Assembly: GCF_910592395.1 (NCBI RefSeq)
Contig: NC_088308.1
Coordinates: 1,674,001 to 1,738,000 of the forward strand
Origin: Lineus longissimus
Lineage: Eukaryota > Nemertea > Pilidiophora > Heteronemertea > Lineidae
DNA length: 64,000 nt
Direction: 5' to 3'
The first letter of the stretch is position 1, and each line of letters opens with the position of its first letter. Below the pieces are notes generated by a model. The model was not told the origin of the DNA and did no database searches. It saw nothing but the letters and a program-made list of their open reading frames with translations. Shown in pieces: positions 1-64,000 of the stretch. The position numbers and the translations under genes were made by a program.

Positions 1-1530
1 TCGCTATAGGTTTCCTCCATTAATTTGAGTGGGAGAAACATTTATGACTTTCTAATATTGTTGACAAACATTTTAAAATTCTTTGTGACTATCTTAGGAC
101 TCATTTTTATCAGTCAAACTTGATGACTTCTCAATTTTGTGGAATCTGAGGCTTAAGGGAGAGAATGAGGCAGTGACAGTAAATGGGAACAGTTGCTAAC
201 TGGTGGTCAATAGGTAAGTATAACCTGGCTGATACATAACACACGCCGCCTCAGAGGTACCAAGTACAGGACAGAGTTTTATAGACACACATCACATGTA
301 AGTTGCCTCAGGCCAGTGTGAATCACAAACATGATTTTAACCTACAACGACATTCTTACCAGGTCAAACAAATATTCAATGCTTTGTAAAACAGACAATG
401 TGATGAATGGTTGAGTGGGGATTTTCACAAAGCATTATGAGAATAATACGCGCCAGAGCTTATAACATAATACGCTCTGGAGCTATTATGTTATTATGTT
501 ATTCTCATAATGCTGGAGTCCCACTGTTGACACCTGCTTGTGCAAACGTGTTGAGCACTAAAATCTGCATAAAAATTCTGTTGTACTTGGCCGATTTTTT
601 TAGGCTAAATTGTTTTATGAATCATCCAGGAGACTTTCTTTCATCAGCAAAGACGATGCTAAGGTCTTGATATATCATGATTCAAAACTGGCAATGGGTC
701 CTCCTTCAGAGCAGAACGAGATACATTATATACAGCCGCTCTGCCTTAGGGTTCAGATATCATGGCAACATCTGTTCATCTTCTGAAAGCCAACCTACAT
801 GTACATGAATGAGGAAGTCGACATCTAGCTGCAACGGTTTCTATGGCAACGAGTGGTACTGGAGGTAGAATCTCAGTGTATCTGCATTTACAGCTGTCTG
901 GATTAGAATCGCTGTTGTAAAGGGATGATTTGCCACTCAAGATAGAACGCAGAACATACTTACCTGATCCTGTAGCGATAGCCAAGACATTAACTATCTC
1001 GAACATTAAACAAAACAATGAGTTTCAAAGGATTGGTCAAAATTCAAAAGTTCAATTAGACTATTAAAGAAACTGCTGAAGGAATTTTCATATGAGGTGA
1101 TCAGAATAGATCAGATGTCTTTGTGGATCTCAACTGACTGGAAAGTTGAGGGAATGCATTTACAGATGCAGAAATCTAGGAATTTTGTGTCTGGAGAATG
1201 CATGCGCTACTCAAATTCTAACGAAGAAATTGAGATCTGAGCACATACACTTTTAAAAGCCATCTTTGTTTTTGCAGTTTAGTTTGCAAGCAGAGTTTGG
1301 CACACAATGTGCATCTTGCATTTAAAAGGGATCAGCCGCGAAAGGGTTTGATGTAGACATGTGCGGCCCTGTCTGCAGATGGCAATCTTTGCTAATAAAC
1401 TCCATGATGTCAATATTTGGTCCATCTCCTTCGTCAATCCAAAGGTTCCACGGCATAAGAACGATGACTGGCGCAAAAACTTGAACGTCATCTGTTGTAC
1501 ACCGCAGTAACTTCATGGTTTCCCTTTTAC
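1..1530. other. Intron of the SLC6 gene, no recognised exon
   Basis: This stretch lies downstream (in the minus-strand sense) of the splice donor that ends SLC6 exon 6 at 1531, so it should be intron. I looked on the minus strand for the next expected SLC6 exon (the one encoding a TSxFAGFVIFS-like segment) and did not find it, so the remaining exons are probably left of base 1. A small hairpin element is at 431-514. A minus-strand open frame at about 1322-1567 overlaps the exon in another frame and has no family resemblance. Confidence 0.6.
431..514. repeat. 84-base hairpin element (inverted repeat)
   Basis: The ends are perfect 16-base inverted repeats, AGCATTATGAGAATAA at 431-446 and its complement at 499-514. 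The interior is also partly self-complementary (CCAGAGC near 453 against GCTCTGG near 475). The whole 84 bases could fold into one imperfect hairpin. This is the form of a small non-autonomous foldback or MITE-like element. No coding capacity is present and no clear target-site duplication was seen. Confidence 0.6.
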
Positions 1531-4500
1531 CTGTAGCAGTTGTGATGAAACTTGTTGTAACTAGCAAAAGTAATCATGCCTCCCCAGGCCGGTCCAAGAG
1601 AGTAGAAAATCTGGAGGCAGGCTTCCGCCCATATCTGCGAGGACGAAAAAGTTGTCACAAAGATGGCATACAGGCAACAGGTTGGTTAGGAGAAAACCCT
1701 GATACCATACCTTGTTAATCGTGAGTAGCTGAAAGAAGGGTTCTTGCTGTTATATCTAGCGTCAACGGAATAGAAACTACCCCCAAAAAGGACAAACTAC
1801 AATGATTTGAAAAAAATTGTTTTCGGTAAAATTTAAGTTTTGCGGTGTTATAGTTTTACTATCTGCCTCCATATGTCCTCCAAATCTAAAATCCTACCAC
1901 TTCAATCCCACACATAACACACGAATGCTTCAAGAACCAAATCAGTCAAATATTTTTACATTCCTTCAGGAAAGTCAGGAAAGTAGCAGAAAAAATCTTA
2001 GGACTCTATAATGCAGGGCCAGGTGCCCATTTCTACAGCTGGAAGTAGTACAAAAAGTATTGAAATTTATGCGAATGATTTTTTTTAGCAAAGAGTTCTT
2101 ACATGGAAAGGTTTTAGGTGTGGAAATTCGAGCAATATTGAGGCAGACAGTCACAACATCAACACTGAAAATTTGTCACCAAAACTTAATGAAACTTTTT
2201 ATATCCCAACCCAACAAATAATTTTGATTTTAGTTTCCTATGACAGCTAGGTACCTCGGAAGGATGCATGGTGCTTGCAACAATGCAAAGCTCCATGATT
2301 CCAGCTAATGAATTATAAATCAGACGGTATTGCCTCGATGAGCTAGAGTAGAGATATTCAGAATAGAATTCAGTAAGCATTGTAAATGCAGACGTTATTC
2401 AATTTTGATTTTCACTGGGTTCGGATGGTCAGAGAATCATCCGGAGACTGCATGATTATTACACTGGACATTCCAGCGGAACAACATGACATGTTGCTAT
2501 TGCATGAAAACAAATCGGAGCAACTGCCTTTCTTATTTGCAACTAGCACTTGGACTAAACCACAAAGTGCATGTTTTCTGGTATTTTTCACTCGATGGAT
2601 AAATGAATCAGGATATGAAGTCCTCTCTGAATGCTAGCAAGAACCCTGTGCACAAAATGCGCAAGTTATCTCCAATTCCAACAAGATAGAAGAAAGTGGG
2701 CAAAATGAAGCCAATCGAAATATTCATAAATATTTTTGAATTCTGTGGTTTGATTATTTCTCAAGCATCATATTCTTCAGAACTCTCACAGCTCGCCAAG
2801 CAGAAATGCAGGGAGAACCATTGCACATCTGGTTGTATGTTTTCTACCTGGCCCGGGTTCCTGGCTCTTGGGTCAGCAGGTTGCAAAACCGATCAATTCA
2901 ATATGGGAAGGAACAGTGTGGATTGATGTACTACCTCCTCTCTCAATACATTTTGGTTTCGAACCTTTCTGTTTTGGTTGACACGCTGGTCATGAGATTT
3001 TGCTTGAATTTAAATCTATTTTCTCTCCATCCAGAAAGCTTTGAAACCGAGTCAAGCAGATTGGAATGTCTAGTACATTATCTGGCTCCTATTCCCATAC
3101 TGTAAGGTCCGGCCCAGCCAATATTGCCACAGAAGTTTCCAAAATTCCAAAATTATTTCACTTTTGCCCACTCCTCTTCATAGACAGTTGGTGATTTCAA
3201 GCAGAGGTGTCATAGGTCTAAACCGAAGTAAAATGCTGAATGTTGATGTTCACTTCCTTTCAAGCATATTCTACTATATGATCATCACGATCCAGAAATA
3301 TAAAGACAGGGCTTCCGTCTTGGCATGAGGCAGTGTTCTCTCTAGCTTGTAAAAAAGGTTTCCCGACATTCCACCAGGAAGGTCTTCTCACCAAAAGCTC
3401 CTCAGAGCAACTCTCACTCAAGGGCTCTTTATCACTAATACTGGACCTGTCAGAGTGTAGTTCAATTTAAAAAGAAACATCCAGCTCCTGTCACCAATAA
3501 TTTTAGGGTGTTGTGATTTTGATTTCTGTCTGATTTTGAAGCTGAGCATGTCTTCAAGTGCCAAAAAGGCCACTCTCTGACATCATAGGCCCTGGTTTTC
3601 TCTCACATTTAATTTTTCAAAAATGTCAATGGCCTAGTTTGCCTCGCCCCAAAAAGACACTGCCCTGCCTTGAGACGTCATGCACTTGAACATTATAAAA
3701 CAGATTTAGCTGCAACATGTGCAAATGATTTTGTATGTATCAGTTAAAAACGATTCCTGTTATCATCTAAGAAATACCATTGACCGTTCTAAAGAAGAGG
3801 AAAACATCTGGACTGTATGCCAAAGGTTGAATCGTCCTATTCAGAAACACTACGATTTTCATTAAGTTAGCTCTTTTGTACAACACTTGGAAACAAAGTG
3901 AACACCAGCAGTAAACATTTATAAAATGGTTTCTGTACCGGAACCATAAACCACATAGCAAAGTACACTCATATTTTGAAAATCAGACAACTTTCTTTCA
4001 TTCGTTGGATTCAGGAAGAAATGCATACACCTTTTTTTCTAAACTTAAACCTGGCTTGGGCCATAGCCAACAAAAACTATTGCTCTGGCATGCCTGGCTC
4101 CACAGCCCTGAAACACACAAGGATAGGCCCATCCTTTAGGTCAAGGTTGAAGTCACGTTGAGGGGCTTGCAAGCAAAATACAATCTGAACTCTCCACAGG
4201 GCAGTGGATGCAGCTAATTTGCGACTGAAGGGCCATCTGTTCACCAGGATTTGAAGGGCCAGCTGTTCACTCGAGTTTTCAGCTTTCAAATCAACTGCGC
4301 ATCTCTTTCACAGACCTATACACTGCACCAAGGAATGAAAGAAAGTGGCCTAGACTAAATTGTCCTGTTGTTTTACATCAATTAACTTCAACTATGAACA
4401 CCCATGATAAAATTACCAAATGAGTAATACTTCGTTGATACACAGTGCAAATTTTGGGGGCTTGAACAAAAGGCTATTTCAAATTCTTTTTAAAAACCGA

Positions 4501-7500
4501 TCAAGAGCAGGTGTGGAGAGTGAAAGAGTTACATATGGCCTCCACTGGCTGAATAAGCGTGGAGAGATCCATGAAATGTGGGTGTGCAACGCATTTGCCT
4601 TTACAACTACTGTACTTTCATCAACATATGGAATCAATATGGAAGAATCTCATTTACATCAATCAGGGGAATGATGTTGATCAATGGCCAATGGTAAACA
4701 CACAGGAGGGAGTGTATGTCATGCAGTGCTGATGCATGGTATCTGGGTGGGACTGGAATCAAGAGTACACGTGAGCCCTTAAGACAATTAAGAGGACTTT
4801 AATTTTTCTTTAACATCTTTAAGGACAGCTTAAAAAAGTCTTTAGGTGAAAAAAATTATCATGTTAAAAAAAGGGAGACCCAAAAGAACCAATACTGCTT
4901 CCATATCACCGAAGTATTACTTTAATTCTGAAACACATGCCTTGGGTATGGAAACCCCTCACAATTAAGACTAGTTAGGTAAGGCCAAAACAGGCTAAAG
5001 TCTATAAAAATGTTGGCATTGTGTGTAACGACACACCCAGGCCTTTCAATTACATTGAGATCTTTAGACCCTCTATCCACCCCCCCCCCAATTTGGGCAC
5101 ACTGACTGTGACTATGGAGGAGCGTCAGGCATAGCCCCAATGCAGGCTTAGTGAGCCTCAGAAGGGGGGGTATGGGGGCCCTCCCCAGAAAAATTTGAAT
5201 GCATGTACATGCGATTTCCTGGCCTCCCATTGTCGATCGATTTTAGGAAAGTTATTTTGTTCTGATTCTGAGTGCCTGTTGCAGGAATTTGTAGAGAGTT
5301 GGAGTTTGGACTAAACTTGAAGTGAACTTGATCAACAATTTTAATGCACAAGGTTAATTTGGGGCATTGAACTTTGGGGCAAACGGTTTGGCCAATTGTC
5401 AAATATCATGAATTCGATAGGCCATACACGGCCCAACTACCATGTAATTGAGAGGCCTGACACCAAACAAATCATCCTCTGACATGATCATGTAAGCTTT
5501 CATGCACAATCCTGGTTTCAAGCACCCTTCCCGGAGGTGAGTGAGTCATGTGCAAATCTGCATTACAATACAAGAATGTATGGAATGGAAGTTGTTGAAA
5601 TGTGTATGCAAGAGATCCTATTCCGAGATACCTTAAAGTACATTGTATACATTGACGAGAGAGTGATTGCAATGTAACAACGCAGATGAAAGTCTGTACC
5701 ATTAACATCACACTGGATGTCAATGAAGGAACGTCAGAGCAATGTATGTATGGAATGGAGTGGAAGTTGTTGAAATGTGTACAAGAGATCTGATTCTGAG
5801 ACAACTTGATTGAACCTTGACAATGGAAGAGACTGATTGCAATGTAACAACTCAGATGAAAGTCTGTACCGTTAATATCCCACTTGATGTCAATGAAGGA
5901 ACGTCAGAGCTGAGCCAGAGATAACGGCCTACAAATATTGGGCAGCACTGAGGGTCATCGAAAGACTTTCATCCAATGAACATTCAAAGACACTGCGGCA
6001 ATAATACCTTCTTGTTTTTTCGAAAATTCAAAGATCAGTAAACCTTCCTATTTAAGGAACATTATATAGTGTAATAGCTGTGCAGGGAAAATGTAAAAAA
6101 ATTTAAGTGTGGTTTAAAGCGTTGAGATGTTTTTCATTTCACTTTAGGCCTATTTCAATTGAATAAATGAAATACATCTGAAGTCAACATTTGACATCTG
6201 AATTCCAATGAATTTGTAAGCGTTGACTAAATCTATTTGCATATGTTGACTTTACGAGTTAACAACATGAAGGCGTGATCAATTTCACAACATTTCCTTG
6301 AATATCATCGATAGTGGCACAGGACCAGTTTCCAACAGAACCATGAAGAAAACATTTACAAATTTCCTGATTTTGAGGATGAGAAGGATGGGTGATTAGA
6401 TCTATCTTGTTTGGAACTACTTACCCTTAAGTTGAGTAACTTTGAGAAGTCTGGTGTGATGTAATACTTGATACCATCTAGGGCACCAGGCATCATGCAA
6501 CCTCGAATAAGTAAGGCAGTCAGGAATAGGTATGGCACTGTCGCTGTTACATACACAACCTGTAATTATGAAATTATTATCATGATTACATGTAGGGCAA
6601 CCAGTGGATCTGGGCTCTGAATCATCATACAGCCTCGAATATTAAGTGAGGCAGTCAGGAATAAGTATGGCACTGTTGCTGTTACATACACAACCTGTAG
6701 TGTTGAAATTATTCAATGATTACATGTAGGCCAACAGGTGGATCAGAAGTAGCATCTTGTGCATCTGAAATACTCAACAAAATGAAGTTCCAAATACTTT
6801 TTAATTGGAGCTATTGAAAATGTTGGCACTCTGATGATACCCTAATCCGTTTATTCGTACCTTTCCGGTTGATTTGATCCCCTTGAAGAGACAGAAGAAC
6901 AGTATCAACCAGCCACTGATATGACAAACGACAAGCTGCCATCGCAAACCACCAAGGGTATTAATTCCGTCAGACAGCTCCAACACATTGTATCTGCAAG
7001 TGAAAAGAACCAAAACTTGTTCAAAGACCATGAAAAACTAAAGCAAAACAGTCGACCGCAATTGCAGTTTTTTATTCATCAAGTAAAGGAGTAAAAACAT
7101 CTAGACATTAGGACAGGCGGTCTGATTCAGGCCACTTGGCTTGTCACTGTAGACTATAACATGTACATGACATTGCCGATGCATGTTCCCATTTATATTA
7201 TCATTATAGCCTGGCCCTAGGATCGAATGCCAACATGCAGTGTTTGTGCAAACCAAACACAGACGGTGACCAGGAGAAAATGATGACAGCCGATTTCACG
7301 AGAGGTAGAAAATAGGCTGATAGCTTCTGACATGCATTAGAAAGGACAACTTCAAAACAGAATGAGAATGACACAGAGAAAGTAAGTCACTAATCAACTT
7401 ACTGCCAAAATTCCTCCGACGGGGACATCCTCTTCGTGACATTTAGCAGGGTCAAATTTGCATCAATAATGGTATCATTTGGTGGAGGCAACACGGTGCT

Positions 7501-9666
7501 ATCGTAATCATACATAGGTTGAGGCTCGGACAAATTGGTGAATTCTGTGTTGTTGTTCAAGCGGGATTTGACGAGGCAGTTCTCAGTGTTCCATGTGTTG
7601 TTGCAAGACGACCACGGTAGTTCTCCTGTGAATCCTTTGAAGGACATGGCCAGGTAGTACAGCACCCATGAGATGATGGTCTGGTAATAAATGGTACACA
7701 ACAAAGAGACCAACACCATACCCCAACCAAGACCTGAAAGTGAACATTTGAGTCTTTTATTTTTAGTGCCTGTAGTAACCAGTAATTTCCACAATGTTAC
7801 TAGCAAAAAACATAGACAATGATAAGAGTACATTTTATAGACTTTCTCTGAGGCTGTGTTTCCTTGGTCTTCCTTGACCTTGCCGTTTATTCACTGTACT
7901 AGCAACGCATTTCACTGTATCAAATCAGAATGTTCATATATGGACAACAAGATTTGTGACAACCCTGTGCAAACCACATTGAAATCGGTCTGGAATTTTG
8001 CGATCACAAATCATAGGTGTTGATATTAATATGAGCTAGACTGTACATCAATAAATTGCTCTCAGCTTTGCCAATGAATTTTACATTTTAGGTGAGACAC
8101 AATAGACCATGTGGATGAATGCATGCACAGTGTTTAACAATATTGATTTTTTGGTGTATGAGGTTTGTTTGTACTGTAGAAATAGAATGCATTAAAATGG
8201 CAACCCTCTGAAAGGACACATTCTGCCTACCTTTAAAAAGAGGACAAATATTCCATACTGTGATTGGCCCAGAACTTGAGAACTGTCCGATGCTCAGTTC
8301 CATGATAAACAGTGGTATGCCACTAACAAACAGGAAGAAGAAGTATGGGATAAGAAAGGCCCCTGAAAATGTAAACAATTTCTCAAAATTAATGGGGATT
8401 TTGCACGACATACCATACCATCACTCCAACTTTTGACATTTTCACATTTCACTGCCTGAAAATGTATCTCCTCATTTCCATTCCAGTTCAGAAGTCTGCA
8501 CCATTGGCACAGTCAGCCAGATTCAGCAATGAATATGTGGACAATCCGACAATAGGGTTCCATTCAAAAACTTTCGAATGACTGACTCATGCAACAATTG
8601 CTTTGATACCGACAAAAGATCACACAGTGAACGATTCGGTTTTAGGATGACCCTCCTGACCTGAAACTTACAGTGAAAGACAGTCACACGGACTAAATTT
8701 TTTGTTAAAACCTGTTACTGTTAGTGTTAATAGTTGTATTCCTTTGGGTACAACCAATTCTTGCTAAAACGTAAGTTAGATTAGAATTCCTCCAAATAAG
8801 TGAGTTTTTTAGACATATTTAGTGACGCACTACACCATCACGGGAGGAGTATAGGCCTAAATCTCAAGAATTGAATCCATGACCGAAGTACACCTTCCAT
8901 CCACAATATCATGGTATAGAGGTATTCTGTGTCGATGTTGGACCCAAGTTTATTAATCGTCACGCCCCCATTTCGCTCGTTGCATTGCGCAAGGTCCAGT
9001 AAGCCCTCTGCCTCTTCTCTGATTATGAAATGACTCATATCATTTTAATATAGGCTAGGCCTATAGGCCACCCCACATTTGTTTTGATAATGAACTGAAG
9101 TTAGCAGACTGGTGGTCAACCCTGGAGTTCGGCTGTCAGGGTTTACGGTAGGCCTATTCACATCTCTGTGACCAGTCACAAATTGATTCTTATTCTGTAG
9201 AGTTTCATTCGGCAGACGTAGTTAGAAACGTAAGTCAAGTCGTTCCTAAACCTCTCTAGTTTTCCGTGTGGCGCATCGTTTCTTTGTTATAATTTTACTT
9301 GTATAAAACAGGCAGAAATGACATGAATAAAACCAATCTCATGAGTTACGGACAAAACAGAATATCGAACGAAACTGAAAACAAATGATAAAAATTATTT
9401 CATTAGGCCTATGACTTACCGCCACCATTTCTCATACAGAGATAAGGAAATCGCCAGATATTTCCAAGTCCGACCGCAAATCCGACGCAGGAGAGTAAAA
9501 ATTCGAGTTGGCCGCCCCAGTTTCCCCGCTCTGTGTTTTCATCTCCTGATTCCAAAGAACTTGTATCATCTGAACGATCACTCTCCGCAGGATCCATGCC
9601 GACATTGAGCGCTTTTAGCGACTCAGATTCGGTACAGATCGAGTTTTTCTCGGTCCTTGTCTTCAT
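1531..9666 (-). CDS. SLC6 family Na+/Cl--dependent amino-acid transporter, glycine/proline type (3' part outside window)
   Basis: Six exons in transcript order: 9666-9420, 8362-8231, 7733-7403, 6993-6861, 6559-6425, 1634-1531, giving about 360 residues. Known family role: plasma-membrane uptake of amino acids driven by Na+ and Cl-. Seen: an acidic N-terminus (1-47), TM1 with [13 protein letters not shown] (64-76) running across the splice into [13 protein letters not shown]2 with the [14 protein letters not shown] signature, and FKGLGWGM before TM3. A long extracellular loop has [15 protein letters not shown] with the paired cysteines and several N-glycosylation sequons. TM4-5 follow, and exon 6 carries TM6 with [12 protein letters not shown] then [11 protein letters not shown]. 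The YSLGPAWGG form is typical of glycine/proline transporters rather than GABA or monoamine ones. All junctions are GT-AG and phases match across introns. I chose ATG 9666; the frame is open further upstream but without an ATG. TM7-12 lie beyond base 1. Confidence 0.93.
1635..6424. other. Large SLC6 intron, no gene seen
   Basis: This 4.8-kb stretch separates SLC6 exons 5 and 6 on the minus strand. The open frames in it are short, in unrelated frames, and show no family motifs or plausible paired splice sites. It contains a duplicated block at 5577-5910 and a short poly-C run near 5082. I see no RNA gene. Confidence 0.7.
5577..5910. repeat. Diverged tandem duplication, two copies of about 164 bases
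   Basis: The blocks 5577-5740 and 5747-5910 share order and much of their sequence: both start with a GTATGGAATGGA-type segment, continue with GAAGTTGTTGAAATGTGTA, then GATTGCAATGTAACAAC and GATGAAAGTCTGTACC, and end with GATGTCAATGAAGGAACGTC. Several internal differences and small indels show the duplication is not recent. No coding content. Confidence 0.75.
6623..6694 (-). pseudogene. Truncated duplicate of SLC6 exon 5
   Basis: Just upstream of real exon 5 (6559-6425) is a second copy of its 5' half, including an acceptor-like CAG and flanking intron. It begins with the same codons ([15 protein letters not shown]) and continues through an IRGCMM-like stretch with one extra codon. It then diverges and has no splice donor where the real exon continues. 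Intron sequence on the acceptor side (an ATTACATGTAGG-like block) is duplicated too, so this is a genomic tandem duplication of roughly 130-160 bases. As it stands it cannot replace exon 5; use as a cryptic exon would disrupt TM5. Confidence 0.8.
6994..9419. other. SLC6 introns 1-3
   Basis: Between the small exons at 7403-7733 and 8231-8362 this region is AT-rich intron. No additional conserved SLC6 segment is missing from the reconstructed protein up to TM6, so no further coding exon is expected here. No other feature was seen. Confidence 0.65.
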
Positions 9667-9810
9667 TACAGTTTTGCACGATCCGATCGTCGTCCTTCTC
9701 CGAATTCCAATTGCGATTGCTGCGCGTGGTTTGTACGTGGGTGTGCCTGGCAACCAGGTTTAACTGCTATTTACGGAGAGGGGCCAGGTTAAGCAACCAT
9801 GCCAACGTAT

Positions 9811-10110
9811 TCGATTGGTTGATCACAATTCCTGTACTGTGCTTGGCTGATTTATGTTCTAGACCATTATTCCTGGTCAGTGATCGGTTGATTAATGGTC
9901 TAGAACCTTATACTTGTTCTCCTATTAATCAAATTATGTTCTAGCACATAATCAGCATGTCCATTTCGGCCTGCCATTAATCAACCAATCACTGGCCAGG
10001 AGTACTAATGGTCCAGAACATAAATCAGCCAAGCACAGTACAGGAATTGTGTTCTAGACAATTAATCGACCAATCACAGGCCAGGAATAATGGTCTAGAA
10101 CATAAATGGA
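9811..10110. repeat. Foldback (long inverted repeat) element upstream of SLC6
   Basis: The left arm at about 9824-9898 and right arm at about 9974-10050 are inverted copies of each other, roughly 90% alike. For example CAATTCCTGTACTGTGCTTG near 9827 is matched by its complement near 10028, and GGTTGATTAATGG near 9887 by CCATTAATCAACC near 9974. A third partial copy of the GTTCTAGAC / CCAATCAC.GGCCAGGAATAA block continues to about 10110. The element starts about 150 bases upstream of the SLC6 start codon, so it probably sits in the promoter or 5' UTR. No transposase is present; a non-autonomous element is likely. Confidence 0.8.
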
Positions 10111-11834
10111 TTCTACGACTCGTGGTCACAGCAAAGCTGATATCAAGTCTTGTATACAAAACTCACTGAGTTTGACTGAGCAACTTGAGCAATCAAGATA
10201 GGTTATAATATTTTATTAGAATAATAATTTATGCATATGATACACAGGAAAATATACAATTCTACATATCTACAGTGGATACAATGACGTTCTGTGTTTG
10301 CTTGAACAATCTGGAAGACATGAACACATGCATCTTATACATAACTTCTAACAGTTCTGTAAAATATCCATCATCCATTCTGGTGAAATCACTGCTTTAT
10401 AGACAATGAAGTGTATGCATAGCTAAAATTTGGTGAATACTTCCTACACAACAACCTCGATCGGATTCCACTTGGATACCAATATCTTTTGCAAGAATAC
10501 CTCACCAGAATAATCTAATCTCTGTACAGTGCCTTCGGGCAAGCCTAGAGCTTGGACAGGACACTGTAATATGTTGTATTTTATTTTATTTTACATGTAT
10601 TAATAACGGTGGTACTTTAACTACAAGTACATTGAACATCTTTGAATAAGTTTTATGCTCTCTATGTGGACTAAAGGACAACAACATTTCGGAAAAAAAT
10701 ATGACCATGTTATTGTTCATAAATTAACAGCAGACATAATGCTATGCAGCCAGAAGTTTTCTTGTGTAAAATAAGATGTGTAGATAAAGTTGGCAAATGA
10801 GCTCATTTTCAAAAGCCAAATACCAAAATTTAATGGTTAATGCATTAGAGATCAAATGTGCCCACTTCAGTTGACAGTGCATTTTAAACATGGCTTAGAC
10901 CTAATTGCTGCACCACAAAATCCCCCCCCCCCAAATTTAAAAGATTTGCTTTGACAATTAACAGAACTCAATCAACAGAGTATTTTTATCAACAAATTGC
11001 ACAAATGCACGAACACTTTTAAACTTACTATAAACTCATATATAGCACGGTGACAGACAGTTAGTTGATGCGTGCACATGGAAACAGACATACTGAAGTA
11101 TGATTTGAAAAAAAAGTCGCATCCAGGCTAGACGAATGTAATTTATACGTTGACTCCTAACAAGTGTCTGTTTTAGAAACTAGAAACAATTCCTTCAATA
11201 GTATAAAAAATTGTCGCCCGGCTGTTGTGCTAAGTGCATAACAATGTCCCTGAAGTGACTTTTGAGTCAACAAACAATCTCAGAACTGAAGAAACGTGAA
11301 CATGTAGAAGGATTTAAAATTGGAAGACAAACTTTATTATTAACTTTGAACTGTTCAGAAAAGGTTCATAAAAGAAACTTCCTTTTTTCACAAGAAAGAC
11401 AGATCATGTAAAGTGTTTGAAAAGCTAAAACTAATAAAGAAATGACGCTATAAAACTATCTGTTTGAGGTCAAATTTGTTGGCCCTAAATTTGAAATCTG
11501 AACATTCATATTGACATGTGTACATTGATATAAAAATAAAATGTATGACAAGTTGCATAACATTGCATGCACAATAAAAAAGTGTAATATGACAATGTGT
11601 AATTGGGGACGGACAGCCACACACATTTTTGTCCCAAACTGGCCCATGACGTAACGAATGGATGGCATAATAAATGGATGCCAGTAGGACATTAGTTAGG
11701 GGCTGTTCATCTAAAAAGTATGCACATTTACAACTTTGCAAACTCCATGGGACGGTATATGATCCGATAAAACATCTAAAGTCAATCACAGGCTGAACAT
11801 GTTGGAGACTCAGAGGATGGCTTGAACAAGATGT
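10111..11834. other. Non-coding, probable 3' UTR of the next minus-strand gene
   Basis: AT-rich, with only short unrelated open frames. It follows the stop codon of the minus-strand gene ending at 11835. It may be its 3' UTR, because a minus-strand AATAAA is present near 10212-10217. A run of C is at about 10922-10932. The extent of the UTR is not proven by sequence alone. Confidence 0.45.
10212..10217 (-). terminator. Candidate polyadenylation signal AATAAA
   Basis: The plus strand reads TTTATT here, giving AATAAA on the minus strand, about 1.6 kb downstream of the stop codon at 11835. Other TTTATT copies occur nearer (for example around 11332), so alternative 3' ends are equally possible. 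Confidence 0.3.
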
Positions 11835-13739
11835 CTAATATTTTTCAGTAGCTTGCTCATAGGATGGTGGTGGCGCAGCATTCGGGCTGTAAAATGGCAA
11901 ACAAATGTTATTATATTAGATAGCAAATAACAAAACAATTGATTCAGTGTTCCAACATCACGAGAACACCTGAATGTTATATCACAACAGCTTGTATCTT
12001 TGTGTTTCAACACACATACAGTTAAATCCTCAAATTAGGCAATCCTAGAGGTCAGTTGACACCATCAGGCGACCTCTGTCAGCCATAGTACATGTACTAA
12101 AGAAATCCGTTGTAAATGGATAAAATGTCTACTCAAGGTGAAATTCAAGAAACTTTATTTTTACAGCAGTGGATTCCTCACAAAAGCAGCTTTTGACTGA
12201 TTCCGTCTTGAACCTTTTTGAAGAAGAAGGTTCACAGTTAAATCACAGGTTCTTCTTCAGTCATCAATAGAAGTAAGTGTGGACAAACTTGACGAGGGAC
12301 GACACTACAGAGAGTCCCATTTTACTATTTGAGAAGAATATTTATAAATGGTACCCACTTAGGATTTGCCTCAGGTGGTGCAGAGGGCGGAGGTCCAGGT
12401 TGCGAATACTCTGTGCCAAACCCTGCCCCATACATGTTTCCTTGTGGTGGTACTCCCACAAAAGGTGGTTGGCTGTAGGGACCACCATATGGTGGTTGCT
12501 GGTTCCCAATATATGGTGCTGGTTGCCCATATGGGGCTAACTGAGGTCCAGTTCCGTAGGGAGTTGTCTGAGGCTCTGTTCCATAGGGTGCTGGCTGGGC
12601 ACCAGCGGGCACTGCCCCAGCTAAAACCACTCCTCCACCTGGCCCTTGTACAACAGTCCCTTGCTGAAAACAGAATATACATGTAGTGTTTTGAGACAAT
12701 TTTTTAATTCCAATTCTAAGGGATACCGGTATGCAATCAATGAAGCAAGAAAAATGCTTACTTCATGTTATCTCTACTACTGAGCAACTGGCAAATGTGA
12801 AAACTGTCCACTGCGAAAACATCCTTTGAGGACATAAGTGCTATATTCGATACGTGAACATACTTGTTAATGCGCATGGTGAACTTTTTAACAGCTAATA
12901 AACTCACCGGTCCGTCAGCCTGCCCTGCTTGTTGTTCTTTCGCCTTCTTGCACATCAAAACAACAAGGACAATACCAATTGTGATGATGATCAGTGAAAC
13001 ACACAACAGAATTGGACCAATGATGCCTAGAGCACTGAAAAGCAAAGAAGGAAACAATACAATTACAAAGTGATTATAATTGGAGTGGTTTCTTTTCATG
13101 TTAATGTGCCAACATAGCCATGTTGCTGCTCAGATAGTCAAAATAAATTGCAGTATTCTTCCTCTTTCCCACATTTACCTCACTGTAATAACAATGATTA
13201 TCAAAATCTTAGACTTAGAGACGAAATTAGGCCAATTTCCAATTGCTTATGAATACTTTTATGAAATTGGCAGGGTACAACGTCGAAGAGTGGATCGTTA
13301 AGTTTGATCTTTTAATGAAAATGGCAACATGGGGTCATTGCATCGTTTGTTGCACATATGCAACCAACTCTCTCGTCAGAAGAGCCTGCAAGAAATTGTT
13401 TCCTGTCACGTAAGAATAGCAACAGCCAAAAAATACTTACAATGTGCTTGATTGACCAGAGTTGCCCACTATAGTCAGCGTTACTCCTGGGAAGAAAATG
13501 AACACGCCAAAGAACAACAAAACCACTCCACAAGCTATTCCAGGTGGCATGGACCTCCCACGTCGGTAGTTTCCAAAACGCACATTTCCTGCTGACCACC
13601 CACTGTGGACGGTCCTGTTGTGACCTATCCGTATCCCGTGATGATGATGATGGCGTCTCGTGAAATTGCCGGCCCTGTGATGGTGGTGGAGTCCACCCCG
13701 ACGGCCGTGCCCTGCTCGTCTACCATGTCTTCTTACCAT
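11835..13739 (-). CDS. Two-TM hairpin protein with Arg/His-rich N-terminus and PPxY tail (paralog 1)
   Basis: Four exons in transcript order: 13739-13441, 13034-12908, 12663-12359, 11886-11835. They total 783 bases (260 residues plus TAG), with intron phases 2, 0 and 2 and GT-AG splice sites. Residues 1-63 are rich in Arg, His and Gly, including a run of six His near 30-35. Two hydrophobic segments lie at about 67-91 and 103-128, joined by a very short loop, followed by a CKKAK stop-transfer. The tail (130-260) is Gly/Pro/Gln/Tyr-rich with repeated APYG and QPPYG units and ends with PPSY (250-253), a WW-domain ligand known for Nedd4-type ubiquitin ligases. The hairpin and basic flank suggest both termini are cytosolic (inference). 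Two downstream paralogs share the exon phases. I do not recognise a named family; the IIGPILL...G pattern in TM2 loosely recalls TMEM200-type proteins, but this is weak. Function unknown. Confidence 0.87.
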
Positions 13740-15128
13740 GATGACTGGTACCGGAGAATTGATAACTCAATCTGAATGAATAAATTACGGATTACAAAAA
13801 AAATCTTTGCCATAGAATGTTCTTTTTCAGTGGGCTGCTGCAGCTGGTCTTGGTGAAGACTTGAATGATGGAAGCTGCCAGCTGAGTGACAGAAAAGGAT
13901 GGCGAAGGTCTTCAGTAAAAGCATGGTGACGTTCATGTCCATGGACATGGCCATCGGCCATGGTCATCATCAATACGCATACACGTCACCGTCCATGATG
14001 AAGTAGGTTACGTAATTAAGTACATCAAATAATTACCACAGTTTAAAGATAAAGTAATTTCAATGGAATATGCTGCATGACACGAGGGCCTTAACATTAC
14101 AGTAGAAAAGAATCATATTGAATTTGGCTACATCACAGGGCTGGGCCAGGCAGGCTCTGGCTCTGAATCTGATGATGATCATGATGGGGCCGGGGCAGGC
14201 GAGGGGGTTGATCCAGCAGCGGCTGGCAGCAGACTTTTGTCTTGACTCTTGCTTGGCGCTGCTACAGCTTAAAGAGCTGTGGTACAGTCTAGAAGCAGTG
14301 TCATCACTGGCGAAATCGACAAAAGTTTGTGAGGGGCCGAGTTTCGTCCAAAAATAGATCTGTTTACACACTCCTGCATGCACTATGGCAATGGCGTATA
14401 CTATTGCACGTCAACTGGTCATTGTCGGACGTCCGTTCGCCAAGAAAACCAAAGGAATCGAAGGATTCATTGAACTCATCAACACATCATTAGTTTTCAG
14501 TGAAGTGCAACTGTATTCCTAGGTAAATCACTTTGGTATATAGAGAGTAAGATTACAATTAACTCACGTTAAAGTTTGAGTTCCGAGGAGGTAGCGTTGT
14601 CGGTTGTCAGTACGTTGGTTTAGGGGCGCAATAACCTAGCTTATAGCGAGCAATTAGTACACTAAGATTTCAGTGATTAACATAATAGTTGCAAGTATTT
14701 GGCATTTTAGACTCATATTTCGTGCTATAATAACTACGTTGTAAACATAATGCTCAAAATTGATTCATGAAAAAGTTGTTAGGGCAATATCAAGCAAGCA
14801 GTAATGGAAAAAAGTGTAATTCCATTAACTGAATATTGTTTTTAGACACTATAACATTTTAGGCCTACTTTTCCGTAAACCACGAGAACAATGTATGTGA
14901 AAAAAACAACACATATAAGTGAGGCGCCGAGTATACAGTAATTGTAAGGTAAAGAAAAGCTCGGTCTCTAAAGTCTGGAGGTCCGGAGTCCGTAACTGTG
15001 ACGGTCACGAGAGTGGCTTGTCCTTACGGATAGATCGAGAGGGCGGTTTGGGGTTCCGCCGACGGTGCTCGCATGCATTAGTCGTATCCCCGAAACCTTT
15101 ACAACGCGAACAAAGCTGGTGGCATCCA
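13740..15128. other. Intergenic region, no gene supported
   Basis: This lies between the first hairpin gene and the minisatellites. It includes a 16-base palindrome CATGTCCATGGACATG near 13934. Open frames at 14060-14383 (minus) and 14118-14357 (plus) overlap each other in opposite directions and show no recognisable domain. The promoter and 5' UTR of the gene ending at 13739 must lie in its left part, but no core promoter motif stands out. Confidence 0.5.
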
Positions 15129-15503
15129 TGACGGTATAGGAATTGACGGTGAGGTAACAAAAAATCTCGTGGCATCCAATGACGGTGAAGGATCTCGTGG
15201 CATATCGGATGCGCATCCGAAGACGGTAAGGGAATTGACGGTGAAGGATCTCGTGGCATATCGGATGCGCATCCGATGACGGTAATTGAAGGTAAAGGAT
15301 CTCGTGGCATATCGGATGCGCATCCGAAGACGGTAAGGGAATTGACGGTGAAGGATCTCGTGGCATATCGGATGCGCATCCGAAGACGGTAAGGGAATTG
15401 ACGGTGAAGGATCTCGTGGCATATCGGATGCGCATCCGAAGACGGTAAGGGAATTGACGGTAAAGGATCTCGTGGCATATCGGATGCGCATCCGAAGACG
15501 GTT
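15129..15503. repeat. 56-base minisatellite with a perfect 16-base palindrome per unit
   Basis: The unit reads as GATCTCGTGGCATA, then the palindrome TCGGATGCGCATCCGA, then AGACGGTAAGGGAATTGACG and GTGAAG. Full palindromes are at 15205, 15261, 15312, 15368, 15424 and 15480, giving steps of 56, 51, 56, 56 and 56. A degenerate left edge begins near 15129 and an AT dinucleotide run follows at about 15503-15521. Because the unit is not a multiple of three yet lacks stops on the minus strand, it creates long false open frames. Confidence 0.92.
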
Positions 15504-15577
15504 TTATATATATATATATGATATTTATTTTTATGTAAGTGCAAGCTCTAGTGAGCTCACACACGACTGTTTGACAG

Positions 15578-15985
15578 TCGTGGCTGCTCCACCGTGCTGA
15601 CAATATGATGAGAGAGATGAGGCAGTCACAGCCAGGCCGAATCAGTCCTGGCTGCTCGATCGTGTTGACAACATGATGAGAGAGATGAGACAGTCACACC
15701 AAGGTCAAATCAGTCTTGGCTGCTCTGACAAGTTGTCAACATGGTGAGAGAGATGAGGCAGTCGCAGTCAGGCCGAATCAGTCCTGGCTGCTCCGCCGTG
15801 TTGACAATATGGTGAGAGAGATAAGACGGTCACAGCCTGGTCAAATCAGTCTTGGCTGCTCTGACAAGTTGTCAACATGGTGAGAGAGATGAGACAGTCA
15901 CAGCCAGGCCGAATCAGTCCTGGCTGCACCACCGTGTTGACAATATGGTGAGAGAGATGAGACGGTCACAACCAGGCCAGGTTTA
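15578..15985. repeat. 68-base tandem repeat, about six copies
   Basis: Units begin with a GGCTGCTC-like block at about 15583, 15651, 15719, 15787, 15855 and 15923, a step of 68 bases. Conserved parts are GTTGACAA.ATG.TGAGAGAGAT, AGACAGTCAC and AATCAGTC.TGGCTGC. Alternate copies share variants (TCTGACAAGTTGTCAACATGG in the third and fifth), suggesting a two-unit higher-order period of 136 bases. No coding content. Confidence 0.88.
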
Positions 15986-16921
15986 AAGCACATATCAATA
16001 TCAAAAGAATCATTTAATTTATAAAGACAATGTATCTTTTCAAATCTAGATACATGAGGAATTTCTTTGATATATCTACTATGACATCTACTCTGATATA
16101 CTTCTAAATATCATACCATAGAAGAGCTATCATTACAAGAAAATATCAGAATGTCCAAAATGGAGCGACTGGAGACGAGACCTCCAGATGCCCATCCTGA
16201 GATCAGCTATACATTATATTCCTATACCTCCTACCCCCAGTGCGACCAGCTCTATCTCCTAGTTACCTCCACTGGTTATGTCAGGATGCCAGATGCCCGG
16301 AGCGACGGGAGATGGAACGCCGAGCACCTCGAGATCCTCGGAGTAACTTGAGGCGACACCGACCGTTTTCAGGTTCAGATGCTCAGAGCGAGACTGTCCC
16401 AGATGGACGCCACGCGAACATCAGGAGATGCTCGTTGGGACTCGAGACAAGGGTGGCACTCTGCCGCGAAGCATTGCACGAACATTAAGACGCCATATGA
16501 TCTGAAGTCAGTTTTATTAGATGAAGAGAGGTAAAACAACCATCACAGAGCTATAACATGAATAACTATCATAACATTGTTGAGAAGTCATGAAGGTAAA
16601 AAATAAAATACATAAAAGTGGATTACATTCATAGCCTGATTATACGATGATCCATTGCGCATCAGCTGCCAATAGGCTACGTGATGGCATCTAATCCATT
16701 ATAAATTTTTACATCCAGTCATGTAATAATACATGTATATATTATCTACACATCGACATTTTTTTAAACAATTAATGGACCGAGACACCCCCTCCCCGGT
16801 ATCATCTTGTTCCTTGTTCTTGTTCCAATCAATATGACGAGTTGATGTCTATATCTATCACAGGGGTTTGCCAGAAGAAAAGGCTCACTGAGCATCGGAC
16901 GACGGGCGGTCGACCTATACT
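15986..16921. other. Non-coding; includes probable 3' UTR of paralog 2
   Basis: A GC-richer block at about 16141-16490 has two overlapping plus-strand open frames (66 and 82 codons) without recognisable motifs; it might be a decayed element but I cannot name it. A minus-strand AATAAA is at about 16513-16518, suitable as a polyadenylation signal for the gene whose stop is at 16922-16924. Confidence 0.4.
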
Positions 16922-18489
16922 TCAATAAGCTGTAGGTAAATTCGGATAGGCTACCATTGGTTGTGGAGCGGAACCATCAGCTATTGGTTGTGAGTAGTCC
17001 GTACTGTAATTTGTGTTGTACCCATACGCCGGTTGTGTACTCGCATCATGTGGTTGAGCAGCACTGTACACTACTGGTTGGCCATGGAGTGTGGCAAGCT
17101 CAACTGGTTGAGTACCAAAGGGTGCAGGTTGGGTACCATAGGGAGCAGGATTGGTAGGCTGGTTTCCAGGTACAGCACTAGTAGTAGTCATAAGAATCTG
17201 ACCATTTGCTCCAACGACAGCCAATCCTCCCCCAGCTTGATTTGTCACTCTCAAAGTTTGACCATTCTGTCCAACCACAGCTGTCCCAGGAGCCACTATT
17301 GCTTCTTGCTGAAAAACCGATAGAAGAGAGATAAGCTTTCTCATGGCCGACTACCATCTTGTCTTATCCCTGCGAGTAACCTCGCATCTTCAACTCTCCT
17401 TTAACTCATTGCCAGCAAAAATTGGCTTCCAAATCGCCTGTCATTCACGCCTTGAGCACTGCATGGAGAGGTTCTAATAGTACACCAGGTATTGCGCTTG
17501 CATTAGTTGTCATTTGGTGTCAGTCACTGATCCTTTGGAGACGAAGGAATATGAGTGTTGTGAGTACACAGAGAGTCGACAAACTATACATTGAGATTCG
17601 GTTTCGCCATACATAAATGTGACTGATTTGATGTCGTAAAATTGAATCGCAAAATCGCATGGTCCAACACCAGTTTGGTATGAGGATCCACTCATGAATG
17701 AGATGTCGATGCCGGGTTAAAATCATTCCCTTTCGGGATTCACGCCAGAGAAAGCCGTCCTCTCATATTGTTTGTAGTGATGGTATAGTCTCATCGAGAT
17801 GAAAATGATTAAAATCTAAAACATGACTTATACCTACCTGGGCCTGGGCATGAAGTCTGTTCTGTGCTTGTAGCTGTTTGTAAAAGATAGTCACCAGAAC
17901 CGCGCCAATTATACACATCAGGCCCCCGACGCTCAGGAGGCAGATACCGACTGTCAAGTCGGATTGCAGGAGACTGGAATAGATGCACGAAAGGTTGATG
18001 ATTCCTTTTGAAAGGATAGCCCAGCCGACTCTGGTAGGCCTTTTATTCATCCTGTGGATTAAAGCTCACAAGTTTTGTCAGCCTGACATCGATCGATCGG
18101 AGGTCTCGTCAAAAATATTGACGGATTGAACGGATTTATATGACACTTAACAGGGGATCGAATCCGTCGTTTGCATCTCGACATAATTATACTGCGTGCG
18201 AGTTGAGGTACACAAGTACGACATCCCCTTTCTTCATTGTCACGACACTGGCGGATACTGTCGTTGATTGGTGTCATGATTTCTGTTACAGGAATACTTA
18301 CTCGTAGGAAATTAAGAACACACCAGCAATGAGAAGGCAAACACCAACACTGAGGAGAATCACTCCGCTGCAGACTTTACTTCCAGCAACTGTGAATCGC
18401 CGCCCTCCATATCCAGTCCGGCGGCCATGGTGGAGACCGCCGTGACGGCGACCGCCTTGATGGCGGCGTCTTTTAGATCCGCTTCCCAT
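16922..18489 (-). CDS. Two-TM hairpin protein (paralog 2), tail without PPxY
   Basis: Three exons in transcript order: 18489-18302, 17973-17838, 17308-16922. They total 711 bases (236 residues plus TGA), with intron phases 2 and 0, identical to the first two introns of its neighbours. The N-terminus (1-38) is Arg/His/Gly-rich and has the GLHHGRR motif seen in paralog 1 (GLHHHHR). Hydrophobic segments lie at about 38-60 and 70-93 with a nine-residue loop. The tail has two VVGQNGQ / VVGANGQ repeats, APYGTQPAPFGTQP units like those of paralog 1, and Tyr/Gln-rich sequence ending PTAY. The fourth exon that supplies PPxY in the other two copies is absent: the frame stops within exon 3 and no PPxY exon was found downstream. 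Unnamed family; probably a small membrane adaptor (inference). Confidence 0.85.
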
Positions 18490-20260
18490 CTGCTATGTAA
18501 TGCGTTGAATCTGAAAAAGAAGGATGACTAAGAAACAAAAGAAACTTACCGGTATACATGAATATCGACGAACAAGTAGATTTGCATAAAATTTATTCAC
18601 GTGAGGAACCGAAATAAAATGGACCGTGATAGTTGATTGCGAATGCGATTTTGGCCCGTGGTTATAGCAGTTTAGAAAACATCCCCCTGGAAAAGGTGTC
18701 CAATCCAATTATTCTGACGTATGGTGGTAAATACATGGTTCTATTGAGAGTCCATGACTCTCAATATATCCGAGATTAAAGTGCATAGTATATGAAATCC
18801 TTTCTTCCCCGGACATTATATCCTCTACTTCACATTTCAAACTTCTACACCGCACTGGTAAAAAGTGAATACTACTGACCTTTGTTCCTCAGGATGGCAT
18901 ATACATAAATTATCTACGTCGAGGCCTATCTTAAAATTCCAATAGATAACACTTCGAATAATTAACACAATCGAATAACGTTCCACAACCCTACTCGTGC
19001 GATACTAGATTCTAAACTGGGAAAAGAGCTATGTACAAGTCAAAAATGTCTGCAAAATGTTTTTGTTTGAAAATCATATGGTTGTGGCACTAAATAGGGC
19101 CTAACTTAAAGAGTCGATCAAATATATTGTACATAGGGGTTTTTATTACAAGGTCATATTTACATGAGCGTTCGTTCAATGTGTTGTGAATGTAAGCAAG
19201 CACGCAATTACCGAATACCGGTAAATTAAGAATTCGCTTCGTTTGACCCTTGTATGACGTCAGCGTTGTTGACTGACGCAAGGGTAAAACCATTTACAAA
19301 ACTACTTAAGTACATAAAAAATGTATGATCATGACGTATGTAACTGCTTTCGGATGTTCGAGACCATAAGCCGTTTCGAGGGCAGCATCCGCCTCGTGAA
19401 CGGGAGAACGAAGAGACCCACGGCTGCGGCCTATTGGTCATTCTGCGCACCAATGGTTGTCAATATACTCCGCCTCTCGCCATTTCAAACCTGTTGGTTG
19501 GCGGAAACTCACGTCTTCGCGCAAAACTCCTCGCAACAGAGACAGGAGATTGGAAGAAAAAGTGTCTCGGAAGGCAGTGTCTGCTGAATCGTCCTTTTAT
19601 TAGCGGTGACACCACAAAAAACATATATTAGCCTACATTTATACGCACAGTAGTTTATTCTCACGAAAAAACAAAATACATAGATGTACGGCAGGTACAG
19701 TACGCATAAAATTATACAATATAATCGAATCAGACTTAAAAAAATGATAAAATGTTCCATTACATTTATGAATATAGATGTACACGTACATGCAAGTCAA
19801 ATAGATGAATTCGTCTCGTGCATCACTCAAGTGTTGTCTATGATCGATAAAAGGCTACACGGTTCTTGTAACACAAAATCTACATAAGATAAAAGGTCAC
19901 TTGATGCGTAGGCTATAGAGCAAAATCAACAACGCAATACTTTAGACTGTTCCCATCTCCTATATTGTCATCACAGCACTTTTCAGTTTGAGAAAATGGT
20001 CTCCCGCCCTCTGAAAATACGGCAACGCCCATTTGTTATGTGTTACCATGTCAGATCCTTTCAGCACTTCAGAAGGTGTCCACCTCCCGTACATGATACA
20101 CGCACGTCATATGACGCCTGTCAGTACTGACAGTACAATGAAAACATGCGATTGAGTGTGTTTTTGTGACAAAAACATTCATTGATACAATCATGGCTAG
20201 TGTCAATAACTGGTATTTCCCTGAGTGAAGATTACAGCCGTGATTGTTGCGGGCACTAGC
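18490..20260. other. Intergenic, no gene seen
   Basis: This contains the upstream region of paralog 2 and the downstream region of paralog 3. Short open frames here (for example near 19321-19587 and 19434-19631 on the plus strand) overlap in different frames and have no domain. A TTTATT (minus-strand AATAAA) near 19596 could serve paralog 3. Nothing else supported. Confidence 0.45.
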
Positions 20261-21885
20261 TCAGACTGCTTCATACATTCCTCTAGTAGCCATCTCGTAT
20301 GTCGGAGGGGGCGCAGTCAAACTGAATTTAAAAGAAAGACAAATCAACTAAACACTTATAAGGTCCTGGTGTCGCAGCGTGAACACTGCGCACAATTAAC
20401 ACAGGGATTCAAAACATTACCGTTGAATGGTAATGATTTGGTCTTTACTGATAGATGTAATTTGACACCATGTAACCCAAGCATAAACATAATCTCGCAC
20501 TGGTGTACCCGGCTCGCGCCCCATGCACCGTAAGACGTGACCAGACAAAGAGGCAACGAAACGAGCCACTCTGTAGATGGGAACATTACGAAACACCGAA
20601 GACCGCGTCTTCTCTCCGTGTAACAAGCATAGACCTCAGTCCTATGACTCAGAGGGTCACTGGTATACTCACTCTGGTGGTTCAGTATGAGGATACCCAT
20701 CACCGGATAGGGGATACCCATCACCGGATACGGGGTACCCATCAACGGATACGGGGCACTCATTACTGGTTGCGGGGTACCCATCACTGGTTTCGGGATA
20801 TGTCATTTCTAAGTCCATTATGGTACCATCCAGCTCATAGGGATCCGGTGCAGTTGGTTCAACATCAGGCTCAAGCGGAATTTCAAATGCTACGCCGCCT
20901 GTCGAGTAAACCATCTGCAAGCTCTCTCCGTCCATCTCAACCACCGTCGAATCGACAGGCTCTGCATCGGCCGTTTCCTGAAGACAAATCAGAGACAGAC
21001 AGAATAGACCCCTAAATTCCAATCTGAGCTGGTCAGTGATGTGAATGGTTGTGATCCTAAAACGAGTCTTGGCCCGAGAGTAGGTGCTCTCTTCAGCCTC
21101 TGTTGGTGTCGCCACACAGCGACCTTGGTGGAAAAGCGCTGATAGAAACAAGCTTTTCGCAGTTGGAGACAATGTACTTACGCTATTAACAACTTGACCA
21201 TAACGTCGTACTCACCGTGCATGGTGTTTCTGCAGTGCTCTTTTTTATACAACAGCAACAAATAATTCCAACTGCCATTAGCAAAAGAGAAATGGATAAG
21301 ACGATTGGACCAACAATTTGAAGATTTCTGGAAAAGAGATGTCTCAACAATTAACAAAATAATTGATAGTCAGGCTCGTTTTGGGTCCCTTAAGACTATA
21401 ACCAAAAACACATTACTTCAAACTTCATAATTTGTTTTCCTATTGCTTAAATCTGTCGCCATAAAAAGACAAGGACACTTGATGTTCGAATCAACTATAG
21501 GTGTTGTTCGAACCTGGCCTTAACACGTGGCATGTTCACTGACTTACTCTACATCTGAATATCCTATGCCAGTCAGCACCGCGCCAGGAATGAATGCCAT
21601 CATGCCAAGAACAAACAGACACGACTGTAGACAAGGTGGGCCGGCTGATCCACGAACACTGCCCCCTCCTCCACCACCAGTCCGACGGCGTCTTCTATTT
21701 CTGCGGGCTCCAAAACCAAATCGTCGGCGTCCGAAACCGACGCCATGTTGATGATGACCAACGTGTCGATGGTGGTGACCGACGCCGTGGCGGTGGTGAC
21801 CGACGCCGTGGCGGTGGCCGATATGTGTCCGTTTCTTGGCTCTGCGCCTTGGTCTGGCCCGGCGACGCCCTCCGCGCCTTGGCAT
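20261..21885 (-). CDS. Two-TM hairpin protein with His-rich repeats, acidic tail and PPxY (paralog 3)
   Basis: Four exons in transcript order: 21885-21548, 21327-21216, 20977-20673, 20321-20261. They total 816 bases (271 residues plus TGA), with intron phases 2, 0 and 2 as in paralog 1. Start is ATG 21885, not the GTG one codon earlier. Residues 1-20 are Arg-rich; 21-50 hold an expanded His repeat (units like HGVGHHRHGVGHH); an Arg run (61-68) and a six-Gly run follow. TMs are at about 86-108 and 117-138, the second starting QIVGPIVLSISLLL and ending in four cysteines (candidate palmitoylation, inference) before KK. Unlike the others the tail is acidic and has DGYP repeats (about 218-245). 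The short last exon gives PPTY (257-260) then EMATRGMYEAV, matching the PPSYEQATEKY end of paralog 1. Exon 3 could also read straight into a TGA, so an isoform without PPxY is possible. Confidence 0.85.
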
Positions 21886-23721
21886 CACTCAAATCGTGTC
21901 CTCCCTGCAAAATGTAACTTCAAGAGAATTTTGGTGGCAAACCATGCATTTTGAAGCTTCATTGGTTAGAATCAATACAATGCTGATGGAGAAGCAGGGA
22001 CGGGAGTGTCAATTCATGGATATAGCCTTGGCAGCTAGGAGGACATTACTAGTTAGCTCCTGACCTTTGTAAACAGCTTATTTACTCAAGACGACCACAC
22101 TGGTGGTACGGGGGCCCCTATCGGCGAATTAGTGCAACTTAATCTGACTTACCTGGCTCCTGCGTCGACTCTCTGTAATAATAAGCCGTTAAAACTTGGA
22201 ATTGAAATACATGCAGAAATTGGACGGGTTTTACCTTAGGTTTTACTCATCAAAACCCCTTGCTTGAAAACGATGGCCCTTTAGCTTTATACTCAGTATT
22301 GACCCTTCTTTTCGGTTGGGTGGGTCCAGTATAGAAAATACATTGGACGTGCATGGACAGCTTGAGTGCGCCACTCATTGGTAACACATCTTGACAAAGA
22401 AGGACGTGTACATGTACGGTAGAAAGGGGTATTTGTAGCCTCGGTTTATTTGTAGCTCTGGCATTGTTTGATGCATAGGGATATCAGTCAATAGCATATG
22501 CAGGGCTACAATTTACCACATTCTACCTTATTACTTCAGTATAGCAAACTCAGATATCCTATAATAAACTCATAGCTTACCTTGATTGCAGGGAAAGGAG
22601 TATTTGTCCTCACTTTGATCCTTTACATTCATGCATAGTGTTGAGAATAACTTTGGCCTACATTAAGGCTCACTAATGATCATGGCAGTGATGGATACTA
22701 TTATACACTCGTAGGTCTATGTATTAGAATGATGTAACTGTTAGGCCCCTAACGAGTCCATTGGGAATTATGCTTAGCGTTTTGTATTGGAAAGGGCCTG
22801 ATCGGCGACCATATTCTTGTTTGAATGCCAGCAGACCGTCAACCAGTCTACGTCATGTATAATAATTAGGCCGACTATATCACGTTCACTTACGACGGCA
22901 TCAACATCAACAATTCCCACTCAGACTCGTATACTGGTGATGCCGCCTCGCTTTTCTGGCGGACATCTTTCCCCTTTACGATTTTGGCACGATTGAGTAG
23001 GCCAAACAATTTTTAATCAAGTTAGCTCAACTGGGTTTTTTTTATGCTACGTTGGATTATTAACAACTAATTGGGAACGTTGCGACTATTGGTTCAATTT
23101 GTACGTTTTCTTGCCACAAACAATAGATTCTGATCTACTATTTCCATGCCATGCTTTTGATTATGATTCACGGTTTCGTTATTATGCAATGCAACTTTAA
23201 TCCAAAGTACATTTTCTTGCCACAAGCTTCTCCTTTGGGTTATGATCCAGTGTGACTTTTATGCCACGACCACTGTTGTGTTTTGTATCTTATAGATGTT
23301 GATCCACTGTTTCTTTTTCACCGTCCTTTAATGTCACTTGTTATCTTACACAATGTCATTGCTTTTCGTCGCTTCGTTCCAATGATCTGCAAGTTGTTGT
23401 TCGTGCGACTTTGCCAAGGGCTTGTGGTAGAGATCAGAGATTGCAAAAACCTAAAGAAATTTAAAGAATGAATGTATTGAATAAAAGTTTGTTTCAGTTT
23501 TGTTTTGTTACATCTTAGAGTAGCAAGCCTCTGAGGTTACATTGGTGAGACCCCAGTCTGCCTTGTAAGGAGAAATCCAACAAAAAAGGTCACCTACTAA
23601 CCGAGACCTTTCCACCAAAACAGACTCGTCGCCCAAGCTGGCATCACTGTGACAAATTCATACAAAAGGCAGATTGTTTGCACAAGCCTAGCCCCTGGTA
23701 CCGTTCTTACAACGTTGGTTA
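21886..23721. other. Intergenic, no gene supported
   Basis: The right flank of paralog 3 and the 3' flank of the phosphatase gene. A plus-strand open frame at 23283-23471 is followed by AATAAA near 23481, which could be the 3' end of an old plus-strand transcript or element, but no motif supports a gene. The motif TTGCCACAA occurs twice nearby (about 23112 and 23218). No RNA gene seen. Confidence 0.4.
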
Positions 23722-26176
23722 TTACAACATGTAGAAACCTTGTGAGGATGTCGCATATATCGTGGCGTAGGCACGACCTTGGTGTGAACAGGTCTTTGAA
23801 AATGTAACATGATCGTTGTTTACCATGACGCTGGCGATGCCGAATCCGAGAAGACTCCCAGCCAATACATCACTCCAATGGTGCATGTTGTCTACAACCC
23901 TTGTCACCGCCACGTAGATACCAAGGAACATGACAACGGACTGGATGAGATGTTTCAGTATCATGACAACATTCTCCCATTGTAACCTGGCTTGCATGTA
24001 AAGCTTGAAATAAATAATGCTAGTATAGGCCAAATAAATCATGTCGGTACTTAAAAACATTCCATTTTTACAAAGTTTTTAAAGGTAAAACTTCAGTAAA
24101 GACACTTGTAGGTTACCATGCAGGGACGAAAGAGCAAGAAACTTGTCAAATTCTTTAACTAAGCCAGTGACAGGGACCCCAGCGGCAAAAGGGGGAAAAC
24201 GCGCCGTTTTCACAGGCGTAAATGAGCTTCAAGGTAAAACGTAATGGCTCAGCAATTGTGACAAACTGCAGATGCCTGTGAAAGCGGAGAAACCGCGGCG
24301 GTAAACCACTTAGTTGAACCAAGAAACTCCCAGATTAGGCTAGGTTGAAGCGGATCGTTTTACTTACCATGACATAGGTAGCGGTGTAGACTGCGAGCGA
24401 GGCATGACCAGATGGAAACGACAATCTGAAAGGATTGTTGTCATTCTTATGCAGGTGATCCATCGGCTTCCTGCAGCGTTCCTGACAAGTTCCCAAGAAA
24501 GTTGCCGATTGCTTTCGGGAACGCATCAGGAAGGAAGCCGGGTGGGAAAGATAAGTCGTCAAAGGAAAGCAACCAACATTACCCTTTCTCAGTGAAGGTC
24601 ACATTTTTGTGAATTGGCATACATTTGTATAACGTTACAATGCTATACGATACATGGACATTCGTTTTAGAATACAGGTTGGCCTTCTGGCGATATGTAG
24701 TTATTGCCCACACCACATCACAGGCGCAGATCAAAGGGAGGGGCATCTGAAGACGCCCCCCCCCCACCCCCACCCCCTCATAATTCATGAACATCTTTGA
24801 ATTTGACCATGAAACTTTTGGACACACAAGAAGTTTTGCTGAGAAATACAGTACCCGCCCCTCTTTCTTTCCTGCATCACGAAGTACACATAGATAATAA
24901 CACGATTGGCAACGAGAGTAGTGTCTGTGTAGATTACTCCAAGCTGCTATACTACATGCATAGCCAAAACCCTACCTTGCTTCCAGAATCTTGTCAACCT
25001 CCTTTCCAGTGCAATTATAATCATCAACAAAACCACTGCAGTTGAAAACACTCCAATTCGGCTTGCACACATCAAAGAAGTGCGGCCTCATACGCCCTGT
25101 AACGTTTTTAAATATAAAAGTAACTGCCATACAGACAGCAGCGCCGAAGATAAAGATACCAAAATAACGGTATATCCCGAGGAATAGACCGTTAAGCTTG
25201 CAGCAGCAAAGAGGAGGGCTTGGCGGTGAGGCAATCTTTCTGGTAAACTTGAAGAAGACAATCAATTCAATAACCACCACCTGAAAGTATTCATGAACAA
25301 TATAACAAATCAGTTCGGGAGGCATCAACATGTGTCGATATAGCCTACAACAGCAACAACTTAGGCATTTCAGTTGTTTTTGAACAGAATTTGATACCAA
25401 ATTGCAGATTCTAGCCATGGTTGTCCCATCAAACATCGCTCGGTTGGAGCCGGGACATTTCGCCCGTGAGCTCGGTGAGAGAGACGGCCGGTTTCCATAC
25501 AACCCTCGCGGTGTTCGCTGAGACGACCAATACTACCATTTTGGCATTAGTTTCTTAATCATCTTCGAATTCTAGACCCAACCGGCAAATCTTCGTTTAC
25601 TTACCGCGAGAATCACCATTCCAAAGCAACCACCAGTGAGCATACCAGTTGAGACAGTGGTTTCTTTGTAAGGATACATGATACTCTGATCATTGCAGAA
25701 GAAACCCCGTCGGTACGGGGACGGGCGAGACCGCAGTATTATAATCGGCAAGATGGCTGAAAGCAAGACGACAGGTATTCGATGATGAGATTTGACACTC
25801 AATCCAGCGGACAGATTTCCTGACCACACCGGTTGATTGATCGAAAGAACTTTACTCTAGTTTCGTCGATCTAAGACCAATTCATTTAATGTTAATCAAA
25901 TATTAAACATCAACACAAATGTCAAGCTGGAACAAGACTTCATGATCATCTGACAACCTGGTGTCGCCACACGTCCTTTGAAATGGAACATTTTGAGCGG
26001 ATTCAAACGACCAAAATATGCATGATTTCTTATGTTTTATGAATATGCAGAGACGGTTTTAGGGTATATATTTATGATGCCGGGTTCTGGAATGTCTTTA
26101 AAAGCCTACCTAGACTGTAGCAAATAGCATCGATCACAATTCGTAGGATCAATCTGGATTGATTGGAGATTGCCAT
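23722..26176 (-). CDS. Phospholipid phosphatase (PLPP/LPP, PAP2 superfamily)
   Basis: Five exons in transcript order: 26176-26110, 25756-25605, 25280-24976, 24425-24368, 24003-23722. They total 864 bases (287 residues plus stop), close to the family's usual 285. Family role: six-TM integral membrane enzyme that dephosphorylates phosphatidate, lysophosphatidate and sphingosine 1-phosphate at the outer leaflet or luminal face. Seen: RRGFFCNDQSIMYPYKE after TM1; motif C1 KNVTGRMRP (131-139); an extracellular loop with two sequons (NCS, NCT); motif C2 FPSGHAS (178-184); motif C3 with R229, H235 and D239 in TRVVDNMHHWSD (usual Ser replaced by Thr). All catalytic residues are present. Exon 1 is only 67 bases (start MAISNQSRL) and joins in phase 1. 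Exon 4 is 58 bases. The last exon runs 33 residues past the usual core; a possible GTAAAC donor at 23823 would instead remove this tail. Confidence 0.94.
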
Positions 26177-27181
26177 GGTGTATTTCCCATCCGCCACAGT
26201 GATCGAACCCTTGCAGAACCACAGAGAACTAGTCCCAAAATACCACACAGCTTGCAGCGATAATGTCGTTTAGCCGAATAACGCTGACCATGGTGGCAAA
26301 CAATACATTTGACCTAGAATAGTATCACAGTGGACCATTATGCTTAAGATAATTATTATTCAAAACGAAATTTAGATATATCACTCTCATTTAATGTGTA
26401 TATACGTATTATCAAAAACGACATGTCGACAAAGACTATAGTTTTTTATTGATATACAATATATATTCGCATGCATGGGACTCCCTCACACCGGACTGCG
26501 GTTTAAAATGATTCTTCCTTTTCAACCAGGTGGCGTCAGTATATAGGCCCGCGAGTTTTTGACATGGGGAGGGGAAGTGCCGGTTTTGGCCTCCATCAGT
26601 ACAAAGCACGGGCAGTTTCTGAAGAGCTAGTTGATTTCCTGTAGTTTGAATCTTGTCAGACAAAAGTGCGGTAGAAAGTTCATGAGAAGAAACATGCCTC
26701 GCATTGGAGCCTTGCGCATGGAATATAGACCTGGTCGCCTGTATGATGTGGTGGGCTGACACTGAGATGCTGATTTGCCGCTAAAGAAGATAAGGAGAGG
26801 TAAGACAATTTGTCATGTGCAACATCTATTGTAAGCTATGAACACATGTCATGAGCGACACCTACTGTTGTGCAGAACCCAAGTACTATAGCCTCGTGGG
26901 GTATAACTAAGATCCCTGAGGAACATACGGGACTACTTGCGATGTCAACAACTTGGGGGGGGGGGGGGTCAAGATCCATCGGTCCATGTATTGCACCAGA
27001 TACCGTACATAGAAACCGTAGACAATGGATAGAAAGGAGACGCATTATAATGAAAACCACAACACCAGCGATCTACACGTACCCCACCCAATTTCAGGGA
27101 CAGTGATGAATATTTCATAATGTGCAACAGTAATTTTGTCACCGCAGTTGGTAAGCTTATTCTACTTAGTCACCACATTTC

Positions 27182-27259
27182 TATTGGTAAGCTTTTTCTG
27201 TCTAAGTGCTAGCTGATTGATATTGGTAAGCTTTTTCTGTCCAAGTGCTAGCTGATTGT
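27182..27259. repeat. 39-base tandem duplication
   Basis: Two nearly identical 39-base copies, 27182-27220 and 27221-27259, each with TATTGGTAAGC then TTTTTCTGTC and AAGTGCTAGCTGATTG. They differ at two or so bases. A partial third copy (GGTAAGCTTATTCT) is at about 27150. No coding content. Confidence 0.85.
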
Positions 27260-27288
27260 GAATTCTGTCACCAGCTTGACCATCCTAT

Positions 27289-27504
27289 TTACTTTCCATT
27301 TAGATTCTTAGACCAATTTTAAAAAGGCCTTTTATTGTCATAATTATTAAACCATCTGCGACAGGCCTAGCTCATGGAATTGAAAGAACTTTGATTTTAT
27401 CAACCAGTTCTTTTTTACTTTCCATGTGCCAATCTAGATCGATCTGTAAACAGTCTTTATGAGAGTAATTAGGAAGCCATCTGCGGAGGGACAGGTGATG
27501 GAAT
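27289..27504. repeat. Diverged duplication of about 90 bases
   Basis: The segments near 27289-27380 and 27417-27504 both begin ACTTTCCAT, contain ATCTAGAT/TTAGAT and AATTA.TAA/GGAA.CCATCTGCG, and end with a GATGGAATT / CATGGAATT block. They are clearly related but heavily diverged. No function proposed. Confidence 0.55.
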
Positions 27505-28397
27505 TCCAAGATGTGCGATTGCTATCGTCCAGGATTTGATAATTGCGGGCATTGATCGGTCAAATTCCGACTAATAAACGCAGTATCATCTTAAAAATCT
27601 TAATTGCACATATCTGGAAGAATCAAATACCCTTTCATAATTTCAATATTTGACGTCATGATTATATCAATTAGCTGCGTTTGCAGTCTTCATCCTATTG
27701 TTCGGTCAGATTCAATTAAGATGAGGCTATTAAATTGGGTCTCAGGCCTGGGCGACTTCACTTTCTACCTTGCCAGTCAAGGGAGACGGACAGCAGAAGC
27801 AGACTTTCTCGAGAAACCGTCAACCAACAAACTTCGGAAGTTGGTAGGTAGTTTTACTCTGAATTCTTTCATCCCAAATTTATTTTCTTGAATATTTCAA
27901 ACAAAATCTACAAATTTCTTATTTCCATTTGCAAGTAGGCATTTATTCTCCATTTTGTTGGTCCAACATTGGCATCTCAATTTTTTCAAAAGTCTAAATT
28001 TTTTCCTATAACTTAACCGCCCGTAATATATGTACTTTTCCCAATTCTTTATTTAAATAAACCTTCGGCCTCATTTACAGAGGAATTGGTCCCTATATCA
28101 TGGGATCAACAGAAAGATTTATAAAAAAAGTTCAAACTTGACATGATTTGATCGAACGAATAAGTTGGCAAGGCAAACAAGATTTCTCGAAAATGCCGTA
28201 AATGTTTTGTCTTAAATATATTTCTTCTGTTCTTATGCGTCAAGTGACGTCTAATTTGTCTTTAAACCACAAATATATTTACCCTAATATAGCATATTTT
28301 TGATACACCTACAGGCACTACCAGAATATAATTGTCTTTTGTCAAAATGATGCAAACTTACACAAGATTTGTTGTTATAGGTCGTGGAAATAGAGAG

Positions 28398-28621
28398 ATG
28401 AATTCGTCGATTTTGGCAGCATTTTTGCTGCTGGTGCTGGCAGCATGGACGGGTAAGTCAACATCATCTGACTTTCCAACAAAATGCAAATAATTTACAA
28501 TTGAAGTTACTTTGTAGATCCATGATGAAAACGTTTGATCCATTTTAAGTGCACTGTGATTAATTTTTTGCAGCCGCTGAAGGTGAAAAATCCTACTGCG
28601 ATAAGACACCGACTGGATACC
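28398..28621 (+). CDS. Giant gene exons 1-2: signal peptide and mature N-terminus
   Basis: Exon 1 is 28398-28452 and exon 2 is 28574-28621. Exon 1 encodes MNSSILAAFLLLVLAAWT, a clear hydrophobic signal peptide; cleavage is likely near AWTA-A or just after. Exon 2 adds AAEGEKSYCDKTPTGY; the C...PTGY end resembles the CPSGY start of the far-downstream D modules. Donors are GTAAGT in both cases and both junctions are phase 1. The ATG is the first after the candidate 5' UTR acceptor at 28380. Confidence 0.83.
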
Positions 28622-31600
28622 GTAAGTTTTGCCACCGACACTCAGAAGTCAGCTGTTCTGCGAAGTCTTTCATGCTGCATCTTGATATACGAGTCACAGG
28701 CAGTCTTGATGCTCATGAGTGAACTGAAAGGCTCAAGCTTTCAACGAGTTCCCTTTGCGCTAGACAATGTAATTCTCTGATGAGGCTCTACGGTAGTTGA
28801 AAACTCATGACTGTTGTCCAAAATATGTAAAAAAAAATACGAACGTGTAAGCTCAGCACTACATTAGCCATTCCGTAACCATCTATTAATCTATTTTCGA
28901 GGAGATATGAGGCGACTAGTTCAGTTTTGCAATTTCCTTCAAAAAACCACATTAAAAGTAATTTATTTCGTCTCTTAGCCGAACTCTGTTCTTGTGCGTT
29001 CCGACATTGCAAGGCAGAATGCGCCGGAAATACCATCTGGACAATGAGGAACGTCAAGTTGAAGATTTGCATCCTCTACTGTGGCTTCAACCGAAGGTGT
29101 AAGGCGGTTCAGTACAGGAAAAGGCAGTGTACCTTAAAGTATCGTGTCTGCCGTGCTTGCGATTTGAAAAAGAAGGGAAACCGCTCCTACCATCTGTATA
29201 CCAAGCTAGGTAAGTATTATATAGAGTTTGCTCACATTTCTAAAAAATTTTAAAAGTATGATTGCAGTTTTATAATTTTATGCAATTGCAAACCATTTAA
29301 GAATTTGAACTTGATGGATAGCCCTAGGTTTTTCAAATTCTAGTTCCCGACATTTTCGAACGACGGTTCTTCATTTTGTCAGTTAAAAAAAAATCAAGTT
29401 GAGAGTTAAGCGTAAACTAGCTCTGTTAACAATATCGGGTTATAGAAATGTGAAGTAGAAGGAAACCAGAGACCCCGGCGGAAAGAGTCGCCCTTTCTAT
29501 GACATGAGTGCAACATGAGAGCAATGAAACTGGAATTCTGAGCCTTTGGCGCTGGGATGGAGAGTCGAACTCGTAAACCAGTATATGCCACCGCCCACAT
29601 CACGTTTTTAAATTTTGTGTTTCAGGTCGATGCCGATCACGAGGTATGCAAAACAGACAACACACACGGTTGTCTTTATTGATTAAAACCTAACCTAACC
29701 TAACCTAACCTAACCTAACCTAACCTAACCTAACCTAACCTAACCTAACCTAACCTAACCTAACCTAACCTAACCTAACCTAACCTAACCTAACCTAACC
29801 TAACCTAACCTAACCTAACCTAACCTAACCTAACCTAACCTAACCTAACCTAACCTAACCTAACCTAACCTAACCTAACCTAACCTAATCTAAATAAACT
29901 TAACTTAATAAAACTAATTAAAAGTAAACAAAACTGAAGTAACTAATCATTAGACATTACGGTGATTTGAGAAATATACACGTGCATCTGTGAGATTCGA
30001 ATGAAATGCAATGAAATACAATCAAAGCGTAGTACATAATATCATATCAAATCAAAAATGTGACAGCAGGGACGTTTATACAATGGATCGATAACTTGAC
30101 TTTAAGTAAAATAAGCCGGTAGGTTACTCAATAATCTGACAGTTGTTTGAAAGTCTTAAGAGCTTGAATATATGAAATTCAGAATCTTAACAGTACTTGA
30201 TGTATGTTTAAGTATATATCGATTATAGATTTGTCCCTTATTTTTTTGCTCTTGTGTAGAATTTAAGTGCAGAAGCCGAGGCGGCCAGTGTAAGGGCGTC
30301 AATGCCTGTAAACGCCGCATACCTGTGAAAGGAGTTTGCCCAGGACGCTTAGTCTGTTGTCGAGGAACTGCATGCTCCCGCGGTTACGTTCGCCGATACA
30401 ACGGAAGTCAATGGCAATGCCTACTAAGTGAGTATCATCTGCTTTCTTAAATTAACGCATGTGTTGACAGTTTTGTTTGAGCGCAGTAAGGCGAAAAATA
30501 ACACAACGGATAACGAAACCAGACGTGCCCGCACGGTATAGTAGAAAGTCAAGGTGCTTAAAACTTGAAAATTTGTTATTTTCCCTCCAAATTTCATGTT
30601 CTGTCAGTTTACAGTAATCCACAGAGCATAAAACTATGATGATAAACATGAAATTAAATTGAAGTACTAAAGGTATAGAAGGCGAAATAAGTCACCTTGT
30701 ATTACTTTCATCTTAAGATCAGAAAGCACTGGCAAACGTATGAACTCAAAATTTGGCCAATAAACGTTTCTGCTGCTCCACGGAGTTATGTTAGCGTTAT
30801 TAACATTATGATTGTCCAAGGACTGTGTACTCATGATGGGATCCTGTAACTAATCTGTTTTTGTTTCTTCAGAATGCGGCAGTGGTTACCAACATGTCTT
30901 TAGTTCAGGAAGATGGAAATGCGTCAGACGCTTCGGTTAGTTACATGTATAAGCTCATATCATACTTCTATAAACCTCCTTTTTTCGGATTTCACAAATA
31001 ACTTTCCTTTGATGATAATACACGTTTTCTCATAGATTAATCTTGTCCTTCAAGTAAGATGGCTACTTTCACGAGCAGTATCTTGATGAAACACCCTGTT
31101 TCTTTTGGTACGCTGATCAATGGGAATCTTTCGAAAGCATGAAAACAAATAAAAATGTGAAAAACCCAATTCCCAATTAACAAATATTCTTATAAAAATT
31201 TTTAGGATGTCGCAAGGGTTTCAGACGTGTATTCGTTCTAGGAAAATGGAAATGCGTTAAACGTGAGTTATCCGTTGGTTTCCTCGTTTAGTAAGCCATG
31301 CATGTTTCAAGCGGTAATCTCATATATATATATACACCTGTTTTCATCCATTGTCTCATCTTATACGTTGAATATTTCCGCGTAGTCGTCAAATAACTAA
31401 ACTGTGATGCGTGCGTTGACAATGGTTATCATGATACTGGATTTGAACAATTGATAGACCCCTGACTAAACAATGAGTTTTCTCTTCTAAGGTTGTCCCC
31501 GTGGTTTCCGCCGTGTTTTCTTCAACGGGGTATGGAGATGCATTAACCGTGAGTTATCAATTTGTTTCCTCAAATAAATCGTCTCGTTTAGATAAGTACA

Positions 31601-34600
31601 TAAAAAATAGGATATGAGACCTTTTTATGACCTGCACGTATACCCAATCTGAGTAATCGTAAATTTAGTACCCATGTGTTCTGCGTAAGTGGTGACCAAG
31701 ATCCCTGTCACAACTGCTTTTGAATCATAGCGTGTCTATTGTTTTGTATAAACTCATATTCAGGCATTTTTCGCTGATTTAACAATGTGGCCTTACATGA
31801 AATGAACCGGCATTTTCTCTTTCTAGGATGCGGACGTGGTTACCGGCTAAGTTATGTCAGGGAGAAATGGTCATGCATACGACGTAAGTTACACAGTCAT
31901 TTTGTACGGCTTCGTGAATCGATTACATCTCTTATGCTGTGTTTTATCTCCTGGCTTAAACATACATTATATGGAACTGACCATAGTTTTCAGAACCTAG
32001 AACAAGTAGAGATTATTCTAATGGCGCCAAGTGGCGTTTAAACCAAGTGAGTTGAGTTGAGTGATGAAAATACATGCTCATGACACTCATTCAGTGAGTC
32101 GAATACTTTTACCGGAGTTATCTGATTAATACAGAATCACTAGTGATTTGAACGATGATGAATGAAATGTTTTTATCATTGAAGATTTATCTGCATATTT
32201 AATATTCATTACACTTCACCAATGCCAAACATGTAATGATGGATTCGATTTTGTCTGCAGAGACATTTGATGTCTGCCTTAGCAAAACGTTTAAAAAATT
32301 ATCTCTTCAGGATGCGGAGTTGGTTACCGTCGAACATATTTCAAGGGAGGGTGGAAATGCAGTAAAAGTGAGTACACTATAGCCTATATCTGTGTTGGCA
32401 AAATTTGATAACCCCCTCCGATCCTACTCCGAGAAACTCCGTACCATCAGCAATTCTCGCATACTGTATCGGACGTTTAAAATAACGTACTCAAGAAACG
32501 TTTGACATGCATGTAAGAATGCAACGTTTTGTGACAACGTCTAACCTAAAATTGATTTTGAACTTCTATCATGTCTTACCACAAGCCCCGATAATGTTTA
32601 TTAATATAATCTTCCTTTCCCTTTCATACAGAATGCAGCAGAGGATTCAATCTTTTATTCGTTGGAGGGAAATTGCGATGCATCAAACATCCAATCCGTG
32701 AGTTATTGATTCAGGTCATGTACATGTACATGTACATCAAGGTGTAAATAATTCTTCCTTTAGACACTCGATTTTGTAATGCAATCGCGATTTAATTTAT
32801 GTTGTACAATCCCTTTTTGTACTGTTATAACCAGTCAACACTTACACCCTTTATTCTCTTTTAATGGACTGGATAACTGTATTTTTCCTGTCCAGTCCTG
32901 CACCAGTAGTTTCGTGTATTTCCACGTATTCAAAATTTCAGTTTTAATTAAAGCACACCTTAGTATACTTTGATATATCATATTTCACCTAGGAAATTCA
33001 AAAAATTGATTGTTGTAGATACAACACAATGTATAGATAACATAAATTATTAGCAAACACAATAGAAAAAGAAAAAAACGTAAAGAGAGACGTAACTTGG
33101 GAAGCAACACCCTGGCCATAAATGCATTTTCTGGGGCAATTCGACTTAGCGAATGTGTTTTAACGATCAACATCCATGTAAAAGATTCTCACCACAATTT
33201 CCAAAAGCAAACCTGCTGGTATTAGTTCCAATAAACTTCCAAGTTTGGAACTACCATAATATCGGTGCTAACTGCCGGAATTCATGAATCCTCCTTTAAA
33301 ACCAGCTGAGTTTAATATGAACAGAAGAGAAGAAAAAAATCGTGATTGTGTTTTGACGATCGACAAATTGTGCTATCTCGGGTAATTTATAGAATAAAAC
33401 GATTGTGATTGTGCAATATCCATCTTACTTCAGTTTGCAGAAGGAAGCGTTGTAGATCGACTAGACAGATATGCAGGTATGGCAGGAAGAAGGTTTACAG
33501 AAACGATCGCCGGGGATGTCGACAGTGTTACCGAGTATGCAAAAGCAAACCTGGTAAGTCCGGTGAATAAACTTTAAGTTGGTAAATTCCGAAATTTCAC
33601 AAACACCTCCTTCAATACCGGAGAAGTTGAATATGAATAGAAGGCATCAAAGAATCGTGATTGTGTTTTAGCGATCCAAATTGTACTATCTTGAGTATAA
33701 TTACCGTCACACTTCAGTTTGCAGAAGGAAGCGTTGCAGATCGACTAGACAGATATGCAGGTATGGCAGGAAGAAGGTTTACAGAAACGATCGCCGGGGA
33801 TGTCGACAGTGTTACCGAGTATGCAAAAGCAAACCTGGTAAGTCCGGTGAATAAACTTTAAGTTGGTAAATTCCGAAATTTCACAAACACCTCCTTCAAT
33901 ACCAGAGAAGTTGAATATGAATAGAAGGCATCAAAGAATCGTGATTGTGTTTTAACGATCCAAATTGTACCATCTTGAGTATAATTACCGTCACACTTCA
34001 GGTTGCAAAAGGAAGCGTTGTGTCTTAAGCAAAAAGATATGCAGGTACGGCAGGAAGACGGTTTACAGAAACGATCGCCAGGGATGTCGACAGTGTTACC
34101 GAGTATGCAAAAGCAAACCTGGTAAGTCTGGTAAATAAAATTGAAGTTGGACCCTATCATGTCAGAGAAATTTCTCAAAGTTAAAAAATCCTCCTAAAAC
34201 TCCAGTTGAGTGTAATATTTATAAAAAGCATGAAAAAAATCGTGATTGTGTTTTGACGATTGACAAATTGTGTTATCTTGGGCCATCTATAGAATAAAAC
34301 TATTGTGATTGTGCAATTTACATCTTACTTCAGTTTGCAGAAGGAAGCGTTGTAGATCGACTAGACAGATATGCAGGTATGGCAGGAAGACGGTTTACAG
34401 AAACGATCGCCGGGGATGTCGACAGTGTTACCGAGTATGCAAAAGCAAACCTGGTAAGTCCGGTGAATAAACTTTAAGTTGGTAAATTCCGAAATTTCAC
34501 AAACATCTCCTTCAATACCGGAGAAGTTGAATATGAATAGAAGGCATCAAAGAATCGTGATTGTGTTTTAACGATCCAAATTGTACTATCTTGAGTATAA

Positions 34601-37600
34601 TTACCGTCACACTTCAGTTTGCAGAAGGAAGCGTTGCAGATCGACTAGACAGATATGCAGGTATGGCAGGAAGACGGTTTACAGAAACGATCGCCGGGGA
34701 TGTCGACAGTGTTACCGAGTATGCAAAAGCAAACCTGGTAAGTCCGGTGAATAAACTTTAAGTTGGTAAATTCCGAAATTTCACAAACACCTCCTTCAAT
34801 ACCAGAGAAGTTGAATATGAATAGAAGGCATCAAAGAATCGTGATTGTGTTTTAACGATCCAAATTGTACCATCTTGAGTATAATTACCGTCACACTTCA
34901 GGTTGCAAAAGGAAGCGTTGTGTCTTAAGCAAAAAGATATGCAGGTACGGCAGGAAGAAGGTTTACAGAAACGATCGCCAGGGATGTCGACAGTGCTACC
35001 GAGTATGCAAAAGCAAACCTGGTAAGTCTGGTAAATAAAATTGAAGTTGGACCCTATCATGTCAGAGAAATTTCTCAAAGTTAAAAAATCCTCCTAAAAC
35101 TCCAGTTGAGTGTAATATTTATAAAAAGCATGAAAAAAATCGTGATTGTGTTTTGACGATTGACAAATTGTGTTATTTTGGGCCATCTATAGAATAAAAC
35201 TATTGTGATTGTGCAATTTCCATCTGACTTCAGTTTGCAGAAGGAAGCGTTGTAGATCGACTAGACAGATATGCAGGTATGGCAGGAAGAAGGTTTACAG
35301 AAACGATCGCCGGGGATGTCGACAGTGTTACCGAGTGTGCAAAAGCAAACCTGGTAAGTCCGGTGAATAAACTTTAAGTTGGTAAATTCCGAAATTTCAC
35401 AAACATCTCCTTCAATACCGGAGAAGTTGAATATGAATAGAAGGCATCAAAGAATCGTGATTGTGTTTTAACGATCCAAATTGTACCATCTTGAGTATAA
35501 TAACCGTCACACTTCAGGTTGCAAAAGGAAGCGTTGTGTCTTAAGCAAAAAGATATGCAGGTACGGCAGGAAGACGGTTTACAGAAACGATCGCCAGGGA
35601 TGTCGACAGTGCTACCGATTATGCAAAAGCAAACCTGGTAAGTCTGGTAAATAAAATTGAAGTTGGACCCTATCATGTCAGAGAAATTTCTCAAAGTTAA
35701 AAAATCCTCCTAAAACTCCAGTTGAGTGTAATATTTATAAAAAGCATGAAAAAAATCGTGATTGTGTTTTGACGATTGACAAATTGTGTTATTTTGGGCC
35801 ATCTATAGAATAAAACTATTGTGATTGTGCAATTTCCATCTTACTTCAGTTTGCAGAAGGAAGCGTTGTAGATCGACTAGACAGATATGCAGGCACGGCA
35901 GGAAGACGGTTTACAGAAACGATCGCCGGGGATGTCGACAGTGTTACCGAGTATGCAAAAGCAAACCTGGTAAGTCCGGTGAATAAACTTTAAGTTGGTA
36001 AATTCCGAAATTTCACAAACATCTCCTTCAATACCGGAGAAGTTGAATATGAATAGAAGGCATCAAAGAATCGTGATTGTGTTTTAACGATCCAAATTGT
36101 ACTATCTTGAGTATAATTACCGTCACACTTCAGTTTGCAGAAGGAAGCGTTGCAGATCGACTAGACAGATATGCAGGTACGGCAGGAAGACGGTTTACAG
36201 AAACGATCGCCGGGGATGTCGACAGTGTTACCGAGTATGCAAAAGCAAACCTGGTAAGTCCGGTGAATAAAATTTAAGTTGGTAAATTCCGAAATTTCAC
36301 AAACACCTCCTTCAATACCGGAGAAGTTGAATATGAATAGAAGGCATCAAAGAATCGTGATTGTGTTTTAACGATCCAAATTGTACCATCTTGAGTATGA
36401 TTACCGTCACACTTCAGGTTGCAAAAGGAAGCGTTGTGTCTTAAGCAAAAAGATATGCAGGTACGGCAGGAAGACGGTTTACAGAAACGATCGCCAGGGA
36501 TGTCGACAGTGCTACCGAGTATGCAAAAGCAAACCTGGTAAGTCTGGTAAATAAAATTGAAGTTGGACCCTATCATGTCAGAGAAATTTCTCAAAGTTAA
36601 AAAATCCTCCTAAAACTCCAGTTGAGTGTAATATTTATAAAAAGCATGAAAAAAATCGTGATTGTATTTTGACGATTGACAAATTGTGTTATCTTGGGCC
36701 ATCTATAGAATAAAACTATTGTGATTGTGCAATTTCCATCTGACTTCAGTGTGCAGAAGGAAGCGTTGTAGATCGACTAGACAGATATGCAGGTACGGCA
36801 GGAAGAAGGTTTACAGAAACGATCGCCGGGGATGTCGACAGTGTTACCGAGTATGCAAAAGCAAACCTGGTAAGTCCGGTGAATAAACTTTAAGTTGGTA
36901 AATTCCGAAATTTCACAAACACCTCCTTCAATACCAGAGAAGTTGAATATGAATAGAAGGCATCAAAGAATCGTGATTGTGTTTTAACGATCCAAATTGT
37001 ACCATCGTGAGTATAATTACCGTCACACTTCAGGTTGCAAAAGGAAGCGTTGTGTCTTAAGCAAAAAGATATGCAGGTACGGCAGGAAGACGGTTTACAG
37101 AAACGATCGCCAGGGATGTCGACAGTGTTACCGAGTATGCAAAAGCAAACCTGGTAAGTCTGGTAAATAAAATTGAAGTTGGACCCTATCATGTCAGAGA
37201 AATTTCTCAAAGTTAAAAAATCCTCCTAAAACTCCAGTTGAGTGTAATATTTATAAAAAGCATGAAAAAAATCGTGATTGTGTTTTGACGATTGACAAAT
37301 TGTGTTATTTTGGGCCATCTATAGAATTAAACTATTGTGATTGTGCAATTTCCATCTGACTTCAGTTTGCAGAAGGAAGCGTTGTAGATCGACTAGACAG
37401 ATATGCAGGTATGGCAGGAAGAAGGTTTACAGAAACGATCGCCGGGGATGTCGACAGTGTTACCGAGTATGCAAAAGCAAACCTGGTAAGTCCGGTGAAT
37501 AAACTTTAAGTTGGTAAATTCCGAAATTTCACAAACATCTCCTTCAATACCGGAGAAGTTGAATATGAATAGAAGGCATCAAAGAATCGTGATTGTGTTT

Positions 37601-40600
37601 TAACGATCCAAATTGTACCATCGTGAGTATAATTACCGTCACACTTCAGGTTGCAAAAGGAAGCGTTGTGTCTTAAGCAAAAAGATATGCAGGTACGGCA
37701 GGAAGACGGTTTACAGAAACGATCGCCAGGGATGTCGACAGTGTTACCGAGTATGCAAAAGCAAACCTGGTAAGTCTGGTAAATAAAATTGAAGTTGGAC
37801 CCTATCATGTCAGAGAAATTTCTCAAAGTTAAAAAATCCTCCTAAAACTCCAGTTGAGTGTAATATTTATAAAAAGCATGAAAAAAATCGTGATTGTGTT
37901 TTGACGATTGACAAATTGTGTTATTTTGGGCCATCTATAGAATAAAACTATTGTGATTGTGCAATTTCCATCTGACTTCAGTTTGCAGAAGGAAGCGTTG
38001 TAGATCGACTAGACAGATATGCAGGTATGGCAGGAAGAAGGTTTACAGAAACGATCGCCGGGGATGCCGACAGTGTTACCGAGTATGCAAAAGCAAACCT
38101 GGTAAGTCCGGTGAATAAACTTTAAGTTGGTAAATTCCGAAATTTCACAAACATCTCCTTCAATACCGGAGAAGTTGAATATGAATAGAAGGCATCAAAG
38201 AATCGTGATTGTGTTTTAACGATCCAAATTGTACTATCTTGAGTATAATTACCGTCACACTTCAGGTTGCAAAAGGAAGCGTTGTGTCTTAAGCAAAAAG
38301 ATATGCAGGTACGGCAGGAAGACGGTTTACAGAAACGATCGCCAGGGATGTCGACAGTGTTACCGAGTATGCAAAAGCAAACCTGGTAAGTCCGGTGAAT
38401 AAACTTTAAGTTGGTAAATTCCGAAATTTCACAAACATCTCCTTCAATACCGGAGAAGTTGAATATGAATAGAAGGCATCAAAGAATCGTGATTGTGTTT
38501 TAACGATCCAAATTGTACTATCTTGAGTATAATTACCGTCACACTTCAGTTTGCAGAAGGAAGCGTTGCAGATCGACTAGACAGATATGCAGGTATGGCA
38601 GGAAGAAGGTTTACAGAAACGATCGCCGGGGATGTCGACAGTGTTACCGAGTATGCAAAAGCAAACCTGGTAAGTCCGGTGAATAAACTTTAAGTTGGTA
38701 AATTCCGAAATTTCACAAACATCTCCTTCAATACCAGAGAAGTTGAATATGAATAGAAGGCATCAAAGAATCGTGATTGTGTTTTAACGATCCAAATTGT
38801 ACCATCTTGAGTATAATTACCGTCACACTTCAGGTTGCAAAAGGAAGCGTTGTGTCTTAAGCAAAAAGATATGCAGGTACGGCAGGAAGACGGTTTACAG
38901 AAACGATCGCCAGGGATGTCGACAGTGCTACCGAGTATGCAAAAGCAAACCTGGTAAGTCTGGTAAATAAAATTGAAGTTGGACCCTATCATGTCAGAGA
39001 AATTTCTCAAAGTTAAAAAATCCTCCTAAAACTCCAGTTGAGTGTAATATTTATAAAAAGCATGAAAAAAATCGTGATTGTGTTTTGACGATTGACAAAT
39101 TGTGTTATTTTGGGCCATCTATAGAATAAAACTATTGTGATTGTGCAATTTCCATCTGACTTCAGTTTGCAGAAGGAAGCGTTGTAGATCGACTAGACAG
39201 ATATGCAGGTATGGCAGGAAGAAGGTTTACAGAAACGATCGCCGGGGATGTCGACAGTGTTACCGAGTATGCAAAAGCAAACCTGGTAAGTCCGGTGAAT
39301 AAACTTTAAGTTGGTAAATTCCGAAATTTCACAAACATCTCCTTCAATACCGGAGAAGTTGAATATGAATAGAAGGCATCAAAGAATCGTGATTGTGTTT
39401 TAACGATCCAAATTGTACTATCTTGAGTATAATTACCGTCACACTTCAGGTTGCAAAAGGAAGCGTTGTGTCTTAAGCAAAAAGATATGCAGGTACGGCA
39501 GGAAGACGGTTTACAGAAACGATCGCCAGGGATGTCGACAGTGCTACCGAGTATGCAAAAGCAAACCTGGTAAGTCTGGTAAATAAAATTGAAGTTGGAC
39601 CCTATCATGTCAGAGAAATTTCTCAAAGTTAAAAAATCCTCCTAAAACTCCAGTTGAGTGTAATATTTATAAAAAGCATGAAAAAAATCGTGATTGTGTT
39701 TTGACGATTGGCAAATTGTGTTATCTTGGGTCATCTATAGAATAAAACGATTGTGATTGTGCAATTTCCATCTGACTTCAGTTTGCAGAAGGAAGCGTTG
39801 TAGAGCGACTAGACAGAAATGCAGGTACGGCAGGAAGAAGGTTTACAGAAACGATCGCCGGGGATGTCGACAGTGTTACCGAGTATGCAAAAGCAAACCT
39901 GGTAAGTCCGGTGAATAAACTTTAAGTTGGTAAATTCCGAAATTTCACAAACATTTCCTTCAATACCGGAGAAGTTGAATATGAATAGAAGGCATCAAAG
40001 AATCGTGATTGTGTTTTAACGATCCAAATTGTACTATCTTGAGTATAATTACCGTCACACTTCAGTTTGCAGAAGGAAGCGTTGTAGATCGACTAGACAG
40101 ATATGCAGGTATGGCAGGAAGAAGGTTTACAGAAACGATCGCCGGGGATGTCGACAGTGTTACCGAGTATGCAAAAGCAAACCTGGTAAGTCCGGTGAAT
40201 AAACTTTAAGTTGGTAAATTCCGAAATTTCACAAACATCTCCTTCAATACCAGAGAAGTTGAATATGAATAGAAGGCATCAAAGAATCGTGATTGTGTTT
40301 TAACGATCCAAATTGTACCATCTTGAGTATAATTACCGTCACACTTCAGGTTGCAAAAGGAAGCGTTGTGTCTTAAGCAAAAAGATATGCAGGTACGGCA
40401 GTAAGACGGTTTACAGAAACGATCGCCAGGGATGTCGACAGTGTTACCGAGTATGCAAAAGCAAACCTGGTAAGTCTGGTAAATAAAATTGAAGTTGGAC
40501 CCTATCATGTCAGAGAAATTTCTCAAAGTTAAAAAATCCTCCTAAAACTCCAGTTGAGTGTAATATTTATAAAAAGCATGAAAAAAATCGTGATTGTATT

Positions 40601-43600
40601 TTGACGATTGACAAATTGTGTTATCTTGGGCCATCTATAGAATAAAACTATTGTGATTGTGCAATTTCCATCTGACTTCAGTGTGCAGAAGGAAGCGTTG
40701 TAGATCGACTAGACAGATATGCAGGTACGGCAGGAAGAAGGTTTACAGAAACGATCGCCGGGGATGTCGACAGTGTTACCGAGTATGCAAAAGCAAACCT
40801 GGTAAGTCCGGTGAATAAACTTTAAGTTGGTAAATTCCGAAATTTCACAAACACCTCCTTCAATACCAGAGAAGTTGAATATGAATAGAAGGCATCAAAG
40901 AATCGTGATTGTGTTTTAACGATCCAAATTGTACCATCGTGAGTATAATTACCGTCACACTTCAGGTTGCAAAAGGAAGCGTTGTGTCTTAAGCAAAAAG
41001 ATATGCAGGTACGGCAGGAAGACGGTTTACAGAAACGATCGCCAGGGATGTCGACAGTGTTACCGAGTATGCAAAAGCAAACCTGGTAAGTCTGGTAAAT
41101 AAAATTGAAGTTGGACCCTATCATGTCAGAGAAATTTCTCAAAGTTAAAAAATCCTCCTAAAACTCCAGTTGAGTGTAATATTTATAAAAAGCATGAAAA
41201 AAATCGTGATTGTGTTTTGACGATTGACAAATTGTGTTATTTTGGGCCATCTATAGAATTAAACTATTGTGATTGTGCAATTTCCATCTGACTTCAGTTT
41301 GCAGAAGGAAGCGTTGTAGATCGACTAGACAGATATGCAGGTATGGCAGGAAGAAGGTTTACAGAAACGATCGCCGGGGATGTCGACAGTGTTACCGAGT
41401 ATGCAAAAGCAAACCTGGTAAGTCCGGTGAATAAACTTTAAGTTGGTAAATTCCGAAATTTCACAAACACCTCCTTCAATACCAGAGAAGTTGAATATGA
41501 ATAGAAGGCATCAAAGAATCGTGATTGTGTTTTAACGATCCAAATTGTACTATCTTGAGTATAATTACCGTCACACTTCAGGTTGCAAAAGGAAGCGTTG
41601 TGTCTTAAGCAAAAAGATATGCAGGTACGGCAGGAAGACGGTTTACAGAAACGATCGCCAGGGATGTCGACAGTGCTACCGAGTATGCAAAAGCAAACCT
41701 GGTAAGTCTGGTAAATAAAATTGAAGTTGGACCCTATCATGTCAGAGAAATTTCTCAAAGTTAAAAAATCCTCCTAAAACTCCAGTTGAGTGTAATATTT
41801 ATAAAAAGCATGAAAAAAATCGTGATTGTGTTTTGACGATTGGCAAATTGTGTTATCTTGGGTCATCTATAGAATAAAACGATTGTGATTGTGCAATTTC
41901 CATCTGACTTCAGTTTGCAGAAGGAAGCGTTGTAGAGCGACTAGACAGAAATGCAGGTACGGCAGGAAGAAGGTTTACAGAAACGATCGCCGGGGATGTC
42001 GACAGTGTTACCGAGTATGCAAAAGCAAACCTGGTAAGTCCGGTGAATAAACTTTAAGTTGGTAAATTCCGAAATTTCACAAACATTTCCTTCAATACCG
42101 GAGAAGTTGAATATGAATATAAGGCATCAAAGAATCGTGATTGTGTTTTAACGATCCAAATTGTACTATCTTGAGTATAATTACCGTCACACTTCAGTTT
42201 GCAGAAGGAAGCGTTGTAGATCGACTAGACAGATATGCAGGTATGGCAGGAAGAAGGTTTACAGAAACGATCGCCGGGGATGTCGACAGTGTTACCGAGT
42301 ATGCAAAAGCAAACCTGGTAAGTCCGGTGAATAAACTTTAAGTTGGTAAATTCCGAAATTTCACAAACACCTCCTTCAATACCAGAGAAGTTGAATATGA
42401 ATAGAAGGCATCAAAGAATCGTGATTGTGTTTTAACGATCCAAATTGTACCATCTTGTGTATAATTACCGTCACACTTCAGGTTGCAAAAGGAAGCGTTG
42501 TGTCTTAAGCAAAAAGATATGCAGGTACGGCAGTAAGACGGTTTACAGAAACGATCGCCAGGGATGTCGACAGTGTTACCGAGTATGCAAAAGCAAACCT
42601 GGTAAGTCTGGTAAATAAAATTGAAGTTGGACCCTATCATGTCAGAGAAATTTCTCAAAGTTAAAAAATCCTCCTAAAACTCCAGTTGAGTGTAATATTT
42701 ATAAAAAGCATGAAAAAAATCGTGATTGTATTTTGACGATTGACAAATTGTGTTATCTTGGGCCATCTATAGAATAAAACTATTGTGATTGTGCAATTTC
42801 CATCTGACTTCAGTGTGCAGAAGGAAGCGTTGTAGATCGACTAGACAGATATGCAGGTACGGCAGGAAGAAGGTTTACAGAAACGATCGCCGGGGATGTC
42901 GACAGTGTTACCGAGTATGCAAAAGCAAACCTGGTAAGTCCGGTGAATAAACTTTAAGTTGGTAAATTCCGAAATTTCACAAACACCTCCTTCAATACCA
43001 GAGAAGTTGAATATGAATAGAAGGCATCAAAGAATCGTGATTGTGTTTTAACGATCCAAATTGTACCATCGTGAGTATAATTACCGTCACACTTCAGGTT
43101 GCAAAAGGAAGCGTTGTGTCTTAAGCAAAAAGATATGCAGGTACGGCAGGAAGACGGTTTACAGAAACGATCGCCAGGGATGTCGACAGTGTTACCGAGT
43201 ATGCAAAAGCAAACCTGGTAAGTCTGGTAAATAAAATTGAAGTTGGACCCTATCATGTCAGAGAAATTTCTCAAAGTTAAAAAATCCTCCTAAAACTCCA
43301 GTTGAGTGTAATATTTATAAAAAGCATGAAAAAAATCGTGATTGTGTTTTGACGATTGACAAATTGTGTTATTTTGGGCCATCTATAGAATTAAACTATT
43401 GTGATTGTGCAATTTCCATCTGACTTCAGTTTGCAGAAGGAAGCGTTGTAGATCGACTAGACAGATATGCAGGTATGGCAGGAAGAAGGTTTACAGAAAC
43501 GATCGCCGGGGATGTCGACAGTGTTACCGAGTATGCAAAAGCAAACCTGGTAAGTCCGGTGAATAAACTTTAAGTTGGTAAATTCCGAAATTTCACAAAC

Positions 43601-46600
43601 ACCTCCTTCAATACCAGAGAAGTTGAATATGAATAGAAGGCATCAAAGAATCGTGATTGTGTTTTAACGATCCAAATTGTACCATCTTGAGTATAATTAC
43701 CGTCACACTTCAGGTTGCAAAAGGAAGCGTTGTGTCTTAAGCAAAAAGATATGCAGGTACGGCAGGAAGACGGTTTACAGAAACGATCGCCGGGGATGTC
43801 GACAGTGTTACCGAGTATGCAAAAGCAAACCTGGTAAGTCTGGTAAATAAAATTGAAGTTGGACCCTATCATGTCAGAGAAATTTCTCAAAGTTAAAAAA
43901 TCCTCCTAAAACTCCAGTTGAGTGTAATATTTATAAAAAGCATGAAAAAAATCGTGATTGTGTTTTGACAATTGACAAATTGTGTTATTTTGGGCCATCT
44001 ATAGAATAAAACTATTGTGATTGTGCAATTTCCATCTGACTTCAGTTTGCAGAAGGAAGCGTTGTAGATCGACTAGACAGATATGCAGGTATGGCAGGAA
44101 GAAGGTTTACAGAAACGATCGCCGGGGATGTCGACAGTGTTACCGAGTATGCAAAAGCAAACCTGGTAAGTCCGGTGAATAAACTTTAAGTTGGTAAATT
44201 CCGAAATTTCACAAACACCTCCTTCAATACCAGAGAAGTTGAATATGAATAGAAGGCATCAAAGAATCGTGATTGTGTTTTAACGATCCAAATTGTACCA
44301 TCTTGAGTATAATTACCGTCACACTTCAGGTTGCAAAAGGAAGCGTTGTGTCTTAAGCAAAAAGATATGCAGGTACGGCAGGAAGACGGTTTACAGAAAC
44401 GATCGCCGGGGATGTCGACAGTGTTACCGAGTGTGCAAAAGCAAACCTGGTAAGTCTGGTAAATAAAATTGAAGTTGGACCCTATCATGTCAGAGAAATT
44501 TCTCAAAGTTAAAAAATCCTCCTAAAACTCCAGTTGAGTGTAATATTTATAAAAAGCATGAAAAAAATTGTGATTGTGATTTGACGATTGACAAATTGTG
44601 TTATTTTGGGCCATCTATAGAATAAAACTATTGTGATTGTGCAATTTCCATCTGACTTCAGTTTGCAGAAGGAAGCGTTGTAGATCGACTAGACAGATAT
44701 GCAGGTATGGCAGGAAGAAGGTTTACAGAAACGATCGCCGGGGATGTCGACAGTGTTACCGAGTATGCAAAAGCAAACCTGGTAAGTCCGGTGAATAAAA
44801 TTTAAGTTGGACCCAATCATGTTACGTCGTGAAAATGTTCTCTCGCCTGCTTAGAAGAAAGCCAAAGGGAATTGCCAGTTACTACCAGTTATTAAAGAAT
44901 ATCTGACCGAGTCGATCACTATCGACATTTGCTGTCAGAGTAAAGACAAAGATTTCACTCAACATGCTTCTAGAAATTTCTTTGTCAATATTTCAGCATG
45001 TGGTGTGGGCTACAAATGGAAGAATAGAAAATGCCGCTGTAAGTAGTGTACTAACCTAGAAATAAACCACTCAGATCCCCCCAAAAAATTAGCTGGTAAC
45101 GAAACCACCTGGCTCAAACTCTTGACTTTTCGAAATAAAGAATTGACCATGCGGGGGAGGTAAAATACAACAAGGGCATGTTTGGTTTCCTTAAGAGGTA
45201 TTATTTGCAGCCAAAGTCCATTTGGCCTTAGGTACATTTACTTTGCCAGTAAAAAAATGAGAAATCTTGCTGACTGAAGAAGCTGGACCTTTTTTTTTTC
45301 TGATTGTCTTTCACTTTGTAGTCTACAAATGCCCATCTGGTTATAAAAAAGTTCGGACTGGCATATGGAGACGGAGGACAATCTGCAGGAAAAAAGGTGC
45401 GTTTGATTTTATTTTTTCTCTTTGAATTTCTTCCCATGCTTCATAGATTCGTTTTACCTACATTTTCATTTAGTAAAAATGTTCTCTGGCCTGCTTAGAA
45501 GAAAGGGAAAGGGAATTGACAGTTACTACCAGTAATCAATGTATATCTGACCGAGTCGATCACTATCGACATTTGTTGTCAGAGTAAAGACAAATATTTA
45601 ACGCAACATGCTTCAAGAAATTTCTATGTATATATTTCAGCATGTGGTGTGGGCTACAGACGAAAGAAAGGAAAATGCCGCTGTAAGTTTTGTACTAACC
45701 AAGAAATAAAGCACTTCAGATCAAAACAAACCTTACTGGAAATACAGACACCTGGCTGAAACGCTGGACTTTTCTAAATAAAGAATTGATCACGTGGGGG
45801 GAGGTAAAATACAACAAGGGCATGTTTGGTTTCCTTAAGAGGTATTATTTGCAGCCAACACCCATTTGGCCTTGGGTACATTTACTTTGCCAGTAAAAAA
45901 ATGAGAAATCTTGCTGACTGAAGAAGCTGGACCTTATTTTCTGATTGTCTTTCACTTTGTAGTCTACAAATGCCCATCTGGTTATAAAAAAGTTCGGACT
46001 GGCATATGGAGACGGAGGACAATCTGCAGGAAAAAAGGTGCGTTTGATTTTATTTTTTCTCTTTGAATTTCTTCCCATGCTTCATAGATTCGTTTTACCT
46101 ACATTTTCATTTAGTAAAAATGTTCTCTGGCCTGCTTAGAAGAAAGGGAAAGGGAATTGACAGTTTCTACCAGTAATCAATGTATATCTGACCGAGTCGA
46201 TCACTATCGACATTTGTTGTCAGAGTAAAGACAAAGATTTAACTCAACAGGCTTCTACAAATTTCTATGTCAATATTTCAGCATGTGGTGTGGGCTACAG
46301 ATGGAAAAAAGGAAAATGCCGCTGTAAGTTGTGTACTAACCAAGAAATAAAGCACTTCAGATCAAAACAAACCTAACTGGAAATACAGACACCTGGCTGA
46401 AACTCTTGACTTTTCGAAATAAAGAATTGATAATGCGGGTGAGGTAACAACAAGAGCATGGTTGGTTTCCTAAAAGGGTACTACAGCACCTAAAGACCCT
46501 TTGGCCTAAACAGTTAGCTACATTTACTTTGCCAGTAGAAAAAAAGAAGTCTTGCTGACTGAACAAGCTCGACCTTATTTTCTGATTGTCTTTCACTTTG

Positions 46601-49600
46601 TAGTCCACAAATGCCCATCTGGTTATAAAAAAGTTCGGACTGGCATATTGAGACGGAGGACAGTCTGCAGGAAAAAAGGTGCGTTTGATTTTATTTTTTC
46701 TCTTCGACGTATTTCGCAAGCTTCTTAGATTTACTTTACCTCCATTTTCATTTAGGAATGTTCAGAGAGGACTAAGGGCCGGGCCATGTCCACAGCCACT
46801 GTTATATTTCGTCTTTCCACTGCTGCTGTGTATCACCCACACATGTTATTATAGTCTCAAGATTCTAGGATACAGTCGCAAGAAAATGTTATCTGTCGTG
46901 CTGAGAAGATAGTGAAAGAGAATTACAAGTTACTACCAGTTATCAAAGAATATCTGACCGAGTCGATCACTATCGACATTGTTGTCAGAGTAAAGAGAAA
47001 GATTTAACTCAACATGCTTCTAGATATTTTTATGTCAATATTTCAGCATGTGGTGTAGGCTACAGATGGAAAAAGGGAAAATGCCGCTGTAAGTTGTGTA
47101 CTAACCTAGAAATCAAACACCTCAGATCCAAAAAAAACCTAACTGGTAATGCAGCCACCTGGCCTAAACTCTTGACTTTTCGAAATGAAGAATTGATAAT
47201 GCGGGTGAGGTAACAACAAGAGCATGTTTGGTTTCCTAAAAGGGTACTACAGCACCTAAAGACCCTTTGGCCTAAACAGTTAGCTACATTTACTTTGCCA
47301 GTAGAAAAAAAGAAGTCTTGCTGACTGAACAAGCTCGACCTTATTTTCTGATTGTCTTTCACTTTGTAGTCTACAAATGCCCATCTGGTTATAAAAAAGT
47401 TCGGACTGGCATATTGAGACGGAGGACAATCTGCAGGAAAAAAGGTGCGTTTGATTTTATTTTTTCTCTTTGAATTTCTTCCCATGCTTCATAGATTCGT
47501 TTTACCTACATTTTCATTTAGTAAAAATGTTCTCTGGCCTGCTTAGAAGAAAGGGAAAGGGAATTGACAGTTTCTACCAGTAATCAATGTATATCTGACC
47601 GAGTCGATCACTATCGACATTTGTTGTCAGAGTAAAGACAAAGATTTAACTCAACAGGCTTCTACAAATTTCTATGTCAATATTTCAGCATGTGGTGTGG
47701 GCTACAGATGGAAAAAAGGAAAATGCCGCTGTAAGTTGTGTACTAACCAAGAAATAAAGCACTTCAGATCAAAACAAACCTAACTGGAAATACAGACACC
47801 TGGCTGAAACTCTTGACTTTTCGAAATAAAGAATTGATAATGCGGGTGAGGTAACAACAAGAGCATGGTTGGTTTCCTAAAAGGGTACTACAGCACCTAA
47901 AGACCCTTTGGCCTAAACAGTTAGCTACATTTACTTTGCCAGTAGAAAAAAAGAAGTCTTGCTGACTGAACAAGCTCGACCTTATTTTCTGATTGTCTTT
48001 CACTTTGTAGTCTACAAATGCCCATCTGGTTATAAAAAAGTTCGGACTGGCATATTGAGACGGAGGACAATCTGCAGGAAAAAAGGTGCGTTTGATTTTA
48101 TTTTTTCTCTTTGAATTTCTTCCCATGCTTCATAGATTCGTTTTACCTACATTTTCATTTAGTAAAAATGTTCTCTGGCCTGCTTAGAAGAAAGGGAAAG
48201 GGAATTGACAGTTTCTACCAGTAATCAATGTATATCTGACCGAGTCGATCACTATCGACATTTGTTGTCAGAGTAAAGACAAAGATTTAACTCAACAGGC
48301 TTCTACAAATTTCTATGTCAATATTTCAGCATGTGGTGTGGGCTACAGATGGAAAAAAGGAAAATGCCGCTGTAAGTTGTGTACTAACCAAGAAATAAAG
48401 CACTTCAGATCAAAACAAACCTAACTGGAAATACAGACACCTGGCTGAAACTCTTGACTTTTCGAAATAAAGAATTGATAATGCGGGTGAGGTAACAACA
48501 AGAGCATGGTTGGTTTCCTAAAAGGGTACTACAGCACCTAAAGACCCTTTGGCCTAAACAGTTAGCTACATTTACTGTGCCAGTAGAAAAAAAGAAGTCT
48601 TGCTGACTGAACAAGCTCGACCTTATTTTCTGATTGTCTTTCACTTTGTAGTCTACAAATGCCCATCTGGTTATAAAAAAGTTCGGACTGGCATATTGAG
48701 ACGGAGGACAGTCTGCAGGAAAAAAGGTGCGTTTGATTTTATTTTTTCTCTTCGACGTATTTCGCAAGCTTCTTAGATTTACTTTACCTCCATTTTCATT
48801 TAGGAATGTTCAGAGAGGACTAAGGGCCGGGCCATGTCCACAGCCACTGTTATATTTCGTCTTTCCACTGCTGCTGTGTATCACCCACACATGTTATTAT
48901 AGTCTCAAGATTCTAGGATACAGTCGCAAGAAAATGTTATCTGTCGTGCTGAGAAGATAGTGAAAGAGAATTACAAGTTACTACCAGTTATCAAAGAATA
49001 TCTGACCGAGTCGATCACTATCGACATTGTTGTCAGAGTAAAGAGAAAGATTTAACTCAACATGCTTCTAGATATTTTTATGTCAATATTTCAGCATGTG
49101 GTGTAGGCTACAGATGGAAAAAGGGAAAATGCCGCTGTAAGTTGTGTACTAACCTAGAAATCAAACACCTCAGATCCAAAAAAAACCTAACTGGTAATGC
49201 AGCCACCTGGCCCAAACTCTTGACTTTTCGAAATAAAGAATTGATAATGCGGGTGAGGTAACAACAAGAGCATGTTTGGTTTCCTAAAAGGGTACTACAG
49301 CACCTAAAGACCCTTTGGCCTAAACAGTTAGCTACATTTACTTTGCCAGTAGAAAAAAAGAAGTCTTGCTGACTGAAGAAGCTCGACCTTATTTTCTGAT
49401 TGTCTTTCACTTTGTAGTCTACAAATGCCCATCTGGTTATAAAAAAGTTCGGACTGGCATATTGAGACGGAGGACAATCTGCAGGAAAAAAGGTGCGTTT
49501 GATTTTATTTTTTCTCTTTGAATTTCTTCCCATGCTTCATAGATTCGTTTTACCTACATTTTCATTTAGTAAAAATGTTCTCTGGCCTGCTTAGAAGAAA

Positions 49601-52600
49601 GGGAAAGGGAATTGACAGTTTCTACCAGTAATCAATGTATATCTGACCGAGTCGATCACTATCGACATTTGTTGTCAGAGTAAAGACAAAGATTTAACTC
49701 AACAGGCTTCTACAAATTTCTATGTCAATATTTCAGCATGTGGTGTGGGCTACAGATGGAAAAAAGGAAAATGCCGCTGTAAGTTGTGTACTAACCAAGA
49801 AATAAAGCACTTCAGATCAAAACAAACCTAACTGGAAATACAGACACCTGGCTGAAACTCTTGACTTTTCGAAATAAAGAATTGATAATGCGGGTGAGGT
49901 AACAACAAGAGCATGGTTGGTTTCCTAAAAGGGTACTACAGCACCTAAAGACCCTTTGGCCTAAACAGTTAGCTACATTTACTGTGCCAGTAGAAAAAAA
50001 GAAGTCTTGCTGACTGAACAAGCTCGACCTTATTTTCTGATTGTCTTTCACTTTGTAGTCTACAAATGCCCATCTGGTTATAAAAAAGTTCGGACTGGCA
50101 TATTGAGACGGAGGACAGTCTGCAGGAAAAAAGGTGCGTTTGATTTTATTTTTTCTCTTCGACGTATTTCGCAAGCTTCTTAGATTTACTTTACCTCCAT
50201 TTTCATTTAGGAATGTTCAGAGAGGACTAAGGGCCGGGCCATGTCCACAGCCACTGTTATATTTCGTCTTTCCACTGCTGCTGTGTATCACCCACACATG
50301 TTATTATAGTCTCAAGATTCTAGGATACAGTCGCAAGAAAATGTTATCTGTCGTGCTGAGAAGATAGTGAAAGAGAATTACAAGTTACTACCAGTTATCA
50401 AAGAATATCTGACCGAGTCGATCACTATCGACATTGTTGTCAGAGTAAAGAGAAAGATTTAACTCAACATGCTTCTAGATATTTTTATGTCAATATTTCA
50501 GCATGTGGTGTAGGCTACAGATGGAAAAAGGGAAAATGCCGCTGTAAGTTGTGTACTAACCTAGAAATCAAACACCTCAGATCCAAAAAAAACCTAACTG
50601 GTAATGCAGCCACCTGGCCCAAACTCTTGACTTTTCGAAATAAAGAATTGATAATGCGGGTGAGGTAACAACAAGAGCATGTTTGGTTTCCTAAAAGGGT
50701 ACTACAGCACCTAAAGACCCTTTGGCCTAAACAGTTAGCTACATTTACTTTGCCAGTAGAAAAAAAGAAGTCTTGCTGACTGAAGAAGCTCGACCTTATT
50801 TTCTGATTGTCTTTCACTTTGTAGTCTACAAATGCCCATCTGGTTATAAAAAAGTTCGGACTGGCATATGGAGACGGAGGACAATCTGCAGGAAAAAAGG
50901 TGCGTTTGATTTTATTTTTTCTCTTTGAATTTCTTCCCATGCTTCATAGATTCGTTTTACCTACATTTTCATTTAGTAAAAATGTTCTCTGGCCTGCTTA
51001 GAAGAAAGGGAAAGGGAATTGACAGTTACTACCAGTAATCAATGTATATCTGACCGAGTCGATCACTATCGACATTTGTTGTCAGAGTAAAGACAAATAT
51101 TTAACGCAACATGCTTCAAGAAATTTCTATGTATATATTTCAGCATGTGGTGTGGGCTACAGACGAAAGAAAGGAAAATGCCGCTGTAAGTTTTGTACTG
51201 TACTAACCAAGAAATAAAGCACTTCAGATCAAAACAAACCTTACTGGAAATACAGACACCTGGCTGAAATGCTGGACTTTTCTAAATAAAGAATTGATCA
51301 TGTGGGGGGAGGTAAAATACAACAAGGGCATGTTTGGTTTCCTTAAGAGGTATTATTTGCAGCCAACACCCATTTGGCCTTGGGTACATTTACTTTGCCA
51401 GTAAAAAAATGAGAAATCTTGCTGACTGAAGAAGCTGGACCTTATTTTCTGATTGTCTTTCACTTTGTAGTCTACAAATGCCCATCTGGTTATAAAAAAG
51501 TTCGGACTGGCATATGGAGACGGAGGACAATCTGCAGGAAAAAAGGTGCGTTTGATTTTATTTTTTCTCTTTGAATTTCTTCCCATGCTTCATAGATTCG
51601 TTTTACCTACATTTTCATTTAGTAAAAATGTTCTCTGGCCTGCTTAGAAGAAAGGGAAAGGGAATTGACAGTTACTACCAGTAATCAATGTATATCTGAC
51701 CGAGTCGATCACTATCGACATTTGTTGTCAGAGTAAAGACAAAGATTTAACTCAACAGGCTTCTACAAATTTCTATGTCAATATTTCAGCATGTGGTGTG
51801 GGCTACAGATGGAAAAAAGGAAAATGCCGCTGTAAGTTGTGTACTAACCAAGAAATAAAGCACTTCAGATCAAAACAAACCTAACTGGAAATACAGACAC
51901 CTGGCTGAAACTCTTGACTTTTCGAAATAAAGAATTGATAATGCGGGTGAGGTAACAACAAGAGCATGGTTGGTTTCCTAAAAGGGTACTACAGCACCTA
52001 AAGACCCTTTGGCCTAAACAGTTAGCTACATTTACTTTGCCAGTAGAAAAAAGAAGTCTTGCTGACTGAACAAGCTCGACCTTATTTTCTGATTGTCTTT
52101 CACTTTGTAGTCTACAAATGCCCATCTGGTTATAAAAAAGTTCGGACTGGCATATTGAGACGGAGGACAATCTGCAGGAAAAAAGGTGCGTTTGATTTTA
52201 TTTTTTCTCTTTGAATTTCTTCCCATGCTTCATAGATTCGTTTTACCTACATTTTCATTTAGTAAAAATGTTCTCTGGCCTGCTTAGAAGAAAGGGAAAG
52301 GGAATTGACAGTTTCTACCAGTAATCAATGTATATCTGACCGAGTCGATCACTATCGACATTTGTTGTCAGAGTAAAGACAAAGATTTAACTCAACAGGC
52401 TTCTACAAATTTCTATGTCAATATTTCAGCATGTGGTGTGGGCTACAGATGGAAAAAAGGAAAATGCCGCTGTAAGTTGTGTACTAACCAAGAAATAAAG
52501 CACTTCAGATCAAAACAAACCTAACTGGAAATACAGACACCTGGCTGAAACTCTTGACTTTTCGAAATAAAGAATTGATAATGCGGGTGAGGTAACAACA

Positions 52601-55600
52601 AGAGCATGGTTGGTTTCCTAAAAGGGTACTACAGCACCTAAAGACCCTTTGGCCTAAACAGTTAGCTACATTTACTTTGCCAGTAGAAAAAAAGAAGTCT
52701 TGCTGACTGAACAAGCTCGACCTTATTTTCTGATTGTCTTTCACTTTGTAGTCTACAAATGCCCATCTGGTTATAAAAAAGTTCGGACTGGCATATTGAG
52801 ACGGAGGACAGTCTGCAGGAAAAAAGGTGCGTTTGATTTTATTTTTTCTCTTCGACGTATTTCGCAAGCTTCTTAGATTTACTTTACCTCCATTTTCATT
52901 TAGGAATGTTCAGAGAGGACTAAGGGCCGGGCCATGTCCACAGCCACTGTTATATTTCGTCTTTCCACTGCTGCTGTGTATCACCCACACATGTTATTAT
53001 AGTCTCAAGATTCTAGGATACAGTCGCAAGAAAATGTTATCTGTCGTGCTGAGAAGATAGTGAAAGAGAATTACAAGTTACTACCAGTTATCAAAGAATA
53101 TCTGACCGAGTCGATCACTATCGACATTGTTGTCAGAGTAAAGAGAAAGATTTAACTCAACATGCTTCTAGATATTTTTATGTCAATATTTCAGCATGTG
53201 GTGTAGGCTACAGATGGAAAAAGGGAAAATGCCGCTGTAAGTTGTGTACTAACCTAGAAATCAAACACCTCAGATCCAAAAAAAACCTAACTGGTAATGC
53301 AGCCACCTGGCCTAAACTCTTGACTTTTCGAAATGAAGAATTGATAATGCGGGTGAGGTAACAACAAGAGCATGTTTGGTTTCCTAAAAGGGTACTACAG
53401 CACCTAAAGACCCTTTGGCCTAAACAGTTAGCTACATTTACTTTGCCAGTAGAAAAAAAGAAGTCTTGCTGACTGAACAAGCTCGACCTTATTTTCTGAT
53501 TGTCTTTCACTTTGTAGTCTACAAATGCCCATCTGGTTATAAAAAAGTTCGGACTGGCATATGGAGACGGAGGACAATCTGCAGGAAAAAAGGTGCGTTT
53601 GATTTTATTTTTTCTCTTTGAATTTCTTCCCATGCTTCATAGATTCGTTTTACCTACATTTTCATTTAGTAAAAATGTTCTCTGGCCTGCTTAGAAGAAA
53701 GGGAAAGGGAATTGACAGTTACTACCAGTAATCAATGTATATCTGACCGAGTCGATCACTATCGACATTTGTTGTCAGAGTAAAGACAAATATTTAACGC
53801 AACATGCTTCAAGAAATTTCTATGTATATATTTCAGCATGTGGTGTGGGCTACAGACGAAAGAAAGGAAAATGCCGCTGTAAGTTTTGTACTAACCAAGA
53901 AATAAAGCACTTCAGATCAAAACAAACCTTACTGGAAATACAGACACCTGGCTGAAACGCTGGACTTTTCTAAATAAAGAATTGATCATGTGGGGGGAGG
54001 TAAAATACAACAAGGGCATGTTTGGTTTCCTTAAGAGGTATTATTTGCAGCCAACACCCATTTGGCCTTGGGTACATTTACTTTGCCAGTAAAAAAATGA
54101 GAAATCTTGCTGACTGAAGAAGCTGGACCTTATTTTCTGATTGTCTTTCACTTTGTAGTCTACAAATGCCCATCTGGTTATAAAAAAGTTCGGACTGGCA
54201 TATGGAGACGGAGGACAATCTGCAGGAAAAAAGGTGCGTTTGATTTTATTTTTTCTCTTTGAATTTCTTCCCATGCTTCATAGATTCGTTTTACCTACAT
54301 TTTCATTTAGTAAAAATGTTCTCTGGCCTGCTTAGAAGAAAGGGAAAGGGAATTGACAGTTACTACCAGTAATCAATGTATATCTGACCGAGTCGATCAC
54401 TATCGACATTTGTTGTCAGAGTAAAGACAAAGATTTAACTCAACAGGCTTCTACAAATTTCTATGTCAATATTTCAGCATGTGGTGTGGGCTACAGATGG
54501 AAAAAAGGAAAATGCCGCTGTAAGTTGTGTACTAACCAAGAAATAAAGCACTTCAGATCAAAACAAACCTAACTGGAAATACAGACACCTGGCTGAAACT
54601 CTTGACTTTTCGAAATAAAGAATTGATAATGCGGGTGAGGTAACAACAAGAGCATGGTTGGTTTCCTAAAAGGGTACTACAGCACCTAAAGACCCTTTGG
54701 CCTAAACAGTTAGCTACATTTACTTTGCCAGTAGAAAAAAAGAAGTCTTGCTGACTGAACAAGCTCGACCTTATTTTCTGATTGTCTTTCACTTTGTAGT
54801 CTACAAATGCCCATCTGGTTATAAAAAAGTTCGGACTGGCATATTGAGACGGAGAACAATCTGCAGGAAAAAAGGTGCGTTTGATTTTATTTTTTCTCTT
54901 TGAATTTCTTCCCATGCTTCATAGATTCGTTTTACCTACATTTTCATTTAGTAAAAATGTTCTCTGGCCTGCTTAGAAGAAAGGGAAAGGGAATTGACAG
55001 TTTCTACCAGTAATCAATGTATATCTGACCGAGTCGATCACTATCGACATTTGTTGTCAGAGTAAAGACAAAGATTTAACTCAACAGGCTTCTACAAATT
55101 TCTATGTCAATATTTCAGCATGTGGTGTGGGCTACAGATGGAAAAAAGGAAAATGCCGCTGTAAGTTGTGTACTAACCAAGAAATAAAGCACTTCAGATC
55201 AAAACAAACCTAACTGGAAATACAGACACCTGGCTGAAACTCTTGACTTTTCGAAATAAAGAATTGATAATGCGGGTGAGGTAACAACAAGAGCATGGTT
55301 GGTTTCCTAAAAGGGTACTACAGCACCTAAAGACCCTTTGGCCTAAACAGTTAGCTACATTTACTTTGCCAGTAGAAAAAAAGAAGTCTTGCTGACTGAA
55401 CAAGCTCGACCTTATTTTCTGATTGTCTTTCACTTTGTAGTCTACAAATGCCCATCTGGTTATAAAAAAGTTCGGACTGGCATATGGAGACGGAGGACAG
55501 TCTGCAGGAAAAAAGGTGCGTTTGATTTTATTTTTTCTCTTCGACGTATTTCGCAAGCTTCTTAGATTTACTTTACCTCCATTTTCATTTAGGAATGTTC

Positions 55601-58600
55601 AGAGAGGACTAAGGGCCGGGCCATGTCCACAGCCACTGTTATATTTCGTCTTTCCACTGCTGCTGTGTATCACCCACACATGTTATTATAGTCTCAAGAT
55701 TCTAGGATACAGTCGCAAGAAAATGTTATCTGTCGTGCTGAGAAGATAGTGAAAGAGAATTACAAGTTACTACCAGTTATCAAAGAATATCTGACCGAGT
55801 CGATCACTATCGACATTGTTGTCAGAGTAAAGAGAAAGATTTAACTCAACATGCTTCTAGATATTTTTATGTCAATATTTCAGCATGTGGTGTAGGCTAC
55901 AGATGGAAAAAGGGAAAATGCCGCTGTAAGTTGTGTACTAACCTAGAAATCAAACACCTCAGATCCAAAAAAAACCTAACTGGTAATGCAGCCACCTGGC
56001 CCAAACTCTTGACTTTTCGAAATAAAGAATTGATAATGCGGGTGAGGTAACAACAAGAGCATGTTTGGTTTCCTAAAAAGGTACTACAGCACCTAAAGAC
56101 CCTTTGGCCTAAACAGTTAGCTACATTTACTTTGCCAGTAGAAAAAAAGAAGTCTTGCTGACTGAAGAAGCTCGACCTTATTTTCTGATTGTCTTTCACT
56201 TTGTAGTCTACAAATGCCCATCTGGTTATAAAAAAGTTCGGACTGGCATATGGAGACGGAGGACAATCTGCAGGAAAAAAGGTGCGTTTGATTTTATTTT
56301 TTCTCTTTGAATTTCTTCCCATGCTTCATAGATTCGTTTTACCTACATTTTCATTTAGTAAAAATGTTCTCTGGCCTGCTTAGAAGAAAGGGAAAGGGAA
56401 TTGACAGTTACTACCAGTAATCAATGTATATCTGACCGAGTCGATCACTATCGACATTTGTTGTCAGAGTAAAGACAAATATTTAACGCAACATGCTTCA
56501 AGAAATTTCTATGTATATATTTCAGCATGTGGTGTGGGCTACAGACGAAAGAAAGGAAAATGCCGCTGTAAGTTTTGTACTAACCAAGAAATAAAGCACT
56601 TCAGATCAAAACAAACCTTACTGGAAATACAGACACCTGGCTGAAACGCTGGACTTTTCTAAATAAAGAATTGATCATGTGGGGGGAGGTAAAATACAAC
56701 AAGGGCATGTTTGGTTTCCTTAAGAGGTATTATTTGCAGCCAACACCCATTTGGCCTTGGGTACATTTACTTTGCCAGTAAAAAAATGAGAAATCTTGCT
56801 GACTGAAGAAGCTGGACCTTATTTTCTGATTGTCTTTCACTTTGTAGTCTACAAATGCCCATCTGGTTATAAAAAAGTTCGGACTGGCATATGGAGACGG
56901 AGGACAATCTGCAGGAAAAAAGGTGCGTTTGATTTTATTTTTTCTCTTTGAATTTCTTCCCATGCTTCATAGATTCGTTTTACCTACATTTTCATTTAGT
57001 AAAAATGTTCTCTGGCCTGCTTAGAAGAAAGGGAAAGGGAATTGACAGTTACTACCAGTAATCAATGTATATCTGACCGAGTCGATCACTATCGACATTT
57101 GTTGTCAGAGTAAAGACAAAGATTTAACTCAACAGGCTTCTACAAATTTCTATGTCAATATTTCAGCATGTGGTGTGGGCTACAGATGGAAAAAAGGAAA
57201 ATGCCGCTGTAAGTTGTGTACTAACCAAGAAATAAAGCACTTCAGATCAAAACAAACCTAACTGGAAATACAGACACCTGGCTGAAACTCTTGACTTTTC
57301 GAAATAAAGAATTGATAATGCGTGTGAGGTAACAACAAGAGCATGGTTGGTTTCCTAAAAGGGTACTACAGCACCTAAAGACCCTTTGGCCTAAACAGTT
57401 AGCTACATTTACTTTGCCAGTAGAAAAAAAGAAGTCTTGCTGACTGAACAAGCTCGACCTTATTTTCTGATTGTCTTTCACTTTGTAGTCTACAAATGCC
57501 CATCTGGTTATAAAAAAGTTCGGACTGGCATATTGAGACGGAGGACAGTCTGCAGGAAAAAAGGTGCGTTTGATTTTATTTTTTCTCTTCGACGTATTTC
57601 GCAAGCTTCTTAGATTTACTTTACCTCCATTTTCATTTAGGAATGTTCAGAGAGGACTAAGGGCCGGGCCATGTCCACAGCCACTGTTATATTTCGTCTT
57701 TCCACTGCTGCTGTGTATCACCCACACATGTTATTATAGTCTCAAGATTCTAGGATACAGTCGCAAGAAAATGTTATCTGTCGTGCTGAGAAGATAGTGA
57801 AAGAGAATTACAAGTTACTACCAGTTATCAAAGAATATCTGACCGAGTCGATCACTATCGACATTGTTGTCAGAGTAAAGAGAAAGATTTAACTCAACAT
57901 GCTTCTAGATATTTTTATGTCAATATTTCAGCATGTGGTGTAGGCTACAGATGGAAAAAGGGAAAATGCCGCTGTAAGTTGTGTACTAACCTAGAAATCA
58001 AACACCTCAGATCCAAAAAAAACCTAACTGGTAATGCAGCCACCTGGCCCAAACTCTTGACTTTTCGAAATAAAGAATTGATAATGCGGGTGAGGTAACA
58101 ACAAGAGCATGTTTGGTTTCCTAAAAAGGTACTACAGCACCTAAAGACCCTTTGGCCTAAACAGTTAGCTACATTTACTTTGCCAGTAGAAAAAAAGAAG
58201 TCTTGCTGACTGAAGAAGCTCGACCTTATTTTCTGATTGTCTTTCACTTTGTAGTCTACAAATGCCCATCTGGTTATAAAAAAGTTCGGACTGGCATATG
58301 GAGACGGAGGACAATCTGCAGGAAAAAAGGTGCGTTTGATTTTATTTTTTCTCTTTGAATTTCTTCCCATGCTTCATAGATTCGTTTTACCTACATTTTC
58401 ATTTAGTAAAAATGTTCTCTGGCCTGCTTAGAAGAAAGGGAAAGGGAATTGACAGTTACTACCAGTAATCAATGTATATCTGACCGAGTCGATCACTATC
58501 GACATTTGTTGTCAGAGTAAAGACAAATATTTAACGCAACATGCTTCAAGAAATTTCTATGTATATATTTCAGCATGTGGTGTGGGCTACAGACGAAAGA

Positions 58601-61600
58601 ATGGAAAATGCCGCTGTAAGTTTTGTACTAACCAAGAAATAAAGCACTTCAGATCAAAACAAACCTTACTGGAAATACAGACACCTGGCTGAAACGCTGG
58701 ACTTTTCTAAATAAAGAATTGATCATGTGGGGGGAGGTAAAATACAACAAGGGCATGTTTGGTTTCCTTAAGAGGTATTATTTGCAGCCAACACCCATTT
58801 GGCCTTGGGTACATTTACTTTGCCAGTAAAAAAATGAGAAATCTTGCTGACTGAAGAAGCTGGACCTTATTTTCTGATTGTCTTTCACTTTGTAGTCTAC
58901 AAATGCCCATCTGGTTATAAAAAAGTTCGGACTGGCATATGGAAACGGAGGACAATCTGCAGGAAAAAAGGTGCGTTTGATTTTATTTTTTCTCTTTGAA
59001 TTTCTTCCCATGCTTCATAGATTCGTTTTACCTACATTTTCATTTAGTAAAAATGTTCTCTGGCCTGCTTAGAAGAAAGGGAAAGGGAATTGACAGTTAC
59101 TACCAGTAATCAATGTATATCTGACCGAGTCGATCACTATCGACATTTGTTGTCAGAGTAAAGACAAAGATTTAACTCAACAGGCTTCTACAAATTTCTA
59201 TGTCAATATTTCAGCATGTGGTGTGGGCTACAGATGGAAAAAAGGAAAATGCCGCTGTAAGTTGTGTACTAACCAAGAAATAAAGCACTTCAGATCAAAA
59301 CAAACCTAACTGGAAATACAGACACCTGGCTGAAACTCTTGACTTTTCGAAATAAAGAATTGATAATGCGGGTGAGGTAACAACAAGAGCATGGTTGGTT
59401 TCCTAAAAGGGTACTACAGCACCTAAAGACCCTTTGGCCTAAACAGTTAGCTACATTTACTTTGCCAGTAGAAAAAAAGAAGTCTTGCTGACTGAACAAG
59501 CTCGACCTTATTTTCTGATTGTCTTTCACTTTGTAGTCTACAAATGCCCATCTGGTTATAAAAAAGTTCGGACTGGCATATTGAGACGGAGGACAGTCTG
59601 CAGGAAAAAAGGTGCGTTTGATTTTATTTTTTCTCTTCGACGTATTTCGCAAGCTTCTTAGATTTACTTTACCTCCATTTTCATTTAGGAATGTTCAGAG
59701 AGGACTAAGGGCCGGGCCATGTCCACAGCCACTGTTATATTTCGTCTTTCCACTGCTGCTGTGTATCACCCACACATGTTATTATAGTCTCAAGATTCTA
59801 GGATACAGTCGCAAGAAAATGTTATCTGTCGTGCTGAGAAGATAGTGAAAGAGAATTAAAAGTTACTACCAGTTATCAAAGAATATCTGACCGAGTCGAT
59901 CACTATCGACATTGTTGTCAGAGTAAAGAGAAAGATTTAACTCAACATGCTTCTAGATATTTTTATGTCAATATTTCAGCATGTGGTGTAGGCTACAGAT
60001 GGAAAAAGGGAAAATGCCGCTGTAAGTTGTGTACTAACCTAGAAATCAAACACCTCAGATCCAAAAAAAACCTGACTGGTAATGCAGCCACCTGGCCCAA
60101 ACTCTTGACTTTTCGAAATAAAGAATTGATAATGCGGGTGAGGTAACAACAAGAGCATGTTTGGTTTCCTAAAAGGGTACTACAGCACCTAAAGACCCTT
60201 TGGCCTAAACAGTTAGCTACATTTACTTTGCCAGTAGAAAAAAAGAAGTCTTGCTGACTGAACAAGCTCGACCTTATTTTCTGATTGTCTTTCACTTTGT
60301 AGTCTACAAATGCCCATCTGGTTATAAAAAAGTTCGGACTGGCATATTGAGACGGAGGACAGTCTGCAGGAAAAAAGGTGCGTTTGATTTTATTTTTTCT
60401 CTTCGACGTATTTCGCAAGCTTCTTAGATTTACTTTACCTCCATTTTCATTTAGGAATGTTCAGAGAGGACTAAGGGCCGGGCCATGTCCACAGCCACTG
60501 TTATATTTCGTCTTTCCACTGCTGCTTTGTATCACCCACACATGTTATTATCGTCTCAAGATTCTAGGATACAGTCGCAAGAAAATGTTATCTGTCGTGC
60601 TGAGAAGATAGTGAAAGAGAATTACAAGTTACTACCAGTTATCAAAGAATATCTGACCGAGTCGATCACTATCGACATTGTTGTCAGAGTAAAGAGAAAT
60701 ATTTAACTCAACATGCTTCTAGATATTTTTATGTCAATATTTCAGCATGTGGTGTAGGCTACAGATGGAAAAAGGGAAAATGCCGCTGTAAGTTGTGTAC
60801 TAACCTAGAAATCAAACACCTCAGATCCAAAAAAAACCTAAATGGTAATGCAGCCACCTGGCCCAAACTCTTGACTTTTCGAAATAAAGAATTGATAATG
60901 CGGGTGAGGTAACAACAAGAGCATGTTTGGTTTCCTAAAAGGGTACTACAGCACCTAAAGACCCTTTGGCCTAAACAGTTAGCTACATTTACTTTGCCAG
61001 TAGAAAAAAAGAAGTCTTGCTGACTGAAAAAGCTCGACCTTATTTTCTGATTGTCTTTCACTTTGTAGTCTACAAATGCCCATCTGGTTATAAAAAAGTT
61101 CGGACTGGCATATGGAGACGGAGGACAATCTGCAGGAAAAAAGGTGCGTTTGATTTTATTTTTTCTCTTTGAATTTCTTCCCATGCTTCATAGATTCGTT
61201 TTACCTACATTTTCATTTAGTAAAAATGTTCTCTGGCCTGCTTAGAAGAAAGGGAAAGGGAATTGACAGTTACTACCAGTAATCAATGTATATCTGACCG
61301 AGTCGATCACTATCGACATTTGTTGTCAGAGTAAAGACAAAGTTTTAACTCAACAGGCTTCTACAAATTTCTATGTCAATATTTCAGCATGTGGTGTGGG
61401 CTACAGACGGAAAAAAGGAAAATGCCGCTGTAAGTTGTGTACTAACCAAGAAATAAAGCACTTCAGATCAAAACAAACATAACTGGAAATACAGACACCT
61501 GGCTGAAACTCTTGACTTTTCGAAATAAAGAATTGATAATGCGGGTGAGGTAACAACAAGAGCATGGTTGGTTTCCTAAAAGGGTACTACAGCACCTAAA

Positions 61601-63957
61601 GACCCTTTGGCCTAAACAGTTAGCTACATTTACTTTGCCAGTAGAAAAAAAGAAGTCTTGCTGACTGAACAAGCTCGACCTTATTTTCTGATTGTCTTTC
61701 ACTTTGTAGTCTACAAATGCCCATCTGGTTATAAAAAAGTTCGGACTGGCATATTGAGACGGAGGACAATCTGCAGGAAAAAAGGTGCGTTTGATTTTAT
61801 TTTTTCTCTTCGACGTATTTCGCAAGCTTCTTAGATTTACTTTACCTCCATTTTCATTTAGGAATGTTCAGAGAGGACTAAGGGCCGGGCCATGTCCACA
61901 ACCACTGTTATATTTCGTCTTTCCACTGCTGCTGTGTATCACCCACACATGTTATTATAGTCTCAAGATTCTAGGATACAGTCGCAAGAAAATGTTATCT
62001 GTCGTGCTGAGAAGATAGTGAAAGAGAATTACAAGTTACTACCAGTTATCAAAGAATATCTGACCGAGTCGATCACTATCGACATTGTTGTCAAAGTAAA
62101 GAGAAATATTTAACTCAACATGCTTCTAGATATTTTTATGTCAATATTTCAGCATGTGGTGTAGGCTTCAGATGGAAAAAGGGAAAATGCCGCTGTAAGT
62201 TGTGTACTAACCTAGAAATCAAACACCTCAGATCCAAAAAAAACCTAACTGGTAATGCAGCCACCTGGCCCAAACTCTTGACTTTTCGAAATAAAGAATT
62301 GATAATGCGGGTGAGGTAACAACAAGAGCATGTTTGGTTTCCTCAAAGGGTACTACAGCACCTAAAGACCCTTTGGCCTAAACAGTTAGCTACATTTACT
62401 TTGCCAGTAGAAAAAAAGAAGTCTTGCTGACTGAACAAGCTCGACCTTATTTTCTGATTGTCTTTCACTTTGTAGTCTACAAATGCCCATCTGGTTATAA
62501 AAAAGTTCGGACTGGCATATTGAGACGGAGGACAGTCTGCAGGAAAAAAGGTGCGTTTGATTTTATTTTTTCTCTTCGACGTATTTCGCAAGCTTCTTAG
62601 ATTTACTTTACCTCCATTTTCATTTAGGAATGTTCAGAGAGGACTAAGGGCCGGGCCATGTCCACAGCCACTGTTATATTTCGTCTTTCCACTGCTGCTG
62701 TGTATCACCCACACATGTTATTATAGTCTCAAGATTCTAGGATACAGTCGCAAGAAAATGTTATCTGTCGTGCTGAGAAGATAGTGAAAGAGAATTACAA
62801 GTTACTACCAGTTATCAAAGAATATCTGACCGAGTCGATCACTATCGACATTTGTTGTCAGAGTAAAGACAAAGATTTAACTCAACAGGCTTCTACAAAT
62901 TTCTATGTCAATATTTCAGCATGTGGTGTGGGCTACAGACGGAAAAAAGGAAAATGCCGCTGTAAGTTGTGTACTAACCAAGAAATAAAGCACTTCAGAT
63001 CAAAACAAACCTAACTGGAAATACAGACACCTGGCTGAAACTCTTGACTTTTCGAAATAAAGAATTGATAATGCGGGTGAGGTAACAACAAGAGCATGGT
63101 TGGTTTCCTAAAAGGGTACTACAGCACCTAAAGACCCTTTGGCCTAAACAGTTAGCTACATTTACTTTGCCAGTAGAAAAAAAGAAGTCTTGCTGACTGA
63201 ACAAGCTCGACCTTATTTTCTGATTGTCTTTCACTTTGTAGTCTACAAATGCCCATCTGGTTATAAAAAAGTTCGGACTGGCATATGGAGACGGAGGACA
63301 ATCTGCAGGAAAAAAGGTGCGTTTAATTTTATTTTTTCTCTTTGAATTTCTTCCCATGCTTCATAGATTCGTTTTACCTCCATTTTCATTTAGTAAAAAT
63401 ATTCTCTGGTCTGCTTAGAACAAAGTGAAAGGGAATTGACAGTTACTACCAGTAATCAATGTATATCTGACCGAGTCAATCACTATCGACATTGTTGTCA
63501 GAGTAAAGAGAAAGATTTAACTCAACATGCTTCTAGATATTTTTATGTCAATATTTCAGCATGTGGTGTAGGCTACAGATGGAAAAAGGGAAAATGCCGC
63601 TGTAAGTTGTATACTAATCTAGAAATCAAACACCTCTGATCCAAAAAAAACCTAACTGGTAATGCAGCCACCTGGCCCAAACTCTTGACTTTTCGAAATA
63701 AAGAATTGATAATGCGGGTGAGGTAACAACAAGAGCATGTTTGGTTTCCTAAAAGGGTCCTACAGCACCTAAAGTCCATTTGGCCTAAACAGTTAGCTAC
63801 ATTTACTTTGCCAGTAGAAAAAAAGAAGTCTTGCTGACTGAACAAGCTCGACCTTATTTTCTGATTGTCTTTCACTTTGTAGTCTACAAATGCCCATCTG
63901 GTTATAAAAAAGTTCGGACTGGCATATGGAGACGGAGGACAATCTGCAGGAAAAAAG
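28398..63957 (+). CDS. Giant secreted polycationic cysteine-array protein gene (3' end outside window)
   Basis: One plus-strand gene with at least 105 exons: 11 leading exons, 38 exons of 120 bases and 28 pairs of 42- and 75-base exons. I joined them because every exon is flanked by AG and GT, all internal junctions are phase 1, there is no second ATG plus signal peptide, and the reading frame never meets a stop. Total coding length is about 8,713 bases (about 2,904 residues), open to the right. Order: signal peptide; ten-Cys module; beta-defensin-like domain; C-x14-C mini-modules; six-Cys A/B modules; C/D modules. Array consensus charge is near +1000 with only one acidic residue per A/B module and none in C/D. 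The family is not one I recognise. Secretion is supported by the signal peptide; antimicrobial, mucus/matrix or adhesive function is only inferred. How many exons enter one mRNA is unknown, and phase uniformity permits any combination. Neighbour genes give no functional clue. Confidence 0.8.
28979..29209 (+). CDS. Giant gene exon 3: ten-cysteine basic module
   Basis: 231 bases, 77 residues, phase 1 on both sides, acceptor TCTCTTAG and donor GTAAGT. It has ten cysteines (module positions 4, 6, 11, 15, 31, 35, 41, 51, 58 and 61) and many Arg/Lys. The end, YRVCRAC followed by DLKKKG, resembles the end of the A/B modules (QCYRVC then KSKPG), so it may be a distant relative. I do not recognise a named domain. 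Confidence 0.8.
29626..29643 (+). CDS. Giant gene exon 4: candidate 18-base microexon
   Basis: A TTTCAG acceptor and a GTATGC donor frame 18 bases that preserve phase 1 and encode RCRSR between split glycines. The same CRSRG string opens the defensin-like exon 5. It is either a real microexon or the truncated remnant of a duplicated exon 5 start. Skipping it does not alter the frame. Confidence 0.4.
29689..29888. repeat. (CCTAA)40 tract, TTAGG telomere-type unit, in an intron
   Basis: An uninterrupted pentanucleotide run of 200 bases, 40 units, flanked on the right by degenerate TCTAA, CTTAA and TAAAA copies to about 29925. On the minus strand it reads TTAGG, the arthropod-type telomere repeat. 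It sits inside the intron between exons 4 and 5 of the giant gene. Origin could be slippage of a microsatellite or telomere repeat capture at a repaired break. Confidence 0.95.
30260..30427 (+). CDS. Giant gene exon 5: beta-defensin-like domain plus one C-x14-C module
   Basis: 168 bases, 56 residues, phase 1 on both sides, donor GTGAGT. The first six cysteines are spaced C-x6-C-x5-C-x9-C-x5-C-C, within the ranges of beta-defensins and the C-terminal half of big defensins, including GGQC before the second cysteine and VCCR at the end. Directly after it comes ACSRGYVRRYNGSQWQC, the two-cysteine mini-module that the next six exons repeat. No acidic residue follows the initial Glu. Known defensins are short secreted antimicrobial peptides; whether this domain is released or stays in a large protein is unknown. 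Confidence 0.75.
30428..30872. other. Intron between exons 5 and 6
   Basis: 445 bases between a GTGAGT donor and a TTTCTTCAG acceptor. Only a minus-strand shadow frame is present. Nothing else seen. Confidence 0.7.
30873..32697 (+). CDS. Giant gene exons 6-11: six single-copy C-x14-C mini-exons
   Basis: Exons at 30873-30935, 31206-31262, 31492-31548, 31827-31883, 32311-32367 and 32632-32697 (63, 57, 57, 57, 57 and 66 bases), all phase 1. Each encodes one module with the exact pattern C-x2-G-[YF]-x8-[WL]-x-C, for example CGSGYQHVFSSGRWKC and CPRGFRRVFFNGVWRC. The last has Leu in place of Trp (CSRGFNLLFVGGKLRC) and a HPI extension. They are diverged from one another, unlike the later arrays, and their introns (roughly 230-430 bases) are not similar. 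They look like older duplications of the exon 5 tail. Likely each forms one disulfide (inference). Confidence 0.82.
32698..33433. other. Intron before the A/B array, with a decayed array unit
   Basis: From about 33150 the sequence is related to array introns: GTGTTTTAACGATCAACAT at about 33157 matches the short array intron, CAAAAGCAAACCTG at about 33202 matches the 3' end of an A/B exon (donor lost), and 33220-33433 matches the B-to-A intron. The exon body between them is missing. Left of 33150 nothing was recognised. Confidence 0.65.
33434..44781 (+). CDS. Giant gene A/B exon array: 38 exons of 120 bases, each a six-cysteine 40-residue module
   Basis: Each exon has a TTCAG acceptor and GTAAGT donor, phase 1. 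Cys spacing is C-x4-C-x6-C-x14-C-x2-C-x3-C. Type A starts VCRRKRCRSTRQIC, type B GCKRKRCVLSKKIC; both continue RYGRK.VYRND, then GCRQCYRVCKSKPG. A has 17 basic and one acidic residue; B has 15 and one. A starts: 33434, 33718, 34334, 34618, 35234, 35850, 36134, 36750, 37366, 37982, 38550, 39166, 39782, 40066, 40682, 41298, 41914, 42198, 42814, 43430, 44046, 44662. B starts: 34002, 34902, 35518, 36418, 37034, 37650, 38266, 38834, 39450, 40350, 40966, 41582, 42482, 43098, 43714, 44330. No internal stop in this frame in any copy. Variation is small: Lys/Thr at module residue 19, Arg/Gln at 26, and occasional others. No named domain recognised. Confidence 0.85.
33434..44781. repeat. Higher-order tandem repeat of A, A' and B units
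   Basis: Exon-to-exon steps are 284 bases (A to B, A to A', A' to B) or 332 bases (B to A). These combine into blocks of 616 (AB), 900 (AA'B) and one of 1184 (ABA'B, 37982-39165). The second-position A exons with the short intron in front (33718, 34618, 36134, 38550, 40066 and 42198) are subtype A'. Introns are as conserved as exons. A 2132-base segment from 39782 is repeated from 41914 with shared private variants, so it was duplicated recently. Confidence 0.9.
44782..44996. other. Hybrid intron joining the two arrays
   Basis: The first 35-40 bases (GTAAGTCCGGTGAATAAAAT then TTAAGTTGGACCCA) match introns of the A/B array. From about 44833 (AAAATGTTCTCTCGCCTGCT) the sequence matches the D-to-C introns of the next array. 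It marks the point where two expanding arrays meet. Confidence 0.8.
44997..63957 (+). CDS. Giant gene C/D exon array: 28 pairs of 42- and 75-base exons
   Basis: C (14 codons) reads ACGVGYRWKKGKCR, with RRKKG, KWKNR or FRWKK variants. D (25 codons) reads FYKCPSGYKKVRTG, then I[W/L]RRRT[I/V]CRKK. Both are phase 1; C donor GTAAGT, D donor GTGCGT. C starts: 44997, 45641, 46282, 47047, 47689, 48330, 49095, 49737, 50502, 51144, 51790, 52430, 53195, 53837, 54478, 55119, 55884, 56526, 57167, 57932, 58574, 59215, 59980, 60746, 61388, 62153, 62920, 63560. D starts: 45322, 45963, 46604, 47370, 48011, 48652, 49418, 50059, 50825, 51471, 52111, 52752, 53518, 54159, 54800, 55441, 56207, 56848, 57489, 58255, 58896, 59537, 60303, 61069, 61710, 62476, 63242, 63883. 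Both modules echo the C-x2-G-[YF] start of exons 6-11. About 15 basic and no acidic residues per pair. The array runs off the window. Confidence 0.83.
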
Positions 63958-64000
63958 GTGCGTTTGATTTTATTTTTTCTCTTTGAATTTCTTCCCATGC
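44997..64000. repeat. Higher-order tandem repeat of C/D units
   Basis: C-to-C steps are about 641-642 bases, or 765 where the D-to-C intron is the long form. The ten long forms follow D exons starting at 46604, 48652, 50059, 52752, 55441, 57489, 59537, 60303, 61710 and 62476. They carry a roughly 124-base extra block containing GAATGTTCAGAGAGGACTAA. Steps of 642+641+765 make an exact 2048-base block seen from 55884 to 57932 and 57932 to 59980. The window ends inside an intron of this array. Confidence 0.9.

Follow-up and report, generated by a model that had tools for sequence, protein, structure and literature searches.

The window analysed here, a stretch of 64,000 nucleotides of Lineus longissimus DNA, contains the beginning of a predicted gene that spans 71 kb (C1:1702398-1773217) and closes approximately 35 kb to the right of the window. 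Our gene model consists of 190 exons whose 14,715 coding bases form one frame from the ATG to a single terminal stop, with 188 GT-AG introns and one GC-AG intron; the intron following each of the first 182 exons is in phase 1. The predicted protein is 4,904 aa long (586 kDa) and contains 571 cysteines with a net charge of +1743; at 586 kDa and about +1740, our impression is that it would rank with the most cationic proteins predicted from any genome. From the N-terminus onward, a signal peptide is followed by a PAN-like exon, an exon whose cysteines are spaced in a defensin-like manner, six hairpin exons of two cysteines each, 38 modules of six cysteines (array A), 67 mini-exon pairs (array B), a VWD-C8-TIL-EGF region and two further cysteine-rich exons. 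The N-terminus contributes +60 to the net charge, array A +575, array B +1016 and the tail +92, and the charge of the hairpin and six-cysteine mini-exon arrays is about +38 per 100 residues. We found no published description of this gene in a literature search, and scanning the window against Rfam and for tRNAs gave no hits.

A preliminary description, made from the letters of the window, had reported a giant gene starting with the ATG at 28398 and with its last array exon in the window ending at 63957, and our model places both at the same positions. It had claimed at least 105 exons and no stop in more than 8,700 coding bases. We count 104 in-frame exons (8,695 bases) in the window; an optional 18-nt exon raises this to 105 (8,713 bases), in agreement with the claimed figures. 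These 104 exons are ten leading exons, 38 A exons (120 nt), 28 B1 exons (42 nt) and 28 B2 exons (75 nt), and all of them join in phase 1 without a stop, as had been described. The estimate of about 340 cysteines and a net charge near +1000 for the two arrays is matched by the computed values for their in-window part (340 and +1001), and the array left open at the right edge indeed continues beyond the window. The observation of a giant gene is confirmed, and one giant secreted cysteine-rich polycation, as first proposed, is the simplest reading of a model that runs to its stop after 4,904 aa.

All exons listed below lie on the forward strand. Exon 1 (28398..28452; donor GTAAGT, phase 1) encodes the ATG and a hydrophobic sequence judged by eye to be a signal peptide, and is followed by a short linker exon with one cysteine (exon 2, 28574..28621). 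Exon 3 (28979..29209) encodes a candidate PAN/apple-like domain of 77 aa. Scanned alone, it scored 17.0 bits against Pfam PAN_1 (E 0.0054), under the cut-off of 21.4, and a scan of the complete 327-aa N-terminus did not list PAN_1. The exon has 112 matches in the genome at E<=1, itself included, a few of which contain stops; three of the five exons scanned among these matches passed PAN_1, and the best match (43% identical) scored 25.3 bits. The optional 18-nt exon (29627..29644), which is in phase 1, flanked by AG and GT and outside the 190-exon model, and an intronic (AACCT)41 repeat (29687..29893) precede exon 4 (30260..30427), which encodes a six-cysteine stretch with beta-defensin-like spacing and one CxxGY..WxC hairpin. 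Six lead exons then encode one two-cysteine hairpin each (30873-30935, 31206-31262, 31492-31548, 31827-31883, 32311-32367 and 32632-32697) and share a common 16-residue register with exon 4, with Trp changed to Leu in the last. Across the 15 pairs of these six modules, pN was 0.35 against a pS of 0.61. When the tail of exon 4 was added to the six, BLAST at E<=0.01 gave two matches among these seven hairpin exons and none among their seven introns.

Array A (33434..44781) is composed of 38 exons of six cysteines each, in units of 284 or 332 bp. Array B, which alternates B1 and B2 exons, occupies 44997..63957 in the window and ends at C1:1767347 after 67 B1/B2 pairs. Genome matches at E<=0.001 to the A module (38, from 44 candidates scored) and to B2 (67) all fell within their own arrays, and no additional copy of A, of B2 or of the defensin-like exon turned up in the rest of the genome, the match counts for these three being lower bounds. 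Cysteine numbers per module are even (hairpin 2, A 6, B1 2 and B2 2), so that the repeats suit self-contained disulfide units. An AlphaFold2 fold of array A (mean pLDDT 60.5) was too poor for use, and Pfam matches of the arrays to 4Fe-4S and TNFR/furin-like families, all below cut-off, were rejected as cysteine-repeat noise. Searches of PDB gave no match for array A or the PAN-like exon and no useful match for the lead hairpins; over these and array B, results were either empty or had a best E of 0.24 and worse. Queried with the N-terminus and with two A modules, a search of 5.8 billion proteins, which covers only those 0.55 to 1.75 times the query length, gave no relatives at E<=1.

The 94 array exons of the window use the donors GTAAGT or GTGCGT and the acceptors TTCAG or TGTAG. 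Because the arrays are recent near-copies, such uniformity would be weak evidence alone; that the gene is more than a chance arrangement is indicated by the divergent lead hairpins, by the in-frame run into a stop-closed VWD-C8-TIL-EGF tail and by exact agreement with an NCBI protein. Since the first 182 exons are all followed by phase-1 introns, any set of inner exons stays in frame, and the mini-exons might be skipped in many combinations to give proteins of varied length. Near-identical modules would, however, yield little functional variety, and we regard such splice diversification as highly improbable. It is also very unlikely that the protein is a polyprotein precursor in which proprotein convertases cut R-R-K-R in the A modules to free many small cationic peptides. 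The sequence does offer 22 RRKR sites (R-x-[KR]-R occurs 23 times in the whole protein), but only 22 of the 38 A modules have one, the R-R-K-R falls between a pair of conserved cysteines, and no regular site occurs in array B.

The tail contains clear Pfam matches to VWD (PF00094, 56.8 bits, cut-off 22.9, E 4.4e-15), TIL (28.9 bits, cut-off 24.5, E 1.2e-6) and EGF_3 (E 7.1e-7), and a match to C8 (53.2 bits, cut-off 23.7, E 3.7e-14) that was obtained by scanning the piece and was unlisted in the whole-tail scan. A GDPH motif lies at residue 4435, within the VWD-C8-TIL-EGF region, and the best PDB relative is FCGBP. The preliminary description knew of no described family with this architecture. 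This view has to be revised, as exon 3 is PAN-like, the C-terminus is VWD-C8-TIL-EGF of the FCGBP/mucin kind, and similar parts also occur together on contig C2 (see below).

The NCBI protein that we found, the 412-aa 'zonadhesin-like' P0001, is identical to residues 4493-4904 and covers only these last 412 residues of the predicted polycation. The other tail boundaries were set before P0001 was seen; the GC-AG end was fixed afterwards and on that comparison replaced a last exon with a read-through stop. P0001 starts within the VWD exon, which counts against the single-gene reading and would fit a division into a short zonadhesin-like gene, as modelled by NCBI, and arrays that are unexpressed or form a separate gene. 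Nevertheless, no signal peptide is apparent by eye in P0001, its start at an internal Met removes the GDPH half of the VWD, and array and VWD exon are joined in the same phase without a stop. Two genes are, in our judgement, quite unlikely.

Read as one gene, the predicted product is a D-assembly protein of the FCGBP/mucin/VWF kind, with VWD, C8, TIL and GDPH all present. The GDPH cleavage motif is found in many, although not all, D-assembly proteins. The order VWD-C8-TIL, the GDPH motif and the best PDB match link it to FCGBP, mucins and VWF, from which it differs in having one assembly, a polycation centre, no PTS region and no cystine knot found. Gel-forming mucins are defined by a D1-D2-D'D3 N-terminus, a PTS region and a C-terminal cystine knot. 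The predicted Lineus protein does not show this set of features: its one VWD stretch lies in the tail, with none listed in the N-terminal scan, the arrays are rich in Lys/Arg/Cys and not Pro/Thr/Ser, and neither the N-terminus nor the tail has a Pfam match to a cystine knot or VWC. With one D assembly and no such Pfam match, the protein may not polymerise in the way gel-forming mucins do. FCGBP itself is described as having the GDPH motif in 11 of 13 assemblies (PMC10880436).

The closest functional analogue is Mlig-ap1, a cohesive protein of the adhesive glands of the flatworm Macrostomum lignano, which is described as a protein of 5,407 aa with strongly positive KR regions and VWD-C8-TIL, as required for adhesion by RNAi, and with attachment impaired by heparin (PMC6410801). 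Both are marine worm proteins of similar size (5,407 and 4,904 aa) with very highly positive Lys/Arg regions and a VWD-C8-TIL unit. The KR regions of Mlig-ap1 are reported as low-complexity (PMC9229212), whereas cysteine-rich mini-exon modules carry the charge in Lineus. The C-type lectin and EGF series of Mlig-ap1 had no Pfam match in the Lineus N-terminus, array samples (three A modules and four B pairs) or tail, apart from one EGF_3, and the PAN-like and defensin-like exons have no counterpart in the description of Mlig-ap1 given in PMC6410801.

The protein could instead act as an antimicrobial trap, whose cationic modules and defensin-like ends would bind and kill microbes in the slime, much as big defensins are described to assemble into nanonets (PMC6805989). 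The modules are cationic and cysteine-rich, and exon 4 and one terminal exon approach the six-cysteine spacing ending in CC of big defensins and beta-defensins. The pattern C-x6-C-x3-5-C-x9-14-C-x4-6-CC, set after seeing the sequences, fits two of three candidate domains and occurred in 48/200000 shuffles (exon 4) and 29/200000; the third domain fails it. Exon 4 matched beta-defensin 1 in PDB at E 0.39, but this ranked under ribosomal protein S6 (0.22) and is noise. The two terminal candidates have no PDB match, none of the three has a Pfam defensin match (exon 4 has no Pfam match), a profile built from them returned noise only, and Foldseek gave nothing at E<=0.001 for the low-confidence model of exon 4. 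By eye, the sequence does not show the hydrophobic N-terminal region that big defensins have. Searches with Pfam, PDB sequences, a PDB profile and folds do not support membership among defensins. Four B pairs did reach 24.2 bits against PF00711 (cut-off 21), but this score is summed over four stretches, the best spanning 19 residues (profile positions 6-24 of 36), and we read it as a repeat effect. Overall, we consider an antimicrobial trap unlikely.

In B2, the two units that have diverged most are those at the outer ends (23 and 25 differences), and the right part of the interior varies very little, a distribution that unequal exchange would produce. B1 goes against this pattern, with 26 and 16 differences in its outer units and up to 31 in the interior. 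In B2, pN (0.031) exceeds pS (0.017); within the arrays, selection is inseparable from recent copying. At about 18.59-18.64 Mb of contig C2, PAN exons, VWD(GDPH)-C8-TIL and two-cysteine hairpin phase-1 exons, resembling parts of the giant gene, lie together on the minus strand. A post hoc pattern identified seven hairpin exons on the gene strand, none on the opposite strand and none in 212,000 control strand-bases. This locus, which may be more than one gene, differs from the giant gene in having many PAN exons, few near-neutral hairpins that follow the D assembly, and no A modules. Its hairpins carry +0.08 charges per residue (near neutral) against +0.41 in the commonest B1/B2, and the polycationic arrays look like amplified, Lys/Arg-enriched versions of an older module.

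L. longissimus is reported to release substantial toxic mucus on provocation (PMC5864730). The predicted protein is probably a structural or adhesive component of the slime of this bootlace worm, and we consider it reasonably likely that a single gene encodes a secreted polycation acting as a cohesive, crosslinking partner of acidic slime, with arrays grown from a less charged module. Gland cells would store the protein and secrete it together with the mucus, in which its many Lys/Arg would bind polyanions such as mucin glycans, cell-surface glycans and bacterial surfaces. The D assembly, the cysteines and possible GDPH cleavage would shape and link the chains, and the polycation would crosslink the slime cohesively, as proposed for flatworm Mlig-ap1. 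The arrays may have grown by unequal recombination between mini-exons, the frame being kept because these are in phase 1, from a less charged module whose relatives persist on C2. Among the roles guessed in the preliminary description, mucus or adhesion is favoured by the tail and by the analogue Mlig-ap1; an immune role has the weak defensin-like spacing as its only basis. Against the slime reading, the main texts of the Kulikovia mucus-proteome paper and of the Lineus mucus-toxin paper make no mention of mucin, zonadhesin or von Willebrand proteins.

More tentatively, the protein might be an 'inverse mucin', a mucus-type D-assembly protein in which a disulfide-bonded, genetically expandable polycation of over 4,100 residues takes the place of the glycan-bearing core. 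Slime would then set as the polycation pairs by charge with acidic mucins, and would have built-in defensin-like domains. The protein would have arisen in a nemertean when an old near-neutral hairpin module was enriched in Lys/Arg and its exons were amplified, independently of flatworm cohesive proteins. This fuller scenario is possible but doubtful. KR-rich adhesive proteins have been proposed to derive from a mucus protein by Lys/Arg enrichment or by fusion (PMC6745481), a question that becomes testable with near-neutral hairpins and cationic amplified exons in the same genome.

The giant gene predicted in Lineus longissimus, a nemertean of the family Lineidae, proved to be a real feature of the sequence, and its frame closes with a single terminal stop beyond the window. 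Rebuilt from the raw sequence, the plus-strand gene shows 104 exons from the ATG at 28398 to 63957, all joined in phase 1 and stop-free over 8,695 bases: 10 leading exons, 38 A exons (120 nt, six cysteines), and 28 B1 (42 nt) and 28 B2 exons (75 nt) that alternate as array B. The 105 exons and 8,713 bases of the preliminary description are reached with an optional 18-nt exon (29627-29644), and computation for both arrays within the window returned the composition that it had estimated (340 cysteines, net charge +1001). The A units are spaced by 284 or 332 bp. Within an intron of the gene lies a near-perfect, TTAGG-type telomere-like repeat, (AACCT)41, at 29687-29893.

We added 80 kb to the right of the window to complete the gene. 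Array B continues there to 67 pairs with its alternation never broken; five right-flank B2 exons measure 78 instead of 75 nt through one extra Lys codon that keeps the frame. The tail then encodes, in order, VWD, C8, TIL, an EGF-like domain and two Cys-rich exons. In its final form, the model comprises 190 exons and 14,715 coding bases, with 186 of its 189 introns in phase 1 (the remaining three lie in the tail that holds the VWD-C8-TIL unit, or D assembly) and 188 bounded by GT-AG and one by GC-AG. The predicted protein has 4,904 aa (586 kDa, computed pI of about 11), including 571 cysteines and 1,810 Lys+Arg versus 67 Asp+Glu.

A protein search with the tail returned a 'zonadhesin-like [Lineus longissimus]' protein at 100% identity, whose 412 aa are residues 4493-4904 of our model, letter for letter. 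Tail boundaries were set before this NCBI protein was seen, except the last (the GC-AG intron), which was fitted to it. The initial Met of the NCBI protein is internal to the VWD exon, which leaves out the signal peptide, the GDPH part of the VWD and both arrays.

A Pfam scan of the whole tail identified VWD (E 4.4e-15) and TIL (E 1.2e-6) but did not list C8 and left EGF_3 just under the cut-off; scanned as pieces, the tail yielded C8 (E 3.7e-14) and EGF_3 (E 7.1e-7). Its PDB matches at E<=0.001 comprised 25 sequences, with FCGBP on top and the others being mucins, VWF and further FCGBP. Exon 3 is PAN-like: alone it fell under the Pfam cut-off and it was not listed in a scan of the whole N-terminus; a genome search with it at E<=1 gave 112 matches, the exon itself among them, and three of the five matched exons scanned passed PAN_1. 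A defensin-like cysteine pattern, chosen after sight of the sequences, is present in exon 4 (48/200000 shuffles) and in the first terminal exon (29/200000) but not in the second. Profile and fold searches of the candidate domains found no defensin, and a single-sequence search of exon 4 against PDB placed beta-defensin 1 (E 0.39) under ribosomal protein S6 (E 0.22). We regard this defensin likeness as a lead. The two terminal defensin-like exons (C1:1768001-1778000, local 3301-5217) also have similar 3' flanks, with AATAAA after each, and therefore appear to be a segmental duplication. By read-through of its donor, the first could also act as a last exon.

Distinct copies account for 31 of the 38 A units (with intron) and 52 of 66 B units. 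No frame-shifting indel was found in the 172 array exons; since the arrays are recent copies, however, intact frames are not independent evidence of coding. Intron indels provide a weak control because, besides the B1-B2 intron (25 alignment columns with indels), the other intron classes show 0 or 1. Array exons were selected by length; nevertheless, with alternation and spacing both unbroken, none can have been overlooked. Within the arrays, pN/pS was 0.057/0.116 for A, 0.062/0.222 for B1 and 0.031/0.017 for B2, and the B2 values speak against purifying selection. The six two-Cys lead hairpin exons preceding array A present pN 0.35 and pS 0.61 (15 pairs). BLAST at E<=0.01 gave two matches among seven hairpin exons (these six and that of exon 4) and none among their seven introns. 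Judging by sequence divergence, the six lead hairpins are of old origin.

Around B2, divergence from the consensus is highest in the two outermost units (23 and 25 differences), and the units of the right part are nearly uniform; around B1, outer units carry 26 and 16 differences, with 31 inside. Unequal exchange would give such a pattern, which falls short of proof. The longest exact repeat of array B is 3,339 bp. HiFi reads usually exceed this length, so gross assembly collapse of array B is unlikely. The assembly behind this locus was built with Hifiasm from 79-fold PacBio reads; as published, the assembly of the bootlace worm totals 391 Mb, with 19 chromosomal scaffolds among its 32 (PMC8593623).

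The window corresponds to C1:1674001-1738000 of the genome, whose 391,118,348 bases in 30 contigs we searched for related sequences. At E<=0.001, the A module had 38 matches and B2 had 67, every one inside the giant gene, as were both matches of the defensin-like exon at E<=1. VWD had 49 matches, the best outside the gene (C2:18600038-18600250) directly following a PAN-exon cluster on the same strand. The C2 stretches examined contain successive VWD, C8 and TIL matches and, starting 2.7 kb after TIL, seven phase-1 hairpin exons CPxG[YF]...C of 42, 66, 42, 72, 69, 48 and 57 nt. The first five are likely part of the PAN/VWD gene; the last two, about 1.6 and 10 kb further along, may belong to another gene. 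This pattern, set post hoc, was absent from the opposite strand and from 212,000 control strand-bases. Mean charge per residue is +0.08 in the C2 hairpins, +0.23 in the lead hairpins including that of exon 4, and +0.41 in the commonest B1/B2. We infer that Lys/Arg enrichment of an old hairpin module came first and amplification followed. On the minus strand, both C2:18.60-18.64 Mb and C9:19.84-19.88 Mb hold PAN-exon clusters with VWD exons downstream, suggesting that multi-PAN secreted proteins form a family. A large tandem VWD-exon family occupies C17:83812-1360633: this contig has 25 of the 49 VWD matches of the genome, and several are spaced by about 5.7 kb. The architecture had been thought to belong to no described family, but kin exist: the predicted giant protein belongs with the secreted PAN/VWD proteins of mucus type, among which it is new and extreme.

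The predicted protein runs from a secreted-type start through a polycationic, Cys-rich middle to a D-assembly end. Even-numbered cysteines would form compact modules, and the D assembly and GDPH site would behave as in FCGBP and mucins, in which the Asp-Pro bond of GDPH is cleaved (PMC10880436). The polycation would pair with acidic mucus or surfaces, with Mlig-ap1, the positively charged cohesive protein of the flatworm Macrostomum lignano (PMC6410801), as a model; other flatworms have the KR region as a protein of its own, ap3 (PMC6745481, PMC9229212). Provoked L. longissimus gives off substantial mucus (PMC5864730), and proboscis glands of another nemertean produce sticky toxic mucus, with mucins and VWF upregulated in its proboscis (PMC9132205). 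Counting against a mucus role, the main text of a Kulikovia mucus proteome (PMC11768458) contains no zonadhesin-, willebrand-, mucin-, IgGFc- or VWD- words, and that of a Lineus toxin paper no mucin, zonadhesin or willebrand.

On the minus strand of window 1-28000, open frames for small histidine-rich, proline-rich or membrane-like proteins occur at 12325-21888, and the five scanned had no Pfam match over the cut-off. The same strand carries pieces of an SLC6-type transporter (7399-9759) and of a PAP2 phosphatase (23722-25532).
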